Source of the DNA: Amia ocellicauda
Lineage: Eukaryota > Chordata > Actinopteri > Amiiformes > Amiidae
DNA: 64,000 nucleotides
Assembly: GCF_036373705.1 (NCBI RefSeq)
Contig: NC_089851.1
Span: 58,573,350-58,637,349, forward strand
Direction of reading: 5' to 3'
The position numbers were made by a program, and so were the translations under genes. Below are positions 1-64,000 of this stretch, piece after piece. The notes beneath the pieces were generated by a model. The model was not told the DNA's origin and made no database searches. It saw only the letters and a program-made list of their open reading frames with translations. Position 1 is the stretch's first letter. Every line of letters starts with the position of its first letter.

Positions 1-3000
1 ATAGATAGAGAGATGGATGGATGGACGGCAAGGCAAGCATCTGATTGACAGTGGTCCGTGATCTGCTGTTATGCTACTATGCTACTGACCATTGGGGGAG
101 CGATAGCAAGCAAGAGAGTTAGATATCGAGAGTCATTGATAGATAGATAGATAGATGGATGGATGGATGGATGGACGGCAAGGCAAGCATCTGATTGACA
201 GTGGTCCGTGATCTGCTGTTATGCTACAATGCTACTGACCATTGGGGGAGCGATAGCAAGCAAGTGAGTTAGATATCAAGAGTCATAGATAGATAGATAG
301 ATAGATGGATGGATGGACGGCAAGGCAAGCATCTGATTGACAGTGGTCCGTGATCTGCTGTTATGCTACTATGCTACTGACCATTGGGGGAGCGATAGCA
401 AGCAAGAGAGTTAGATATCGAGAGTCATTGATAGATAGATAGATAGATGGATGGATGGATGGACGGCAAGGCAAGCATCTGATTGACAGTGGTCCGTGAT
501 CTGCTGTTATGCTACTATGCTACTGACCATTGGGGGAGCGATAGCAAGCAAGAGAGTTAGTTATCGAGAGTCATTGATAGATAGATAGATAGATGGATGG
601 ATGGATGGACGGCAAGGCAAGCATCTGATTGACAGTGGTCCGTGATCTGCTGTTATGCTACTATGCTACTGACCATTGGGGGAGTGATAGCAAGCAAGAG
701 AGTTAGATATCGAGAGTCATAGATAGATAGATAGATAGATGGATGGATGGACGGCAAGGCAAGCATCTGATTGACAGTGGTCCGTGATCTGCTGTTATGC
801 TACTATGCTACTGACCATTGGGGGAGCGATAGCAAGCAAGAGAGTTAGATATCGAGAGTCATTGATAGATAGATAGATAGATGGATGGATGGATGGACGG
901 CAAGGCAAGCATCTGAGTGACAGTGGTCCGTGATCTGCTGTTATGCTACTATGCTACTGACCATTGGGGGGGCGATAGCAAGCAAGAGAGTTAGATATCA
1001 AGAGTCATAGATAGATAGATAGATAGATAGATGGATGGATGGACGGCAAGGCAAGCATCTGATTGACAGTGGTCCGTGATCTGCTGTTATGCTACAATGC
1101 TACTGACCATTGGGGGAGCGATAGCAAGCAAGTGAGTTAGATATCAAGAGTCATAGATAGATAGATAGATAGATGGATGGATGGACGGCAAGGCAAGCAT
1201 CTGATTGACAGTGGTCCGTGATCTGCTGTTATGCTACTATGCTACTGACCATTGGGGGAGCGATAGCAAGCAAGAGAGTTAGATATCGAGAGTCATTGAT
1301 AGATAGATAGATAGATGGATGGATGGATGGACGGCAAGGCAAGCATCTGATTGACAGTGGTCCGTGATCTGCTGTTATGCTACTATGCTACTGACCATTG
1401 GGGGAGTGATAGCAAGCAAGAGAGTTAGATATCGAGAGTCATTGATAGATAGATAGATAGATGGATGGATGGATGGACGGCAAGGCAAGCATCTGAGTGA
1501 CAGTGGTCCGTGAGTTGCTGTTATGCTACTATGCTACTGACCATTGGGGGAGCGATAGCAAGCAAGAGAGTTAGATATCAAGAGTCATAGATAGATAGAT
1601 AGATAGATGGATGGATGGACGGCAAGGCAAGCATCTGATTGACAGTGGTCCGTGATCTGCTGTTATGCTACTATGCTACTGACCATTGGGGGAGCGATAG
1701 CAAGTAAGAGAGTTAGATATCGAGAGTCATTGATGGATAGATAGATAGATGGATGGATGGATGGATGGACGGCAAGGCAAGCATCTGATTGACAGTGGTC
1801 CGTGATCTGCTGTTATGCTACAATGCTACTGACCATTGGGGGATCGATAGCAAGCAAGAGAGTTAGATATCAAGAGTCATAGATAGATAGATAGAGAGAT
1901 GGATGGATGGACGGCAAGGCAAGCATCTGATTGACAGTGGTCCGTGATCTGCTGTTATGCTACTATGCTACTGACCATTGGGGGAGCGATAGCAAGCAAG
2001 AGAGTTAGATATCGAGAGTCATTGATAGATAGATAGATAGATGGATGGATGGATGGATGGACGGCAAGGCAAGCATCTGATTGACAGTGGTCCGTGATCT
2101 GCTGTTATGCTACAATGCTACTGACCATTGGGGGAGCGATAGCAAGCAAGTGAGTTAGATATCAAGAGTCATAGATAGATAGATAGATAGATGGATGGAT
2201 GGACGGCAAGGCAAGCATCTGATTGACAGTGGTCCGTGATCTGCTGTTATGCTACTATGCTACTGACCATTGGGGGAGCGATAGCAAGCAAGAGAGTTAG
2301 ATATCGAGAGTCATTGATAGATAGATAGATAGATGGATGGATGGATGGACGGCAAGGCAAGCATCTGATTGACAGTGGTCCGTGATCTGCTGTTATGCTA
2401 CTATGCTACTGACCATTGGGGGAGTGATAGCAAGCAAGAGAGTTAGATATCGAGAGTCATAGATAGATAGATAGATAGATGGATGGATGGACGGCAAGGC
2501 AAGCATCTGATTGACAGTGGTCCGTGATCTGCTGTTATGCTACTATGCTACTGACCATTGGGGGAGCGATAGCAAGCAAGAGAGTTAGATATCGAGAGTC
2601 ATAGATAGATAGATAGATAGATGGATGGATGGACGGCAAGGCAAGCATCTGATTGACAGTGGTCCGTGATCTGCTGTTATGCTACTATGCTACTGACCAT
2701 TGGGGGGGCGATAGCAAGCAAGAGAGTTAGATATCAAGAGTCATAGATAGATAGATAGATAGATGGATGGATGGACGGCAAGGCAAGCATCTGATTGACA
2801 GTGGTCCGTGATCTGCTGTTATGCTACTATGCTACTGACCATTGGGGGAGCGATAGCAAGCAAGAGAGTTAGATATCGAGAGTCATTGATAGATAGATAG
2901 ATAGATGGATGGATGGATGGACGGCAAGGCAAGCATCTGAGTGACAGTGGTCCGTGATCTGCTGTTATGCTACTATGCTACTGACCATTGGGGGAGCGAT

Positions 3001-3610
3001 AGCAAGCAAGAGAGTTAGATATCAAGAGTCATAGATAGATAGATAGATAGATGGATGGATGGACGGCAAGGCAAGCATCTGATTGACAGTGGTCCGTGAT
3101 CTGCTGTTATGCTACTATGCTACTGACCATTGGGGGAGCGATAGCAAGTAAGAGAGTTAGATATCGAGAGTCATTGATGGATAGATAGATAGATGGATGG
3201 ATGGATGGATGGACGGCAAGGCAAGCATCTGATTGACAGTGGTCCGTGATCTGCTGTTATGCTACAATGCTACTGACCATTGGGGGATCGATAGCAAGCA
3301 AGAGAGTTAGATATCAAGAGTCATAGATAGATAGATAGAGAGATGGATGGATGGACGGCAAGGCAAGCATCTGATTGACAGTGGTCCGTGATCTGCTGTT
3401 ATGCTACTATGCTACTGACCATTGGGGGAGCGATAGCAAGCAAGAGAGTTAGATATCGAGAGTCATTGATAGATAGATAGATAGATGGATGGATGGATGG
3501 ACGGCAAGGCAAGCATCTGATTGACAGTGGTCCGTGATCTGCTGTTATGCTACTATGCTACTGACCATTGGGGGAGCGATAGCAAGCAAGAGAGTTAGAT
3601 ATCGAGAGTC

Positions 3611-3612
<2 letters not shown>

Positions 3613-3664
<52 letters not shown>
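3613..3664. repeat. Expanded (AGAT)13 microsatellite in a monomer linker
   Basis: Thirteen AGAT units occupy a linker that elsewhere has four to six. The expansion follows a GGGGGAGCG/ATATCGAG monomer and precedes a GGGGGGGCG monomer. Confidence 0.95.
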
Positions 3665-5516
3665 GGATGGATGGACGGCAAGGCAAGCATCTGATTGACA
3701 GTGGTCCGTGATCTGCTGTTATGCTACTATGCTACTGACCATTGGGGGGGCGATAGCAAGCAAGAGAGTTAGATATCAAGAGTCATAGATAGATAGATAG
3801 ATAAATGGATGGATGGACGGCAAGGCAAGCATCTGATTGACAGTGGTCCGTGATCTGCTGTTATGCTACTATGCTACTGACCATTGGGGGAGCGATAGCA
3901 AGCAAGAGAGTTAGATATCGAGAGTCATTGATAGATAGATAGATAGATGGATGGATGGATGGACGGCAAGGCAAGCATCTGAGTGACAGTGGTCCGTGAT
4001 CTGCTGTTATGCTACTATGCTACTGACCATTGGGGGAGCGATAGCAAGCAAGAGAGTTAGATATCAAGAGTCATAGATAGATAGATAGATAGATGGATGG
4101 ATGGACGGCAAGGCAAGCATCTGATTGACAGTGGTCCGTGATCTGCTGTTATGCTACTATGCTACTGACCATTGGGGGAGCGATAGCAAGTAAGAGAGTT
4201 AGATATCGAGAGTCATTGATAGATAGATAGATAGATGGATGGATGGATGGATGGACGGCAAGGCAAGCATCTGATTGACAGTGGTCCGTGATCTGCTGTT
4301 ATGCTACTATGCTACTGACCATTGGGGGAGCGATAGCAAGTAAGAGAGTTAGATATCGAGAGTCATTGATAGATTGATAGATAGATGGATGGATGGATGG
4401 ACGGCAAGGCAAGCATCTGATTGACAGTGGTCCGTGATCTGCTGTTATGCTACTATGCTACTGACCATTGGGGGAGCGATAGCAAGCAAGAGAGTTAGAT
4501 ATCGAGAGTCATAGATAGATAGATAGATAGATGGATGGATGGACGGCAAGGCAAGCATCTGATTGACAGTGGTCCGTGATCTGCTGTTATGCTACTATGC
4601 TACTGACCATTGGGGGAGCGATAGCAAGCAAGAGAGTTAGATATCGAGAGTCATAGATAGATAGATAGATAGATAGATGGATGGATGGACGGCAAGGCAA
4701 GCATCTGATTGACAGTGGTCCGTGATCTGCTGTTATGCTACTATGCTACTGACCATTGAGGGGGCCATAGCAAGCAAGAGAGTTAGATATCAAGAGTCAT
4801 AGATAGATAGATAGATAGATGGATGGATGGACGGCAAGGCAAGCATCTGATTGACAGTGGTCCGTGATCTGCTGTTATGCTACTATGCTACTGACCATTG
4901 GGGGAACGATAGCAAGCAAGAGAGTTAGATATCGAGAGTCATTGATAGATAGATAGATAGATGGATGGATGGATGGACGGCAAGGCAAGCATCTGAGTGA
5001 CAGTGGTCCGTGATCTGCTGTTATGCTACTATGCTACTGACCATTGGGGGAGCGATAGCAAGCAAGAGAGTTAGATATCAAGAGTCATAGATAGATAGAT
5101 AGATAGATGGATGGATGGACGGCAAGGCAAGCATCTGATTGACAGTGGTCCGTGATCTGCTGTTATGCTACTATGCTACTGACCATTGGGGGAGCGATAG
5201 CAAGCAAGAGAGTTAGATATCGAGAGTCATTGATAGATAGATAGATAGATGGATGGATGGATGGACGGCAAGGCAAGCATCTGATTGACAGTGGTCCGTG
5301 ATCTGCTGTTATGCTACTATGCTACTGACCATTGGGGGAGTGATAGCAAGCAAGAGAGTTAGATATCGAGAGTCATAGATAGATAGATAGATAGATGGAT
5401 GGATGGACGGCAAGGCAAGCATCTGATTGACAGTGGTCCGTGATCTGCTGTTATGCTACTATGCTACTGACCATTGGGGGAGCGATAGCAAGCAAGAGAG
5501 TTAGATATCGAGAGTC

Positions 5517-5518
<2 letters not shown>

Positions 5519-5574
<56 letters not shown>
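5519..5574. repeat. Expanded (AGAT)14 microsatellite in a monomer linker
   Basis: Fourteen AGAT units directly after a GGGGGAGCG/ATATCGAG monomer. Unlike most other expansions, the next monomer is GGGGGAGCG and not GGGGGGGCG. Confidence 0.95.
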
Positions 5575-6128
5575 GGATGGATGGACGGCAAGGCAAGCAT
5601 CTGATTGACAGTGGTCCGTGATCTGCTGTTATGCTACTATGCTACTGACCATTGGGGGAGCGATAGCAAGCAAGAGAGTTAGATATCGAGAGTCATTGAT
5701 AGATAGATAGATAGATGGATGGATGGATGGACGGCAAGGCAAGCATCTGATTGACAGTGGTCCGTGATCTGCTGTTATGCTACTATGCTACTGACCATTG
5801 GGGGAGCGATAGCAAGCAAGAGAGTTAGATATCGAGAGTCATTGATAGATAGATAGATAGATGGATGGATGGATGGACGGCAAGGCAAGCATCTGATTGA
5901 CAGTGGTCCGTGATCTGCTGTTATGCTACTATGCTACTGACCATTGGGGGAGTGATAGCAAGCAAGAGAGTTAGATATCGAGAGTCATAGATAGATAGAT
6001 AGATAGATGGATGGATGGACGGCAAGGCAAGCATCTGATTGACAGTGGTCCGTGATCTGCTGTTATGCTACTATGCTACTGACCATTGGGGGAGCGATAG
6101 CAAGCAAGAGAGTTAGATATCGAGAGTC

Positions 6129-6130
<2 letters not shown>

Positions 6131-6186
<56 letters not shown>
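6131..6186. repeat. Expanded (AGAT)14 microsatellite in a monomer linker
   Basis: Fourteen AGAT units in the higher-order slot that precedes a GGGGGGGCG monomer. Confidence 0.95.
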
Positions 6187-7876
6187 GGATGGATGGACGG
6201 CAAGGCAAGCATCTGATTGACAGTGGTCCGTGATCTGCTGTTATGCTACTATGCTACTGACCATTGGGGGGGCGATAGCAAGCAAGAGAGTTAGATATCA
6301 AGAGTCATAGATAGATAGATAGATAGATGGATGGATGGACGGCAAGGCAAGCATCTGATTGACAGTGGTCCGTGATCTGCTGTTATGCTACTATGCTACT
6401 GACCATTGGGGGAGCGATAGCAAGTAAAAGAGTTAGATATCGAGAGTCATTGATAGATAGATAGATAGATGGATGGATGGATGGATGGACGGCAAGGCAA
6501 GCATCTGATTGACAGTGGTCCGTGATCTGCTGTTATGCTACAATGCTACTGACCATTGGGGGAGCGATAGCAAGCAAGTGAGTTAGATATCAAGAGTCAT
6601 AGATAGATAGATAGATAGATGGATGGATGGACGGCAAGGCAAGCATCTGATTGACAGTGGTCCGTGATCTGCTGTTATGCTACTATGCTACTGACCATTG
6701 GGGGAGCGATAGCAAGTAAGAGAGTTAGATATCGAGAGTCATTGATAGATAGATAGATAGATGGATGGATGGATGGATGGACGGCAAGGCAAGCATCTGA
6801 TTGACAGTGGTCCGTGATCTGCTGTTATGCTACTATGCTACTGACCATTGGGGGAGCGATAGCAAGTAAGAGAGTTAGATATCGAGAGTCATTGATAGAT
6901 AGATAGATAGATGGATGGATGGATGGATGGACGGCAAGGCAAGCATCTGATTGACAGTGGTCCGTGATCTGCTGTTATGCTACAATGCTACTGACCATTG
7001 GGGGAGCGATAGCAAGCAAGAGAGTTAGATATCGAGAGTCATAGATAGTTAGATAGATAGATGGATGGATGGATGGACGGCAAGGCAAGCATCTGATTGA
7101 CAGTGGTCCGTGATCTGCTGTTATGCTACAATGCTACTGACCATTGGGGGGGCGATAGCAAGCAAGAGAGTTAGATATCAAGAGTCATAGATAGATAGAT
7201 AGATAGATGGATGGATGGACGGCAAGGCAAGCATCTGATTGACAGTGGTCCGTGATCTGCTGTTATGCTACTATGCTACTGACCATTGGGGGAGCGATAG
7301 CAAGCAAGAGAGTTAGATATCGAGAGTCATTGATAGATAGATAGATAGATGGATGGATGGATGGACGGCAAGGCAAGCATCTGAGTGACAGTGGTCCGTG
7401 ATCTGCTGTTATGCTACTATGCTACTGACCATTGGGGGGGCGATAGCAAGCAAGAGAGTTAGATATCAAGAGTCATAGATAGATAGATAGATAGATAGAT
7501 GGATGGATGGACGGCAAGGCAAGCATCTGATTGACAGTGGTCCGTGATCTGCTGTTATGCTACTATGCTACTGACCATTGGGGGAGCGATAGCAAGTAAG
7601 AGAGTTAGATATCGAGAGTCATTGATAGATAGATAGATAGATGGATGGATGGATGGATGGACGGCAAGGCAAGCATCTGATTGACAGTGGTCCGTGATCT
7701 GCTGTTATGCTACAATGCTACTGACCATTGGGGGAGCGATAGCAAGCAAGTGAGTTAGATATCAAGAGTCATAGATAGATAGATATATAGATGGATGGAT
7801 GGACGGCAAGGCAAGCATCTGATTGACAGTGGTCCGTGATCTGCTGTTATGCTACTATGCTACTGACCATTGGGGG

Positions 7877-10196
7877 AGTGATAGCAAGCAAGAGAGTTAG
7901 ATATCGAGAGTCATAGATAGATAGATAGATAGATGGATGGATGGACGGCAAGGCAAGCATCTGATTGACAGTGGTCCGTGATCTGCTGTTATGCTACTAT
8001 GCTACTGACCATTGGGGGAGCGATAGCAAGCAAGAGAGTTAGATATCGAGAGTCATAGATAGATAGATAGATAGATAGATGGATGGATGGACGGCAAGGC
8101 AAGCATCTGATTGACAGTGGTCCGTGATCTGCTGTTATGCTACTATGCTACTGACCATTGGGGGGGCGATAGCAAGCAAGAGAGTTAGATATCAAGAGTC
8201 ATAGATAGATAGATAGATAGATGGATGGATGGACGGCAAGGCAAGCATCTGATTGACAGTGGTCCGTGATCTGCTGTTATGCTACTATGCTACTGACCAT
8301 TGGGGGAGCGATAGCAAGCAAGAGAGTTAGATATCGAGAGTCATTGATAGATAGATAGATAGATGGATGGATGGATGGACGGCAAGGCAAGCATCTGAGT
8401 GACAGTGGTCCGTGATCTGCTGTTATGCTACTATGCTACTGACCATTGGGGGAGCGATAGCAAGCAAGAGATTTAGATATCAAGAGTCATAGATAGATAG
8501 ATAGATAGATGGATGGATGGACGGCAAGGCAAGCATCTGATTGACAGTGGTCCGTGATCTGCTGTTATGCTACTATGCTACTGACCATTGGGGGAGCGAT
8601 AGCAAGTAAGAGAGTTAGATATCGAGAGTCATTGATAGATAGATAGATAGATGGATGGATGGATGGATGGACGGCAAGGCAAGCATCTGATTGACAGTGG
8701 TCCGTGATCTGCTGTTATGCTACAATGCTACTGACCATTGGGGGAGCGATAGCAAGCAAGTGAGTTAGATATCAAGAGTCATAGATAGATAGATAGATAG
8801 ATGGATGGATGGACGGCAAGGCAAGCATCTGATTGACAGTGGTCCGTGATCTGCTGTTATGCTACTATGCTACTGACCATTGGGGGAGCGATAGCAAGTA
8901 AGAGAGTTAGATATCGAGAGTCATTGATAGATAGATAGATAGATGGATGGATGGATGGATGGACGGCAAGGCAAGCATCTGATTGACAGTGGTCCGTGAT
9001 CTGCTGTTATGCTACTATGCTACTGACCATTGGGGGAGTGATAGCAAGCAAGAGAGTTAGATATCGAGAGTCATAGATAGATAGATAGATAGATGGATGG
9101 ATGGACGGCAAGGCAAGCATCTGATTGACAGTGGTCCGTGATCTGCTGTTATGCTACTATGCTACTGACCATTGGGGGAGCGATAGCAAGCAAGAGAGTT
9201 AGATATCGAGAGTCATAGATAGATAGATAGATAGATAGATGGATGGATGGACGGCAAGGCAAGCATCTGATTGACAGTGGTCCGTGATCTGCTGTTATGC
9301 TACTATGCTACTGACCATTGGGGGGGCGATAGCAAGCAAGAGAGTTAGATATCAAGAGTCATAGATAGATAGATAGATAGATGGATGGATGGACGGCAAG
9401 GCAAGCATCTGATTGACAGTGGTCCGTGATCTGCTGTTATGCTACTATGCTACTGACCATTGGGGGAGCGATAGCAAGCAAGAGAGTTAGATATCGAGAG
9501 TCATTGATAGATAGATAGATAGATGGATGGATGGATGGACGGCAAGGCAAGCATCTGAGTGACAGTGGTCCGTGATCTGCTGTTATGCTACTATGCTACT
9601 GACCATTGGGGGAGCGATAGCAAGCAAGAGATTTAGATATCAAGAGTCATAGATAGATAGATAGATAGATGGATGGATGGACGGCAAGGCAAGCATCTGA
9701 TTGACAGTGGTCCGTGATCTGCTGTTATGCTACTATGCTACTGACCATTGGGGGAGCGATAGCAAGTAAGAGAGTTAGATATCGAGAGTCATTGATAGAT
9801 AGATAGATAGATGGATGGATGGATGGATGGACGGCAAGGCAAGCATCTGATTGACAGTGGTCCGTGATCTGCTGTTATGCTACAATGCTACTGACCATTG
9901 GGGGAGCGATAGCAAGCAAGTGAGTTAGATATCAAGAGTCATAGATAGATAGATAGATAGATGGATGGATGGACGGCAAGGCAAGCATCTGATTGACAGT
10001 GGTCCGTGATCTGCTGTTATGCTACTATGCTACTGACCATTGGGGGAGCGATAGCAAGTAAGAGAGTTAGATATCGAGAGTCATTGATAGATAGATAGAT
10101 AGATGGATGGATGGATGGATGGACGGCAAGGCAAGCATCTGATTGACAGTGGTCCGTGATCTGCTGTTATGCTACTATGCTACTGACCATTGGGGG
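7877..10196. repeat. Two tandem copies of an 8-monomer higher-order repeat (1,160 bp)
   Basis: The GGGGGAGTG monomer recurs at 7877 and 9037, exactly 1,160 bp apart, and the rare ATTTAG variant recurs at 8471 and 9631, also 1,160 bp apart. The order of variants between them is the same: AGTG, AGCG with six AGAT units, GGGCG, AGCG with CATTG, CTGAGTGAC, CAAGTAAG, CTACAATG with CAAGTGAG, CAAGTAAG. The expected lengths 142+146+142+146+142+150+142+150 sum to 1,160. This is the clearest example of the unit; elsewhere in the array slots are missing, doubled or replaced. Confidence 0.85.
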
Positions 10197-12846
10197 AGCG
10201 ATAGCAAGCAAGAGAGTTAGATATCGAGAGTCATAGATAGATAGATAGATAGATAGATGGATGGATGGACGGCAAGGCAAGCATCTGATTGACAGTGGTC
10301 CGTGATCTGCTGTTATGCTACTATGCTACTGACCATTGGGGGGGCGATAGCAAGCAAGAGAGTTAGATATCAAGAGTCATAGATAGATAGATAGATAGAT
10401 GGATGGATCGACGGCAAGGCAAGCATCTGATTGACAGTGGTCCGTGATCTGCTGTTATGCTACTATGCTACTGACCATTGGGGGGGCGATAGCAAGCAAG
10501 AGAGTTAGATATCAAGAGTCATAGATAGATAGATAGATAGATGGATGGATGGACGGCAAGGCAAGCATCTGATTGACAGTGGTCCGTGATCTGCTGTTAT
10601 GCTACTATGCTACTGACCATTGGGGGAGCGATAGCAAGTAAGAGAGTTAGATATCGAGAGTCATTGATAGATAGATAGATAGATGGATGGATGGATGGAT
10701 GGACGGCAAGGCAAGCATCTGATTGACAGTGGTCCGTGATCTGCTGTTATGCTACAATGCTACTGACCATTGGGGGAGCGATAGCAAGCAAGTGAGTTAG
10801 ATATCAAGAGTCATAGATAGATAGATAGATAGATGGATGGATGGACGGCAAGGCAAGCATCTGATTGACAGTGGTCCGTGATCTGCTGTTATGCTACTAT
10901 GCTACTGACCATTGGGGGAGCGATAGCAAGCAAGAGAGTTAGATATCGAGAGTCATAGATAGATAGATAGATAGATAGATAGATGGATGGATGGACGGCA
11001 AGGCAAGCATCTGATTGACAGTGGTCCGTGATCTGCTGTTATGCTACTATGCTACTGACCATTGGGGGGGCGATAGCAAGCAAGAGAGTTAGATATCAAG
11101 AGTCATAGATAGATAGATAGATAGATGGATGGATGGACGGCAAGGCAAGCATCTGATTGACAGTGGTCCGTGATCTGCTGTTATGCTACTATGCTACTGA
11201 CCATTGGGGGAGCAATAGCAAGCAAGAGAGTTAGATATCGAGAGTCATTGATAGATAGATAGATAGATGGATGGATGGATGGACGGCAAGGCAAGCATCT
11301 GAGTGACAGTGGTCCGTGATCTGCTGTTATGCTACTATGCTACTGACCATTGGGGGAGCGATAGCAAGCAAGAGATTTAGATATCAAGAGTCATAGATAG
11401 ATAGATAGATAGATGGATGGATGGACGGCAAGGCAAGCATCTGATTGACAGTGGTCCGTGATCTGCTGTTATGCTACTATGCTACTGACCATTGGGGGAG
11501 CGATAGCAAGTAAGAGAGTTAGATATCGAGAGTCATTGATAGATAGATAGATAGATGGATGGATGGATGGATGGACGGCAAGGCAAGCATCTGATTGACA
11601 GTGGTCCGTGATCTGCTGTTATGCTACAATGCTACTGACCATTGGGGGAGCGATAGCAAGCAAGTGAGTTAGATATCAAGAGTCATAGATAGATAGATAG
11701 ATAGATGGATGGATGGACGGCAAGGCAAGCATCTGATTGACAGTGGTCCGTGATCTGCTGTTATGCTACTATGCTACTGACCATTGGGGGAGCGATAGCA
11801 AGTAAGAGAGTTAGATATCGAGAGTCATTGATAGATAGATAGATAGATGGATGGATGGATGGATGGACGGCAAGGCAAGCATCTGATTGACAGTGGTCCG
11901 TGATCTGCTGTTATGCTACTATGCTACTGACCATTGGGGGAGCGATAGCAAGCAAGAGAGTTAGATATCGAGAGTCATAGATAGATAGATAGATAGATAG
12001 ATGGATGGATGGACGGCAAGGCAAGCATCTGATTGACAGTGGTCCGTGATCTGCTGTTATGCTACTATGCTACTGACCATTGGGGGGGCGATAGCAAGCA
12101 AGAGAGTTAGATATCAAGAGTCATAGATAGATAGATAGATAGATGGATGGATGGACGGCAAGGCAAGCATCTGATTGACAGTGGTCCGTGATCTGCTGTT
12201 ATGCTACTATGCTACTGACCATTGGGGGAGCGATAGCAAGCAAGAGAGTTAGATATCAAGAGTCATAGATAGATAGATAGATAGATGGATGGATGGACGG
12301 CAAGGCAAGCATCTGGTTGACAGTGGTCCGTGATCTGCTGTTATGCTACTATGCTACTGACCATTGGGGGAGCGATAGCAAGTAAGAGAGTTAGATATCG
12401 AGAGTCATTGATAGATAGATAGATAGATGGATGGATGGATGGATGGACGGCAAGGCAAGCATCTGATTGACAGTGGTCCGTGATCTGCTGTTATGCTACA
12501 ATGCTACTGACCATTGGGGGAGCGATAGCAAGCAAGAGAGTTAGATATCGAGAGTCATAGATAGTTAGATAGATAGATGGATGGATGGATGGACGGCAAG
12601 GCAAGCATCTGATTGACAGTGGTCCGTGATCTGCTGTTATGCTACTATGCTACTGACCATTGGGGGGGCGATAGCAAGCAAGAGAGTTAGATATCAAGAG
12701 TCATAGATAGATAGATAGATAGATGGATGGATGGACGGCAAGGCAAGCATCTGATTGACAGTGGTTCTTGATCTGCTGTTATGCTACTATGCTACTGACC
12801 ATTGGGGGAGCGATAGCAAGCAAGAGAGTTAGATATCGAGAGTCAT

Positions 12847-12894
12847 AGATAGATAGATAGATAGATGGATAGATAGATAGATAGATAGATAGAT
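12847..12894. repeat. Interrupted AGAT/GGAT linker expansion
   Basis: Five AGAT units, one GGAT, then six AGAT units before the normal GGAT run. This looks like two linkers joined end to end with the intervening core lost, so it may be the scar of a deletion between neighbouring monomers rather than slippage. Confidence 0.85.
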
Positions 12895-15800
12895 GGATGG
12901 ATGGACGGCAAGGCAAGCATCTGATTGACAGTGGTCCGTGATCTGCTGTTATGCTACTATGCTACTGACCATTGGGGGAGCGATAGCAAGTAAAAGAGTT
13001 AGATATCGAGAGTCATTGATAGATAGATAGATAGATGGATGGATGGATGGATGGACGGCAAGGCAAGCATCTGATTGACAGTGGTCCGTGATCTGCTGTT
13101 ATGCTACAATGCTACTGACCATTGGGGGAGCGATAGCAAGCAAGTGAGTTAGATATCAAGAGTCATAGATAGATAGATAGATAGATGGATGGATGGACGG
13201 CAAGGCAAGCATCTGATTGACAGTGGTCCGTGATCTGCTGTTATGCTACTATGCTACTGACCATTGGGGGAGCGATAGCAAGTAAGAGAGTTAGATATCG
13301 AGAGTCATTGATAGATAGATAGATAGATGGATGGATGGATGGATGGACGGCAAGGCAAGCATCTGATTGACAGTGGTCCGTGATCTGCTGTTATGCTACT
13401 ATGCTACTGACCATTGGGGGAGCGATAGCAAGCAAGAGAGTTAGATATCGAGAGTCATAGATAGATAGATAGATAGATAGATGGATGGATGGACGGCAAG
13501 GCAAGCATCTGATTGACAGTGGTCCGTGATCTGCTGTTATGCTACTATGCTACTGACCATTGGGGGGGCGATAGCAAGCAAGAGAGTTAGATATCAAGAG
13601 TCATAGATAGATAGATAGATAGATGGATGGATGGACGGCAAGGCAAGCATCTGATTGACAGTGGTCCGTGATCTGCTGTTATGCTACTATGCTACTGACC
13701 ATTGGGGGAGCGATAGCAAGCAAGAGAGTTAGATATCAAGAGTCATAGATAGATAGATAGATAGATGGATGGATGGACGGCAAGGCAAGCATCTGATTGA
13801 CAGTGGTCCGTGATCTGCTGTTATGCTACTATGCTACTGACCATTGGGGGAGCGATAGCAAGTAAGAGAGTTAGATATCGAGAGTCATTGATAGATAGAT
13901 AGATAGATGGATGGATGGATGGATGGACGGCAAGGCAAGCATCTGATTGACAGTGGTCCGTGATCTGCTGTTATGCTACAATGCTACTGACCATTGGGGG
14001 AGCGATAGCAAGCAAGAGAGTTAGATATCGAGAGTCATAGATAGTTAGATAGATAGATGGATGGATGGATGGACGGCAAGGCAAGCATCTGATTGACAGT
14101 GGTCCGTGATCTGCTGTTATGCTACTATGCTACTGACCATTGGGGGGGCGATAGCAAGCAAGAGAGTTAGATATCAAGAGTCATAGATAGATAGATAGAT
14201 AGATGGATGGATGGACGGCAAGGCAAGCATCTGATTGACAGTGGTCCGTGATCTGCTGTTATGCTACTATGCTACTGACCATTGGGGGAGCGATAGCAAG
14301 CAAGAGAGTTAGATATCGAGAGTCATTGATAGATAGATAGATAGATGGATGGATGGATGGACGGCAAGGCAAGCATCTGAGTGACAGTGGTCCGTGATCT
14401 GCTGTTATGCTACTATGCTACTGACCATTGGGGGGGCGATAGCAAGCAAGAGAGTTAGATATCAAGAGTCATAGATAGATAGATAGATAGATGGATGGAT
14501 GGACGGCAAGGCAAGCATCTGATTGACAGTGGTCCGTGATCTGCTGTTATGCTACTATGCTACTGACCATTGGGGGAGCGATAGCAAGTAAGAGAGTTAG
14601 ATATCGAGAGTCATTGATAGATAGATAGATAGATGGATGGATGGATGGATGGACGGCAAGGCAAGCATCTGATTGACAGTGGTCCGTGATCTGCTGTTAT
14701 GCTACAATGCTACTGACCATTGGGGGAGCGATAGCAAGCAAGTGAGTTAGATATCAAGAGTCATAGATAGATAGATAGATAGATGGATGGATGGACGGCA
14801 AGGCAAGCATCTGATTGACAGTGGTCCGTGATCTGCTGTTATGCTACTATGCTACTGACCATTGGGGGAGTGATAGCAAGCAAGAGAGTTAGATATCGAG
14901 AGTCATAGATAGATAGATAGATAGATGGATGGATGGACGGCAAGGCAAGCATCTGATTGACAGTGGTCCGTGATCTGCTGTTATGCTACTATGCTACTGA
15001 CCATTGGGGGAGCGATAGCAAGCAAGAGAGTTAGATATCGAGAGTCATAGATAGATAGATAGATAGATAGATGGATGGATGGACGGCAAGGCAAGCATCT
15101 GATTGACAGTGGTCCGTGATCTGCTGTTATGCTACTATGCTACTGACCATTGGGGGGGCGATAGCAAGTAAGAGAGTTAGATATCGAGAGTCATTGATAG
15201 ATAGATAGATAGATGGATGGATGGACGGCAAGGCAAGCATCTGATTGACAGTGGTCCGTGATCTGCTGTTATGCTACTATGCTACTGACCATTGGGGGAG
15301 CGATAGCAAGCAAGAGAGTTAGATATCAAGAGTCATAGATAGATAGATAGATAGATGGATGGATGGACGGCAAGGCAAGCATCTGGTTGACAGTGGTCCG
15401 TGATCTGCTGTTATGCTACTATGCTACTGACCATTGGGGGAGCGATAGCAAGTAAGAGAGTTAGATATCGAGAGTCATTGATAGATAGATAGATAGATGG
15501 ATGGATGGATGGATGGACGGCAAGGCAAGCATCTGATTGACAGTGGTCCGTGATCTGCTGTTATGCTACAATGCTACTGACCATTGGGGGAGCGATAGCA
15601 AGCAAGAGAGTTAGATATCGAGAGTCATAGATAGTTAGATAGATAGATGGATGGATGGATGGACGGCAAGGCAAGCATCTGATTGACAGTGGTCCGTGAT
15701 CTGCTGTTATGCTACTATGCTACTGACCATTGGGGGGGCGATAGCAAGCAAGAGAGTTAGATATCAAGAGTCATAGATAGATAGATAGATAGATGGATGG

Positions 15801-18372
15801 ATGGACGGCAAGGCAAGCATCTGATTGACAGTGGTCCGTGATCTGCTGTTATGCTACTATGCTACTGACCATTGGGGGAGCGATAGCAAGCAAGAGAGTT
15901 AGATATCGAGAGTCATTGATAGATAGATAGATAGATGGATGGATGGATGGACGGCAAGGCAAGCATCTGAGTGACAGTGGTCCGTGATCTGCTGTTATGC
16001 TACTATGCTACTGACCATTGGGGGAGCGATAGCAAGCAAGAGAGTTAGATATCAAGAGTCATAGATAGATAGATAGATAGATGGATGGATGGACGGCAAG
16101 GCAAGCATCTGATTGACAGTGGTCCGTGATCTGCTGTTATGCTACTATGCTACTGACCATTGGGGGAGCGATAGCAAGTAAGAGAGTTAGATATCGAGAG
16201 TCATTGATAGATAGATAGATAGATGGATGGATGGATGGATGGACGGCAAGGCAAGCATCTGATTGACAGTGGTCCATGATCTGCTGTTATGCTACTATGC
16301 TACTGACCATTGGGGGAGTGATAGCAAGCAAGAGAGTTAGATATCGAGAGTCATAGATAGATAGATAGATAGATGGATGGATGGACGGCAAGGCAAGCAT
16401 CTGATTGACAGTGGTCCGTGATCTGCTGTTATGCTACTATGCTACTGACCATTGGGGGAGCGATAGCAAGCAAGAGAGTTAGATATCGAGAGTCATAGAT
16501 AGATAGATAGATAGATAGATGGATGGATGGACGGCAAGGCAAGCATCTGATTGACAGTGGTCCGTGATCTGCTGTTATGCTACTATGCTACTGACCATTG
16601 GGGGGGCGATAGCAAGCAAGAGAGTTAGATATCAAGAGTCATAGATAGATAGATAGATAAATGGATGGATGGACGGCAAGGCAAGCATCTGATTGACAGT
16701 GGTCCGTGATCTGCTGTTATGCTACTATGCTACTGACCATTGGGGGAGCGATAGCAAGCAAGAGAGTTAGATATCGAGAGTCATTGATAGATAGATAGAT
16801 AGATGGATGGATGGATGGACGGCAAGGCAAGCATCTGAGTGACAGTGGTCCGTGATCTGCTGTTATGCTACTATGCTACTGACCATTGGGGGAGCGATAG
16901 CAAGCAAGAGAGTTAGATATCAAGAGTCATAGATAGATAGATAGATAGATGGATGGATGGACGGCAAGGCAAGCATCTGATTGACAGTGGTCCGTGATCT
17001 GCTGTTATGCTACTATGCTACTGACCATTGGGGGAGCGATAGCAAGTAAGAGAGTTAGATATCGAGAGTCATTGATAGATAGATAGATAGATGGATGGAT
17101 GGATGGATGGACGGCAAGGCAAGCATCTGATTGACAGTGGTCCGTGATCTGCTGTTATGCTACTATGCTACTGACCATTGGGGGAGCGATAGCAAGTAAG
17201 AGAGTTAGATATCGAGAGTCATTGATAGATTGATAGATAGATGGATGGATGGATGGACGGCAAGGCAAGCATCTGATTGACAGTGGTCCGTGATCTGCTG
17301 TTATGCTACTATGCTACTGACCATTGGGGGAGCGATAGCAAGCAAGAGAGTTAGATATCGAGAGTCATAGATAGATAGATAGACAGATGGATGGATGGAC
17401 GGCAAGGCAAGCATCTGATTGACAGTGGTCCGTGATCTGCTGTTATGCTACTATGCTACTGACCATTGGGGGAGCGATAGCAAGCAAGAGAGTTAGATAT
17501 CGAGAGTCATAGATAGATAGATAGATAGATAGATGGATGGATGGACGGCAAGGCAAGCATCTGATTGACAGTGGTCCGTGATCTGCTGTTATGCTACTAT
17601 GCTACTGACCATTGGGGGGGCGATAGCAAGCAAGAGAGTTAGATATCAAGAGTCATAGATAGATAGATAGATAGATGGATGGATGGACGGCAAGGCAAGC
17701 ATCTGATTGACAGTGGTCCGTGATCTGCTGTTATGCTACTATGCTACTGACCATTGGGGGAACGATAGCAAGCAAGAGAGTTAGATATCGAGAGTCATTG
17801 ATAGATAGATAGATAGATGGATGGATGGATGGACGGCAAGGCAAGCATCTGAGTGACAGTGGTCCGTGATCTGCTGTTATGCTACTATGCTACTGACCAT
17901 TGGGGGAGCGATAGCAAGCAAGAGAGTTAGATATCAAGAGTCATAGATAGATAGATAGATAGATGGATGGATGGACGGCAAGGCAAGCATCTGATTGACA
18001 GTGGTCCGTGATCTGCTGTTATGCTACTATGCTACTGACCATTGGGGGAGCGATAGCAAGCAAGAGAGTTAGATATCGAGAGTCATTGATAGATAGATAG
18101 ATAGATGGATGGATGGATGGACGGCAAGGCAAGCATCTGATTGACAGTGGTCCGTGATCTGCTGTTATGCTACTATGCTACTGACCATTGGGGGAGTGAT
18201 AGCAAGCAAGAGAGTTAGATATCGAGAGTCATAGATAGATAGATAGATAGATGGATGGATGGACGGCAAGGCAAGCATCTGATTGACAGTGGTCCGTGAT
18301 CTGCTGTTATGCTACTATGCTACTGACCATTGGGGGAGCGATAGCAAGCAAGAGAGTTAGATATCGAGAGTC

Positions 18373-18374
<2 letters not shown>

Positions 18375-18418
<44 letters not shown>
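18375..18418. repeat. Expanded (AGAT)11 microsatellite in a monomer linker
   Basis: Eleven AGAT units before a GGGGGGGCG monomer. It is the counterpart of the 13-unit tract at 21141 in the 2.77-kb duplication. Confidence 0.95.
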
Positions 18419-21138
18419 GGATGGATGGACGGCAAGGCAAGCATCTGATTGACAGTGGTCCGTGATCTGCTGTTATGCTACTATGCTACTGACCATTGGG
18501 GGGGCGATAGCAAGCAAGAGAGTTAGATATCAAGAGTCATAGATAGATAGATAGATAGATGGATGGATGGACGGCAAGGCAAGCATCTGATTGACAGTGG
18601 TCCGTGATCTGCTGTTATGCTACTATGCTACTGACCATTGGGGGAGCGATAGCAAGCAAGAGAGTTAGATATCGAGAGTCATTGATAGATAGATAGATAG
18701 ATGGATGGATGGATGGACGGCAAGGCAAGCATCTGAGTGACAGTGGTCCGTGATCTGCTGTTATGCTACTATGCTACTGACCATTGGGGGAGCGATAGCA
18801 AGCAAGAGAGTTAGATATCAAGAGTCATAGATAGATAGATAGATAGATGGATGGATGGACGGCAAGGCAAGCATCTGATTGACAGTGGTCCGTGATCTGC
18901 TGTTATGCTACTATGCTACTGACCATTGGGGGAGCGATAGCAAGTAAAAGAGTTAGATATCGAGAGTCATTGATAGATAGATAGATAGATGGATGGATGG
19001 ATGGATGGACGGCAAGGCAAGCATCTGATTGACAGTGGTCCGTGATCTGCTGTTATGCTACAATGCTACTGACCATTGGGGGAGCGATAGCAAGCAAGTG
19101 AGTTAGATATCAAGAGTCATAGATAGATAGATAGATAGATGGATGGATGGACGGCAAGGCAAGCATCTGATTGACAGTGGTCCGTGATCTGCTGTTATGC
19201 TACTATGCTACTGACCATTGGGGGAGCGATAGCAAGTAAGAGAGTTAGATATCGAGAGTCATTGATAGATAGATAGATAGATGGATGGATGGATGGATGG
19301 ACGGCAAGGCAAGCATCTGATTGACAGTGGTCCGTGATCTGCTGTTATGCTACTATGCTACTGACCATTGGGGGAGCGATAGCAAGCAAGAGAGTTAGAT
19401 ATCGAGAGTCATAGATAGATAGATAGATAGATAGATGGATGGATGGACGGCAAGGCAAGCATCTGATTGACAGTGGTCCGTGATCTGCTGTTATGCTACT
19501 ATGCTACTGACCATTGGGGGGGCGATAGCAAGCAAGAGAGTTAGATATCAAGAGTCATAGATAGATAGATAGATAGATGGATGGATGGACGGCAAGGCAA
19601 GCATCTGATTGACAGTGGTCCGTGATCTGCTGTTATGCTACTATGCTACTGACCATTGGGGGAGCGATAGCAAGCAAGAGAGTTAGATATCAAGAGTCAT
19701 AGATAGATAGATAGATAGATGGATGGATGGACGGCAAGGCAAGCATCTGATTGACAGTGGTCCGTGATCTGCTGTTATGCTACTATGCTACTGACCATTG
19801 GGGGAGCGATAGCAAGTAAGAGAGTTAGATATCGAGAGTCATTGATAGATAGATAGATAGATGGATGGATGGATGGATGGACGGCAAGGCAAGCATCTGA
19901 TTGACAGTGGTCCGTGATCTGCTGTTATGCTACAATGCTACTGACCATTGGGGGAGCGATAGCAAGCAAGAGAGTTAGATATCAAGAGTCATAGATAGAT
20001 AGATAGATAGATGGATGGATGGACGGCAAGGCAAGCATCTGATTGACAGTGGTCCGTGATCTGCTGTTATGCTACTATGCTACTGACCATTGGGGGAGCG
20101 ATAGCAAGCAAGAGAGTTAGATATCGAGAGTCATTGATAGATAGATAGATAGATGGATGGATGGACGGCAAGGCAAGCATCTGATTGACAGTGGTCCGTG
20201 ATCTGCTGTTATGCTACTATGCTACTGACCATTGGGGGAGCGATAGCAAGCAAGAGAGTTAGATATCGAGAGTCATAGATAGATAGATAGATAGATAGAT
20301 GGATGGATGGACGGCAAGGCAAGCATCTGATTGACAGTGGTCCGTGATCTGCTGTTATGCTACTATGCTACTGACCATTGGGGGGGCGATAGCAAGCAAG
20401 AGAGTTAGATATCAAGAGTCATAGATAGATAGATAGATAGATGGATGGATGGACGGCAAGGCAAGCATCTGATTGACAGTGGTCCGTGATCTGCTGTTAT
20501 GCTACTATGCTACTGACCATTGGGGGAACGATAGCAAGCAAGAGAGTTAGATATCGAGAGTCATTGATAGATAGATAGATAGATGGATGGATGGATGGAC
20601 GGCAAGGCAAGCATCTGAGTGACAGTGGTCCATGATCTGCTGTTATGCTACTATGCTACTGACCATTGGGGGAGCGATAGCAAGCAAGAGAGTTAGATAT
20701 CAAGAGTCATAGATAGATAGATAGATAGATGGATGGATGGACGGCAAGGCAAGCATCTGATTGACAGTGGTCCGTGATCTGCTGTTATGCTACTATGCTA
20801 CTGACCATTGGGGGAGCGATAGCAAGCAAGAGAGTTAGATATCGAGAGTCATTGATAGATAGATAGATAGATGGATGGATGGATGGACGGCAAGGCAAGC
20901 ATCTGATTGACAGTGGTCCGTGATCTGCTGTTATGCTACTATGCTACTGACCATTGGGGGAGTGATAGCAAGCAAGAGAGTTAGATATCGAGAGTCATAG
21001 ATAGATAGATAGATAGATGGATGGATGGACGGCAAGGCAAGCATCTGATTGACAGTGGTCCGTGATCTGCTGTTATGCTACTATGCTACTGACCATTGGG
21101 GGAGCGATAGCAAGCAAGAGAGTTAGATATCGAGAGTC

Positions 21139-21140
<2 letters not shown>

Positions 21141-21192
<52 letters not shown>
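21141..21192. repeat. Expanded (AGAT)13 microsatellite in a monomer linker
   Basis: Thirteen AGAT units before a GGGGGGGCG monomer, two units longer than its duplicate at 18375. Confidence 0.95.
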
Positions 21193-24100
21193 GGATGGAT
21201 GGACGGCAAGGCAAGCATCTGATTGACAGTGGTCCGTGATCTGCTGTTATGCTACTATGCTACTGACCATTGGGGGGGCGATAGCAAGCAAGAGAGTTAG
21301 ATATCAAGAGTCATAGATAGATAGATAGATAGATGGATGGATGGACGGCAAGGCAAGCATCTGATTGACAGTGGTCCGTGATCTGCTGTTATGCTACTAT
21401 GCTACTGACCATTGGGGGAGCGATAGCAAGCAAGAGAGTTAGATATCGAGAGTCATTGATAGATAGATAGATAGATGGATGGATGGATGGACGGCAAGGC
21501 AAGCATCTGAGTGACAGTGGTCCGTGATCTGCTGTTATGCTACTATGCTACTGACCATTGGGGGAGCGATAGCAAGCAAGAGAGTTAGATATCAAGAGTC
21601 ATAGATAGATAGATAGATAGATGGATGGATGGACGGCAAGGCAAGCATCTGATTGACAGTGGTCCGTGATCTGCTGTTATGCTACTATGCTACTGACCAT
21701 TGGGGGAGCGATAGCAAGTAAAAGAGTTAGATATCGAGAGTCATTGATAGATAGATAGATAGATGGATGGATGGATGGATGGACGGCAAGGCAAGCATCT
21801 GATTGACAGTGGTCCGTGATCTGCTGTTATGCTACAATGCTACTGACCATTGGGGGAGCGATAGCAAGCAAGTGAGTTAGATATCAAGAGTCATAGATAG
21901 ATAGATAGATAGATGGATGGATGGACGGCAAGGCAAGCATCTGATTGACAGTGGTCCGTGATCTGCTGTTATGCTACTATGCTACTGACCATTGGGGGAG
22001 CGATAGCAAGTAAGAGAGTTAGATATCGAGAGTCATTGATAGATAGATAGATAGATGGATGGATGGATGGATGGACGGCAAGGCAAGCATCTGATTGACA
22101 GTGGTCCGTGATCTGCTGTTATGCTACTATGCTACTGACCATTGGGGGAGCGATAGCAAGCAAGAGAGTTAGATATCGAGAGTCATAGATAGATAGATTG
22201 ATAGATAGATGGATGGATGGACGGCAAGGCAAGCATCTGATTGACAGTGGTCCGTGATCTGCTGTTATGCTACTATGCTACTGACCATTGGGGGGGCGAT
22301 AGCAAGCAAGAGAGTTAGATATCAAGAGTCATAGATAGATAGATAGATAGATGGATGGATGGACGGCAAGGCAAGCATCTGATTGACAGTGGTCCGTGAT
22401 CTGCTGTTATGCTACTATGCTACTGACCATTGGGGGAGCGATAGCAAGCAAGAGAGTTAGATATCAAGAGTCATAGATAGATAGATAGATAGATGGATGG
22501 ATGGACGGCAAGGCAAGCATCTGATTGACAGTGGTCCGTGATCTGCTGTTATGCTACTATGCTACTGACCATTGGGGGAGCGATAGCAAGTAAGAGAGTT
22601 AGATATCGAGAGTCATTGATAGATAGATAGATAGATGGATGGATGGATGGATGGACGGCAAGGCAAGCATCTGATTGACAGTGGTCCGTGATCTGCTGTT
22701 ATGCTACAATGCTACTGACCATTGGGGGAGCGATAGCAAGCAAGAGAGTTAGATATCGAGAGTCATAGATAGTTAGATAGATAGATGGATGGATGGATGG
22801 ACGGCAAGGCAAGCATCTGATTGACAGTGGTCCGTGATCTGCTGTTATGCTACTATGCTACTGACCATTGGGGGGGCGATAGCAAGCAAGAGAGTTAGAT
22901 ATCAAGAGTCATAGATAGATAGATAGATAGATGGATGGATGGACGGCAAGGCAAGCATCTGATTGACAGTGGTCCGTGATCTGCTGTTATGCTACTATGC
23001 TACTGACCATTTGGGGAGCGATAGCAAGCAAGAGAGTTAGATATCGAGAGTCATTGATAGATAGATAGATAGATGGATGGATGGATGGACGGCAAGGCAA
23101 GCATCTGAGTGACAGTGGTCCGTGATCTGCTGTTATGCTACTATGCTACTGACCATTGGGGGGGCGATAGCAAGCAAGAGAGTTAGATATCAAGAGTCAT
23201 AGATAGATAGATAGATAGATGGATGGATGGACGGACGGCAAGGCAAGCATCTGATTGACAGTGGTCCGTGATCTGCTGTTATGCTACTATGCTACTGACC
23301 ATTGGGGGAGCGATAGCAAGTAAGAGAGTTAGATATCGAGAGTCATTGATAGATAGATAGATAGATGGATGGATGGATGGATGGACGGCAAGGCAAGCAT
23401 CTGATTGACAGTGGTCCGTGATCTGCTGTTATGCTACAATGCTACTGACCATTGGGGGAGCGATAGCAAGCAAGTGAGTTAGATATCAAGAGTCATAGAT
23501 AGATAGATAGATAGATGGATGGATGGACGGCAAGGCAAGCATCTGATTGACAGTGGTCCGTGATCTGCTGTTATGCTACTATGCTACTGACCATTGGGGG
23601 AGTGATAGCAAGCAAGAGAGTTAGATATCGAGAGTCATAGATAGATAGATAGATAGATGGATGGATGGACGGCAAGGCAAGCATCTGATTGACAGTGGTC
23701 CGTGATCTGCTGTTATGCTACTATGCTACTGACCATTGGGGGAGCGATAGCAAGCAAGAGAGTTAGATATCGAGAGTCATAGATAGATAGATGGATGGAT
23801 GGACGGCAAGGCAAGCATCTGATTGACAGTGGTCCGTGATCTGCTGTTATGCTACTATGCTACTGACCATTGGGGGGGCGATAGCAAGCAAGAGAGTTAG
23901 ATATCAAGAGTCATAGATAGATAGATAGATAGATGGATGGATGGACGGCAAGGCAAGCATCTGATTGACAGTGGTCCGTGATCTGCTGTTATGCTACTAT
24001 GCTACTGACCATTGGGGGAGCGATAGCAAGCAAGAGAGTTAGATATCGAGAGTCATTGATAGATAGATAGATAGATGGATGGATGGATGGACGGCAAGGC

Positions 24101-27100
24101 AAGCATCTGAGTGACAGTGGTCCGTGATCTGCTGTTATGCTACTATGCTACTGACCATTGGGGGAGCGATAGCAAGCAAGAGAGTTAGATATCAAGAGTC
24201 ATAGATAGATAGATAGATAGATGGATGGATGGACGGCAAGGCAAGCATCTGATTGACAGTGGTCCGTGATCTGCTGTTATGCTACTATGCTACTGACCAT
24301 TGGGGGAGCGATAGCAAGTAAGAGAGTTAGATATCGAGAGTCATTGATAGATAGATAGATAGATGGATGGATGGATGGATGGACGGCAAGGCAAGCATCT
24401 GATTGACAGTGGTCCGTGATCTGCTGTTATGCTACAATGCTACTGACCATTGGGGGAGCGATAGCAAGCAAGTGAGTTAGATATCAAGAGTCATAGATAG
24501 ATAGATAGATAGATGGATGGATGGACGGCAAGGCAAGCATCTGATTGACAGTGGTCCGTGATCTGCTGTTATGCTACTATGCTACTGACCATTGGGGGAG
24601 CGATAGCAAGTAAGAGAGTTAGATATCGAGAGTCATTGATAGATAGATAGATAGATGGATGGATGGATGGATGGACGGCAAGGCAAGCATCTGATTGACA
24701 GTGGTCCGTGATCTGCTGTTATGCTACTATGCTACTGACCATTGGGGGAGCGATAGCAAGCAAGAGAGTTAGATATCGAGAGTCATAGATAGATAGATAG
24801 ATAGATAGATGGATGGATGGACGGCAAGGCAAGCATCTGATTGACAGTGGTCCGTGATCTGCTGTTATGCTACAATGCTACTGACCATTGGGGGAGCGAT
24901 AGCAAGCAAGAGAGTTAGATATCGAGAGTCATAGATAGTTAGATAGATAGATGGATGGATGGATGGACGGCAAGGCAAGCATCTGATTGACAGTGGTCCG
25001 TGATCTGCTGTTATGCTACTATGCTACTGACCATTGGGGGGGCGATAGCAAGCAAGAGAGTTAGATATCAAGAGTCATAGATAGATAGATAGATAGATGG
25101 ATGGATGGACGGCAAGGCAAGCATCTGATTGACAGTGGTCCGTGATCTGCTGTTATGCTACTATGCTACTGACCATTGGGGGAGCGATAGCAAGCAAGAG
25201 AGTTAGATATCGAGAGTCATTGATAGATAGATAGATAGATGGATGGATGGATGGACGGCAAGGCAAGCATCTGAGTGACAGTGGTCCGTGATCTGCTGTT
25301 ATGCTACTATGCTACTGACCATTGGGGGGGCGATAGCAAGCAAGAGAGTTAGATATCAAGAGTCATAGATAGATAGATAGATAGATGGATGGATGGACGG
25401 CAAGGCAAGCATCTGATTGACAGTGGTCCGTGATCTGCTGTTATGCTACTATGCTACTGACCATTGGGGGAGCGATAGCAAGTAAGAGAGTTAGATATCG
25501 AGAGTCATTGATAGATAGATAGATAGATGGATGGATGGATGGATGGACGGCAAGGCAAGCATCTGATTGACAGTGGTCCGTGATCTGCTGTTATGCTACA
25601 ATGCTACTGACCATTGGGGGAGCGATAGCAAGCAAGTGAGTTAGATATCAAGAGTCATAGATAGATAGATAGAGAGATGGATGGATGGACGGCAAGGCAA
25701 GCATCTGATTGACAGTGGTCCGTGATCTGCTGTTATGCTACTATGCTACTGACCATTGGGGGAGTGATAGCAAGCAAGAGAGTTAGATATCGAGAGTCAT
25801 AGATAGATAGATAGATAGATGGATGGATGGACGGCAAGGCAAGCATCTGATTGACAGTGGTCCGTGATCTGCTGTTATGCTACTATGCTACTGACCATTG
25901 GGGGAGCGATAGCAAGCAAGAGAGTTAGATATCGAGAGTCATAGATAGATAGATGGATGGATGGACGGCAAGGCAAGCATCTGATTGACAGTGGTCCGTG
26001 ATCTGCTGTTATGCTACTATGCTACTGACCATTGGGGGGGCGATAGCAAGCAAGAGAGTTAGATATCAAGAGTCATAGATAGATAGATAGATAGATGGAT
26101 GGATGGACGGCAAGGCAAGCATCTGATTGACAGTGGTCCGTGATCTGCTGTTATGCTACTATGCTACTGACCATTGGGGGAGCGATAGCAAGCAAGAGAG
26201 TTAGATATCGAGAGTCATTGATAGATAGATAGATAGATGGATGGATGGATGGACGGCAAGGCAAGCATCTGAGTGACAGTGGTCCGTGATCTGCTGTTAT
26301 GCTACTATGCTACTGACCATTGGGGGAGCGATAGCAAGCAAGAGAGTTAGATATCAAGAGTCATAGATAGATAGATAGATAGATGGATGGATGGACGGCA
26401 AGGCAAGCATCTGATTGACAGTGGTCCGTGATCTGCTGTTATGCTACTATGCTACTGACCATTGGGGGAGCGATAGCAAGTAAGAGAGTTAGATATCGAG
26501 AGTCATTGATAGATAGATAGATAGATGGATGGATGGATGGATGGACGGCAAGGCAAGCATCTGATTGACAGTGGTCCGTGATCTGCTGTTATGCTACAAT
26601 GCTACTGACCATTGGGGGAGCGATAGCAAGCAAGTGAGTTAGATATCAAGAGTCATAGATAGATAGATAGATAGATGGATGGATGGACGGCAAGGCAAGC
26701 ATCTGATTGACAGTGGTCCGTGATCTGCTGTTATGCTACTATGCTACTGACCATTGGGGGAGCGATAGCAAGTAAGAGAGTTAGATATCGAGAGTCATTG
26801 ATAGATAGATAGATAGATGGATGGATGGATGGATGGACGGCAAGGCAAGCATCTGATTGACAGTGGTCCGTGATCTGCTGTTATGCTACTATGCTACTGA
26901 CCATTGGGGGAGCGATAGCAAGCAAGAGAGTTAGATATCGAGAGTCATAGATAGATAGATAGATAGATAGATGGATGGATGGACGGCAAGGCAAGCATCT
27001 GATTGACAGTGGTCCGTGATCTGCTGTTATGCTACTATGCTACTGACCATTGGGGGGGCGATAGCAAGCAAGAGAGTTAGATATCAAGAGTCATAGATAG

Positions 27101-30100
27101 ATAGATAGATAGATGGATGGATGGACGGCAAGGCAAGCATCTGATTGACAGTGGTCCGTGATCTGCTGTTATGCTACTATGCTACTGACCATTGGGGGAG
27201 CGATAGCAAGCAAGAGAGTTAGATATCAAGAGTCATAGATAGATAGATAGATAGATGGATGGATGGACGGCAAGGCAAGCATCTGGTTGACAGTGGTCCG
27301 TGATCTGCTGTTATGCTACTATGCTACTGACCATTGGGGGAGCGATAGCAAGTAAGAGAGTTAGATATCGAGAGTCATTGATAGATAGATAGATAGATGG
27401 ATGGATGGATGGATGGACGGCAAGGCAAGCATCTGATTGACAGTGGTCCGTGATCTGCTGTTATGCTACAATGCTACTGACCATTGGGGGAGCGATAGCA
27501 AGCAAGAGAGTTAGATATCGAGAGTCATAGATAGTTAGATAGATAGATGGATGGATGGATGGACGGCAAGGCAAGCATCTGATTGACAGTGGTCCGTGAT
27601 CTGCTGTTATGCTACTATGCTACTGACCATTGGGGGGGCGATAGCAAGCAAGAGAGTTAGATATCAAGAGTCATAGATAGATAGATAGATAGATGGATGG
27701 ATGGACGGCAAGGCAAGCATCTGATTGACAGTGGTCCGTGATCTGCTGTTATGCTACTATGCTACTGACCATTGGGGGAGCGATAGCAAGCAAGAGAGTT
27801 AGATATCGAGAGTCATTGATAGATAGATAGATAGATGGATGGATGGATGGACGGCAAGGCAAGCATCTGAGTGACAGTGGTCCGTGATCTGCTGTTATGC
27901 TACTATGCTACTGACCATTGGGGGAGCGATAGCAAGCAAGAGAGTTAGATATCAAGAGTCATAGATAGATAGATAGATAGATGGATGGATGGACGGCAAG
28001 GCAAGCATCTGATTGACAGTGGTCCGTGATCTGCTGTTATGCTACTATGCTACTGACCATTGGGGGAGCGATAGCAAGTAAGAGAGTTAGATATCGAGAG
28101 TCATTGATAGATAGCTAGATAGATGGATGGATGGATGGATGGACGGCAAGGCAAGCATCTGATTGACAGTGGTCCGTGATCTGCTGTTATGCTACAATGC
28201 TACTGACCATTGGGGGAGCGATAGCAAGCAAGTGAGTTAGATATCAAGAGTCATAGATAGATAGATAGATAGATGGATGGATGGACGGCAAGGCAAGCAT
28301 CTGATTGACAGTGGTCCGTGATCTGCTGTTATGCTACTATGCTACTGACCATTGGGGGAGCGATAGCAAGCAAGAGAGTTAGATATCGAGAGTCATTGAT
28401 AGATAGATAGATAGATGGATGGATGGATGGACGGCAAGGCAAGCATCTGATTGACAGTGGTCCGTGATCTGCTGTTATGCTACTATGCTACTGACCATTG
28501 GGGGAGTGATAGCAAGCAAGAGAGTTAGATATCGAGAGTCATAGATAGATAGATAGATAGATGGATGGATGGACGGCAAGGCAAGCATCTGATTGACAGT
28601 GGTCCGTGATCTGCTGTTATGCTACTATGCTACTGACCATTGGGGGAGCGATAGCAAGCAAGAGAGTTAGATATCGAGAGTCATAGATAGATAGATAGAT
28701 AGATAGATGGATGGATGGACGGCAAGGCAAGCATCTGATTGACAGTGGTCCGTGATCTGCTGTTATGCTACTATGCTACTGACCATTGGGGGAGCGATAG
28801 CAAGCAAGAGAGTTAGATATCGAGAGTCATTGATAGATAGATAGATAGATGGATGGATGGATGGACGGCAAGGCAAGCATCTGAGTGACAGTGGTCCGTG
28901 ATCTGCTGTTATGCTACTATGCTACTGACCATTGGGGGAGCGATAGCAAGCAAGAGAGTTAGATATCAAGAGTCATAGATAGATAGATAGATAGATGGAT
29001 GGATGGACGGCAAGGCAAGCATCTGATTGACAGTGGTCCGTGATCTGCTGTTATGCTACTATGCTACTGACCATTGGGGGAGCGATAGCAAGTAAGAGAG
29101 TTAGATATCGAGAGTCATTGATAGATAGATAGATAGATGGATGGATGGATGGATGGACGGCAAGGCAAGCATCTGATTGACAGTGGTCCGTGATCTGCTG
29201 TTATGCTACAATGCTACTGACCATTGGGGGAGCGATAGCAAGCAAGTGAGTTAGATATCAAGAGTCATAGATAGATAGATAGATAGATGGATGGATGGAC
29301 GGCAAGGCAAGCATCTGATTGACAGTGGTCCGTGATCTGCTGTTATGCTACTATGCTACTGACCATTGGGGGAGCGATAGCAAGTAAGAGAGTTAGATAT
29401 CGAGAGTCATTGATAGATAGATAGATAGATGGATGGATGGATGGATGGACGGCAAGGCAAGCATCTGATTGACAGTGGTCCGTGATCTGCTGTTATGCTA
29501 CAATGCTACTGACCATTGGGGGAGCGATAGCAAGCAAGTGAGTTAGATATCAAGAGTCATAGATAGATAGATAGATAGATGGATGGATGGACAGCAAGGC
29601 AAGCATCTGATTGACAGTGGTCCGTGATCTGCTGTTATGCTACTATGCTACTGACCATTGGGGGAGCGATAGCAAGCAAGAGAGTTAGATATCGAGAGTC
29701 ATTGATAGATAGATAGATGGATGGATGGATGGACGGCAAGGCAAGCATCTGATTGACAGTGGTCCGTGATCTGCTGTTATGCTACTATGCTACTGACCAT
29801 TGGGGGAGTGATAGCAAGCAAGAGAGTTAGATATCGAGAGTCATAGATAGATAGATAGATAGATGGATGGATGGACGGCAAGGCAAGCATCTGATTGACA
29901 GTGGTCCGTGATCTGCTGTTATGCTACTATGCTACTGACCATTGGGGGAGCGATAGCAAGCAAGAGAGTTAGATATCGAGAGTCATAGATAGATAGATAG
30001 ATAGATAGATGGATGGATGGACGGCAAGGCAAGCATCTGATTGACAGTGGTCCGTGATCTGCTGTTATGCTACTATGCTACTGACCATTGGGGGGGCGAT

Positions 30101-33100
30101 AGCAAGCAAGAGAGTTAGATATCAAGAGTCATAGATAGATAGATAGATAGATGGATGGATGGACGGCAAGGCAAGCATCTGATTGACAGTGGTCCGTGAT
30201 CTGCTGTTATGCTACTATGCTACTGACCATTGGGGGAGCGATAGCAAGCAAGAGAGTTAGATATCGAGAGTCATTGATAGATAGATAGATAGATGGATGG
30301 ATGGATGGACGGCAAGGCAAGCATCTGAGTGACAGTGGTCCGTGATCTGCTGTTATGCTACTATGCTACTGACCATTGGGGGAGCGATAGCAAGCAAGAG
30401 AGTTAGATATCAAGAGTCATAGATAGATAGATAGATAGATGGATGGATGGACGGCAAGGCAAGCATCTGATTGACAGTGGTCCGTGATCTGCTGTTATGC
30501 TACTATGCTACTGACCATTGGGGGAGCGATAGCAAGCAAGAGAGTTAGATATCGAGAGTCATTGATAGATAGATAGATAGATGGATGGATGGATGGACGG
30601 CAAGGCAAGCATCTGATTGACAGTGGTCCGTGATCTGCTGTTATGCTACTATGCTACTGACCATTGGGGGAGTGATAGCAAGCAAGAGAGTTAGATATCG
30701 AGAGTCATAGATAGATAGATAGATAGATGGATGGATGGACGGCAAGGCAAGCATCTGATTGACAGTGGTCCGTGATCTGCTGTTATGCTACTATGCTACT
30801 GACCATTGGGGGAGCGATAGCAAGTAAGAGAGTTAGATATCGAGAGTCATTGATAGATAGATAGATAGATGGATGGATGGATGGACGGCAAGGCAAGCAT
30901 CTGATTGACAGTGGTCCGTGATCTGCTGTTATGCTACTATGCTACTGACCATTGGGGGAGCGATAGCAAGTAAGAGAGTTAGATATCGAGAGTCATTGAT
31001 GGATAGATAGATAGATGGATGGATGGATGGATGGACGGCAAGGCAAGCATCTGATTGACAGTGGTCCGTGATCTGCTGTTATGCTACAATGCTACTGACC
31101 ATTGGGGGATCGATAGCAAGCAAGAGAGTTAGATATCAAGAGTCATAGATAGATAGATAGATAGATGGATGGATGGACGGCAAGGCAAGCATCTGATTGA
31201 CAGTGGTCCGTGATCTGCTGTTATGCTACTATGCTACTGACCATTGGGGGAGCGATAGCAAGCAAGAGAGTTAGATATCGAGAGTCATTGATAGATAGAT
31301 AGATAGATGGATGGATGGATGGACGGCAAGGCAAGCATCTGAGTGACAGTGGTCCGTGATCTGCTGTTATGCTACTATGCTACTGACCATTGGGGGAGCG
31401 ATAGCAAGCAAGAGAGTTAGATATCAAGAGTCATAGATAGATAGATAGATAGATGGATGGATGGACGGCAAGGCAAGCATCTGATTGACAGTGGTCTGTG
31501 ATCTGCTGTTATGCTACTATGCTACTGACCATTGGGGGAGCGATAGCAAGTAAGAGAGTTAGATATCGAGAGTCATTGATAGATAGATAGATAGATGGAT
31601 GGATGGATGGACGGCAAGGCAAGCATCTGAGTGACAGTGGTCCGTGATCTGCTGTTATGCTACTATGCTACTGACCATTGGGGGAGCGATAGCAAGCAAG
31701 AGAGTTAGATATCAAGAGTCATAGATAGATAGATAGATAGATGGATGGATGGACGGCAAGGCAAGCATCTGATTGACAGTGGTCCGTGATCTGCTGTTAT
31801 GCTACTATGCTACTGACCATTGGGGGAGCGATAGCAAGTAAGAGAGTTAGATATCGAGAGTCATTGATAGATAGATAGATAGATGGATGGATGGATGGAT
31901 GGACGGCAAGGCAAGCATCTGATTGACAGTGGTCCGTGATCTGCTGTTATGCTACAATGCTACTGACCATTGGGGGAGCGATAGCAAGCAAGTGAGTTAG
32001 ATATCAAGAGTCATAGATAGATAGATAGATAGATGGATGGATGGACGGCAAGGCAAGCATCTGATTGACAGTGGTCCGTGATCTGCTGTTATGCTACTAT
32101 GCTACTGACCATTGGGGGAGCGATAGCAAGTAAGAGAGTTAGATATCGAGAGTCATTGATAGATAGATAGATAGATAGATGGATGGATGGATGGACGGCA
32201 AGGCAAGCATCTGATTGACAGTGGTCCGTGATCTGCTGTTATGCTACTATGCTACTGACCATTGGGGGAGTGATAGCAAGCAAGAGAGTTAGATATCGAG
32301 AGTCATAGATAGATAGATAGATAGATGGATGGATGGACGGCAAGGCAAGCATCTGATTGACAGTGGTCCGTGATCTGCTGTTATGCTACTATGCTACTGA
32401 CCATTGGGGGAGCGATAGCAAGCAAGAGAGTTAGATATCGAGAGTCATAGATAGATAGATAGATAGATAGATGGATGGATGGACGGCAAGGCAAGCATCT
32501 GATTGACAGTGGTCCGTGATCTGCTGTTATGCTACTATGCTACTGACCATTGGGGGGGCGATAGCAAGCAAGAGAGTTAGATATCAAGAGTCATAGATAG
32601 ATAGATAGATAGATGGATGGATGGACGGCAAGGCAAGCATCTGATTGACAGTGGTCCGTGATCTGCTGTTATGCTACTATGCTACTGACCATTGGGGGAG
32701 CGATAGCAAGCAAGAGAGTTAGATATCGAGAGTCATTGATAGATAGATAGATAGATGGATGGATGGATGGACGGCAAGGCAAGCATCTGAGTGACAGTGG
32801 TCCGTGATCTGCTGTTATGCTACTATGCTACTGACCATTGGGGGAGCGATAGCAAGCAAGAGAGTTAGATATCAAGAGTCATAGATAGATAGATAGATAG
32901 ATGGATGGATGGACGGCAAGGCAAGCATCTGATTGACAGTGGTCCGTGATCTGCTGTTATGCTACTATGCTACTGACCATTGGGGGAGCGATAGCAAGTA
33001 AGAGAGTTAGATATCGAGAGTCATTGATGGATAGATAGATAGATGGATGGATGGATGGATGGACGGCAAGGCAAGCATCTGATTGACAGTGGTCCGTGAT

Positions 33101-36100
33101 CTGCTGTTATGCTACAATGCTACTGACCATTGGGGGAGCGATAACAAGCAAGTGAGTTAGATATCAAGAGTCATAGATAGATAGATAGATAGATGGATGG
33201 ATGGACGGCAAGGCAAGCATCTGATTGACAGTGGTCCGTGATCTGCTGTTATGCTACTATGCTACTGACCATTGGGGGAGCGATAGCAAGCAAGAGAGTT
33301 AGATATCAAGAGTCATAGATAGATAGATAGATAGATGGATGGATGGACGGCAAGGCAAGCATCTGATTGACAGTGGTCCGTGATCTGCTGTTATGCTACT
33401 ATGCTACTGACCATTGGGGGAGCGATAGCAAGTAAGAGAGTTAGATATCGAGAGTCATTGATAGATAGATAGATAGATGGATGGATGGATGGATGGACGG
33501 CAAGGCAAGCATCTGATTGACAGTGGTCCGTGATCTGCTGTTATGCTACAATGCTACTGACCATTGGGGGAGCGATAGCAAGCAAGTGAGTTAGATATCA
33601 AGAGTCATAGATAGATAGATAGATAGATGGATGGATGGACGGCAAGGCAAGCATCTGATTGACAGTGGTCCGTGATCTGCTGTTATGCTACTATGCTACT
33701 GACCATTGGGGGAGCGATAGCAAGCAAGAGAGTTAGATATCGAGAGTCATTGATAGATAGATAGATAGATGGATGGATGGATGGACGGCAAGGCAAGCAT
33801 CTGATTGACAGTGGTCCGTGATCTGCTGTTATGCTACTATGCTACTGACCATTGGGGGAGTGATAGCAAGCAAGAGAGTTAGATATCGAGAGTCATAGAT
33901 AGATAGATAGATAGATGGATGGATGGACGGCAAGGCAAGCATCTGATTGACAGTGGTCCGTGATCTGCTGTTATGCTACTATGCTACTGACCATTGGGGG
34001 AGCGATAGCAAGCAAGAGAGTTAGATATCGAGAGTCATAGATAGATAGATAGATAGATAGATGGATGGATGGACGGCAAGGCAAGCATCTGATTGACAGT
34101 GGTCCGTGATCTGCTGTTATGCTACTATGCTACTGACCATTGGGGGGGCGATAGCAAGCAAGAGAGTTAGATATCAAGAGTCATAGATAGATAGATAGAT
34201 AGATGGATGGATGGACGGCAAGGCAAGCATCTGATTGACAGTGGTCCGTGATCTGCTGTTATGCTACTATGCTACTGACCATTGGGGGAGCGATAGCAAG
34301 CAAGAGAGTTAGATATCGAGAGTCATTGATAGATAGATAGATAGATGGATGGATGGATGGACGGCAAGGCAAGCATCTGAGTGACAGTGGTCCGTGATCT
34401 GCTGTTATGCTACTATGCTACTGACCATTGGGGGAGCGATAGCAAGCAAGAGAGTTAGATATCAAGAGTCATAGATAGATAGATAGATAGATGGATGGAT
34501 GGACGGCAAGGCAAGCATCTGATTGACAGTGGTCCGTGATCTGCTGTTATGCTACTATGCTGCTGACCATTGGGGGAGCGATAGCAAGTAAGAGAGTTAG
34601 ATATCGAGAGTCATTGATGGATAGATAGATAGATGGATGGATGGATGGATGGACGGCAAGGCAAGCATCTGATTGACAGTGGTCCGTGATCTGCTGTTAT
34701 GCTACAATGCTACTGACCATTGGGGGATCGATAGCAAGCAAGAGAGTTAGATATCAAGAGTCATAGATAGATAGATAGATAGATGGATGGATGGATGGAC
34801 GGCAAGGCAAGCATCTGAGTGACAGTGGTCCGTGATCTGCTGTTATGCTACTATGCTACTGACCATTGGGGGAGCGATAGCAAGCAAGAGAGTTAGATAT
34901 CAAGAGTCATAGATAGATAGATAGATAGATGGATGGATGGACGGCAAGGCAAGCATCTGATTGACAGTGGTCCGTGATCTGCTGTTATGCTACTATGCTA
35001 CTGACCATTGGGGGAGCGATAGCAAGTAAGAGAGTTAGATATCGAGAGTCATTGATGGATAGATAGATAGATGGATGGATGGATGGATGGACGGCAAGGC
35101 AAGCATCTGATTGACAGTGGTCCGTGATCTGCTGTTATGCTACAATGCTACTGACCATTGGGGGAGCGATAGCAAGCAAGTGAGTTAGATATCAAGAGTC
35201 ATAGATAGATAGATAGATAGATGGATGGATGGACGGCAAGGCAAGCATCTGATTGACAGTGGTCCGTGATCTGCTGTTATGCTACTATGCTACTGACCAT
35301 TGGGGGAGCGATAGCAAGTAAGAGAGTTAGATATCGAGAGTCATTGATAGATAGATAGATAGATGGATGGATGGATGGATGGACGGCAAGGCAAGCATCT
35401 GATTGACAGTGGTCCGTGATCTGCTGTTATGCTACAATGCTACTGACCATTGGGGGAGCGATAGCAAGCAAGTGAGTTAGATATCAAGAGTCATAGATAG
35501 ATAGATAGATAGATGGATGGATGGACGGCAAGGCAAGCATCTGATTGACAGTGGTCCGTGATCTGCTGTTATGCTACTATGCTACTGACCATTGGGGGAG
35601 CGATAGCAAGCAAGAGAGTTAGATATCGAGAGTCATTGATAGATAGATAGATAGATGGATGGATGGATGGACGGCAAGGCAAGCATCTGATTGACAGTGG
35701 TCCGTGATCTGCTGTTATGCTACTATGCTACTGACCATTGGGGGAGTGATAGCAAGCAAGAGAGTTAGATATCGAGAGTCATAGATAGATAGATAGATAG
35801 ATGGATGGATGGACGGCAAGGCAAGCATCTGATTGACAGTGGTCCGTGATCTGCTGTTATGCTACTATGCTACTGACCATTGGGGGAGCGATAGCAAGCA
35901 AGAGAGTTAGATATCGAGAGTCATAGATAGATAGATAGATAGATAGATGGATGGATGGACGGCAAGGCAAGCATCTGATTGACAGTGGTCCGTGATCTGC
36001 TGTTATGCTACTATGCTACTGACCATTGGGGGGGCGATAGCAAGCAAGAGAGTTAGATATCAAGAGTCATAGATAGATAGATAGATAGATGGATGGATGG

Positions 36101-39100
36101 ACGGCAAGGCAAGCATCTGATTGACAGTGGTCCGTGATCTGCTGTTATGCTACTATGCTACTGACCATTGGGGGAGCGATAGCAAGCAAGAGAGTTAGAT
36201 ATCGAGAGTCATTGATAGATAGATAGATAGATGGATGGATGGATGGACGGCAAGGCAAGCATCTGAGTGACAGTGGTCCGTGATCTGCTGTTATGCTACT
36301 ATGCTACTGACCATTGGGGGAGCGATAGCAAGCAAGAGAGTTAGATATCAAGAGTCATAGATAGATAGATAGATAGATGGATGGATGGACGGCAAGGCAA
36401 GCATCTGATTGACAGTGGTCCGTGATCTGCTGTTATGCTACTATGCTACTGACCATTGGGGGAGCGATAGCAAGTAAGAGAGTTAGATATCGAGAGTCAT
36501 TGATGGATAGATAGATAGATGGATGGATGGATGGATGGACGGCAAGGCAAGCATCTGATTGACAGTGGTCCGTGATCTGCTGTTATGCTACAATGCTACT
36601 GACCATTGGGGGAGCGATAGCAAGCAAGTGAGTTAGATATCAAGAGTCATAGATAGATAGATAGATAGATGGATGGATGGACGGCAAGGCAAGCATCTGA
36701 TTGACAGTGGTCCGTGATCTGCTGTTATGCTACTATGCTACTGACCATTGGGGTAGCGATAGCAAGCAAGAGAGTTAGATATCGAGAGTCATTGATAGAT
36801 AGATAGATAGATGGATGGATGGATGGACGGCAAGGCAAGCATCTGATTGACAGTGGTCCGTGATCTGCTGTTATGCTACTATGCTACTGACCATTGGGGG
36901 AGTGATAGCAAGCAAGAGAGTTAGATATCGAGAGTCATAGATAGATAGATAGATAGATGGATGGATGGACGGCAAGGCAAGCATCTGATTGACAGTGGTC
37001 CGTGATCTGCTGTTATGCTACTATGCTACTGACCATTGGGGGGGCGATAGCAAGCAAGAGAGTTAGATATCAAGAGTCATAGATAGATAGATAGATAGAT
37101 GGATGGATGGACGGCAAGGCAAGCATCTGATTGACAGTGGTCCGTGATCTGCTGTTATGCTACTATGCTACTGACCATTGGGGGAGCGATAGCAAGCAAG
37201 AGAGTTAGATATCGAGAGTCATTGATAGATAGATAGATAGATGGATGGATGGATGGACGGCAAGGCAAGCATCTGAGTGACAGTGGTCCGTGATCTGCTG
37301 TTATGCTACTATGCTACTGACCATTGGGGGAGCGATAGCAAGCAAGAGAGTTAGATATCAAGAGTCATAGATAGATAGATAGATAGATGGATGGATGGAC
37401 GGCAAGGCAAGCATCTGATTGACAGTGGTCCGTGATCTGCTGTTATGCTACTATGCTACTGACCATTGGGGGAGCGATAGCAAGTAAGAGAGTTAGATAT
37501 CGAGAGTCATTGATGGATAGATAGATAGATGGATGGATGGATGGATGGACTGCAAGGCAAGCATCTGATTGACAGTGGTCCGTGATCTGCTGTTATGCTA
37601 CAATGCTACTGACCATTGGGGGATCGATAGCAAGCAAGAGAGTTAGATATCAAGAGTCATAGATAGATAGATAGATAGATGGATGGATGGACGGCAAGGC
37701 AAGCATCTGATTGACAGTGGTCCGTGATCTGCTGTTATGCTACTATGCTACTGACCATTGGGGGAGCGATAGCAAGCAAGAGAGTTAGATATCGAGAGTC
37801 ATTGAAAGATAGATAGATAGATGGATGGATGGATGGACGGCAAGGCAAGCATCTGATTGACAGTGGTCCGTGATCTGCTGTTATGCTACTATGCTACTGA
37901 CCATTGGGGGAGTGATAGCAAGCAAGAGAGTTAGATATCGAGAGTCATAGATAGATAGATAGATGGATGGATGGATGGACGGCAAGGCAAGCATCTGAGT
38001 GACAGTGGTCCGTGATCTGCTGTTATGCTACTATGCTACTGACCATTGGGGGAGCGATAGCAAGCAAGAGAGTTAGATATCGAGAGTCATTGAAAGATAG
38101 ATAGATAGATGGATGGATGGATGGACGGCAAGGCAAGCATCTGATTGACAGTGGTCCGTGATCTGCTGTTATGCTACTATGCTACTGACCATTGGGGGAG
38201 TGATAGCAAGCAAGAGAGTTAGATATCGAGAGTCATAGATAGATAGATAGATAGATGGATGGATGGACGGCAAGGCAAGCATCTGATTGACAGTGGTCCG
38301 TGATCTGCTGTTATGCTACTATGCTACTGACCATTGGGGGAGCGATAGCAAGCAAGAGAGTTAGATATCGAGAGTCATAGATAGATAGATAGATAGATAG
38401 ATGGATGGATGGACGGCAAGGCAAGCATCTGATTGACAGTGGTCCGTGATCTGCTGTTATGCTACTATGCTACTGACCATTGGGGGGGCGATAGCAAGCA
38501 AGAGAGTTAGATATCAAGAGTCATAGATAGATAGATAGATAGATGGATGGATGGACGGCAAGGCAAGCATCTGATTGACAGTGGTCCGTGATCTGCTGTT
38601 ATGCTACTATGCTACTGACCATTGGGGGAGCGATAGCAAGCAAGAGAGTTAGATATCGAGAGTCATTGATAGATAGATAGATAGATGGATGGATGGATGG
38701 ACGGCAAGGCAAGCATCTGAGTGACAGTGGTCCGTGATCTGCTGTTATGCTACTATGCTACTGACCATTGGGGGAGCGATAGCAAGCAAGAGAGTTAGAT
38801 ATCAAGAGTCATAGATAGATAGATAGATAGATGGATGGATGGACGGCAAGGCAAGCATCTGATTGACAGTTGTCCGTGATCTGCTGTTATGCTACTATGC
38901 TACTGACCATTGGGGGAGCGATAGCAAGTAAGAGAGTTAGATATCGAGAGTCATTGATGGATAGATAGATAGATGGATGGATGGATGGATGGACGGCAAG
39001 GCAAGCATCTGATTGACAGTGGTCCGTGATCTGCTGTTATGCTACAATGCTACTGACCATTGGGGGATCGATAGCAAGCAAGAGAGTTAGATATCAAGAG

Positions 39101-42100
39101 TCATAGATAGATAGATAGATAGATGGATGGATGGACGGCAAGGCAAGCATCTGATTGACAGTGGTCCGTGATCTGCTATTATGCTACTATGCTACTGACC
39201 ATTGGGGGAGCGATAGCAAGCAAGAGAGTTAGATATCGAGAGTCATTGATAGATAGATAGATAGATGGATGGATGGATGGACGGCAAGGCAAGCATCTGA
39301 GTGACAGTGGTCCGTGATCTGCTGTTATGCTACTATGCTACTGACCATTGGGGGAGCGATAGCAAGCAAGAGAGTTAGATATCAAGAGTCATAGATAGAT
39401 AGATAGATAGATGGATGGATGGACGGCAAGGCAAGCATCTGATTGACAGTGGTCCATGATCTGCTGTTATGCTACTATGCTACTGACCATTGGGGGAGCG
39501 ATAGCAAGCAAGAGAGTTAGATATCGAGAGTCATAGATAGATAGATAGATGGATGGATGGATGGACGGCAAGGCAAGCATCTGATTGACAGTGGTCCGTG
39601 ATCTGCTGTTATGCTACTATGCTACTGACCATTGGGGGAGTGATAGCAAGCAAGAGAGTTAGATATCGAGAGTCATAGATAGATAGATAGATAGATAGAT
39701 GGATGGATGGACGGCAAGGCAAGCATCTGATTGACAGTGGTCCGTGATCTGCTGTTATGCTACTATGCTACTGACCATTGGGGGAGCGATAGCAAGCAAG
39801 AGAGTTAGATATCGAGAGTCATAGATAGATAGATAGATAGATAGATGGATGGATGGACGGCAAGGCAAGCATCTGATTGACAGTGGTCCGTGATCTGCTG
39901 TTATGCTACTATGCTACTGACCATTGGGGGGGCGATAGCAAGCAAGAGAGTTAGATATCAAGAGTCATAGATAGATAGATAGATAGATGGATGGATGGAC
40001 GGCAAGGCAAGCATCTGATTGACAGTGGTCCGTGATCTGCTGTTATGCTACTATGCTACTGACCATTGGGGGAGCGATAGCAAGCAAGAGAGTTAGATAT
40101 CGAGAGTCATTGATAGATAGATAGATAGATGGATGGATGGATGGACGGCAAGGCAAGCATCTGAGTGACAGTGGTCCGTGATCTGCTGTTATGCTACTAT
40201 GCTACTGACCATTGGGGGAGCGATAGCAAGCAAGAGAGTTAGATATCAAGAGTCATAGATAGATAGATAGATAGATGGATGGATGGACGGCAAGGCAAGC
40301 ATCTGATTGACAGTGGTCCGTGATCTGCTGTTATGCTACTATGCTACTGACCATTGGGGGAGCGATAGCAAGTAAGAGAGTTAGATATCGAGAGTCATTG
40401 ATGGATAGATAGATAGATGGATGGATGGATGGATGGACGGCAAGGCAAGCATCTGATTGACAGTGGTCCGTGATCTGCTGTTATGCTACAATGCTACTGA
40501 CCATTGGGGGATCGATAGCAAGCAAGAGAGTTAGATATCAAGAGTCATAGATAGATAGATAGATAGATGGATGGATGGACGGCAAGGCAAGCATCTGATT
40601 GACAGTGGTCCGTGATCTGCTGTTATGCTACTATGCTACTGACCATTGGGGGAGCGATAGCAAGCAAGAGAGTTAGATATCGAGAGTCATTGATAGATAG
40701 ATAGATAGATGGATGGATGGATGGACGGCAAGGCAAGCATCTGAGTGACAGTGGTCCGTGATCTGCTGTTATGCTACTATGCTACTGACCATTGGGGGAG
40801 CGATAGCAAGCAAGAGAGTTAGATATCAAGAGTCATAGATAGATAGATAGATAGATGGATGGATGGACGGCAAGGCAAGCATCTGATTGACAGTGGTCCG
40901 TGATCTGCTGTTATGCTACTATGCTACTGACCATTGGGGGAGCGATAGCAAGCAAGAGAGTTAGATATCGAGAGTCATTGATAGATAGATAGATAGATGG
41001 ATGGATGGATGGACGGCAAGGCAAGCATCTGATTGACAGTGGTCCGTGATCTGCTGTTATGCTACTATGCTACTGACCATTGGGGGAGTGATAGCAAGCA
41101 AGAGAGTTAGATATCGAGAGTCATAGATAGATAGATAGATAGATAGATGGATGGATGGACGGCAAGGCAAGCATCTGATTGACAGTGGTCCGTGATCTGC
41201 TGTTATGCTACTATGCTACTGACCATTGGGGGAGCGATAGCAAGCAAGAGAGTTAGATATCGAGAGTCATAGATAGATAGATAGATAGATAGATGGATGG
41301 ATGGACGGCAAGGCAAGCATCTGATTGACAGTGGTCCGTGATCTGCTGTTATGCTACTATGCTACTGACCATTGGGGGGGCGATAGCAAGCAAGAGAGTT
41401 AGATATCAAGAGTCATAGATAGATAGATAGATAGATGGATGGATGGACGGCAAGGCAAGCATCTGATTGACAGTGGTCCGTGATCTGCTGTTATGCTACT
41501 ATGCTACTGACCATTGGGGGAGCGATAGCAAGCAAGAGAGTTAGATATCGAGAGTCATTGATAGATAGATAGATAGATGGATGGATGGATGGACGGCAAG
41601 GCAAGCATCTGAGTGACAGTGGTCCGTGATCTGCTGTTATGCTACTATGCTACTGACCATTGGGGGAGCGATAGCAAGCAAGAGAGTTAGATATCAAGAG
41701 TCATAGATAGATAGATAGATAGATGGATGGATGGACGGCAAGGAAAGCATCTGATTGACAGTGGTCCGTGATCTGCTGTTATGCTACTATGCTACTGACC
41801 ATTGGGGGAGCGATAGCAAGTAAGAGAGTTAGATATCGAGAGTCATTGATGGATAGATAGATAGATGGATGGATGGATGGATGGACGGCAAGGCAAGCAT
41901 CTGATTGACAGTGGTCCGTGATCTGCTGTTATGCTACAATGCTACTGACCATTGGGGGAGCGATAGCAAGCAAGTGAGTTAGATATCAAGAGTCATAGAT
42001 AGATAGATAGATAGATGGATGGATGGACGGCAAGGCAAGCATCTGATTGACAGTGGTCCGTGATCTGCTGTTATGCTACTATGCTACTGACCATTGGGGG

Positions 42101-44318
42101 AGCGATAGCAAGCAAGAGAGTTAGATATCGAGAGTCATTGATAGATAGATAGATAGATGGATGGATGGATGGACAGCAAGGCAAGCATCTGATTGACAGT
42201 GGTCCGTGATCTGCTGTTATGCTACTATGCTACTGACCATTGGGGGAGTGATAGCAAGCAAGAGAGTTAGATATCGAGAGTCATAGATAGATAGATAGAT
42301 AGATAGATGGATGGATGGACGGCAAGGCAAGCATCTGATTGACAGTGGTCCGTGATCTGCTGTTATGCTACTATGCTACTGACCATTGGGGGAGCGATAG
42401 CAAGCAAGAGAGTTAGATATCGAGAGTCATAGATAGATAGATAGATAGATAGATGGATGGATGGACGGCAAGGCAAGCATCTGATTGACAGTGGTCCGTG
42501 ATCTGCTGTTATGCTACTATGCTACTGACCATTGGGGGGGCGATAGCAAGCAAGAGAGTTAGATATCAAGAGTCATAGATAGATAGATAGATAGATGGAT
42601 GGATGGACGGCAAGGCAAGCATCTGATTGACAGTGGTCCGTGATCTGCTGTTATGCTACTATGCTACTGACCATTGGGGGAGCGATAGCAAGCAAGAGAG
42701 TTAGATATCGAGAGTCATTGATAGATAGATAGATAGATGGATGGATGGATGGACGGCAAGGCAAGCATCTGAGTGACAGTGGTCCGTGATCTGCTGTTAT
42801 GCTACTATGCTACTGACCATTGGGGGAGCGATAGCAAGCAAGAGAGTTAGATATCAAGAGTCATAGATAGATAGATAGATAGATGGATGGATGGACGGCA
42901 AGGCAAGCATCTGATTGACAGTGGTCCGTGATCTGCTGTTATGCTACTATGCTACTGACCATTGGGAAAGCGATAGCAAGTAAGAGAGTTAGATATCGAG
43001 AGTCATTGATGGATAGATAGATAGATGGATGGATGGATGGATGGACGGCAAGGCAAGCATCTGATTGACAGTGGTCCGTGATCTGCTGTTATGCTACAAT
43101 GCTTCTGACCATTGGGGGATCGATAGCAAGCAAGAGAGTTAGATATCAAGAGTCATAGATAGATAGATAGATAGATGGATGGATGGACGGCAAGGCAAGC
43201 ATCTGATTGACAGTGGTCCGTGATCTGCTGTTATGCTACTATGCTACTGACCATTGGGGGAGCGATAGCAAGCAAGAGAGTTAGATATCGAGAGTCATTG
43301 ATAGATAGATAGATAGATGGATGGATGGATGGACGGCAAGGCAAGCATCTGAGTGACAGTGGTCCGTGATCTGCTGTTATGCTACTATGCTACTGACCAT
43401 TGGGGGAGCGATAGCAAGCAAGAGAGTTAGATATCAAGAGTCATAGATAGATAGATAGATAGATGGATGGATGGACGGCAAGGCAAGCATCTGATTGACA
43501 GTGGTCCGTGATCTGCTGTTATGCTACTATGCTACTGACCATTGGGGGAGCGATAGCAAGTAAGAGAGTTAGATATCGAGAGTCATTGATAGATAGATAG
43601 ATAGATGGATGGATGGATGGACGGCAAGGCAAGCATCTGATTGACAGTGGTCCGTGATCTGCTGTTATGCTACTATGCTACTGACCATTGGGGGAGCGAT
43701 AGCAAGTAAGAGAGTTAGATATCGAGAGTCATTGATAGATTGATAGATAGATGGATGGATGGATGGACGGCAAGGCAAGCATCTGATTGACAGTGGTCCG
43801 TGATCTGCTGTTATGCTACTATGCTACTGACCATTGGGGGAGCGATAGCAAGCAAGAGAGTTAGATATCGAGAGTCATAGATAGATAGATAGATAGATAG
43901 ATGGATGGATGGATGGACGGCAAGGCAAGCATCTGATTGACAGTGGTCCGTGATCTGCTGTTATGCTACTATGCTACTGACCATTGGGGTAGCAATAGCA
44001 AGCAAGAGAGTTAGATATCGAGAGTCATAGATAGATAGATAGATAGATAGATGGATGGATGGATGGACGGCAAGGCAAGCATCTGATTGACAGTGGTCCG
44101 TGATCTGCTGTTATGCTACTATGCTACTGACCATTGGGGGGGCGATAGCAAGCAAGAGAGTTAGATATCAAGAGTCATAGATAGATAGATAGATAGATGG
44201 ATGGATGGACGGCAAGGCAAGCATCTGATTGACAGTGGTCCGTGATCTGCTGTTATGCTACAATGCTACTGACCATTGGGGGAGCGATAGCAAGCAAGTG
44301 AGTTAGATATCAAGAGTC

Positions 44319-44320
<2 letters not shown>

Positions 44321-44368
<48 letters not shown>
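44321..44368. repeat. Expanded (AGAT)12 microsatellite in a monomer linker
   Basis: Twelve AGAT units after a CTACAATG/CAAGTGAG monomer, a different slot from the other long tracts. Confidence 0.95.
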
Positions 44369-46559
44369 GGATGGATGGACGGCAAGGCAAGCATCTGATT
44401 GACAGTGGTCCGTGATCTGCTGTTATGCTACTATGCTACTGACCATTGGGGGAGCGATAGCAAGCAAGAGAGTTAGATATCGAGAGTCATTGATAGATAG
44501 ATAGATAGATGGATGGATGGATGGACGGCAAGGCAAGCATCTGATTGACAGTGGTCCGTGATCTGCTGTTATGCTACTATGCTACTGACCATTGGGGGAG
44601 TGATAGCAAGCAAGAGAGTTAGATATCGAGAGTCATAGATAGATAGATAGATAGATGGATGGATGGACGGCAAGGCAAGCATCTGATTGACAGTGGTCCG
44701 TGATCTGCTGTTATGCTACTATGCTACTGACCATTGGGGTAGCGATAGCAAGCAAGAGAGTTAGATATCGAGAGTCATAGATAGATAGATAGACAGATAG
44801 ATGGATGGATGGATGGACGGCAAGGCAAGCATCTGATTGACAGTGGTCCGTGATCTGCTGTTATGCTACTATGCTACTGACCATTGGGGGAGCGATAGCA
44901 AGCAAGAGAGTTAGATATCGAGAGTCATAGATAGTTAGATAGATAGATGGATGGATGGATGGACGGCAAGGCAAGCATCTGATTGACAGTGGTCCGTGAT
45001 CTGCTGTTATGCTACTATGCTACTGACCATTGGGGGGGCGATAGCAAGCAAGAGAGTTAGATATCAAGAGTCATAGATAGATAGATAGATAGATGGATGG
45101 ATGGACGGCAAGGCAAGCATCTGATTGACAGTGGTCCGTGATCTGCTGTTATGCTACAATGCTACTGACCATTGGGGGAGCGATAGCAAGCAAGTGAGTT
45201 AGATATCAAGAGTCATAGATAGATAGATAGATAGATGGATGGATGGACGGCAAGGCAAGCATCTGATTGACAGTGGTCCGTGATCTGCTGTTATGCTACT
45301 ATGCTACTGACCATTGGGGGAGCGATAGCAAGCAAGAGAGTTAGATATCGAGAGTCATTGATAGATAGATAGATAGATGGATGGATGGATGGACGGCAAG
45401 GCAAGCATCTGATTGACAGTGGTCCGTGATCTGCTGTTATGCTACTATGCTACTGACCATTGGGGGAGTGATAGCAAGCAAGAGAGTTAGATATCGAGAG
45501 TCATAGATAGATAGATAGATAGATGGATGGATGGACGGCAAGGCAAGCATCTGATTGACAGTGGTCCGTGATCTGCTGTTATGCTACTATGCTACTGACC
45601 ATTGGGGGAGCGATAGCAAGCAAGAGAGTTAGATATCGAGAGTCATAGATAGATAGATAGATAGATAGATGGATGGATGGACGGCAAGGCAAGCATCTGA
45701 TTGACAGTGGTCCGCGATCTGCTGTTATGCTACTATGCTACTGACCATTGGGGGGGCGATAGCAAGCAAGAGAGTTAGATATCAAGAGTCATAGATAGAT
45801 AGATAGATAGATGGATGGATGGACGGCAAGGCAAGCATCTGATTGACAGTGGTCCGTGATCTGCTGTTATGCTACTATGCTACTGACCATTGGGGGAGCG
45901 ATAGCAAGCAAGAGAGTTAGATATCGAGAGTCATTGATAGATAGATAGATAGATGGATGGATGGATGGACGGCAAGGCAAGCATCTGAGTGACAGTGGTC
46001 CGTGATCTGCTGTTATGCTACTATGCTACTGACCATTGGGGGAGCGATAGCAAGCAAGAGAGTTAGATATCAAGAGTCATAGATAGATAGATAGATAGAT
46101 GGATGGATGGACGGCAAGGCAAGCATCTGAGTGACAGTGGTCCGTGATCTGCTGTTATGCTACTATGCTACTGACCATTGGGGGAGCGATAGCAAGTAAG
46201 AGAGTTAGATATCGAGAGTCATTGATAGATTGATAGATAGATGGATGGATGGATGGACGGCAAGGCAAGCATCTGATTGACAGTGGTCCGTGATCTGCTG
46301 TTATGCTACTATGCTACTGACCATTGGGGGAGCGATAGCAAGCAAGAGAGTTAGATATCGAGAGTCATAGATAGATAGATAGATAGATGGATGGATGGAC
46401 GGCAAGGCAAACATCTGATTGACAGTGGTCCGTGATCTGCTGTTATGCTACTATGCTACTGACCATTGGGGGAGCGATAGCAAGCAAGAGAGTTAGATAT
46501 CAAGAGTCATAGATAGATAGATAGATAGATGGATGGATGGACGGCAAGGCAAGCATCTG

Positions 46560-46872
46560 ATTGACAGTGGTCCGTGATCTGCTGTTATGCTACTTTGCTA
46601 CTGACCATTGGGGGAGTGATAGCAAGAAAGAGAGTTAGATGTCAAGAGTCATAGATAGATAGATAGATGGATGGATGGATGGACGGCAAGGCAAGCATCT
46701 GATTGACAGTGGTCCGTGATCTGCTGTTATGCTACTATGCTACTGACCATTGGGGGAGCGATAGCAAGCAAGAGAGTTAGATATTGAGAGTCATAGATAG
46801 ATGGATGGATGGATGGATGGCAAGGCAAGAACTTGATTGACAGCGGTCCGTGATCTGCTGTTATTCTACTAT
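46560..46872. repeat. Transition from main array to tRNA-bearing satellite type
   Basis: These last monomers before the first tRNA block carry variants absent from the main array but present just upstream of every block: TTAGATGTCAAG, TTAGATATTGAG, GCAAGAAC and GACAGCGGTCC. The final monomer stops at TTATTCTACTAT (ending 46872), where the non-satellite block begins. The exact switch point is uncertain by about one monomer. Confidence 0.75.
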
Positions 46873-46894
46873 CAGCAGCAGCAGCGGCAGATTT

Positions 46895-46968
46895 GGCGCC
46901 GTGGCTTAGTTGGTTAAAGCGCCTGTCTAGTAAACAGGAGGTCCTGGGTTCAAATCCCAGCGGTGCCT
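46895..46968 (+). tRNA. tRNA-Thr (anticodon AGT), copy 1
   Basis: A 74-nt cloverleaf that would decode threonine ACU, plus ACC after A34-to-inosine editing. The acceptor GGCGCCG pairs with CGGTGCC (one G-U at 4:69), the D arm is GCTT/AAGC, the anticodon stem CCTGT/ACAGG closes loop CTAGTAA with anticodon AGT, and the T arm is CTGGG/CCCAG with loop TTCAAAT. The discriminator is T. The A box (TGGCTTAGTTGG) and B box (GGTTCAAATCC) fit the internal Pol III promoter. No intron and no encoded CCA, as expected for a eukaryote. No T4 run follows closely; the first is at 47026-47029, 58 nt downstream, so a primary transcript would carry a long trailer. The sequence is identical in all eight cassettes. 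Confidence 0.95.
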
Positions 46969-47254
46969 TAGGCGGGCTTTCTGTGCTCCTTGCGAAGCTT
47001 GTGCTTCCGCTTTGTCGACCATCAGTTTTAGCAAGATAGGCTTATCGTAAAGCCATCAGAGGACGTAATGAACCGGAAAGCCAACTGGACAGACGCCGGT
47101 TTGTAAAGAAGAACCAGAACCCAAAGGACAAGCGCTACGGCCAACGTCCAATTCCCATTGCCGCCCCTGGACAGTCGCAACAGGGAGCTTGTTGCTCCCG
47201 TCAACCTTACGTTTTCACCTCTGTGTGCTTCCTTTGTTGCAGCCTGCATCCAGA
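46969..47254. other. Unrecognised ~286-bp body between tRNA-Thr(AGT) and (TTTTG)n
   Basis: I recognise no gene here. Visible structure: a GAAGC/GCTTC hairpin with loop TTGT at 46994-47007, a T4 run at 47026-47029, and a perfect 6-bp GGGAGC/GCTCCC hairpin with loop TTGTT at 47183-47199. A plus-strand frame stays open from 47039 into the microsatellite but has no ATG near its start. A 73-codon minus-strand frame (47028-47249) has a hydrophobic run but no supporting signal. The order tRNA head, unrelated body, simple-repeat tail resembles a tRNA-derived SINE, yet no target-site duplication is seen. Confidence 0.6.
47026..47029 (+). terminator. First T4 run downstream of tRNA-Thr(AGT), copy 1
   Basis: The first run of four T after the tRNA, 58 nt past its end and followed by AGC. 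It is a possible but weak and distant Pol III stop. The nearer runs are only TTT. Confidence 0.4.
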
Positions 47255-47305
47255 TTTTGTTTTGTTTTGTTTTGTTTTGTTTGGTTTTGTTTGGTTTTGT
47301 TTTTT
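47255..47305. repeat. (TTTTG)n microsatellite with TTTGG interruptions, copy 1
   Basis: Five TTTTG units, then TTTGG-TTTTG-TTTGG-TTTTG, then T6. It is the shortest of the eight tracts. The two TTTGG interruptions are shared only with cassettes 2 and 4. Confidence 0.95.
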
Positions 47306-47347
47306 GCCTTACGCCTGAGTGTAGGCACTGGGGAATGGGAGAGTCCT

Positions 47348-47421
47348 GGCACCGTGGCTTAGTTGGTCAAAGCGCCTGTCTTGTAAACAGGAAACCCTGG
47401 GGTCGACTCCCAGCAGTGCCT
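47348..47421 (+). tRNA. tRNA-Thr (anticodon TGT), damaged B box, copy 1
   Basis: A 74-nt cloverleaf with loop CTTGTAA, anticodon TGT, for threonine ACA. It differs from the Thr(AGT) gene of the same block at about ten positions, so the two are paralogues. Acceptor GGCACCG/CAGTGCC has a C6-A67 mismatch, present in all eight copies. Here the T loop is GTCGACT instead of TTCGACT: the invariant T54 is G (position 47402), which breaks the T54-A58 pair and spoils the B box. No close terminator follows; the first T5 is at 47474-47478. Probably weakly expressed or a pseudogene. Confidence 0.85.
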
Positions 47422-47473
47422 TGGTTTATGTTGGCCTAGGCAATGGAAAGGAAGTTTCTAAACGCTCAATACA

Positions 47474-47478
47474 TTTTT
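47474..47478 (+). terminator. T5 run, putative Pol III terminator of tRNA-Thr(TGT), copy 1
   Basis: First T run of four or more after Thr(TGT), 53 nt past its end. The same run lies at the same distance in every cassette (first T at 49637, 51850, 53732, 55910, 58406, 60629 and 63001). Confidence 0.6.
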
Positions 47479-47575
47479 GCAAGATGGCCGTCCACAGCAA
47501 GCAGCTTAAGGTTACTGTAGCCACAGTCTGGCAAGCTGTCCGCCAGAAGTAGAAACAATAACAAGGGGCGGGGGG

Positions 47576-47579
47576 AAAA
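47576..47579 (-). terminator. Pol III T4 terminator of tRNA-Asn, copy 1
   Basis: AAAA on plus is TTTT on minus, starting 7 nt past the Asn discriminator base: the normal position for a tRNA terminator. Confidence 0.85.
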
Positions 47580-47585
47580 GTGGGC

Positions 47586-47659
47586 CGTCCCTGGGTGGAT
47601 TCGAACCACCATCCTTTTGGTTAACAGCCAAACGCGCTGAACGATTGCGCCACAGAGAC
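47586..47659 (-). tRNA. tRNA-Asn (anticodon GTT), G19 lost, copy 1
   Basis: Read on minus, a 74-nt cloverleaf for asparagine AAC/AAU. Acceptor GTCTCTG/CAGGGAC, D stem GCGC/GCGC, anticodon stem TTTGG/CCAAA with loop CTGTTAA, T arm GGTGG/CCACC with loop TTCGAAT, discriminator G. The B box is canonical. The D loop is AATCGTTCA where the intact copies read AATCGGTCA: G19 (47641) is T, which removes the G19-C56 elbow pair and the last G of the A box. A proper T4 terminator is present. The fold is otherwise complete, so this is a recently damaged gene rather than an old relic. Confidence 0.88.
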
Positions 47660-47759
47660 AGACAGAGGTGTTGTGGTTGCTGCAGTCGTGCAGTTCCTTC
47701 ACAGTTGCCAAAAATCATTTCCAGCACACGATTTTCTTTGTCGTTGAATGCAACATACG
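47660..47759. other. 5' flank of tRNA-Asn and right cassette junction, copy 1
   Basis: About 100 bp upstream of the minus-strand Asn gene. No TATA-like element is obvious. It ends in CAACATACG directly before the satellite half-monomer TGACCATTGGGGG. The same junction is found in all eight cassettes. Confidence 0.75.
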
Positions 47760-49020
47760 TGACCATTGGGGGAGCGATAGCAAGCAAGAGAGTTAGATAT
47801 CGAGAGTCATAGATAGATAGATAGATAGATGGATGGATGGACGGCAAGGCAAGCATCTGATTGACAGTGTTCCGTGATCTGCTGTTATGCTACTATGCTA
47901 CTGACCATTGGGGGAGCGATAGCAAGCAAGAGAGTTAGATAACAAGAGTCATAGATAGATAGATGGATGGATGGATGGACGGCAAGGCAAGCATCTGATT
48001 GACAGTGGTCCGTGATCTGCTGTTATGCTACTATGCTACTGACCATTGGGGGAGCGATAGCAAGTAAGAGAATTAGATATCGAGAGTCATTGATAGATAG
48101 ATAGATAGATGGATGGATGGACGGCAAGGCAAGCATCTGATTGACAGTGGTCCGTGATCTGCTGTTATGCTACAATGCTACTGACCATTGGGGGAGCGAT
48201 AGCAAGCAAGAGAGTTAGATATCAAGAGTCATAGATAGATAGATAGATAGATGTATGGATGGACGGCAAGGCAAGCATCTGATTGACAGTGGTCCGTGAT
48301 CTGCTGTTATGCTACAATGCTACTGACCATTGGGGGAGCGATAGCAAGCAAGAGAGTTAGATATCAAGAGTCATAGATAGATAGATAGATAAATGGATGG
48401 ATGGACGGCAAGGCAAGCATCTGATTGACAGTGGTCCGTGATCTGCTGTTATGATACTATGCTACTGACCATTGGGGGAGCGATAGCAAGCAAGAGAGTT
48501 AGATATCAAGAGTCATAGATAGATAGATAGATGGATGGATGGATGGACGGCAAGGCAAGCATCTGATTGACAGTGGTCCGTGATCTGCTGTTATGCTACT
48601 ATGCTACTGACCATTGGGGGAGCGATAGCAAGCAAGAGAGTTAGATATCAAGAGTCATAGATAGGTAGATGGATGGGTGGATGGATGGACGTCAAGGCAA
48701 GCATCTGATTGACAGTGGTCCGTGATCTGCTGTTATGCTACTATGCTACTGACCATTGGGGGAGCGATAGCAAGCAAGAGAGTTAGATGTCAAGAGTCAT
48801 AGATAGATAGATAGATGGATGGATGGATGGACGGCAAGGCAAGCATCTGATTGACAGTGGTCCGTGATCTGCTGTTATGCTACTATGCTACTGACCATTG
48901 GGGGAGCGATAGCAAGCAAGAGAGTTAGATATTGAGAGTCATAGATAGATGGATGGATGGATGGATGGCAAGGCAAGAACCTGATTGACAGCGGTCCGTG
49001 ATCTGCTGTTATTCTACTAT
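47760..49020. repeat. Satellite spacer between cassettes 1 and 2 (1,261 bp)
   Basis: About nine monomers of the tRNA-associated type. Markers in order: GTGTTCCG, GATAACAAG, CAAGTAAG, two CTACAATG, a GATGTATGG linker, ATAAATGG, GATACTATG, the unusual GGTAGATGGATGGGTGG linker with GACGTC, GATGTC, and GATATTGAG with AAGAACC. Spacers 2-3, 4-5 and 6-7 have exactly the same length. Confidence 0.95.
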
Positions 49021-49042
49021 CAGCAGCAGCAGCGGCAGATTT

Positions 49043-49116
49043 GGCGCCGTGGCTTAGTTGGTTAAAGCGCCTGTCTAGTAAACAGGAGGTCCTGGGTTCA
49101 AATCCCAGCGGTGCCT
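49043..49116 (+). tRNA. tRNA-Thr (anticodon AGT), copy 2
   Basis: Identical over all 74 nt to copy 1, with intact cloverleaf, A box and B box. The first T4 downstream is again 58 nt away. Confidence 0.95.
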
Positions 49117-49402
49117 TAGGCGGGCTTTCTGTGCTCCTTGCGAAGCTTGTGCTTCCGCTTTATCGACCATCAGTTTTAGCAAGATAGGCTTATCGTAAAG
49201 CCATCAGAGGACGTAATGAACCGGAAAGCCAACTGGACAGACGCCGGTTTGTAAAGAAGAACTAGAACCCAAAGGACAAGCGCTACGGCCAACGTCCAAT
49301 TCCCATTGCCGCCCCTGGACAGTCGCAACAGGGAGCTTGTTGCTCCCGTCAACCTTACGTTTTCACCTCTGTGTGCTTCCTTTGTTGCAGCCTGCATCCA
49401 GA

Positions 49403-49468
49403 TTTTGTTTTGTTTTGTTTTGTTTTGTTTTGTTTTGTTTTGTTTGGTTTTGTTTGGTTTTGTTTTTT
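49403..49468. repeat. (TTTTG)n with TTTGG interruptions, copy 2
   Basis: Eight TTTTG units, then the TTTGG-TTTTG-TTTGG-TTTTG block and T6: three pure units more than copy 1. Confidence 0.95.
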
Positions 49469-49510
49469 GCCTTACGCCTGAGTGTAGGCACTGGGGAATG
49501 GGAGAGTCCT

Positions 49511-49584
49511 GGCACCGTGGCTTAGTTGGTCAAAGCGCCTGTCTTGTAAACAGGAAACCCTGGGGTCGACTCCCAGCAGTGCCT
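49511..49584 (+). tRNA. tRNA-Thr (anticodon TGT), damaged B box, copy 2
   Basis: Identical to copy 1, including G at T54 (49565), G26 and the C6-A67 acceptor mismatch. The first T5 is at 49637-49641. Confidence 0.85.
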
Positions 49585-49738
49585 TGGTTTATGTTGGCCT
49601 AGGCAATGGAAAGGAAGTTTCTAAACGCTCAATACATTTTTGCAAGATGGCCATCCACAGCAAGCAGCTTAAGGTTACTGTAGCCACAGTCTGGCAAGCT
49701 GTCCGCCAGAAGTAGAAACAATAACAAGGGGCGGGGGG

Positions 49739-49742
49739 AAAA
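49739..49742 (-). terminator. Pol III T4 terminator of tRNA-Asn, copy 2
   Basis: TTTT on minus, 7 nt past the Asn 3' end. Confidence 0.85.
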
Positions 49743-49748
49743 GTGGGC

Positions 49749-49822
49749 CGTCCCTGGGTGGATTCGAACCACCATCCTTTTGGTTAACAGCCAAACACGC
49801 TGAACGATTGCGCCACAGAGAC
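49749..49822 (-). tRNA. tRNA-Asn (anticodon GTT), G19 lost, copy 2
   Basis: Carries the G19-to-T change (49804) and one private change: the D stem 3' strand reads GCGT, turning a G-C pair into a tolerated G-U. It is the most altered Asn copy of the eight. Anticodon, T arm and acceptor are intact. Confidence 0.85.
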
Positions 49823-49922
49823 AGACAGAGGTGTTGTGGTTGCTGCAGTCGTGCAGTTCCTTCACAGTTGCCAAAAATCATTTCCAGCACACGATTTTCT
49901 TTGTCGTTGAATGCAACATACG

Positions 49923-51183
49923 TGACCATTGGGGGAGCGATAGCAAGCAAGAGAGTTAGATATCGAGAGTCATAGATAGATAGATAGATAGATGGATGGA
50001 TGGACGGCAAGGCAAGCATCTGATTGACAGTGTTCCGTGATCTGCTGTTATGCTACTATGCTACTGACCATTGGGGGAGCGATAGCAAGCAAGAGAGTTA
50101 GATAACAAGAGTCATAGATAGATAGATGGATGGATGGATGGACGGCAAGGCAAGCATCTGATTGACAGTGGTCCGTGATCTGCTGTTATGCTACTATGCT
50201 ACTGACCATTGGGGGAGCGATAGCAAGTAAGAGAGTTAGATATCGAGAGTCATTGATAGATAGATAGATAGATGGATGGATGGACGGCAAGGCAAGCATC
50301 TGATTGACAGTGGTCCGTGATCTGCTGTTATGCTACAATGCTACTGACCATTGGGGGAGCGATAGCAAGCAAGAGAGTTAGATATCAAGAGTCATAGATA
50401 GATAGATAGATAGATGTATGGATGGACGGCAAGGCAAGCATCTGATTGACAGTGGTCCGTGATCTGCTGTTATGCTACAATGCTACTGACCATTGGGGGA
50501 GCGATAGCAAGCAAGAGAGTTAGATATCAAGAGTCATAGATAGATAGATAGATAGATGGATGGATGGACGGCAAGGCAAGCATCTGATTGACAGTGGTCC
50601 GTGATCTGCTGTTATGATACTATGCTACTGACCATTGGGGGAGCGATAGCAAGCAAGAGAGTTAGATATCAAGAGTCATAGATAGATAGATAGATGGATG
50701 GATGGATGGACGGCAAGGCAAGCATCTGATTGACAGTGGTCCGTGATCTGCTGTTATGCTACTATGCTACTGACCATTGGGGGAGCGATAGCAAGCAAGA
50801 GAGTTAGATATCAAGAGTCATAGATAGGTAGATGGATGGGTGGATGAATGGACGTCAAGGCAAGCATCTGATTGACAGTGGTCCGTGATCTGCTGTTATG
50901 CTACTATGCTACTGACCATTGGGGGAGCGATAGCAAGCAAGAGAGTTAGATGTCAAGAGTCATAGATAGATAGATAGATGGATGGATGGATGGACGGCAA
51001 GGCAAGCATCTGATTGACAGTGGTCCGTGATCTGCTGTTATGCTACTATGCTACTGACCATTGGGGGAGCGATAGCAAGCAAGAGAGTTAGATATTGAGA
51101 GTCATAGATAGATGGATGGATGGATGGACGGCAAGGCAAGAACCTGATTGACAGCGGTCCGTGATCTGCTGTTATTCTACTAT
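49923..51183. repeat. Satellite spacer between cassettes 2 and 3 (1,261 bp)
   Basis: Same monomer order as the 1-2 spacer but with GTGGATGAATGGACGTC in place of GTGGATGGATGGACGTC and a normal AGATGG linker in place of ATAAATGG. It matches the 4-5 spacer in these markers. Confidence 0.95.
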
Positions 51184-51205
51184 CAGCAGCAGCAGCAGCA
51201 GATTT

Positions 51206-51279
51206 GGCGCCGTGGCTTAGTTGGTTAAAGCGCCTGTCTAGTAAACAGGAGGTCCTGGGTTCAAATCCCAGCGGTGCCT
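51206..51279 (+). tRNA. tRNA-Thr (anticodon AGT), copy 3
   Basis: Identical to copy 1 across all 74 nt, although the flanking body and microsatellite differ from that copy. Confidence 0.95.
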
Positions 51280-51565
51280 TAGGCGGGCTTTCTGTGCTCC
51301 TTGCGAAGCTTGTGCTTCCGCTTTGTCGACCATCAGTTTTAGCAAGATAGGCTTATCGTAAAGCCATCAGAGGACGTAATGAACCGGAAAGCCAACTGGA
51401 CAGACGCCGGTTTGTAAAGAAGAACCAGAACCCAAAGGACAAGCGCTACGGCCAACGTCCAATTCCCATTGCCGCCCCTGGACAGTCGCAACAGGGAGCT
51501 TGTTGCTCCCGTCAACCTTACGTTTTCACCTCTGTGTGCTTCCTTTGTTGCAGCCTGCATCCAGA

Positions 51566-51650
51566 TTTTGTTTTGTTTTGTTTTGTTTTGTTTTGTTTTG
51601 TTTTGTTTTGTTTTGTTTTGTTTTGTTTTGTTTTGTTTTGTTTTGTTTTG

Positions 51651-51681
<31 letters not shown>
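51566..51681. repeat. Pure (TTTTG)22 microsatellite, copy 3
   Basis: Twenty-two uninterrupted TTTTG units and T6. The pattern opens long artefactual frames on both strands (Phe-Val-Leu-Phe-Cys type and Lys-Thr-Lys-Gln-Asn type), which are not genes. Confidence 0.95.
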
Positions 51682-51723
51682 GCCTTACGCCTGAGTGTAG
51701 GCACTGGGGAATGGGAGAGTCCT

Positions 51724-51797
51724 GGCACCGTGGCTTAGTTGGTCAAAGCACCTGTCTTGTAAACAGGAAACCCTGGGTTCGACTCCCAGCAGTGCCT
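51724..51797 (+). tRNA. tRNA-Thr (anticodon TGT), B box intact, copy 3
   Basis: The T loop is the canonical TTCGACT, so the B box GGTTCGACTCC matches consensus. Position 26 is A (51750) instead of G, a change shared with copies 5, 6 and 7 and usually tolerated. The C6-A67 acceptor mismatch remains. First T5 at 51850-51854. Confidence 0.9.
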
Positions 51798-51951
51798 TGG
51801 TTTATGTTGGCCTAGGCAATGGAAAGGAAGTTTCTAAACGCTCAATACATTTTTGCAAGATGGCCATCCACAGCAAGCAGCTTAAGGTTACTGTAGCCAC
51901 AGTCTGGCAAGCTGTCCGCCAGAAGTAGAAACAATAACAAGGGGCGGGGGG

Positions 51952-51955
51952 AAAA
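51952..51955 (-). terminator. Pol III T4 terminator of tRNA-Asn, copy 3
   Basis: TTTT on minus, 7 nt past the Asn 3' end. Confidence 0.85.
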
Positions 51956-51961
51956 GTGGGC

Positions 51962-52035
51962 CGTCCCTGGGTGGATTCGAACCACCATCCTTTTGGTTAA
52001 CAGCCAAACGCGCTGACCGATTGCGCCACAGAGAC
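51962..52035 (-). tRNA. tRNA-Asn (anticodon GTT), intact, copy 3
   Basis: The D loop AATCGGTCA keeps G18 and G19, so A box, B box, cloverleaf and tertiary elbow are all as expected for a eukaryotic tRNA-Asn. With the T4 stop in place, this is one of four copies (3, 5, 7, 8) that look fully functional. Confidence 0.95.
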
Positions 52036-52135
52036 AGACAGAGGTGTTGTGGTTGCTGCAGTCGTGCAGTTCCTTCACAGTTGCCAAAAATCATTTCCAG
52101 CACACGATTTTCTTTGTCGTTGAATGCAACATACG

Positions 52136-53120
52136 TGACCATTGGGGGAGCGATAGCAAGCAAGAGAGTTAGATATCGAGAGTCATAGATAGATAGATAG
52201 ATAGATAGATGGATGGATGGACGGCAAGGCAAGCATCTGATTGACAGTGGTCCGTGATCTGCTGTTATGCTACTATGCTACTGACCATTGGGTGAGCGAA
52301 AGCAAGTAAGAGAGTTAGATATCAAGAGTCATAGATAGATAGATAGATAGATGGATGGATGGACGGCAAGGCAAGCATCTGATTGACAGTGGTCCGTGAT
52401 CTGCTGTTATGCTACAATGCTACTGACCATTGGGGGAGCGATAGCAAGCAAGAGAGTTAGATATCAAGAGTCATAGATAGATAGATAGATAAATGGATGG
52501 ATGGACGGCAAGGCAAGCATCTGATTGACAGTGGTCCGTGATCTGCTGTTATGATACTATGCTACTGACCATTGGGGGAGCGATAGCAAGCAAGAGAGTT
52601 AGATATCAAGAGTCATAGATAGATAGATAGATGGATGGATGGATGGACGGCAAGGCAAGCATCTGATTGACAGTGGTCCGTGATCTGCTGTTATGCTACT
52701 ATGCTACTGACCATTGGGGGAGCGATAGCAAGCAAGAGAGTTAGATATCAAGAGTCATAGATAGGTAGATGGATGGGTGGATGGATGGACGTCAAGGCAA
52801 GCATCTGATTGACAGTGGTCCGTGATCTGCTGTTATGCTACTATGCTACTGACCATTGGGGGAGCGATAGCAAGCAAGAGAGTTAGATGTCAAGAGTCAT
52901 AGATAGATAGATAGATGGATGGATGGATGGACGGCAAGGCAAGCATCTGATTGACAGTGGTCCGTGATCTGCTGTTATGCTACTATGCTACTGACCATTG
53001 GGGGAGCGATAGCAAGCAAGAGAGTTAGATATTGAGAGTCATAGATAGATGGATGGATGGATGGATGGCAAGGCAAGAACCTGATTGACAGCGGTCCGTG
53101 ATCTGCTGTTATTCTACTAT
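52136..53120. repeat. Satellite spacer between cassettes 3 and 4 (985 bp)
   Basis: About seven monomers, the shortest spacer. The second monomer has the marker GGGTGAGCGAAAGCAAGTAAG, seen only after cassettes with intact Asn (3, 5, 7, 8). The GTGTTCCG, GATAACAAG and GATGTATGG monomers of the 1,261-bp spacers are missing. It shares ATAAATGG and GTGGATGGATGGACGTC with the spacer before cassette 2. Confidence 0.95.
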
Positions 53121-53142
53121 CAGCAGCAGCAGCGGCAGATTT

Positions 53143-53216
53143 GGCGCCGTGGCTTAGTTGGTTAAAGCGCCTGTCTAGTAAACAGGAGGTCCTGGGTTCA
53201 AATCCCAGCGGTGCCT
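53143..53216 (+). tRNA. tRNA-Thr (anticodon AGT), copy 4
   Basis: Identical to the other seven copies; intact promoter boxes and cloverleaf. Confidence 0.95.
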
Positions 53217-53502
53217 TAGGCGGGCTTTCTGTGCTCCTTGCGAAGCTTGTGCTTCCGCTTTATCGACCATCAGTTTTAGCAAGATAGGCTTATCGTAAAG
53301 CCATCAGAGGACGTAATGAACCGGAAAGCCAACTGGACAGACGCCGGTTTGTAAAGAAGAACTAGAACCCAAAGGACAAGCGCTACGGCCAACGTCCAAT
53401 TCCCATTGCCGCCCCTGGACAGTCGCAACAGGGAGCTTGTTGCTCCCGTCAACCTTACGTTTTCACCTCTGTGTGCTTCCTTTGTTGCAGCCTGCATCCA
53501 GA

Positions 53503-53563
53503 TTTTGTTTTGTTTTGTTTTGTTTTGTTTTGTTTTGTTTGGTTTTGTTTGGTTTTGTTTTTT
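53503..53563. repeat. (TTTTG)n with TTTGG interruptions, copy 4
   Basis: Seven TTTTG units followed by the interrupted block and T6; one unit shorter than copy 2. Confidence 0.95.
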
Positions 53564-53605
53564 GCCTTACGCCTGAGTGTAGGCACTGGGGAATGGGAGA
53601 GTCCT

Positions 53606-53679
53606 GGCACCGTGGCTTAGTTGGTCAAAGCGCCTGTCTTGTAAACAGGAAACCCTGGGGTCGACTCCCAGCAGTGCCT
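53606..53679 (+). tRNA. tRNA-Thr (anticodon TGT), damaged B box, copy 4
   Basis: Same sequence as copies 1 and 2, with G at T54 (53660) and G26. First T5 at 53732-53736. Likely impaired. Confidence 0.85.
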
Positions 53680-53833
53680 TGGTTTATGTTGGCCTAGGCA
53701 ATGGAAAGGAAGTTTCTAAACGCTCAATACATTTTTGCAAGATGGCCATCCACAGCAAGCAGCTTAAGGTTACTGTAGCCACAGTCTGGCAAGCTGTCCG
53801 CCAGAAGTAGAAACAATAACAAGGGGCGGGGGG

Positions 53834-53837
53834 AAAA
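53834..53837 (-). terminator. Pol III T4 terminator of tRNA-Asn, copy 4
   Basis: TTTT on minus, 7 nt past the Asn 3' end. Confidence 0.85.
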
Positions 53838-53843
53838 GTGGGC

Positions 53844-53917
53844 CGTCCCTGGGTGGATTCGAACCACCATCCTTTTGGTTAACAGCCAAACGCGCTGAAC
53901 GATTGCGCCACAGAGAC
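53844..53917 (-). tRNA. tRNA-Asn (anticodon GTT), G19 lost, copy 4
   Basis: Matches copy 1, with T at G19 (53899). It lacks the extra D-stem change private to copy 2, so that change arose after the 2/4 duplication. Confidence 0.88.
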
Positions 53918-54017
53918 AGACAGAGGTGTTGTGGTTGCTGCAGTCGTGCAGTTCCTTCACAGTTGCCAAAAATCATTTCCAGCACACGATTTTCTTTGTC
54001 GTTGAATGCAACATACG

Positions 54018-55278
54018 TGACCATTGGGGGAGCGATAGCAAGCAAGAGAGTTAGATATCGAGAGTCATAGATAGATAGATAGATAGATGGATGGATGGAC
54101 GGCAAGGCAAGCATCTGATTGACAGTGTTCCGTGATCTGCTGTTATGCTACTATGCTACTGACCATTGGGGGAGCGATAGCAAGCAAGAGAGTTAGATAA
54201 CAAGAGTCATAGATAGATAGATGGATGGATGGATGGACGGCAAGGCAAGCATCTGATTGACAGTGGTCCGTGATCTGCTGTTATGCTACTATGCTACTGA
54301 CCATTGGGGGAGCGATAGCAAGTAAGAGAGTTAGATATCGAGAGTCATTGATAGATAGATAGATAGATGGATGGATGGACGGCAAGGCAAGCATCTGATT
54401 GACAGTGGTCCGTGATCTGCTGTTATGCTACAATGCTACTGACCATTGGGGGAGCGATAGCAAGCAAGAGAGTTAGATATCAAGAGTCATAGATAGATAG
54501 ATAGATAGATGTATGGATGGACGGCAAGGCAAGCATCTGATTGACAGTGGTCCGTGATCTGCTGTTATGCTACAATGCTACTGACCATTGGGGGAGCGAT
54601 AGCAAGCAAGAGAGTTAGATATCAAGAGTCATAGATAGATAGATAGATAGATGGATGGATGGACGGCAAGGCAAGCATCTGATTGACAGTGGTCCGTGAT
54701 CTGCTGTTATGATACTATGCTACTGACCATTGGGGGAGCGATAGCAAGCAAGAGAGTTAGATATCAAGAGTCATAGATAGATAGATAGATGGATGGATGG
54801 ATGGACGGCAAGGCAAGCATCTGATTGACAGTGGTCCGTGATCTGCTGTTATGCTACTATGCTACTGACCATTGGGGGAGCGATAGCAAGCAAGAGAGTT
54901 AGATATCAAGAGTCATAGATAGGTAGATGGATGGGTGGATGAATGGACGTCAAGGCAAGCATCTGATTGACAGTGGTCCGTGATCTGCTGTTATGCTACT
55001 ATGCTACTGACCATTGGGGGAGCGATAGCAAGCAAGAGAGTTAGATGTCAAGAGTCATAGATAGATAGATAGATGGATGGATGGATGGACGGCAAGGCAA
55101 GCATCTGATTGACAGTGGTCCGTGATCTGCTGTTATGCTACTATGCTACTGACCATTGGGGGAGCGATAGCAAGCAAGAGAGTTAGATATTGAGAGTCAT
55201 AGATAGATGGATGGATGGATGGACGGCAAGGCAAGAACCTGATTGACAGCGGTCCGTGATCTGCTGTTATTCTACTAT
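54018..55278. repeat. Satellite spacer between cassettes 4 and 5 (1,261 bp)
   Basis: Same length and markers as the 2-3 spacer, including GTGGATGAATGGACGTC. Together with cassettes 2-5 this defines a two-cassette superunit of about 4.1 kb. Confidence 0.95.
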
Positions 55279-55300
55279 CAGCAGCAGCAGCAGCAGATTT

Positions 55301-55374
55301 GGCGCCGTGGCTTAGTTGGTTAAAGCGCCTGTCTAGTAAACAGGAGGTCCTGGGTTCAAATCCCAGCGGTGCCT
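55301..55374 (+). tRNA. tRNA-Thr (anticodon AGT), copy 5
   Basis: Identical to the other copies over 74 nt. Confidence 0.95.
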
Positions 55375-55660
55375 TAGGCGGGCTTTCTGTGCTCCTTGCG
55401 AAGCTTGTGCTTCCGCTTTGTCGACCATCAGTTTTAGCAAGATAGGCTTATCGTAAAGCCATCAGAGGACGTAATGAACCGGAAAGCCAACTGGACAGAC
55501 GCCGGTTTGTAAAGAAGAACCAGAACCCAAAGGACAAGCGCTACGGCCAACGTCCAATTCCCATTGCCGCCCCTGGACAGTCGCAACAGGGAGCTTGTTG
55601 CTCCCGTCAACCTTACGTTTTCACCTCTGTGTGCTTCCTTTGTTGCAGCCTGCATCCAGA

Positions 55661-55710
55661 TTTTGTTTTGTTTTGTTTTGTTTTGTTTTGTTTTGTTTTG
55701 TTTTGTTTTG

Positions 55711-55741
<31 letters not shown>
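55661..55741. repeat. Pure (TTTTG)15 microsatellite, copy 5
   Basis: Fifteen uninterrupted units and T6; the shortest of the pure tracts. Confidence 0.95.
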
Positions 55742-55783
55742 GCCTTACGCCTGAGTGTAGGCACTGGGGAATGGGAGAGTCCT

Positions 55784-55857
55784 GGCACCGTGGCTTAGTT
55801 GGTCAAAGCACCTGTCTTGTAAACAGGAAACCCTGGGTTCGACTCCCAGCAGTGCCT
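55784..55857 (+). tRNA. tRNA-Thr (anticodon TGT), B box intact, copy 5
   Basis: Same as copy 3: canonical T loop, A26, C6-A67 mismatch. First T5 at 55910-55914. Confidence 0.9.
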
Positions 55858-56011
55858 TGGTTTATGTTGGCCTAGGCAATGGAAAGGAAGTTTCTAAACG
55901 CTCAATACATTTTTGCAAGATGGCCATCCACAGCAAGCAGCTTAAGGTTACTGTAGCCACAGTCTGGCAAGCTGTCCGCCAGAAGTAGAAACAATAACAA
56001 GGGGCGGGGGG

Positions 56012-56015
56012 AAAA
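56012..56015 (-). terminator. Pol III T4 terminator of tRNA-Asn, copy 5
   Basis: TTTT on minus, 7 nt past the Asn 3' end. Confidence 0.85.
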
Positions 56016-56021
56016 GTGGGC

Positions 56022-56095
56022 CGTCCCTGGGTGGATTCGAACCACCATCCTTTTGGTTAACAGCCAAACGCGCTGACCGATTGCGCCACAGAGAC
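56022..56095 (-). tRNA. tRNA-Asn (anticodon GTT), intact, copy 5
   Basis: G18-G19 present, all stems paired, canonical A and B boxes; matches copy 3. Confidence 0.95.
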
Positions 56096-56195
56096 AGACA
56101 GAGGTGTTGTGGTTGCTGCAGTCGTGCAGTTCCTTCACAGTTGCCAAAAATCATTTCCAGCACACGATTTTCTTTGTCGTTGAATGCAACATACG

Positions 56196-57744
56196 TGACC
56201 ATTGGGGGAGCGATAGCAAGCAAGAGAGTTAGATATCGAGAGTCATAGATAGATAGATAGATAGATAGATGGATGGATGGACGGCAAGGCAAGCATCTGA
56301 TTGACAGTGGTCCGTGATCTGCTGTTATGCTACTATGCTACTGACCATTGGGTGAGCGAAAGCAAGTAAGAGAGTTAGATATCAAGAGTCATAGATAGAT
56401 AGATAGATAGATGGATGGATGGACGGCAAGGCAAGCATCTGATTGACAGTGCTCCGTGATCTGCTGTTATGCTACAATGCTACTGACCATTGGGGGAGCG
56501 ATAGCAAGCAAGAGAGTTAGATATCAAGAGTCATAGATAGATAGATAGATAGATGGATGGATGGACGGCAAGGCAAGCATCTGATTGACAGTGGTCCGTG
56601 ATCTGCTGTTATGCTACTATGCTACTGACCATTGGGGGAGCGATAGCAAGCAAGAGAGTTAGATAACAAGAGTCATAGATAGATAGATGGATGGATGGAT
56701 GGACGGCAAGGCAAGCATCTGATTGACAGTGGTCCGTGATCTGCTGTTATGCTACTATGCTACTGACCATTGGGGGAGCGATAGCAAGTAAGAGAGTTAG
56801 ATATCGAGAGTCATTGATAGATAGATAGATAGATGGATGGATGGACGGCAAGGCAAGCATCTGATTGACAGTGGTCCGTGATCTGCTGTTATGCTACAAT
56901 GCTACTGACCATTGGGGGAGCGATAGCAAGCAAGAGAGTTAGATATCAAGAGTCATAGATAGATAGATAGATAGATGTATGGATGGACGGCAAGGCAAGC
57001 ATCTGATTGACAGTGGTCCGTGATCTGCTGTTATGCTACAATGCTACTGACCATTGGGGGAGCGATAGCAAGCAAGAGAGTTAGATATCAAGAGTCATAG
57101 ATAGATAGATAGATAGATGGATGGATGGACGGCAAGGCAAGCATCTGATTGACAGTGGTCCGTGATCTGCTGTTATGATACTATGCTACTGACCATTGGG
57201 GGAGCGATAGCAAGCAAGAGAGTTAGATATCAAGAGTCATAGATAGATAGATAGATGGATGGATGGATGGACGGCAAGGCAAGCATCTGATTGACAGTGG
57301 TCCGTGATCTGCTGTTATGCTACTATGCTACTGACCATTGGGGGAGCGATAGCAAGCAAGAGAGTTAGATATCAAGAGTCATAGATAGGTAGATGGATGG
57401 GTGGATGAATGGACGTCAAGGCAAGCATCTGATTGACAGTGGTCCGTGATCTGCTGTTATGCTACTATGCTACTGACCATTGGGGGAGCGATAGCAAGCA
57501 AGAGAGTTAGATGTCAAGAGTCATAGATAGATAGATAGATGGATGGATGGATGGACGGCAAGGCAAGCATCTGATTGACAGTGGTCCGTGATCTGCTGTT
57601 ATGCTACTATGCTACTGACCATTGGGGGAGCGATAGCAAGCAAGAGAGTTAGATATTGAGAGTCATAGATAGATGGATGGATGGATGGACGGCAAGGCAA
57701 GAACCTGATTGACAGCGGTCCGTGATCTGCTGTTATTCTACTAT
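56196..57744. repeat. Satellite spacer between cassettes 5 and 6 (1,549 bp)
   Basis: The longest spacer, about eleven monomers. It begins like the 3-4 spacer (GGGTGAGCGAAAG, then a GTGCTCCG monomer) and then runs through the full 1,261-type order from GATAACAAG onward. It therefore looks like a junction of the two spacer types. Confidence 0.93.
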
Positions 57745-57766
57745 CAGCAGCAGCAGCAGCAGATTT

Positions 57767-57840
57767 GGCGCCGTGGCTTAGTTGGTTAAAGCGCCTGTCT
57801 AGTAAACAGGAGGTCCTGGGTTCAAATCCCAGCGGTGCCT
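57767..57840 (+). tRNA. tRNA-Thr (anticodon AGT), copy 6
   Basis: Identical to the other copies over 74 nt. Confidence 0.95.
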
Positions 57841-58126
57841 TAGGCGGGCTTTCTGTGCTCCTTGCGAAGCTTGTGCTTCCGCTTTGTCGACCATCAGTTT
57901 TAGCAAGATAGGCTTATCGTAAAGCCATCAGAGGACGTAATGAACCGGAAAGCCAACTGGACAGACGCCGGTTTGTAAAGAAGAACCAGAACCCAAAGGA
58001 CAAGCGCTACGGCCAACGTCCAATTCCCATTGCCGCCCCTGGACAGTCGCAACAGGGAGCTTGTTGCTCCCGTCAACCTTACGTTTTCACCTCTGTGTGC
58101 TTCCTTTGTTGCAGCCTGCATCCAGA

Positions 58127-58206
58127 TTTTGTTTTGTTTTGTTTTGTTTTGTTTTGTTTTGTTTTGTTTTGTTTTGTTTTGTTTTGTTTTGTTTTGTTTT
58201 GTTTTG

Positions 58207-58237
<31 letters not shown>
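58127..58237. repeat. Pure (TTTTG)21 microsatellite, copy 6
   Basis: Twenty-one uninterrupted units and T6. Confidence 0.95.
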
Positions 58238-58279
58238 GCCTTACGCCTGAGTGTAGGCACTGGGGAATGGGAGAGTCCT

Positions 58280-58353
58280 GGCACCGTGGCTTAGTTGGTC
58301 AAAGCACCTGTCTTGTAAACAGGAAACCCTGGGTTCGACTCCCAGCAGTGCCT
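58280..58353 (+). tRNA. tRNA-Thr (anticodon TGT), B box intact, copy 6
   Basis: Matches copies 3, 5 and 7 with A26 and T loop TTCGACT. First T5 at 58406-58410. It is the last marker of the intact-class left half of this mosaic cassette. Confidence 0.9.
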
Positions 58354-58507
58354 TGGTTTATGTTGGCCTAGGCAATGGAAAGGAAGTTTCTAAACGCTCA
58401 ATACATTTTTGCAAGATGGCCATCCACAGCAAGCAGCTTAAGGTTACTGTAGCCACAGTCTGGCAAGCTGTCCGCCAGAAGTAGAAACAATAACAAGGGG
58501 CGGGGGG

Positions 58508-58511
58508 AAAA
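58508..58511 (-). terminator. Pol III T4 terminator of tRNA-Asn, copy 6
   Basis: TTTT on minus, 7 nt past the Asn 3' end. Confidence 0.85.
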
Positions 58512-58517
58512 GTGGGC

Positions 58518-58591
58518 CGTCCCTGGGTGGATTCGAACCACCATCCTTTTGGTTAACAGCCAAACGCGCTGAACGATTGCGCCACAGAGAC
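58518..58591 (-). tRNA. tRNA-Asn (anticodon GTT), G19 lost, copy 6
   Basis: Carries T at G19 (58573) like copies 1, 2 and 4, although the Thr(TGT) gene 165 bp to its left is of the intact class. A private base change just 5' of the gene (AGAGTTGTTG in place of AGAGGTGTTG on plus) lies outside the tRNA. Confidence 0.88.
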
Positions 58592-58691
58592 AGACAGAGT
58601 TGTTGTGGTTGCTGCAGTCGTGCAGTTCCTTCACAGTTGCCAAAAATCATTTCCAGCACACGATTTTCTTTGTCGTTGAATGCAACATACG

Positions 58692-59952
58692 TGACCATTG
58701 GGGGAGCGATAGCAAGCAAGAGAGTTAGATATCGAGAGTCATAGATAGATAGATAGATAGATGGATGGATGGACGGCAAGGCAAGCATCTGATTGACAGT
58801 GTTCCGTGATCTGCTGTTATGCTACTATGCTACTGACCATTGGGGGAGCGATAGCAAGCAAGAGAGTTAGATAACAAGAGTCATAGATAGATAGATGGAT
58901 GGATGGATGGACGGCAAGGCAAGCATCTGATTGACAGTGGTCCGTGATCTGCTGTTATGCTACTATGCTACTGACCATTGGGGGAGCGATAGCAAGTAAG
59001 AGAGTTAGATATCGAGAGTCATTGATAGATAGATAGATAGATGGATGGATGGACGGCAAGGCAAGCATCTGATTGACAGTGGTCCGTGATCTGCTGTTAT
59101 GCTACAATGCTACTGACCATTGGGGGAGCGATAGCAAGCAAGAGAGTTAGATATCAAGAGTCATAGATAGATAGATAGATAGATGTATGGATGGACGGCA
59201 AGGCAAGCATCTGATTGACAGTGGTCCGTGATCTGCTGTTATGCTACAATGCTACTGACCATTGGGGGAGCGATAGCAAGCAAGAGAGTTAGATATCAAG
59301 AGTCATAGATAGATAGATAGATAGATGGATGGATGGACGGCAAGGCAAGCATCTGATTGACAGTGGTCCGTGATCTGCTGTTATGATACTATGCTACTGA
59401 CCATTGGGGGAGCGATAGCAAGCAAGAGAGTTAGATATCAAGAGTCATAGATAGATAGATAGATGGATGGATGGATGGACGGCAAGGCAAGCATCTGATT
59501 GACAGTGGTCCGTGATCTGCTGTTATGCTACTATGCTACTGACCATTGGGGGAGCGATAGCAAGCAAGAGAGTTAGATATCAAGAGTCATAGATAGGTAG
59601 ATGGATGGGTGGATGAATGGACGTCAAGGCAAGCATCTGATTGACAGTGGTCCGTGATCTGCTGTTATGCTACTATGCTACTGACCATTGGGGGAGCGAT
59701 AGCAAGCAAGAGAGTTAGATGTCAAGAGTCATAGATAGATAGATAGATGGATGGATGGATGGACGGCAAGGCAAGCATCTGATTGACAGTGGTCCGTGAT
59801 CTGCTGTTATGCTACTATGCTACTGACCATTGGGGGAGCGATAGCAAGCAAGAGAGTTAGATATTGAGAGTCATAGATAGATGGATGGATGGATGGACGG
59901 CAAGGCAAGAACCTGATTGACAGCGGTCCGTGATCTGCTGTTATTCTACTAT
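58692..59952. repeat. Satellite spacer between cassettes 6 and 7 (1,261 bp)
   Basis: The 1,261-bp type with GTGTTCCG first and GTGGATGAATGGACGTC near the end, as expected after a G19-lost Asn copy. Confidence 0.95.
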
Positions 59953-59974
59953 CAGCAGCAGCAGCAGCAGATTT

Positions 59975-60048
59975 GGCGCCGTGGCTTAGTTGGTTAAAGC
60001 GCCTGTCTAGTAAACAGGAGGTCCTGGGTTCAAATCCCAGCGGTGCCT
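59975..60048 (+). tRNA. tRNA-Thr (anticodon AGT), copy 7
   Basis: Identical to the other copies over 74 nt. Confidence 0.95.
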
Positions 60049-60334
60049 TAGGCGGGCTTTCTGTGCTCCTTGCGAAGCTTGTGCTTCCGCTTTGTCGACC
60101 ATCAGTTTTAGCAAGATAGGCTTATCGTAAAGCCATCAGAGGACGTAATGAACCGGAAAGCCAACTGGACAGACGCCGGTTTGTAAAGAAGAACCAGAAC
60201 CCAAAGGACAAGCGCTACGGCCAACGTCCAATTCCCATTGCCGCCCCTGGACAGTCGCAACAGGGAGCTTGTTGCTCCCGTCAACCTTACGTTTTCACCT
60301 CTGTGTGCCTCCTTTGTTGCAGCCTGCATCCAGA

Positions 60335-60429
60335 TTTTGTTTTGTTTTGTTTTGTTTTGTTTTGTTTTGTTTTGTTTTGTTTTGTTTTGTTTTGTTTTGT
60401 TTTGTTTTGTTTTGTTTTGTTTTGTTTTG

Positions 60430-60460
<31 letters not shown>
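60335..60460. repeat. Pure (TTTTG)24 microsatellite, copy 7
   Basis: Twenty-four uninterrupted units and T6; the longest of the eight tracts. Confidence 0.95.
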
Positions 60461-60502
60461 GCCTTACGCCTGAGTGTAGGCACTGGGGAATGGGAGAGTC
60501 CT

Positions 60503-60576
60503 GGCACCGTGGCTTAGTTGGTCAAAGCACCTGTCTTGTAAACAGGAAACCCTGGGTTCGACTCCCAGCAGTGCCT
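60503..60576 (+). tRNA. tRNA-Thr (anticodon TGT), B box intact, copy 7
   Basis: Same as copies 3, 5 and 6 (A26, T loop TTCGACT, C6-A67 mismatch). First T5 at 60629-60633. Confidence 0.9.
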
Positions 60577-60730
60577 TGGTTTATGTTGGCCTAGGCAATG
60601 GAAAGGAAGTTTCTAAACGCTCAATACATTTTTGCAAGATGGCCATCCACAGCAAGCAGCTTAAGGTTACTGTAGCCACAGTCTGGCAAGCTGTCCGCCA
60701 GAAGTAGAAACAATAACAAGGGGCGGGGGG

Positions 60731-60734
60731 AAAA
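60731..60734 (-). terminator. Pol III T4 terminator of tRNA-Asn, copy 7
   Basis: TTTT on minus, 7 nt past the Asn 3' end. Confidence 0.85.
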
Positions 60735-60740
60735 GTGGGC

Positions 60741-60814
60741 CGTCCCTGGGTGGATTCGAACCACCATCCTTTTGGTTAACAGCCAAACGCGCTGACCGAT
60801 TGCGCCACAGAGAC
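60741..60814 (-). tRNA. tRNA-Asn (anticodon GTT), intact, copy 7
   Basis: G18-G19 present, canonical stems and promoter boxes; matches copies 3 and 5. Confidence 0.95.
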
Positions 60815-60914
60815 AGACAGAGGTGTTGTGGTTGCTGCAGTCGTGCAGTTCCTTCACAGTTGCCAAAAATCATTTCCAGCACACGATTTTCTTTGTCGTT
60901 GAATGCAACATACG

Positions 60915-62329
60915 TGACCATTGGGGGAGCGATAGCAAGCAAGAGAGTTAGATATCGAGAGTCATAGATAGATAGATAGATAGATAGATGGATGGATGGA
61001 CGGCAAGGCAAGCATCTGATTGACAGTGGTCCGTGATCTGCTGTTATGCTACTATGCTACTGACCATTGGGTGAGCGAAAGCAAGTAAGAGAGTTAGATA
61101 TCAAGAGTCATAGATAGATAGATAGATAGATGGATGGATGGACGGCAAGGCAAGCATCTGATTGACAGTGCTCCGTGATCTGCTGTTATGCTACAATGCT
61201 ACTGACCATTGGGGGAGCGATAGCAAGCAAGAGAGTTAGATATCAAGAGTCATAGATAGATAGATAGATAGATAGATGGATGGATGGACGGCAAGGCAAG
61301 CATCTGATTGACAGTGGTCCGTGATCTGCTGTTATGCTACTTTGCTACTGACCATTGGGGGAGCGATAGCAAGCAAGAGAGTTAGATGTCAAGAGTCATA
61401 GATAGATAGATAGATGGATGGATGGATGGACGGCAAGGCAAGCATCTGATTGACAGTGGTCCGTGATCTGCTGTTATGCTACTATGCTACTGACCATTGG
61501 GGGAGCGATAGCAAGCAAGAGAGTTAGATAACAAGAGTCATAGATAGATAGATGGATGGATGGATGGACGGCAAGGCAAGCATCTGATTGACAGTGGTCC
61601 GTGATCTGCTGTTATGCTACAATGCTACTGACCATTGGGGGAGCGATAGCAAGCAAGAGAGTTAGATATCAAGAGTCATAGATAGATAGATAGATAGATA
61701 GATGGATGGATGGATGGCAAGGCAAGCACCTGATTGACAGTGGTCCGTGATCTGCTGTTATGCTACAATGCTACTGACCATTGGGGGAGCGATAGCAAGC
61801 AAGAGAGTTAGATATCAAGAGTCATAGATAGATAGATAGATAGATGGATGGATGGACGGCAAGGCAAGCATCTGATTGACAGTGGTCCGTGATCTGCTGT
61901 TATGATACTATGCTACTGACCATTGGGGGAGCGATAGCAAGCAAGAGAGTTAGATATCAAGAGTCATAGATAGATAGATGGATGGATGGATGGATGGACG
62001 GCAAGGCAAGCATCTGATTGACAGTGGTCCGTGATCTGCTGTTATGCTACTTTGCTTCTGACCATTGGGGGAGCGATAGCAAGCAAGAGAGTTAGATGTC
62101 AAGAGTCATAGATAGATAGATAGACAGATGGATGGATGGACGGCAAGGCAAGCACCTGATTGACAGTGGTCCGTGATCTGCTGTTATGCTACTATGCTAC
62201 TGACCATTGGGGGAGCGATAGCAAGCAAGAGAGTTAGATATTGAGAGTCATAGATAGATGGATGGATGGATGGACGGCAAGGCAAGAACCTGATTGACAG
62301 CGGTCCGTGATCTGCTGTTATTCTACTAT
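60915..62329. repeat. Satellite spacer between cassettes 7 and 8 (1,415 bp)
   Basis: Begins with the GGGTGAGCGAAAG and GTGCTCCG monomers, then has an order found in no other spacer: CTACTTTGC with GATGTC (twice), GATAACAAG, two CTACAATG, GATACTATG, two monomers with GCACCTG, and a GACAGATGG linker before the final GATATTGAG monomer. It is the most rearranged of the spacers. Confidence 0.93.
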
Positions 62330-62351
62330 CAGCAGCAGCAGCGGCAGATTT

Positions 62352-62425
62352 GGCGCCGTGGCTTAGTTGGTTAAAGCGCCTGTCTAGTAAACAGGAGGTC
62401 CTGGGTTCAAATCCCAGCGGTGCCT
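62352..62425 (+). tRNA. tRNA-Thr (anticodon AGT), copy 8
   Basis: Identical to the other copies, even though the body of this cassette has private substitutions. Confidence 0.95.
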
Positions 62426-62711
62426 TAGGCGGGCTTTCTGTGCTCCTTGCGAAGCTTGTGCTTCCGCTTTGTCGACCATCAGTTTTAGCAAGATAGGCTT
62501 ATCGTAAAGCCATCAGAGGACGTAATGAACCGGAAAGCCAACTGGACAGACGCCGGTTTGTAAAGAAGAACCAGAACCCAAAGGACACGCGCTACGGCCA
62601 ACGTCCAATTCCCATTGCCGCCCCTGGACAGTCGCAACAGGGAGCTTGTTGCTCCCGTCAACCTTACGTTTTCACCTCTGTGTGCTTCCTTTGTTGCAGT
62701 CTGCATCCAGA

Positions 62712-62801
62712 TTTTGTTTTGTTTTGTTTTGTTTTGTTTTGTTTTGTTTTGTTTTGTTTTGTTTTGTTTTGTTTTGTTTTGTTTTGTTTTGTTTTGTTTT
62801 G

Positions 62802-62832
<31 letters not shown>
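62712..62832. repeat. Pure (TTTTG)23 microsatellite, copy 8
   Basis: Twenty-three uninterrupted units and T6. Confidence 0.95.
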
Positions 62833-62874
62833 GCCTTACGCCTGAGTGTAGGCACTGGGGAATGGGAGAGTCCT

Positions 62875-62948
62875 GGCACCGTGGCTTAGTTGGTCAAAGC
62901 GCCTGTCTTGTAAACAGGAAACCCTGGGTTCGACTCCCAGCAGTGCCT
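62875..62948 (+). tRNA. tRNA-Thr (anticodon TGT), most canonical copy 8
   Basis: The only copy with both G26 and the canonical T loop TTCGACT, so probably closest to the ancestral gene from which the G26/T54G and A26 classes derive. The C6-A67 mismatch is present here too and so predates the amplification. First T5 at 63001-63005. Confidence 0.92.
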
Positions 62949-63102
62949 TGGTTTATGTTGGCCTAGGCAATGGAAAGGAAGTTTCTAAACGCTCAATACA
63001 TTTTTGCAAGATGGCCGTCCACAGCAAGCAGCTTAAGGTTACTGTAGCCACAGTCTGGCAAGCTGTCCGCCAGAAGTAGAAACAATAACAAGGGGCGGGG
63101 GG

Positions 63103-63106
63103 AAAA
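63103..63106 (-). terminator. Pol III T4 terminator of tRNA-Asn, copy 8
   Basis: TTTT on minus, 7 nt past the Asn 3' end. Confidence 0.85.
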
Positions 63107-63112
63107 GTGGGC

Positions 63113-63186
63113 CGTCCCTGGGTGGATTCGAACCACCATCCTTTTGGTTAACAGCCAAACGCGCTGACCGATTGCGCCACAGAGAC
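63113..63186 (-). tRNA. tRNA-Asn (anticodon GTT), intact, copy 8
   Basis: G18-G19 present, canonical boxes and stems, close T4 stop; looks functional. Confidence 0.95.
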
Positions 63187-63286
63187 AGACAGAGGTGTTG
63201 TGGTTGCTGCAGTCGTGCAGTTCCTTCACAGTTGCCAAAAATCATTTCCAGCACACGATTTTCTTTGTCGTTGAATGCAACATACG

Positions 63287-64000
63287 TGACCATTGGGGGA
63301 GCGATAGCAAGCAAGAGAGTTAGATATCGAGAGTCATAGATAGATAGATAGATAGATGGATGGATGGACGGCAAGGCAAGCATCTGATTGACAGTGGTCC
63401 GTGATCTGCTGTTATGCTACTATGCTACTGACCATTGGGTGAGCGAAAGCAAGTAAGAGTGTTAGATATCAAGAGTCATAGATAGATAGATAGATAGATA
63501 GATGGATGGATGGACGGCAAGGCAAGCATCTGATTGACAGTGGTCCGTGATCTGCTGTTATGCTACAATGCTACTGACCATTGGGGGAGCGATAGCAAGC
63601 AAGAGAGTTTGATATCAAGAGTCATTGATAGATAGATAGATAGATGGATGGATGGATGGACGGCAAGGCAAGCATCTGATTGACAGTGGTCCATGATCTG
63701 CTGTTATGCTACTATGCTACTGACCATTGGGGGAGCGATAGCAAGCAAGAGAGTTAGATATCAAGAGTCATAGATAGATAGATAGATAGATGGATGGATG
63801 GACGGCAAGGCAAGCATCTGATTGACAGTGGTCCGTGATCTGCTGTTATGCTACTATGCTACTGACCATTGGGGGAGCGATAGCAAGTAAGAGAGTTAGA
63901 TATCGAGAGTCATTGATAGATAGATAGATAGATGGATGGATGGATGGACGGCAAGGCAAGCATCTGATTGACAGTGGTCCGTGATCTGCTGTTATGCTAC
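63287..64000. repeat. Satellite after cassette 8, returning to main-array type
   Basis: The first monomers carry the post-cassette marker GGGTGAGCGAAAG. From about 63,600 the monomers are of main-array type (CATTG linkers with four GGAT units, CAAGTAAG, GATATC intact). The array runs off the window. Confidence 0.93.

Follow-up and report, generated by a model that had tools for sequence, protein, structure and literature searches.

A Thr-Thr-Asn tRNA gene trio within a GATA-rich satellite higher-order repeat of Amia ocellicauda, apparently amplified together with the satellite

The window, a stretch of 64,000 nucleotides of Amia ocellicauda DNA analysed here at its full length, consists largely of a GATA-rich satellite with monomer lengths of 142, 146 and 150 bp. 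Towards its right end, the satellite is interrupted by eight cassettes of tRNA genes. The features are listed below.

1..46872, + strand: uninterrupted 142/146/150-bp GATA-rich satellite array (TRF and monomer anchor spacing)
46861..46872, + strand: left junction TTATTCTACTAT, closing a variant monomer; the others begin at 49009, 51172, 53109, 55267, 57733, 59941 and 62318; identical in 8/8
46873..47759, + strand: cassette 1, with Thr-AGT (46895-46968, +), a (TTTTG)n tract, Thr-TGT (47348-47421, +) and Asn-GTT (47583-47660, -)
47760..47772, + strand: right junction TGACCATTGGGGG, where the satellite restarts behind each cassette; identical in 8/8
47760..49020, + strand: inter-cassette satellite of about eight monomers, with a variant order found again in other intervals
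49021..49922, + strand: cassette 2, gene order as in cassette 1
51184..52135, + strand: cassette 3, gene order as in cassette 1
53121..54017, + strand: cassette 4, gene order as in cassette 1
55279..56195, + strand: cassette 5, gene order as in cassette 1
57745..58691, + strand: cassette 6, gene order as in cassette 1
59953..60914, + strand: cassette 7, gene order as in cassette 1
62330..63286, + strand: cassette 8, gene order as in cassette 1

ARAGORN identified 24 tRNA genes in the window, all within 46895-63187, and each scored well above the Rfam tRNA gathering score (63.7-73.1 bits against 29). All eight cassettes have the order Thr(AGT), Thr(TGT) and convergent Asn(GTT) that an initial annotation had read from the sequence, and the number of calls is the one it had expected. 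The locus is thus a tandem tRNA array with several genes per unit and the units arranged head to tail. Cassette lengths in the window vary mainly through the (TTTTG)n tract. A plasmid search with the cassette gave no match, as expected for animal DNA. On the mitochondrial contig of the assembly, a COX1 frame stays open for 447 codons under the vertebrate code, and the layout, read by eye, resembles that of a ray-finned fish.

Across the whole window, monomer anchors are spaced by 142 bp (192 times), 146 bp (104 times) and 150 bp (57 times), and TRF reports a period of 142 with 352.6 copies and 89% matches over 1-51183. Between cassettes, the monomer variants recur in the order 0, 1, 2/8, 3, 4/9, 5, 6/10, 7; this eight-monomer series is identical in three of the seven inter-cassette intervals and near-identical or shortened in the others. 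Because these monomers recur in the same order, a cassette together with about eight monomers is a true higher-order repeat, in which ordered variants form a larger unit within a long, homogeneous array of one satellite family. Sequence similarity between monomer and cassette was not detected, and derivation of the satellite from the cassette sequence itself was rejected on that ground.

Comparison of the eight cassettes bore out the identical junctions described for the window in the initial annotation: TTATTCTACTAT followed by CAGCAGC on the left and CATACG followed by TGACCATTGGGGG on the right, each in 8/8 cassettes. An uninterrupted monomer reads CTACTAT-GCTAC-TGACC at this point, and the 5 bp GCTAC are replaced at the cassette. 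Inspection of the junctions by eye, including those of two copies outside the arrays (L094 and L095, described below), revealed no clear target-site duplication, terminal signals, A-tail or transposon ends.

In the 988-Mb assembly, a 31-mer spanning the right junction has 559 exact matches and its reversed control none, so its recurrence is not due to chance; the exact uninterrupted monomer core has 11,130 matches. The left junction falls into three classes: A, the type of the window, with 170 pattern matches, B with 205 and C with 151 (526 together; controls 0), all counted in one assembly and in DNA of a kind that is hard to assemble. Classes B and C begin beyond Thr-AGT, and the B and C units examined lack this gene. 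The right junction is common to all three left-junction classes seen. Copies of all cassette patterns searched lie on contig C2, among the matches listed, and satellite is present on both flanks at 30/30 loci fetched by similarity, three of which are the window cassettes. Arrays of Cys tRNA genes were found on contig C27.

Genome-wide, the left junction is thus not uniform. Differing junction positions had been named at the outset as an argument for independent insertions, and the left classes do differ in this way; since the right junction is shared, however, later deletions are the simpler reading. The combination of a shared right junction and multiple left ones is what a single composite origin with subsequent deletions would produce. 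Duplicated blocks also contain the arrays: one array pattern reappears 383 kb away with four of its six gaps identical, and an array edge that includes an older relic trio is present 33 times at a length of at least 750 bp, the query counted. This edge relic does not invariably adjoin a cassette: over the stretch that the listed right junctions cover, one of these junctions is found no more than some 3 kb from 6 of its 13 long copies on C2. Overall, the tRNA trio seems to have been copied with the 142-base satellite hundreds of times, and its genes seem largely satellite-like in their behaviour.

A few copies stand apart from the arrays. The solo cassette L094, at C2:51.07 Mb, has the satellite tail on its left and the first 26 bp of the satellite on its right, with no array, while L095 is a circularly permuted unit surrounded by other DNA. 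Only these two solo copies were found among the matches listed (about 100 of 514). The older relic trio (L041, L093) has satellite on its left only. In a cassette tree, where the 87 array cassettes sampled occupy 88 rows, one copy of L041 being present in two identical rows, these 87 form one clade against the relic, solo and permuted copies (96/92), with L094 and L095 falling outside it; 20 type-B copies likewise form one clade (97/90). The composite tRNA-satellite unit may be older than the long arrays, as L094 has partial monomers on both sides and lies outside the array clade. L094 itself need not predate the arrays, since concerted evolution alone could unite the array copies against one that had departed earlier. 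The shared right junction and the 87-cassette clade support one origin and joint amplification, as initially annotated; the flanks of L094, L041 and L093 leave the further claim of one insertion into a satellite unestablished.

Variation was analysed in a sample of 92 cassette cores. Five of these (L053_51393793, L042_51394806, L075_52905522, L077_53212140 and L030_58499304) differ from the consensus by more than 15% (29.5-67%) and were dropped from the diversity, tree and pair-breaking analyses. The remaining 87 are near-identical units, at most 5.5% from the consensus, comprise 62 distinct core haplotypes and all retain callable Thr and Asn tRNAs. Over these 87 cores, the Thr-TGT and Asn genes are no less variable than the spacers at both non-CpG (pi 0.026 versus 0.018) and CpG sites (0.128 versus 0.094). 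Compared with its own spacer, Thr-AGT shows lower non-CpG variation (0.011 versus 0.020; sites with a repeated minor allele 1/66 versus 8/247) and higher CpG variation (0.146 versus 0.063). The numbers of pair-breaking changes come close to the neutral expectation, with 12 observed versus 13.5 in Asn and 7 versus 10.7 in Thr-TGT, where the count falls a little short (P 0.06). The sampled tRNA copies thus still fold, yet vary about as much as the spacers, most of all at CpG sites. From this pattern, most array tRNA genes are probably passengers of the satellite. Weak selection on them is possible, given the 87/87 callable cores, the shortfall of pair-breaking changes in Thr-TGT and the low non-CpG variation of Thr-AGT.

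We consider the following history probable as a whole. A Thr-Thr-Asn tRNA unit would have been joined once to a GATA-rich 142-bp sequence, half of it at each end, leaving a satellite 'tail' in front of Thr-AGT and a satellite 'head' some 100 bp past Asn. The head joint is preserved in those array cassettes that were examined, and both joints are also present in L094, where no array accompanies them. Units with and without the trio may then have spread together by unequal exchange and duplication among 142-bp monomers. Thr-AGT is likely to have been lost in two separate deletions, each founding arrays of its own, and whole blocks, array plus edge, appear to have been duplicated across some 10 Mb of contig C2. 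When amplified, the tRNA genes were presumably good, and they still fold, most of them now being carried along as satellite passengers; in the germ line, they are predicted to be methylated and largely silent.

The order of events could also have been the reverse, as the initial annotation supposed: a long satellite array came first, one of its monomers received the trio by insertion, and turnover of the satellite then propagated this interrupted monomer. The long cassette-free array at 1-46872 of the window, the excess of uninterrupted cores over right junctions (11,130 against 559) and the lack of detected similarity between monomer and cassette all suit this order, which we regard as having a little under an even chance. 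It accords less well with a solo copy flanked by partial monomers without an array, with a relic that has satellite only at its left and with junctions that, inspected by eye, showed neither a clear target-site duplication nor transposon ends. A more doubtful proposal makes the tRNA unit the source of the satellite: removal of the tRNA genes would have left the 3' flank of the unit fused to its 5' flank, and this fusion would be the 142-bp monomer. A tandem or circular tRNA unit would then have given rise both to tRNA arrays and to a new chromosome-specific satellite, and the solo and permuted copies would be left over from that founding phase. That the trio moves as a mobile element or as reinserting extrachromosomal circles, the arrays being secondary, is improbable. 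L095 looks as if a circle or tandem unit had opened elsewhere, and L094 is a solo unit; however, L095 could also be a trimmed remnant of an old tandem array, and among the matches listed the cassette patterns occur on C2 only, with no more than the two solo copies.

By analogy with zebrafish, the array might instead function as a high-capacity supply of Thr and Asn tRNAs, its copy number being maintained for a phase, such as oogenesis, when demand is great. The scores of all 24 window tRNAs, the callable genes of all 87 kept cores and the zebrafish 4R block, which holds most of that species' tRNA genes together with a block-specific satellite (PMC11075544, available part), speak for such a role. 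Nevertheless, Thr-TGT and Asn are no more conserved than the spacers, CpG variation inside the genes is strong, some 55 bp separate each Thr gene from the first TTTT behind it (window cassette 1, read by eye), the B and C units seen lack Thr-AGT, and none of the 47 scored 5S rRNA matches (47 of 47,274 candidates) is on C2, these being on C8 and small contigs. We judge such a function unlikely. It is very improbable indeed that collapsed or expanded repeats in the assembly have falsified copy number and order: satellite DNA assembles poorly, and a run of N lies at about C2:53.117 Mb inside L046 and L039, but the copies are mutually distinct, with 62 haplotypes among 87 cores, and the type-B copies form their own clade. 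The composite origin with later deletions and block duplication is the reading we prefer.

Neither tandem tRNA clusters nor satellites are rare in themselves. In the present case, tRNA genes belong to the higher-order repeat of a satellite, and single copies lying outside the arrays resemble the founding unit, so that one chromosome may preserve a legible record of how the satellite arose, captured genes, suffered deletions and was duplicated in blocks. The locus also serves as a warning that, in genomes of this kind, copies that fold well but experience little selection can swell the count of tRNA genes. Small-RNA sequencing could trace the diagnostic variants of the array classes (Thr-CGT, Asn-ATT), and the system allows one to ask whether tRNA-rich heterochromatin of fish feeds translation in the egg and embryo.

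A tandem tRNA repeat is known in Xenopus, and in the protist Entamoeba tandem arrays, with short tandem repeats in their spacers, are the general organisation of tRNA genes. Unlike the Entamoeba arrays, which are cited as such in the available part of Bermudez-Santana 2010 (PMC2888827), those described here look like satellite passengers. Among the open-licence papers listed by literature searches, none dealt, judging by title and the opening of the abstract, with tRNA genes that form part of a satellite higher-order repeat. The SYY cluster of Arabidopsis resembles the present case in its tandemly repeated tRNA genes, which lie in constitutive heterochromatin and are silent in most tissues; it differs in being a plant Ser/Tyr cluster, and the available text mentions no satellite monomer array between its units (PMC12308677). 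In zebrafish, most tRNA genes lie in one block, Region-2 of chromosome 4R, with the block-specific satellite MOSAT-2; the block also carries maternal 5S rRNA genes, and a maternal tRNA hypothesis exists (Wilson and Postlethwait 2024, PMC11075544, available part). The present system may resemble it in having tRNA genes and satellite together in one block, as the copies of the trio family among the matches listed all lie on C2. The two differ in that no tRNA gene within the satellite unit is described in the available part of that paper (PMC11075544), and a zebrafish-like 5S/tRNA block is unsupported by the 47 5S matches scored of 47,274 candidates. The tRNA tandem repeat at human 1q23.3 has a 7.3-kb, GC-rich, CTCF-binding unit present in 9-43 copies per allele with 98% identity (Darrow and Chadwick 2014, PMC4041453, available part). 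As in that array, whose copy number is variable, the unit here carries several tRNA genes and is repeated in tandem on a large scale with high homogeneity; unlike it, as far as the available part of that paper goes, the cassette here is about 1 kb or less, is set within a 142-bp satellite, is present in more than 500 copies and takes part in nested levels of repetition (PMC4041453).

The 24 tRNA genes called in the window by ARAGORN fall into eight blocks, each ordered Thr-AGT (plus strand), Thr-TGT (plus) and Asn-GTT (minus), and Rfam agrees on all 24. The eight three-tRNA blocks (cassettes) of the initial annotation are therefore confirmed, and the arrangement extends far beyond the window. 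Every block starts directly after TTATTCTACTAT and ends at CATACG, followed by TGACCATTGGGGG, so that the claim of identical junctions within the window holds on the left (8/8) as on the right (8/8). The flanking satellite has a period of 142, 146 or 150 bp and carries a GATA/GATG tract. In a monomer without a cassette, GCTAC lies between the two junction sequences; the cassette thus stands in place of 5 bp. Monomers between cassettes are not randomly arranged: the order of variants repeats across several intervals, some of them shortened and others extended, which identifies a higher-order repeat. In cassette 1, direct reading places the first TTTT, the usual Pol III stop, about 55 bp behind both Thr genes but close behind Asn.

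The assembly searched comprises 988 Mb in 385 contigs, with the window at 58573350-58637349 of contig NC_089851.1 (C2). Its mitochondrial contig is readable under the vertebrate mitochondrial code, and the gene order there, judged by eye, points to a ray-finned fish. Scoring of the best 40 of 638 candidates gave at least 40 full-length cassette matches, window copies included, all on C2 at 53.5-59.3 Mb and on both strands. Thirty loci cut from these matches, three of them window cassettes, have satellite on both sides and an identical right junction without exception (30/30 each). Pattern searches found 559 exact right junctions genome-wide (169 forward, 390 reverse; control 0), 514 copies of an interior cassette 35-mer and 11,130 copies of the exact uninterrupted satellite core; among the matches listed (about 100 per pattern), every place was on C2. 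A run of N lies immediately 5' of a plus-strand satellite array at C2: ~53.116-53.118 Mb (L039:1-1362 and L046).

Genome-wide, the right end is common to the copies, whereas the left ends form three classes. Type A, that of the window, gave 170 matches (pattern with two ambiguous letters); in type B satellite passes into spacer between TTACC and TAACG (205 matches, one ambiguous letter); and type C has GATTG, then CAAGATAGG across the joint (151 matches). Types B and C begin past Thr-AGT, and the copies inspected (L042, L043, L096) do not contain this gene. Type B frequently has Thr anticodon CGT instead of TGT. Incomplete type A units also occur: a 591-bp unit in L045 lacks Thr-TGT, and 871-bp cassettes with type A left ends, yet no Thr-AGT call, alternate with full cassettes in L015, L016 and L017 (C2:55.42-55.43 Mb), the Asn anticodon of these short cassettes being ATT. 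Left ends of the three classes sum to 526 against 559 right ends, the two being counted separately and not paired. With three genes per A unit and two per B or C unit, an estimated 1,220 or so tRNA genes would be present, or somewhat fewer given the incomplete A units. Deletions that followed a single joining event would produce just such a pattern, in which one right end is combined with several left ends.

A decayed older trio, the relic, lies at the array edge in L041 and again in L093, and is also found off C2 on small contigs C52, C58 and C135. Its aligned pieces are mostly 80-86% identical to the cassette. It has satellite on its left and, as read by eye, putative decayed Leu- and Asp-like tRNA sequences on its right; Rfam reported neither of these two. 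With 40 of 755 candidates scored, the edge block has at least 33 copies with at least 750 bp aligned (query included), 29 on C2 (51.3-60.8 Mb) and four on small contigs. The right-junction matches listed cover C2 up to 54.64 Mb; of the 13 long edge-block copies in that stretch, six have a listed junction no more than about 3 kb away and seven have none, although L093, one of these seven, still adjoins a satellite array. Near 56.3 Mb, a run of six gaps between A cassettes reappears 383 kb farther along, with four gaps identical, another off by 146 bp, the length of one monomer, and the remaining gap by 489 bp. The repeats are thus nested at three levels: monomer, cassette unit and block. By eye, the relic's flank (L041:1-1500) resembles a candidate LINE-type reverse transcriptase. 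A second tandem tRNA array adjoins the cassette array edge at C2:51.33 Mb (L041:5200-7001 and L049:30-3102), with Pro AGG/TGG and Leu GAG calls spaced about 550-760 bp apart and no GATA satellite.

Two further copies stand outside the arrays. L094 (C2:51.07 Mb) is a lone complete trio with all three tRNA genes called, Asn at just 48.8 bits; a short GATA/GATG tract and satellite tail lie on its left, and only the satellite's first 26 bp, then other DNA, on its right. Its flank (L094:2300-2900) resembles, by eye, a candidate Polinton-type packaging gene. L095 (C2:51.15 Mb) is a circularly permuted unit surrounded by other DNA, running from the end of Thr-TGT through Asn, the right edge and about 20 bp of satellite head directly into Thr-AGT and its spacer. 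A tree of 92 rows, with the relic as root, groups every sampled array cassette (87 copies in 88 rows, since one copy appears twice) in one clade that excludes L095 and L094 (support 96/92); the branching order of the latter two is weakly supported (92/30), and twenty type B copies form a single clade (97/90). These sequence relationships are consistent with a founding unit that predates the arrays. However, concerted evolution within arrays could yield the same tree had L094 and L095 left an early array, and the order of unit and arrays is thus not proven. Insertion into a finished satellite, as initially proposed, is possible but, given L094 and the relic, no longer the sole reading. A single origin with joint amplification of cassette and satellite is well supported.

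Selection on the copies was assessed on the core (Thr-TGT to the right edge) in 92 copies, of which 87 were retained after removal of five outliers. Non-CpG diversity was 0.026 in tRNA genes versus 0.018 in spacers (permutation P for higher tRNA diversity 0.14), and CpG-site diversity 0.128 versus 0.094 (P 0.22). Variation at CpG sites is thus roughly five-fold higher, as would be expected of methylated DNA. Among 26 distinct left halves, Thr-AGT was less diverse than its spacer at non-CpG sites (0.011 versus 0.020) and more diverse at CpG sites (0.146 versus 0.063). Pair-breaking changes numbered 7 against 10.7 expected in Thr-TGT (P 0.06) and 12 against 13.5 in Asn (P 0.34). Thr and Asn genes can still be called in each of the 87 cores. 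Across all 92, the Asn anticodon was GTT in 74 and ATT in 14, and the Thr anticodon TGT in 68, CGT in 22 and AGT in one. Together, these data suggest that the genes were intact when amplified and that selection on single copies may now be little or none; most copies are probably passengers.

Tandem amplification of tRNA genes also occurs outside C2, since a separate large array on C27 (4.25-4.55 Mb, L002-L005) was read as tRNA-Cys (GCA) at all four loci, with a tandem unit of about 226/454 bp in L002. A 5S rRNA gene array occupies C8:7.4-9.8 Mb (L051, L052), its first four genes about 2.35 kb apart, and further copies lie on small contigs. Clustering of tRNA genes and pseudogenes is frequent in certain fish (65% in zebrafish, 87% in stickleback; PMC2888827); on zebrafish 4R, a satellite specific to the block occurs together with tRNA genes and maternal 5S genes, and the authors propose that the tRNAs are maternal (PMC11075544); and at human 1q23.3, tRNA genes are tandemly repeated in units of 7.3 kb (PMC4041453). 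A zebrafish-like joint 5S/tRNA block on C2 may exist but is not supported by the 5S hits scored, 47 of 47,274 candidates, none of which lies on C2, all being on C8 and small contigs. Judged by title and the beginning of the abstract, the open-licence papers listed by our literature search include no other case of tRNA genes in a satellite's higher-order unit. Unlike zebrafish 4R, human 1q23.3 and the clustered tRNA genes of fish, the tRNA genes here lie inside the satellite's own higher-order unit.
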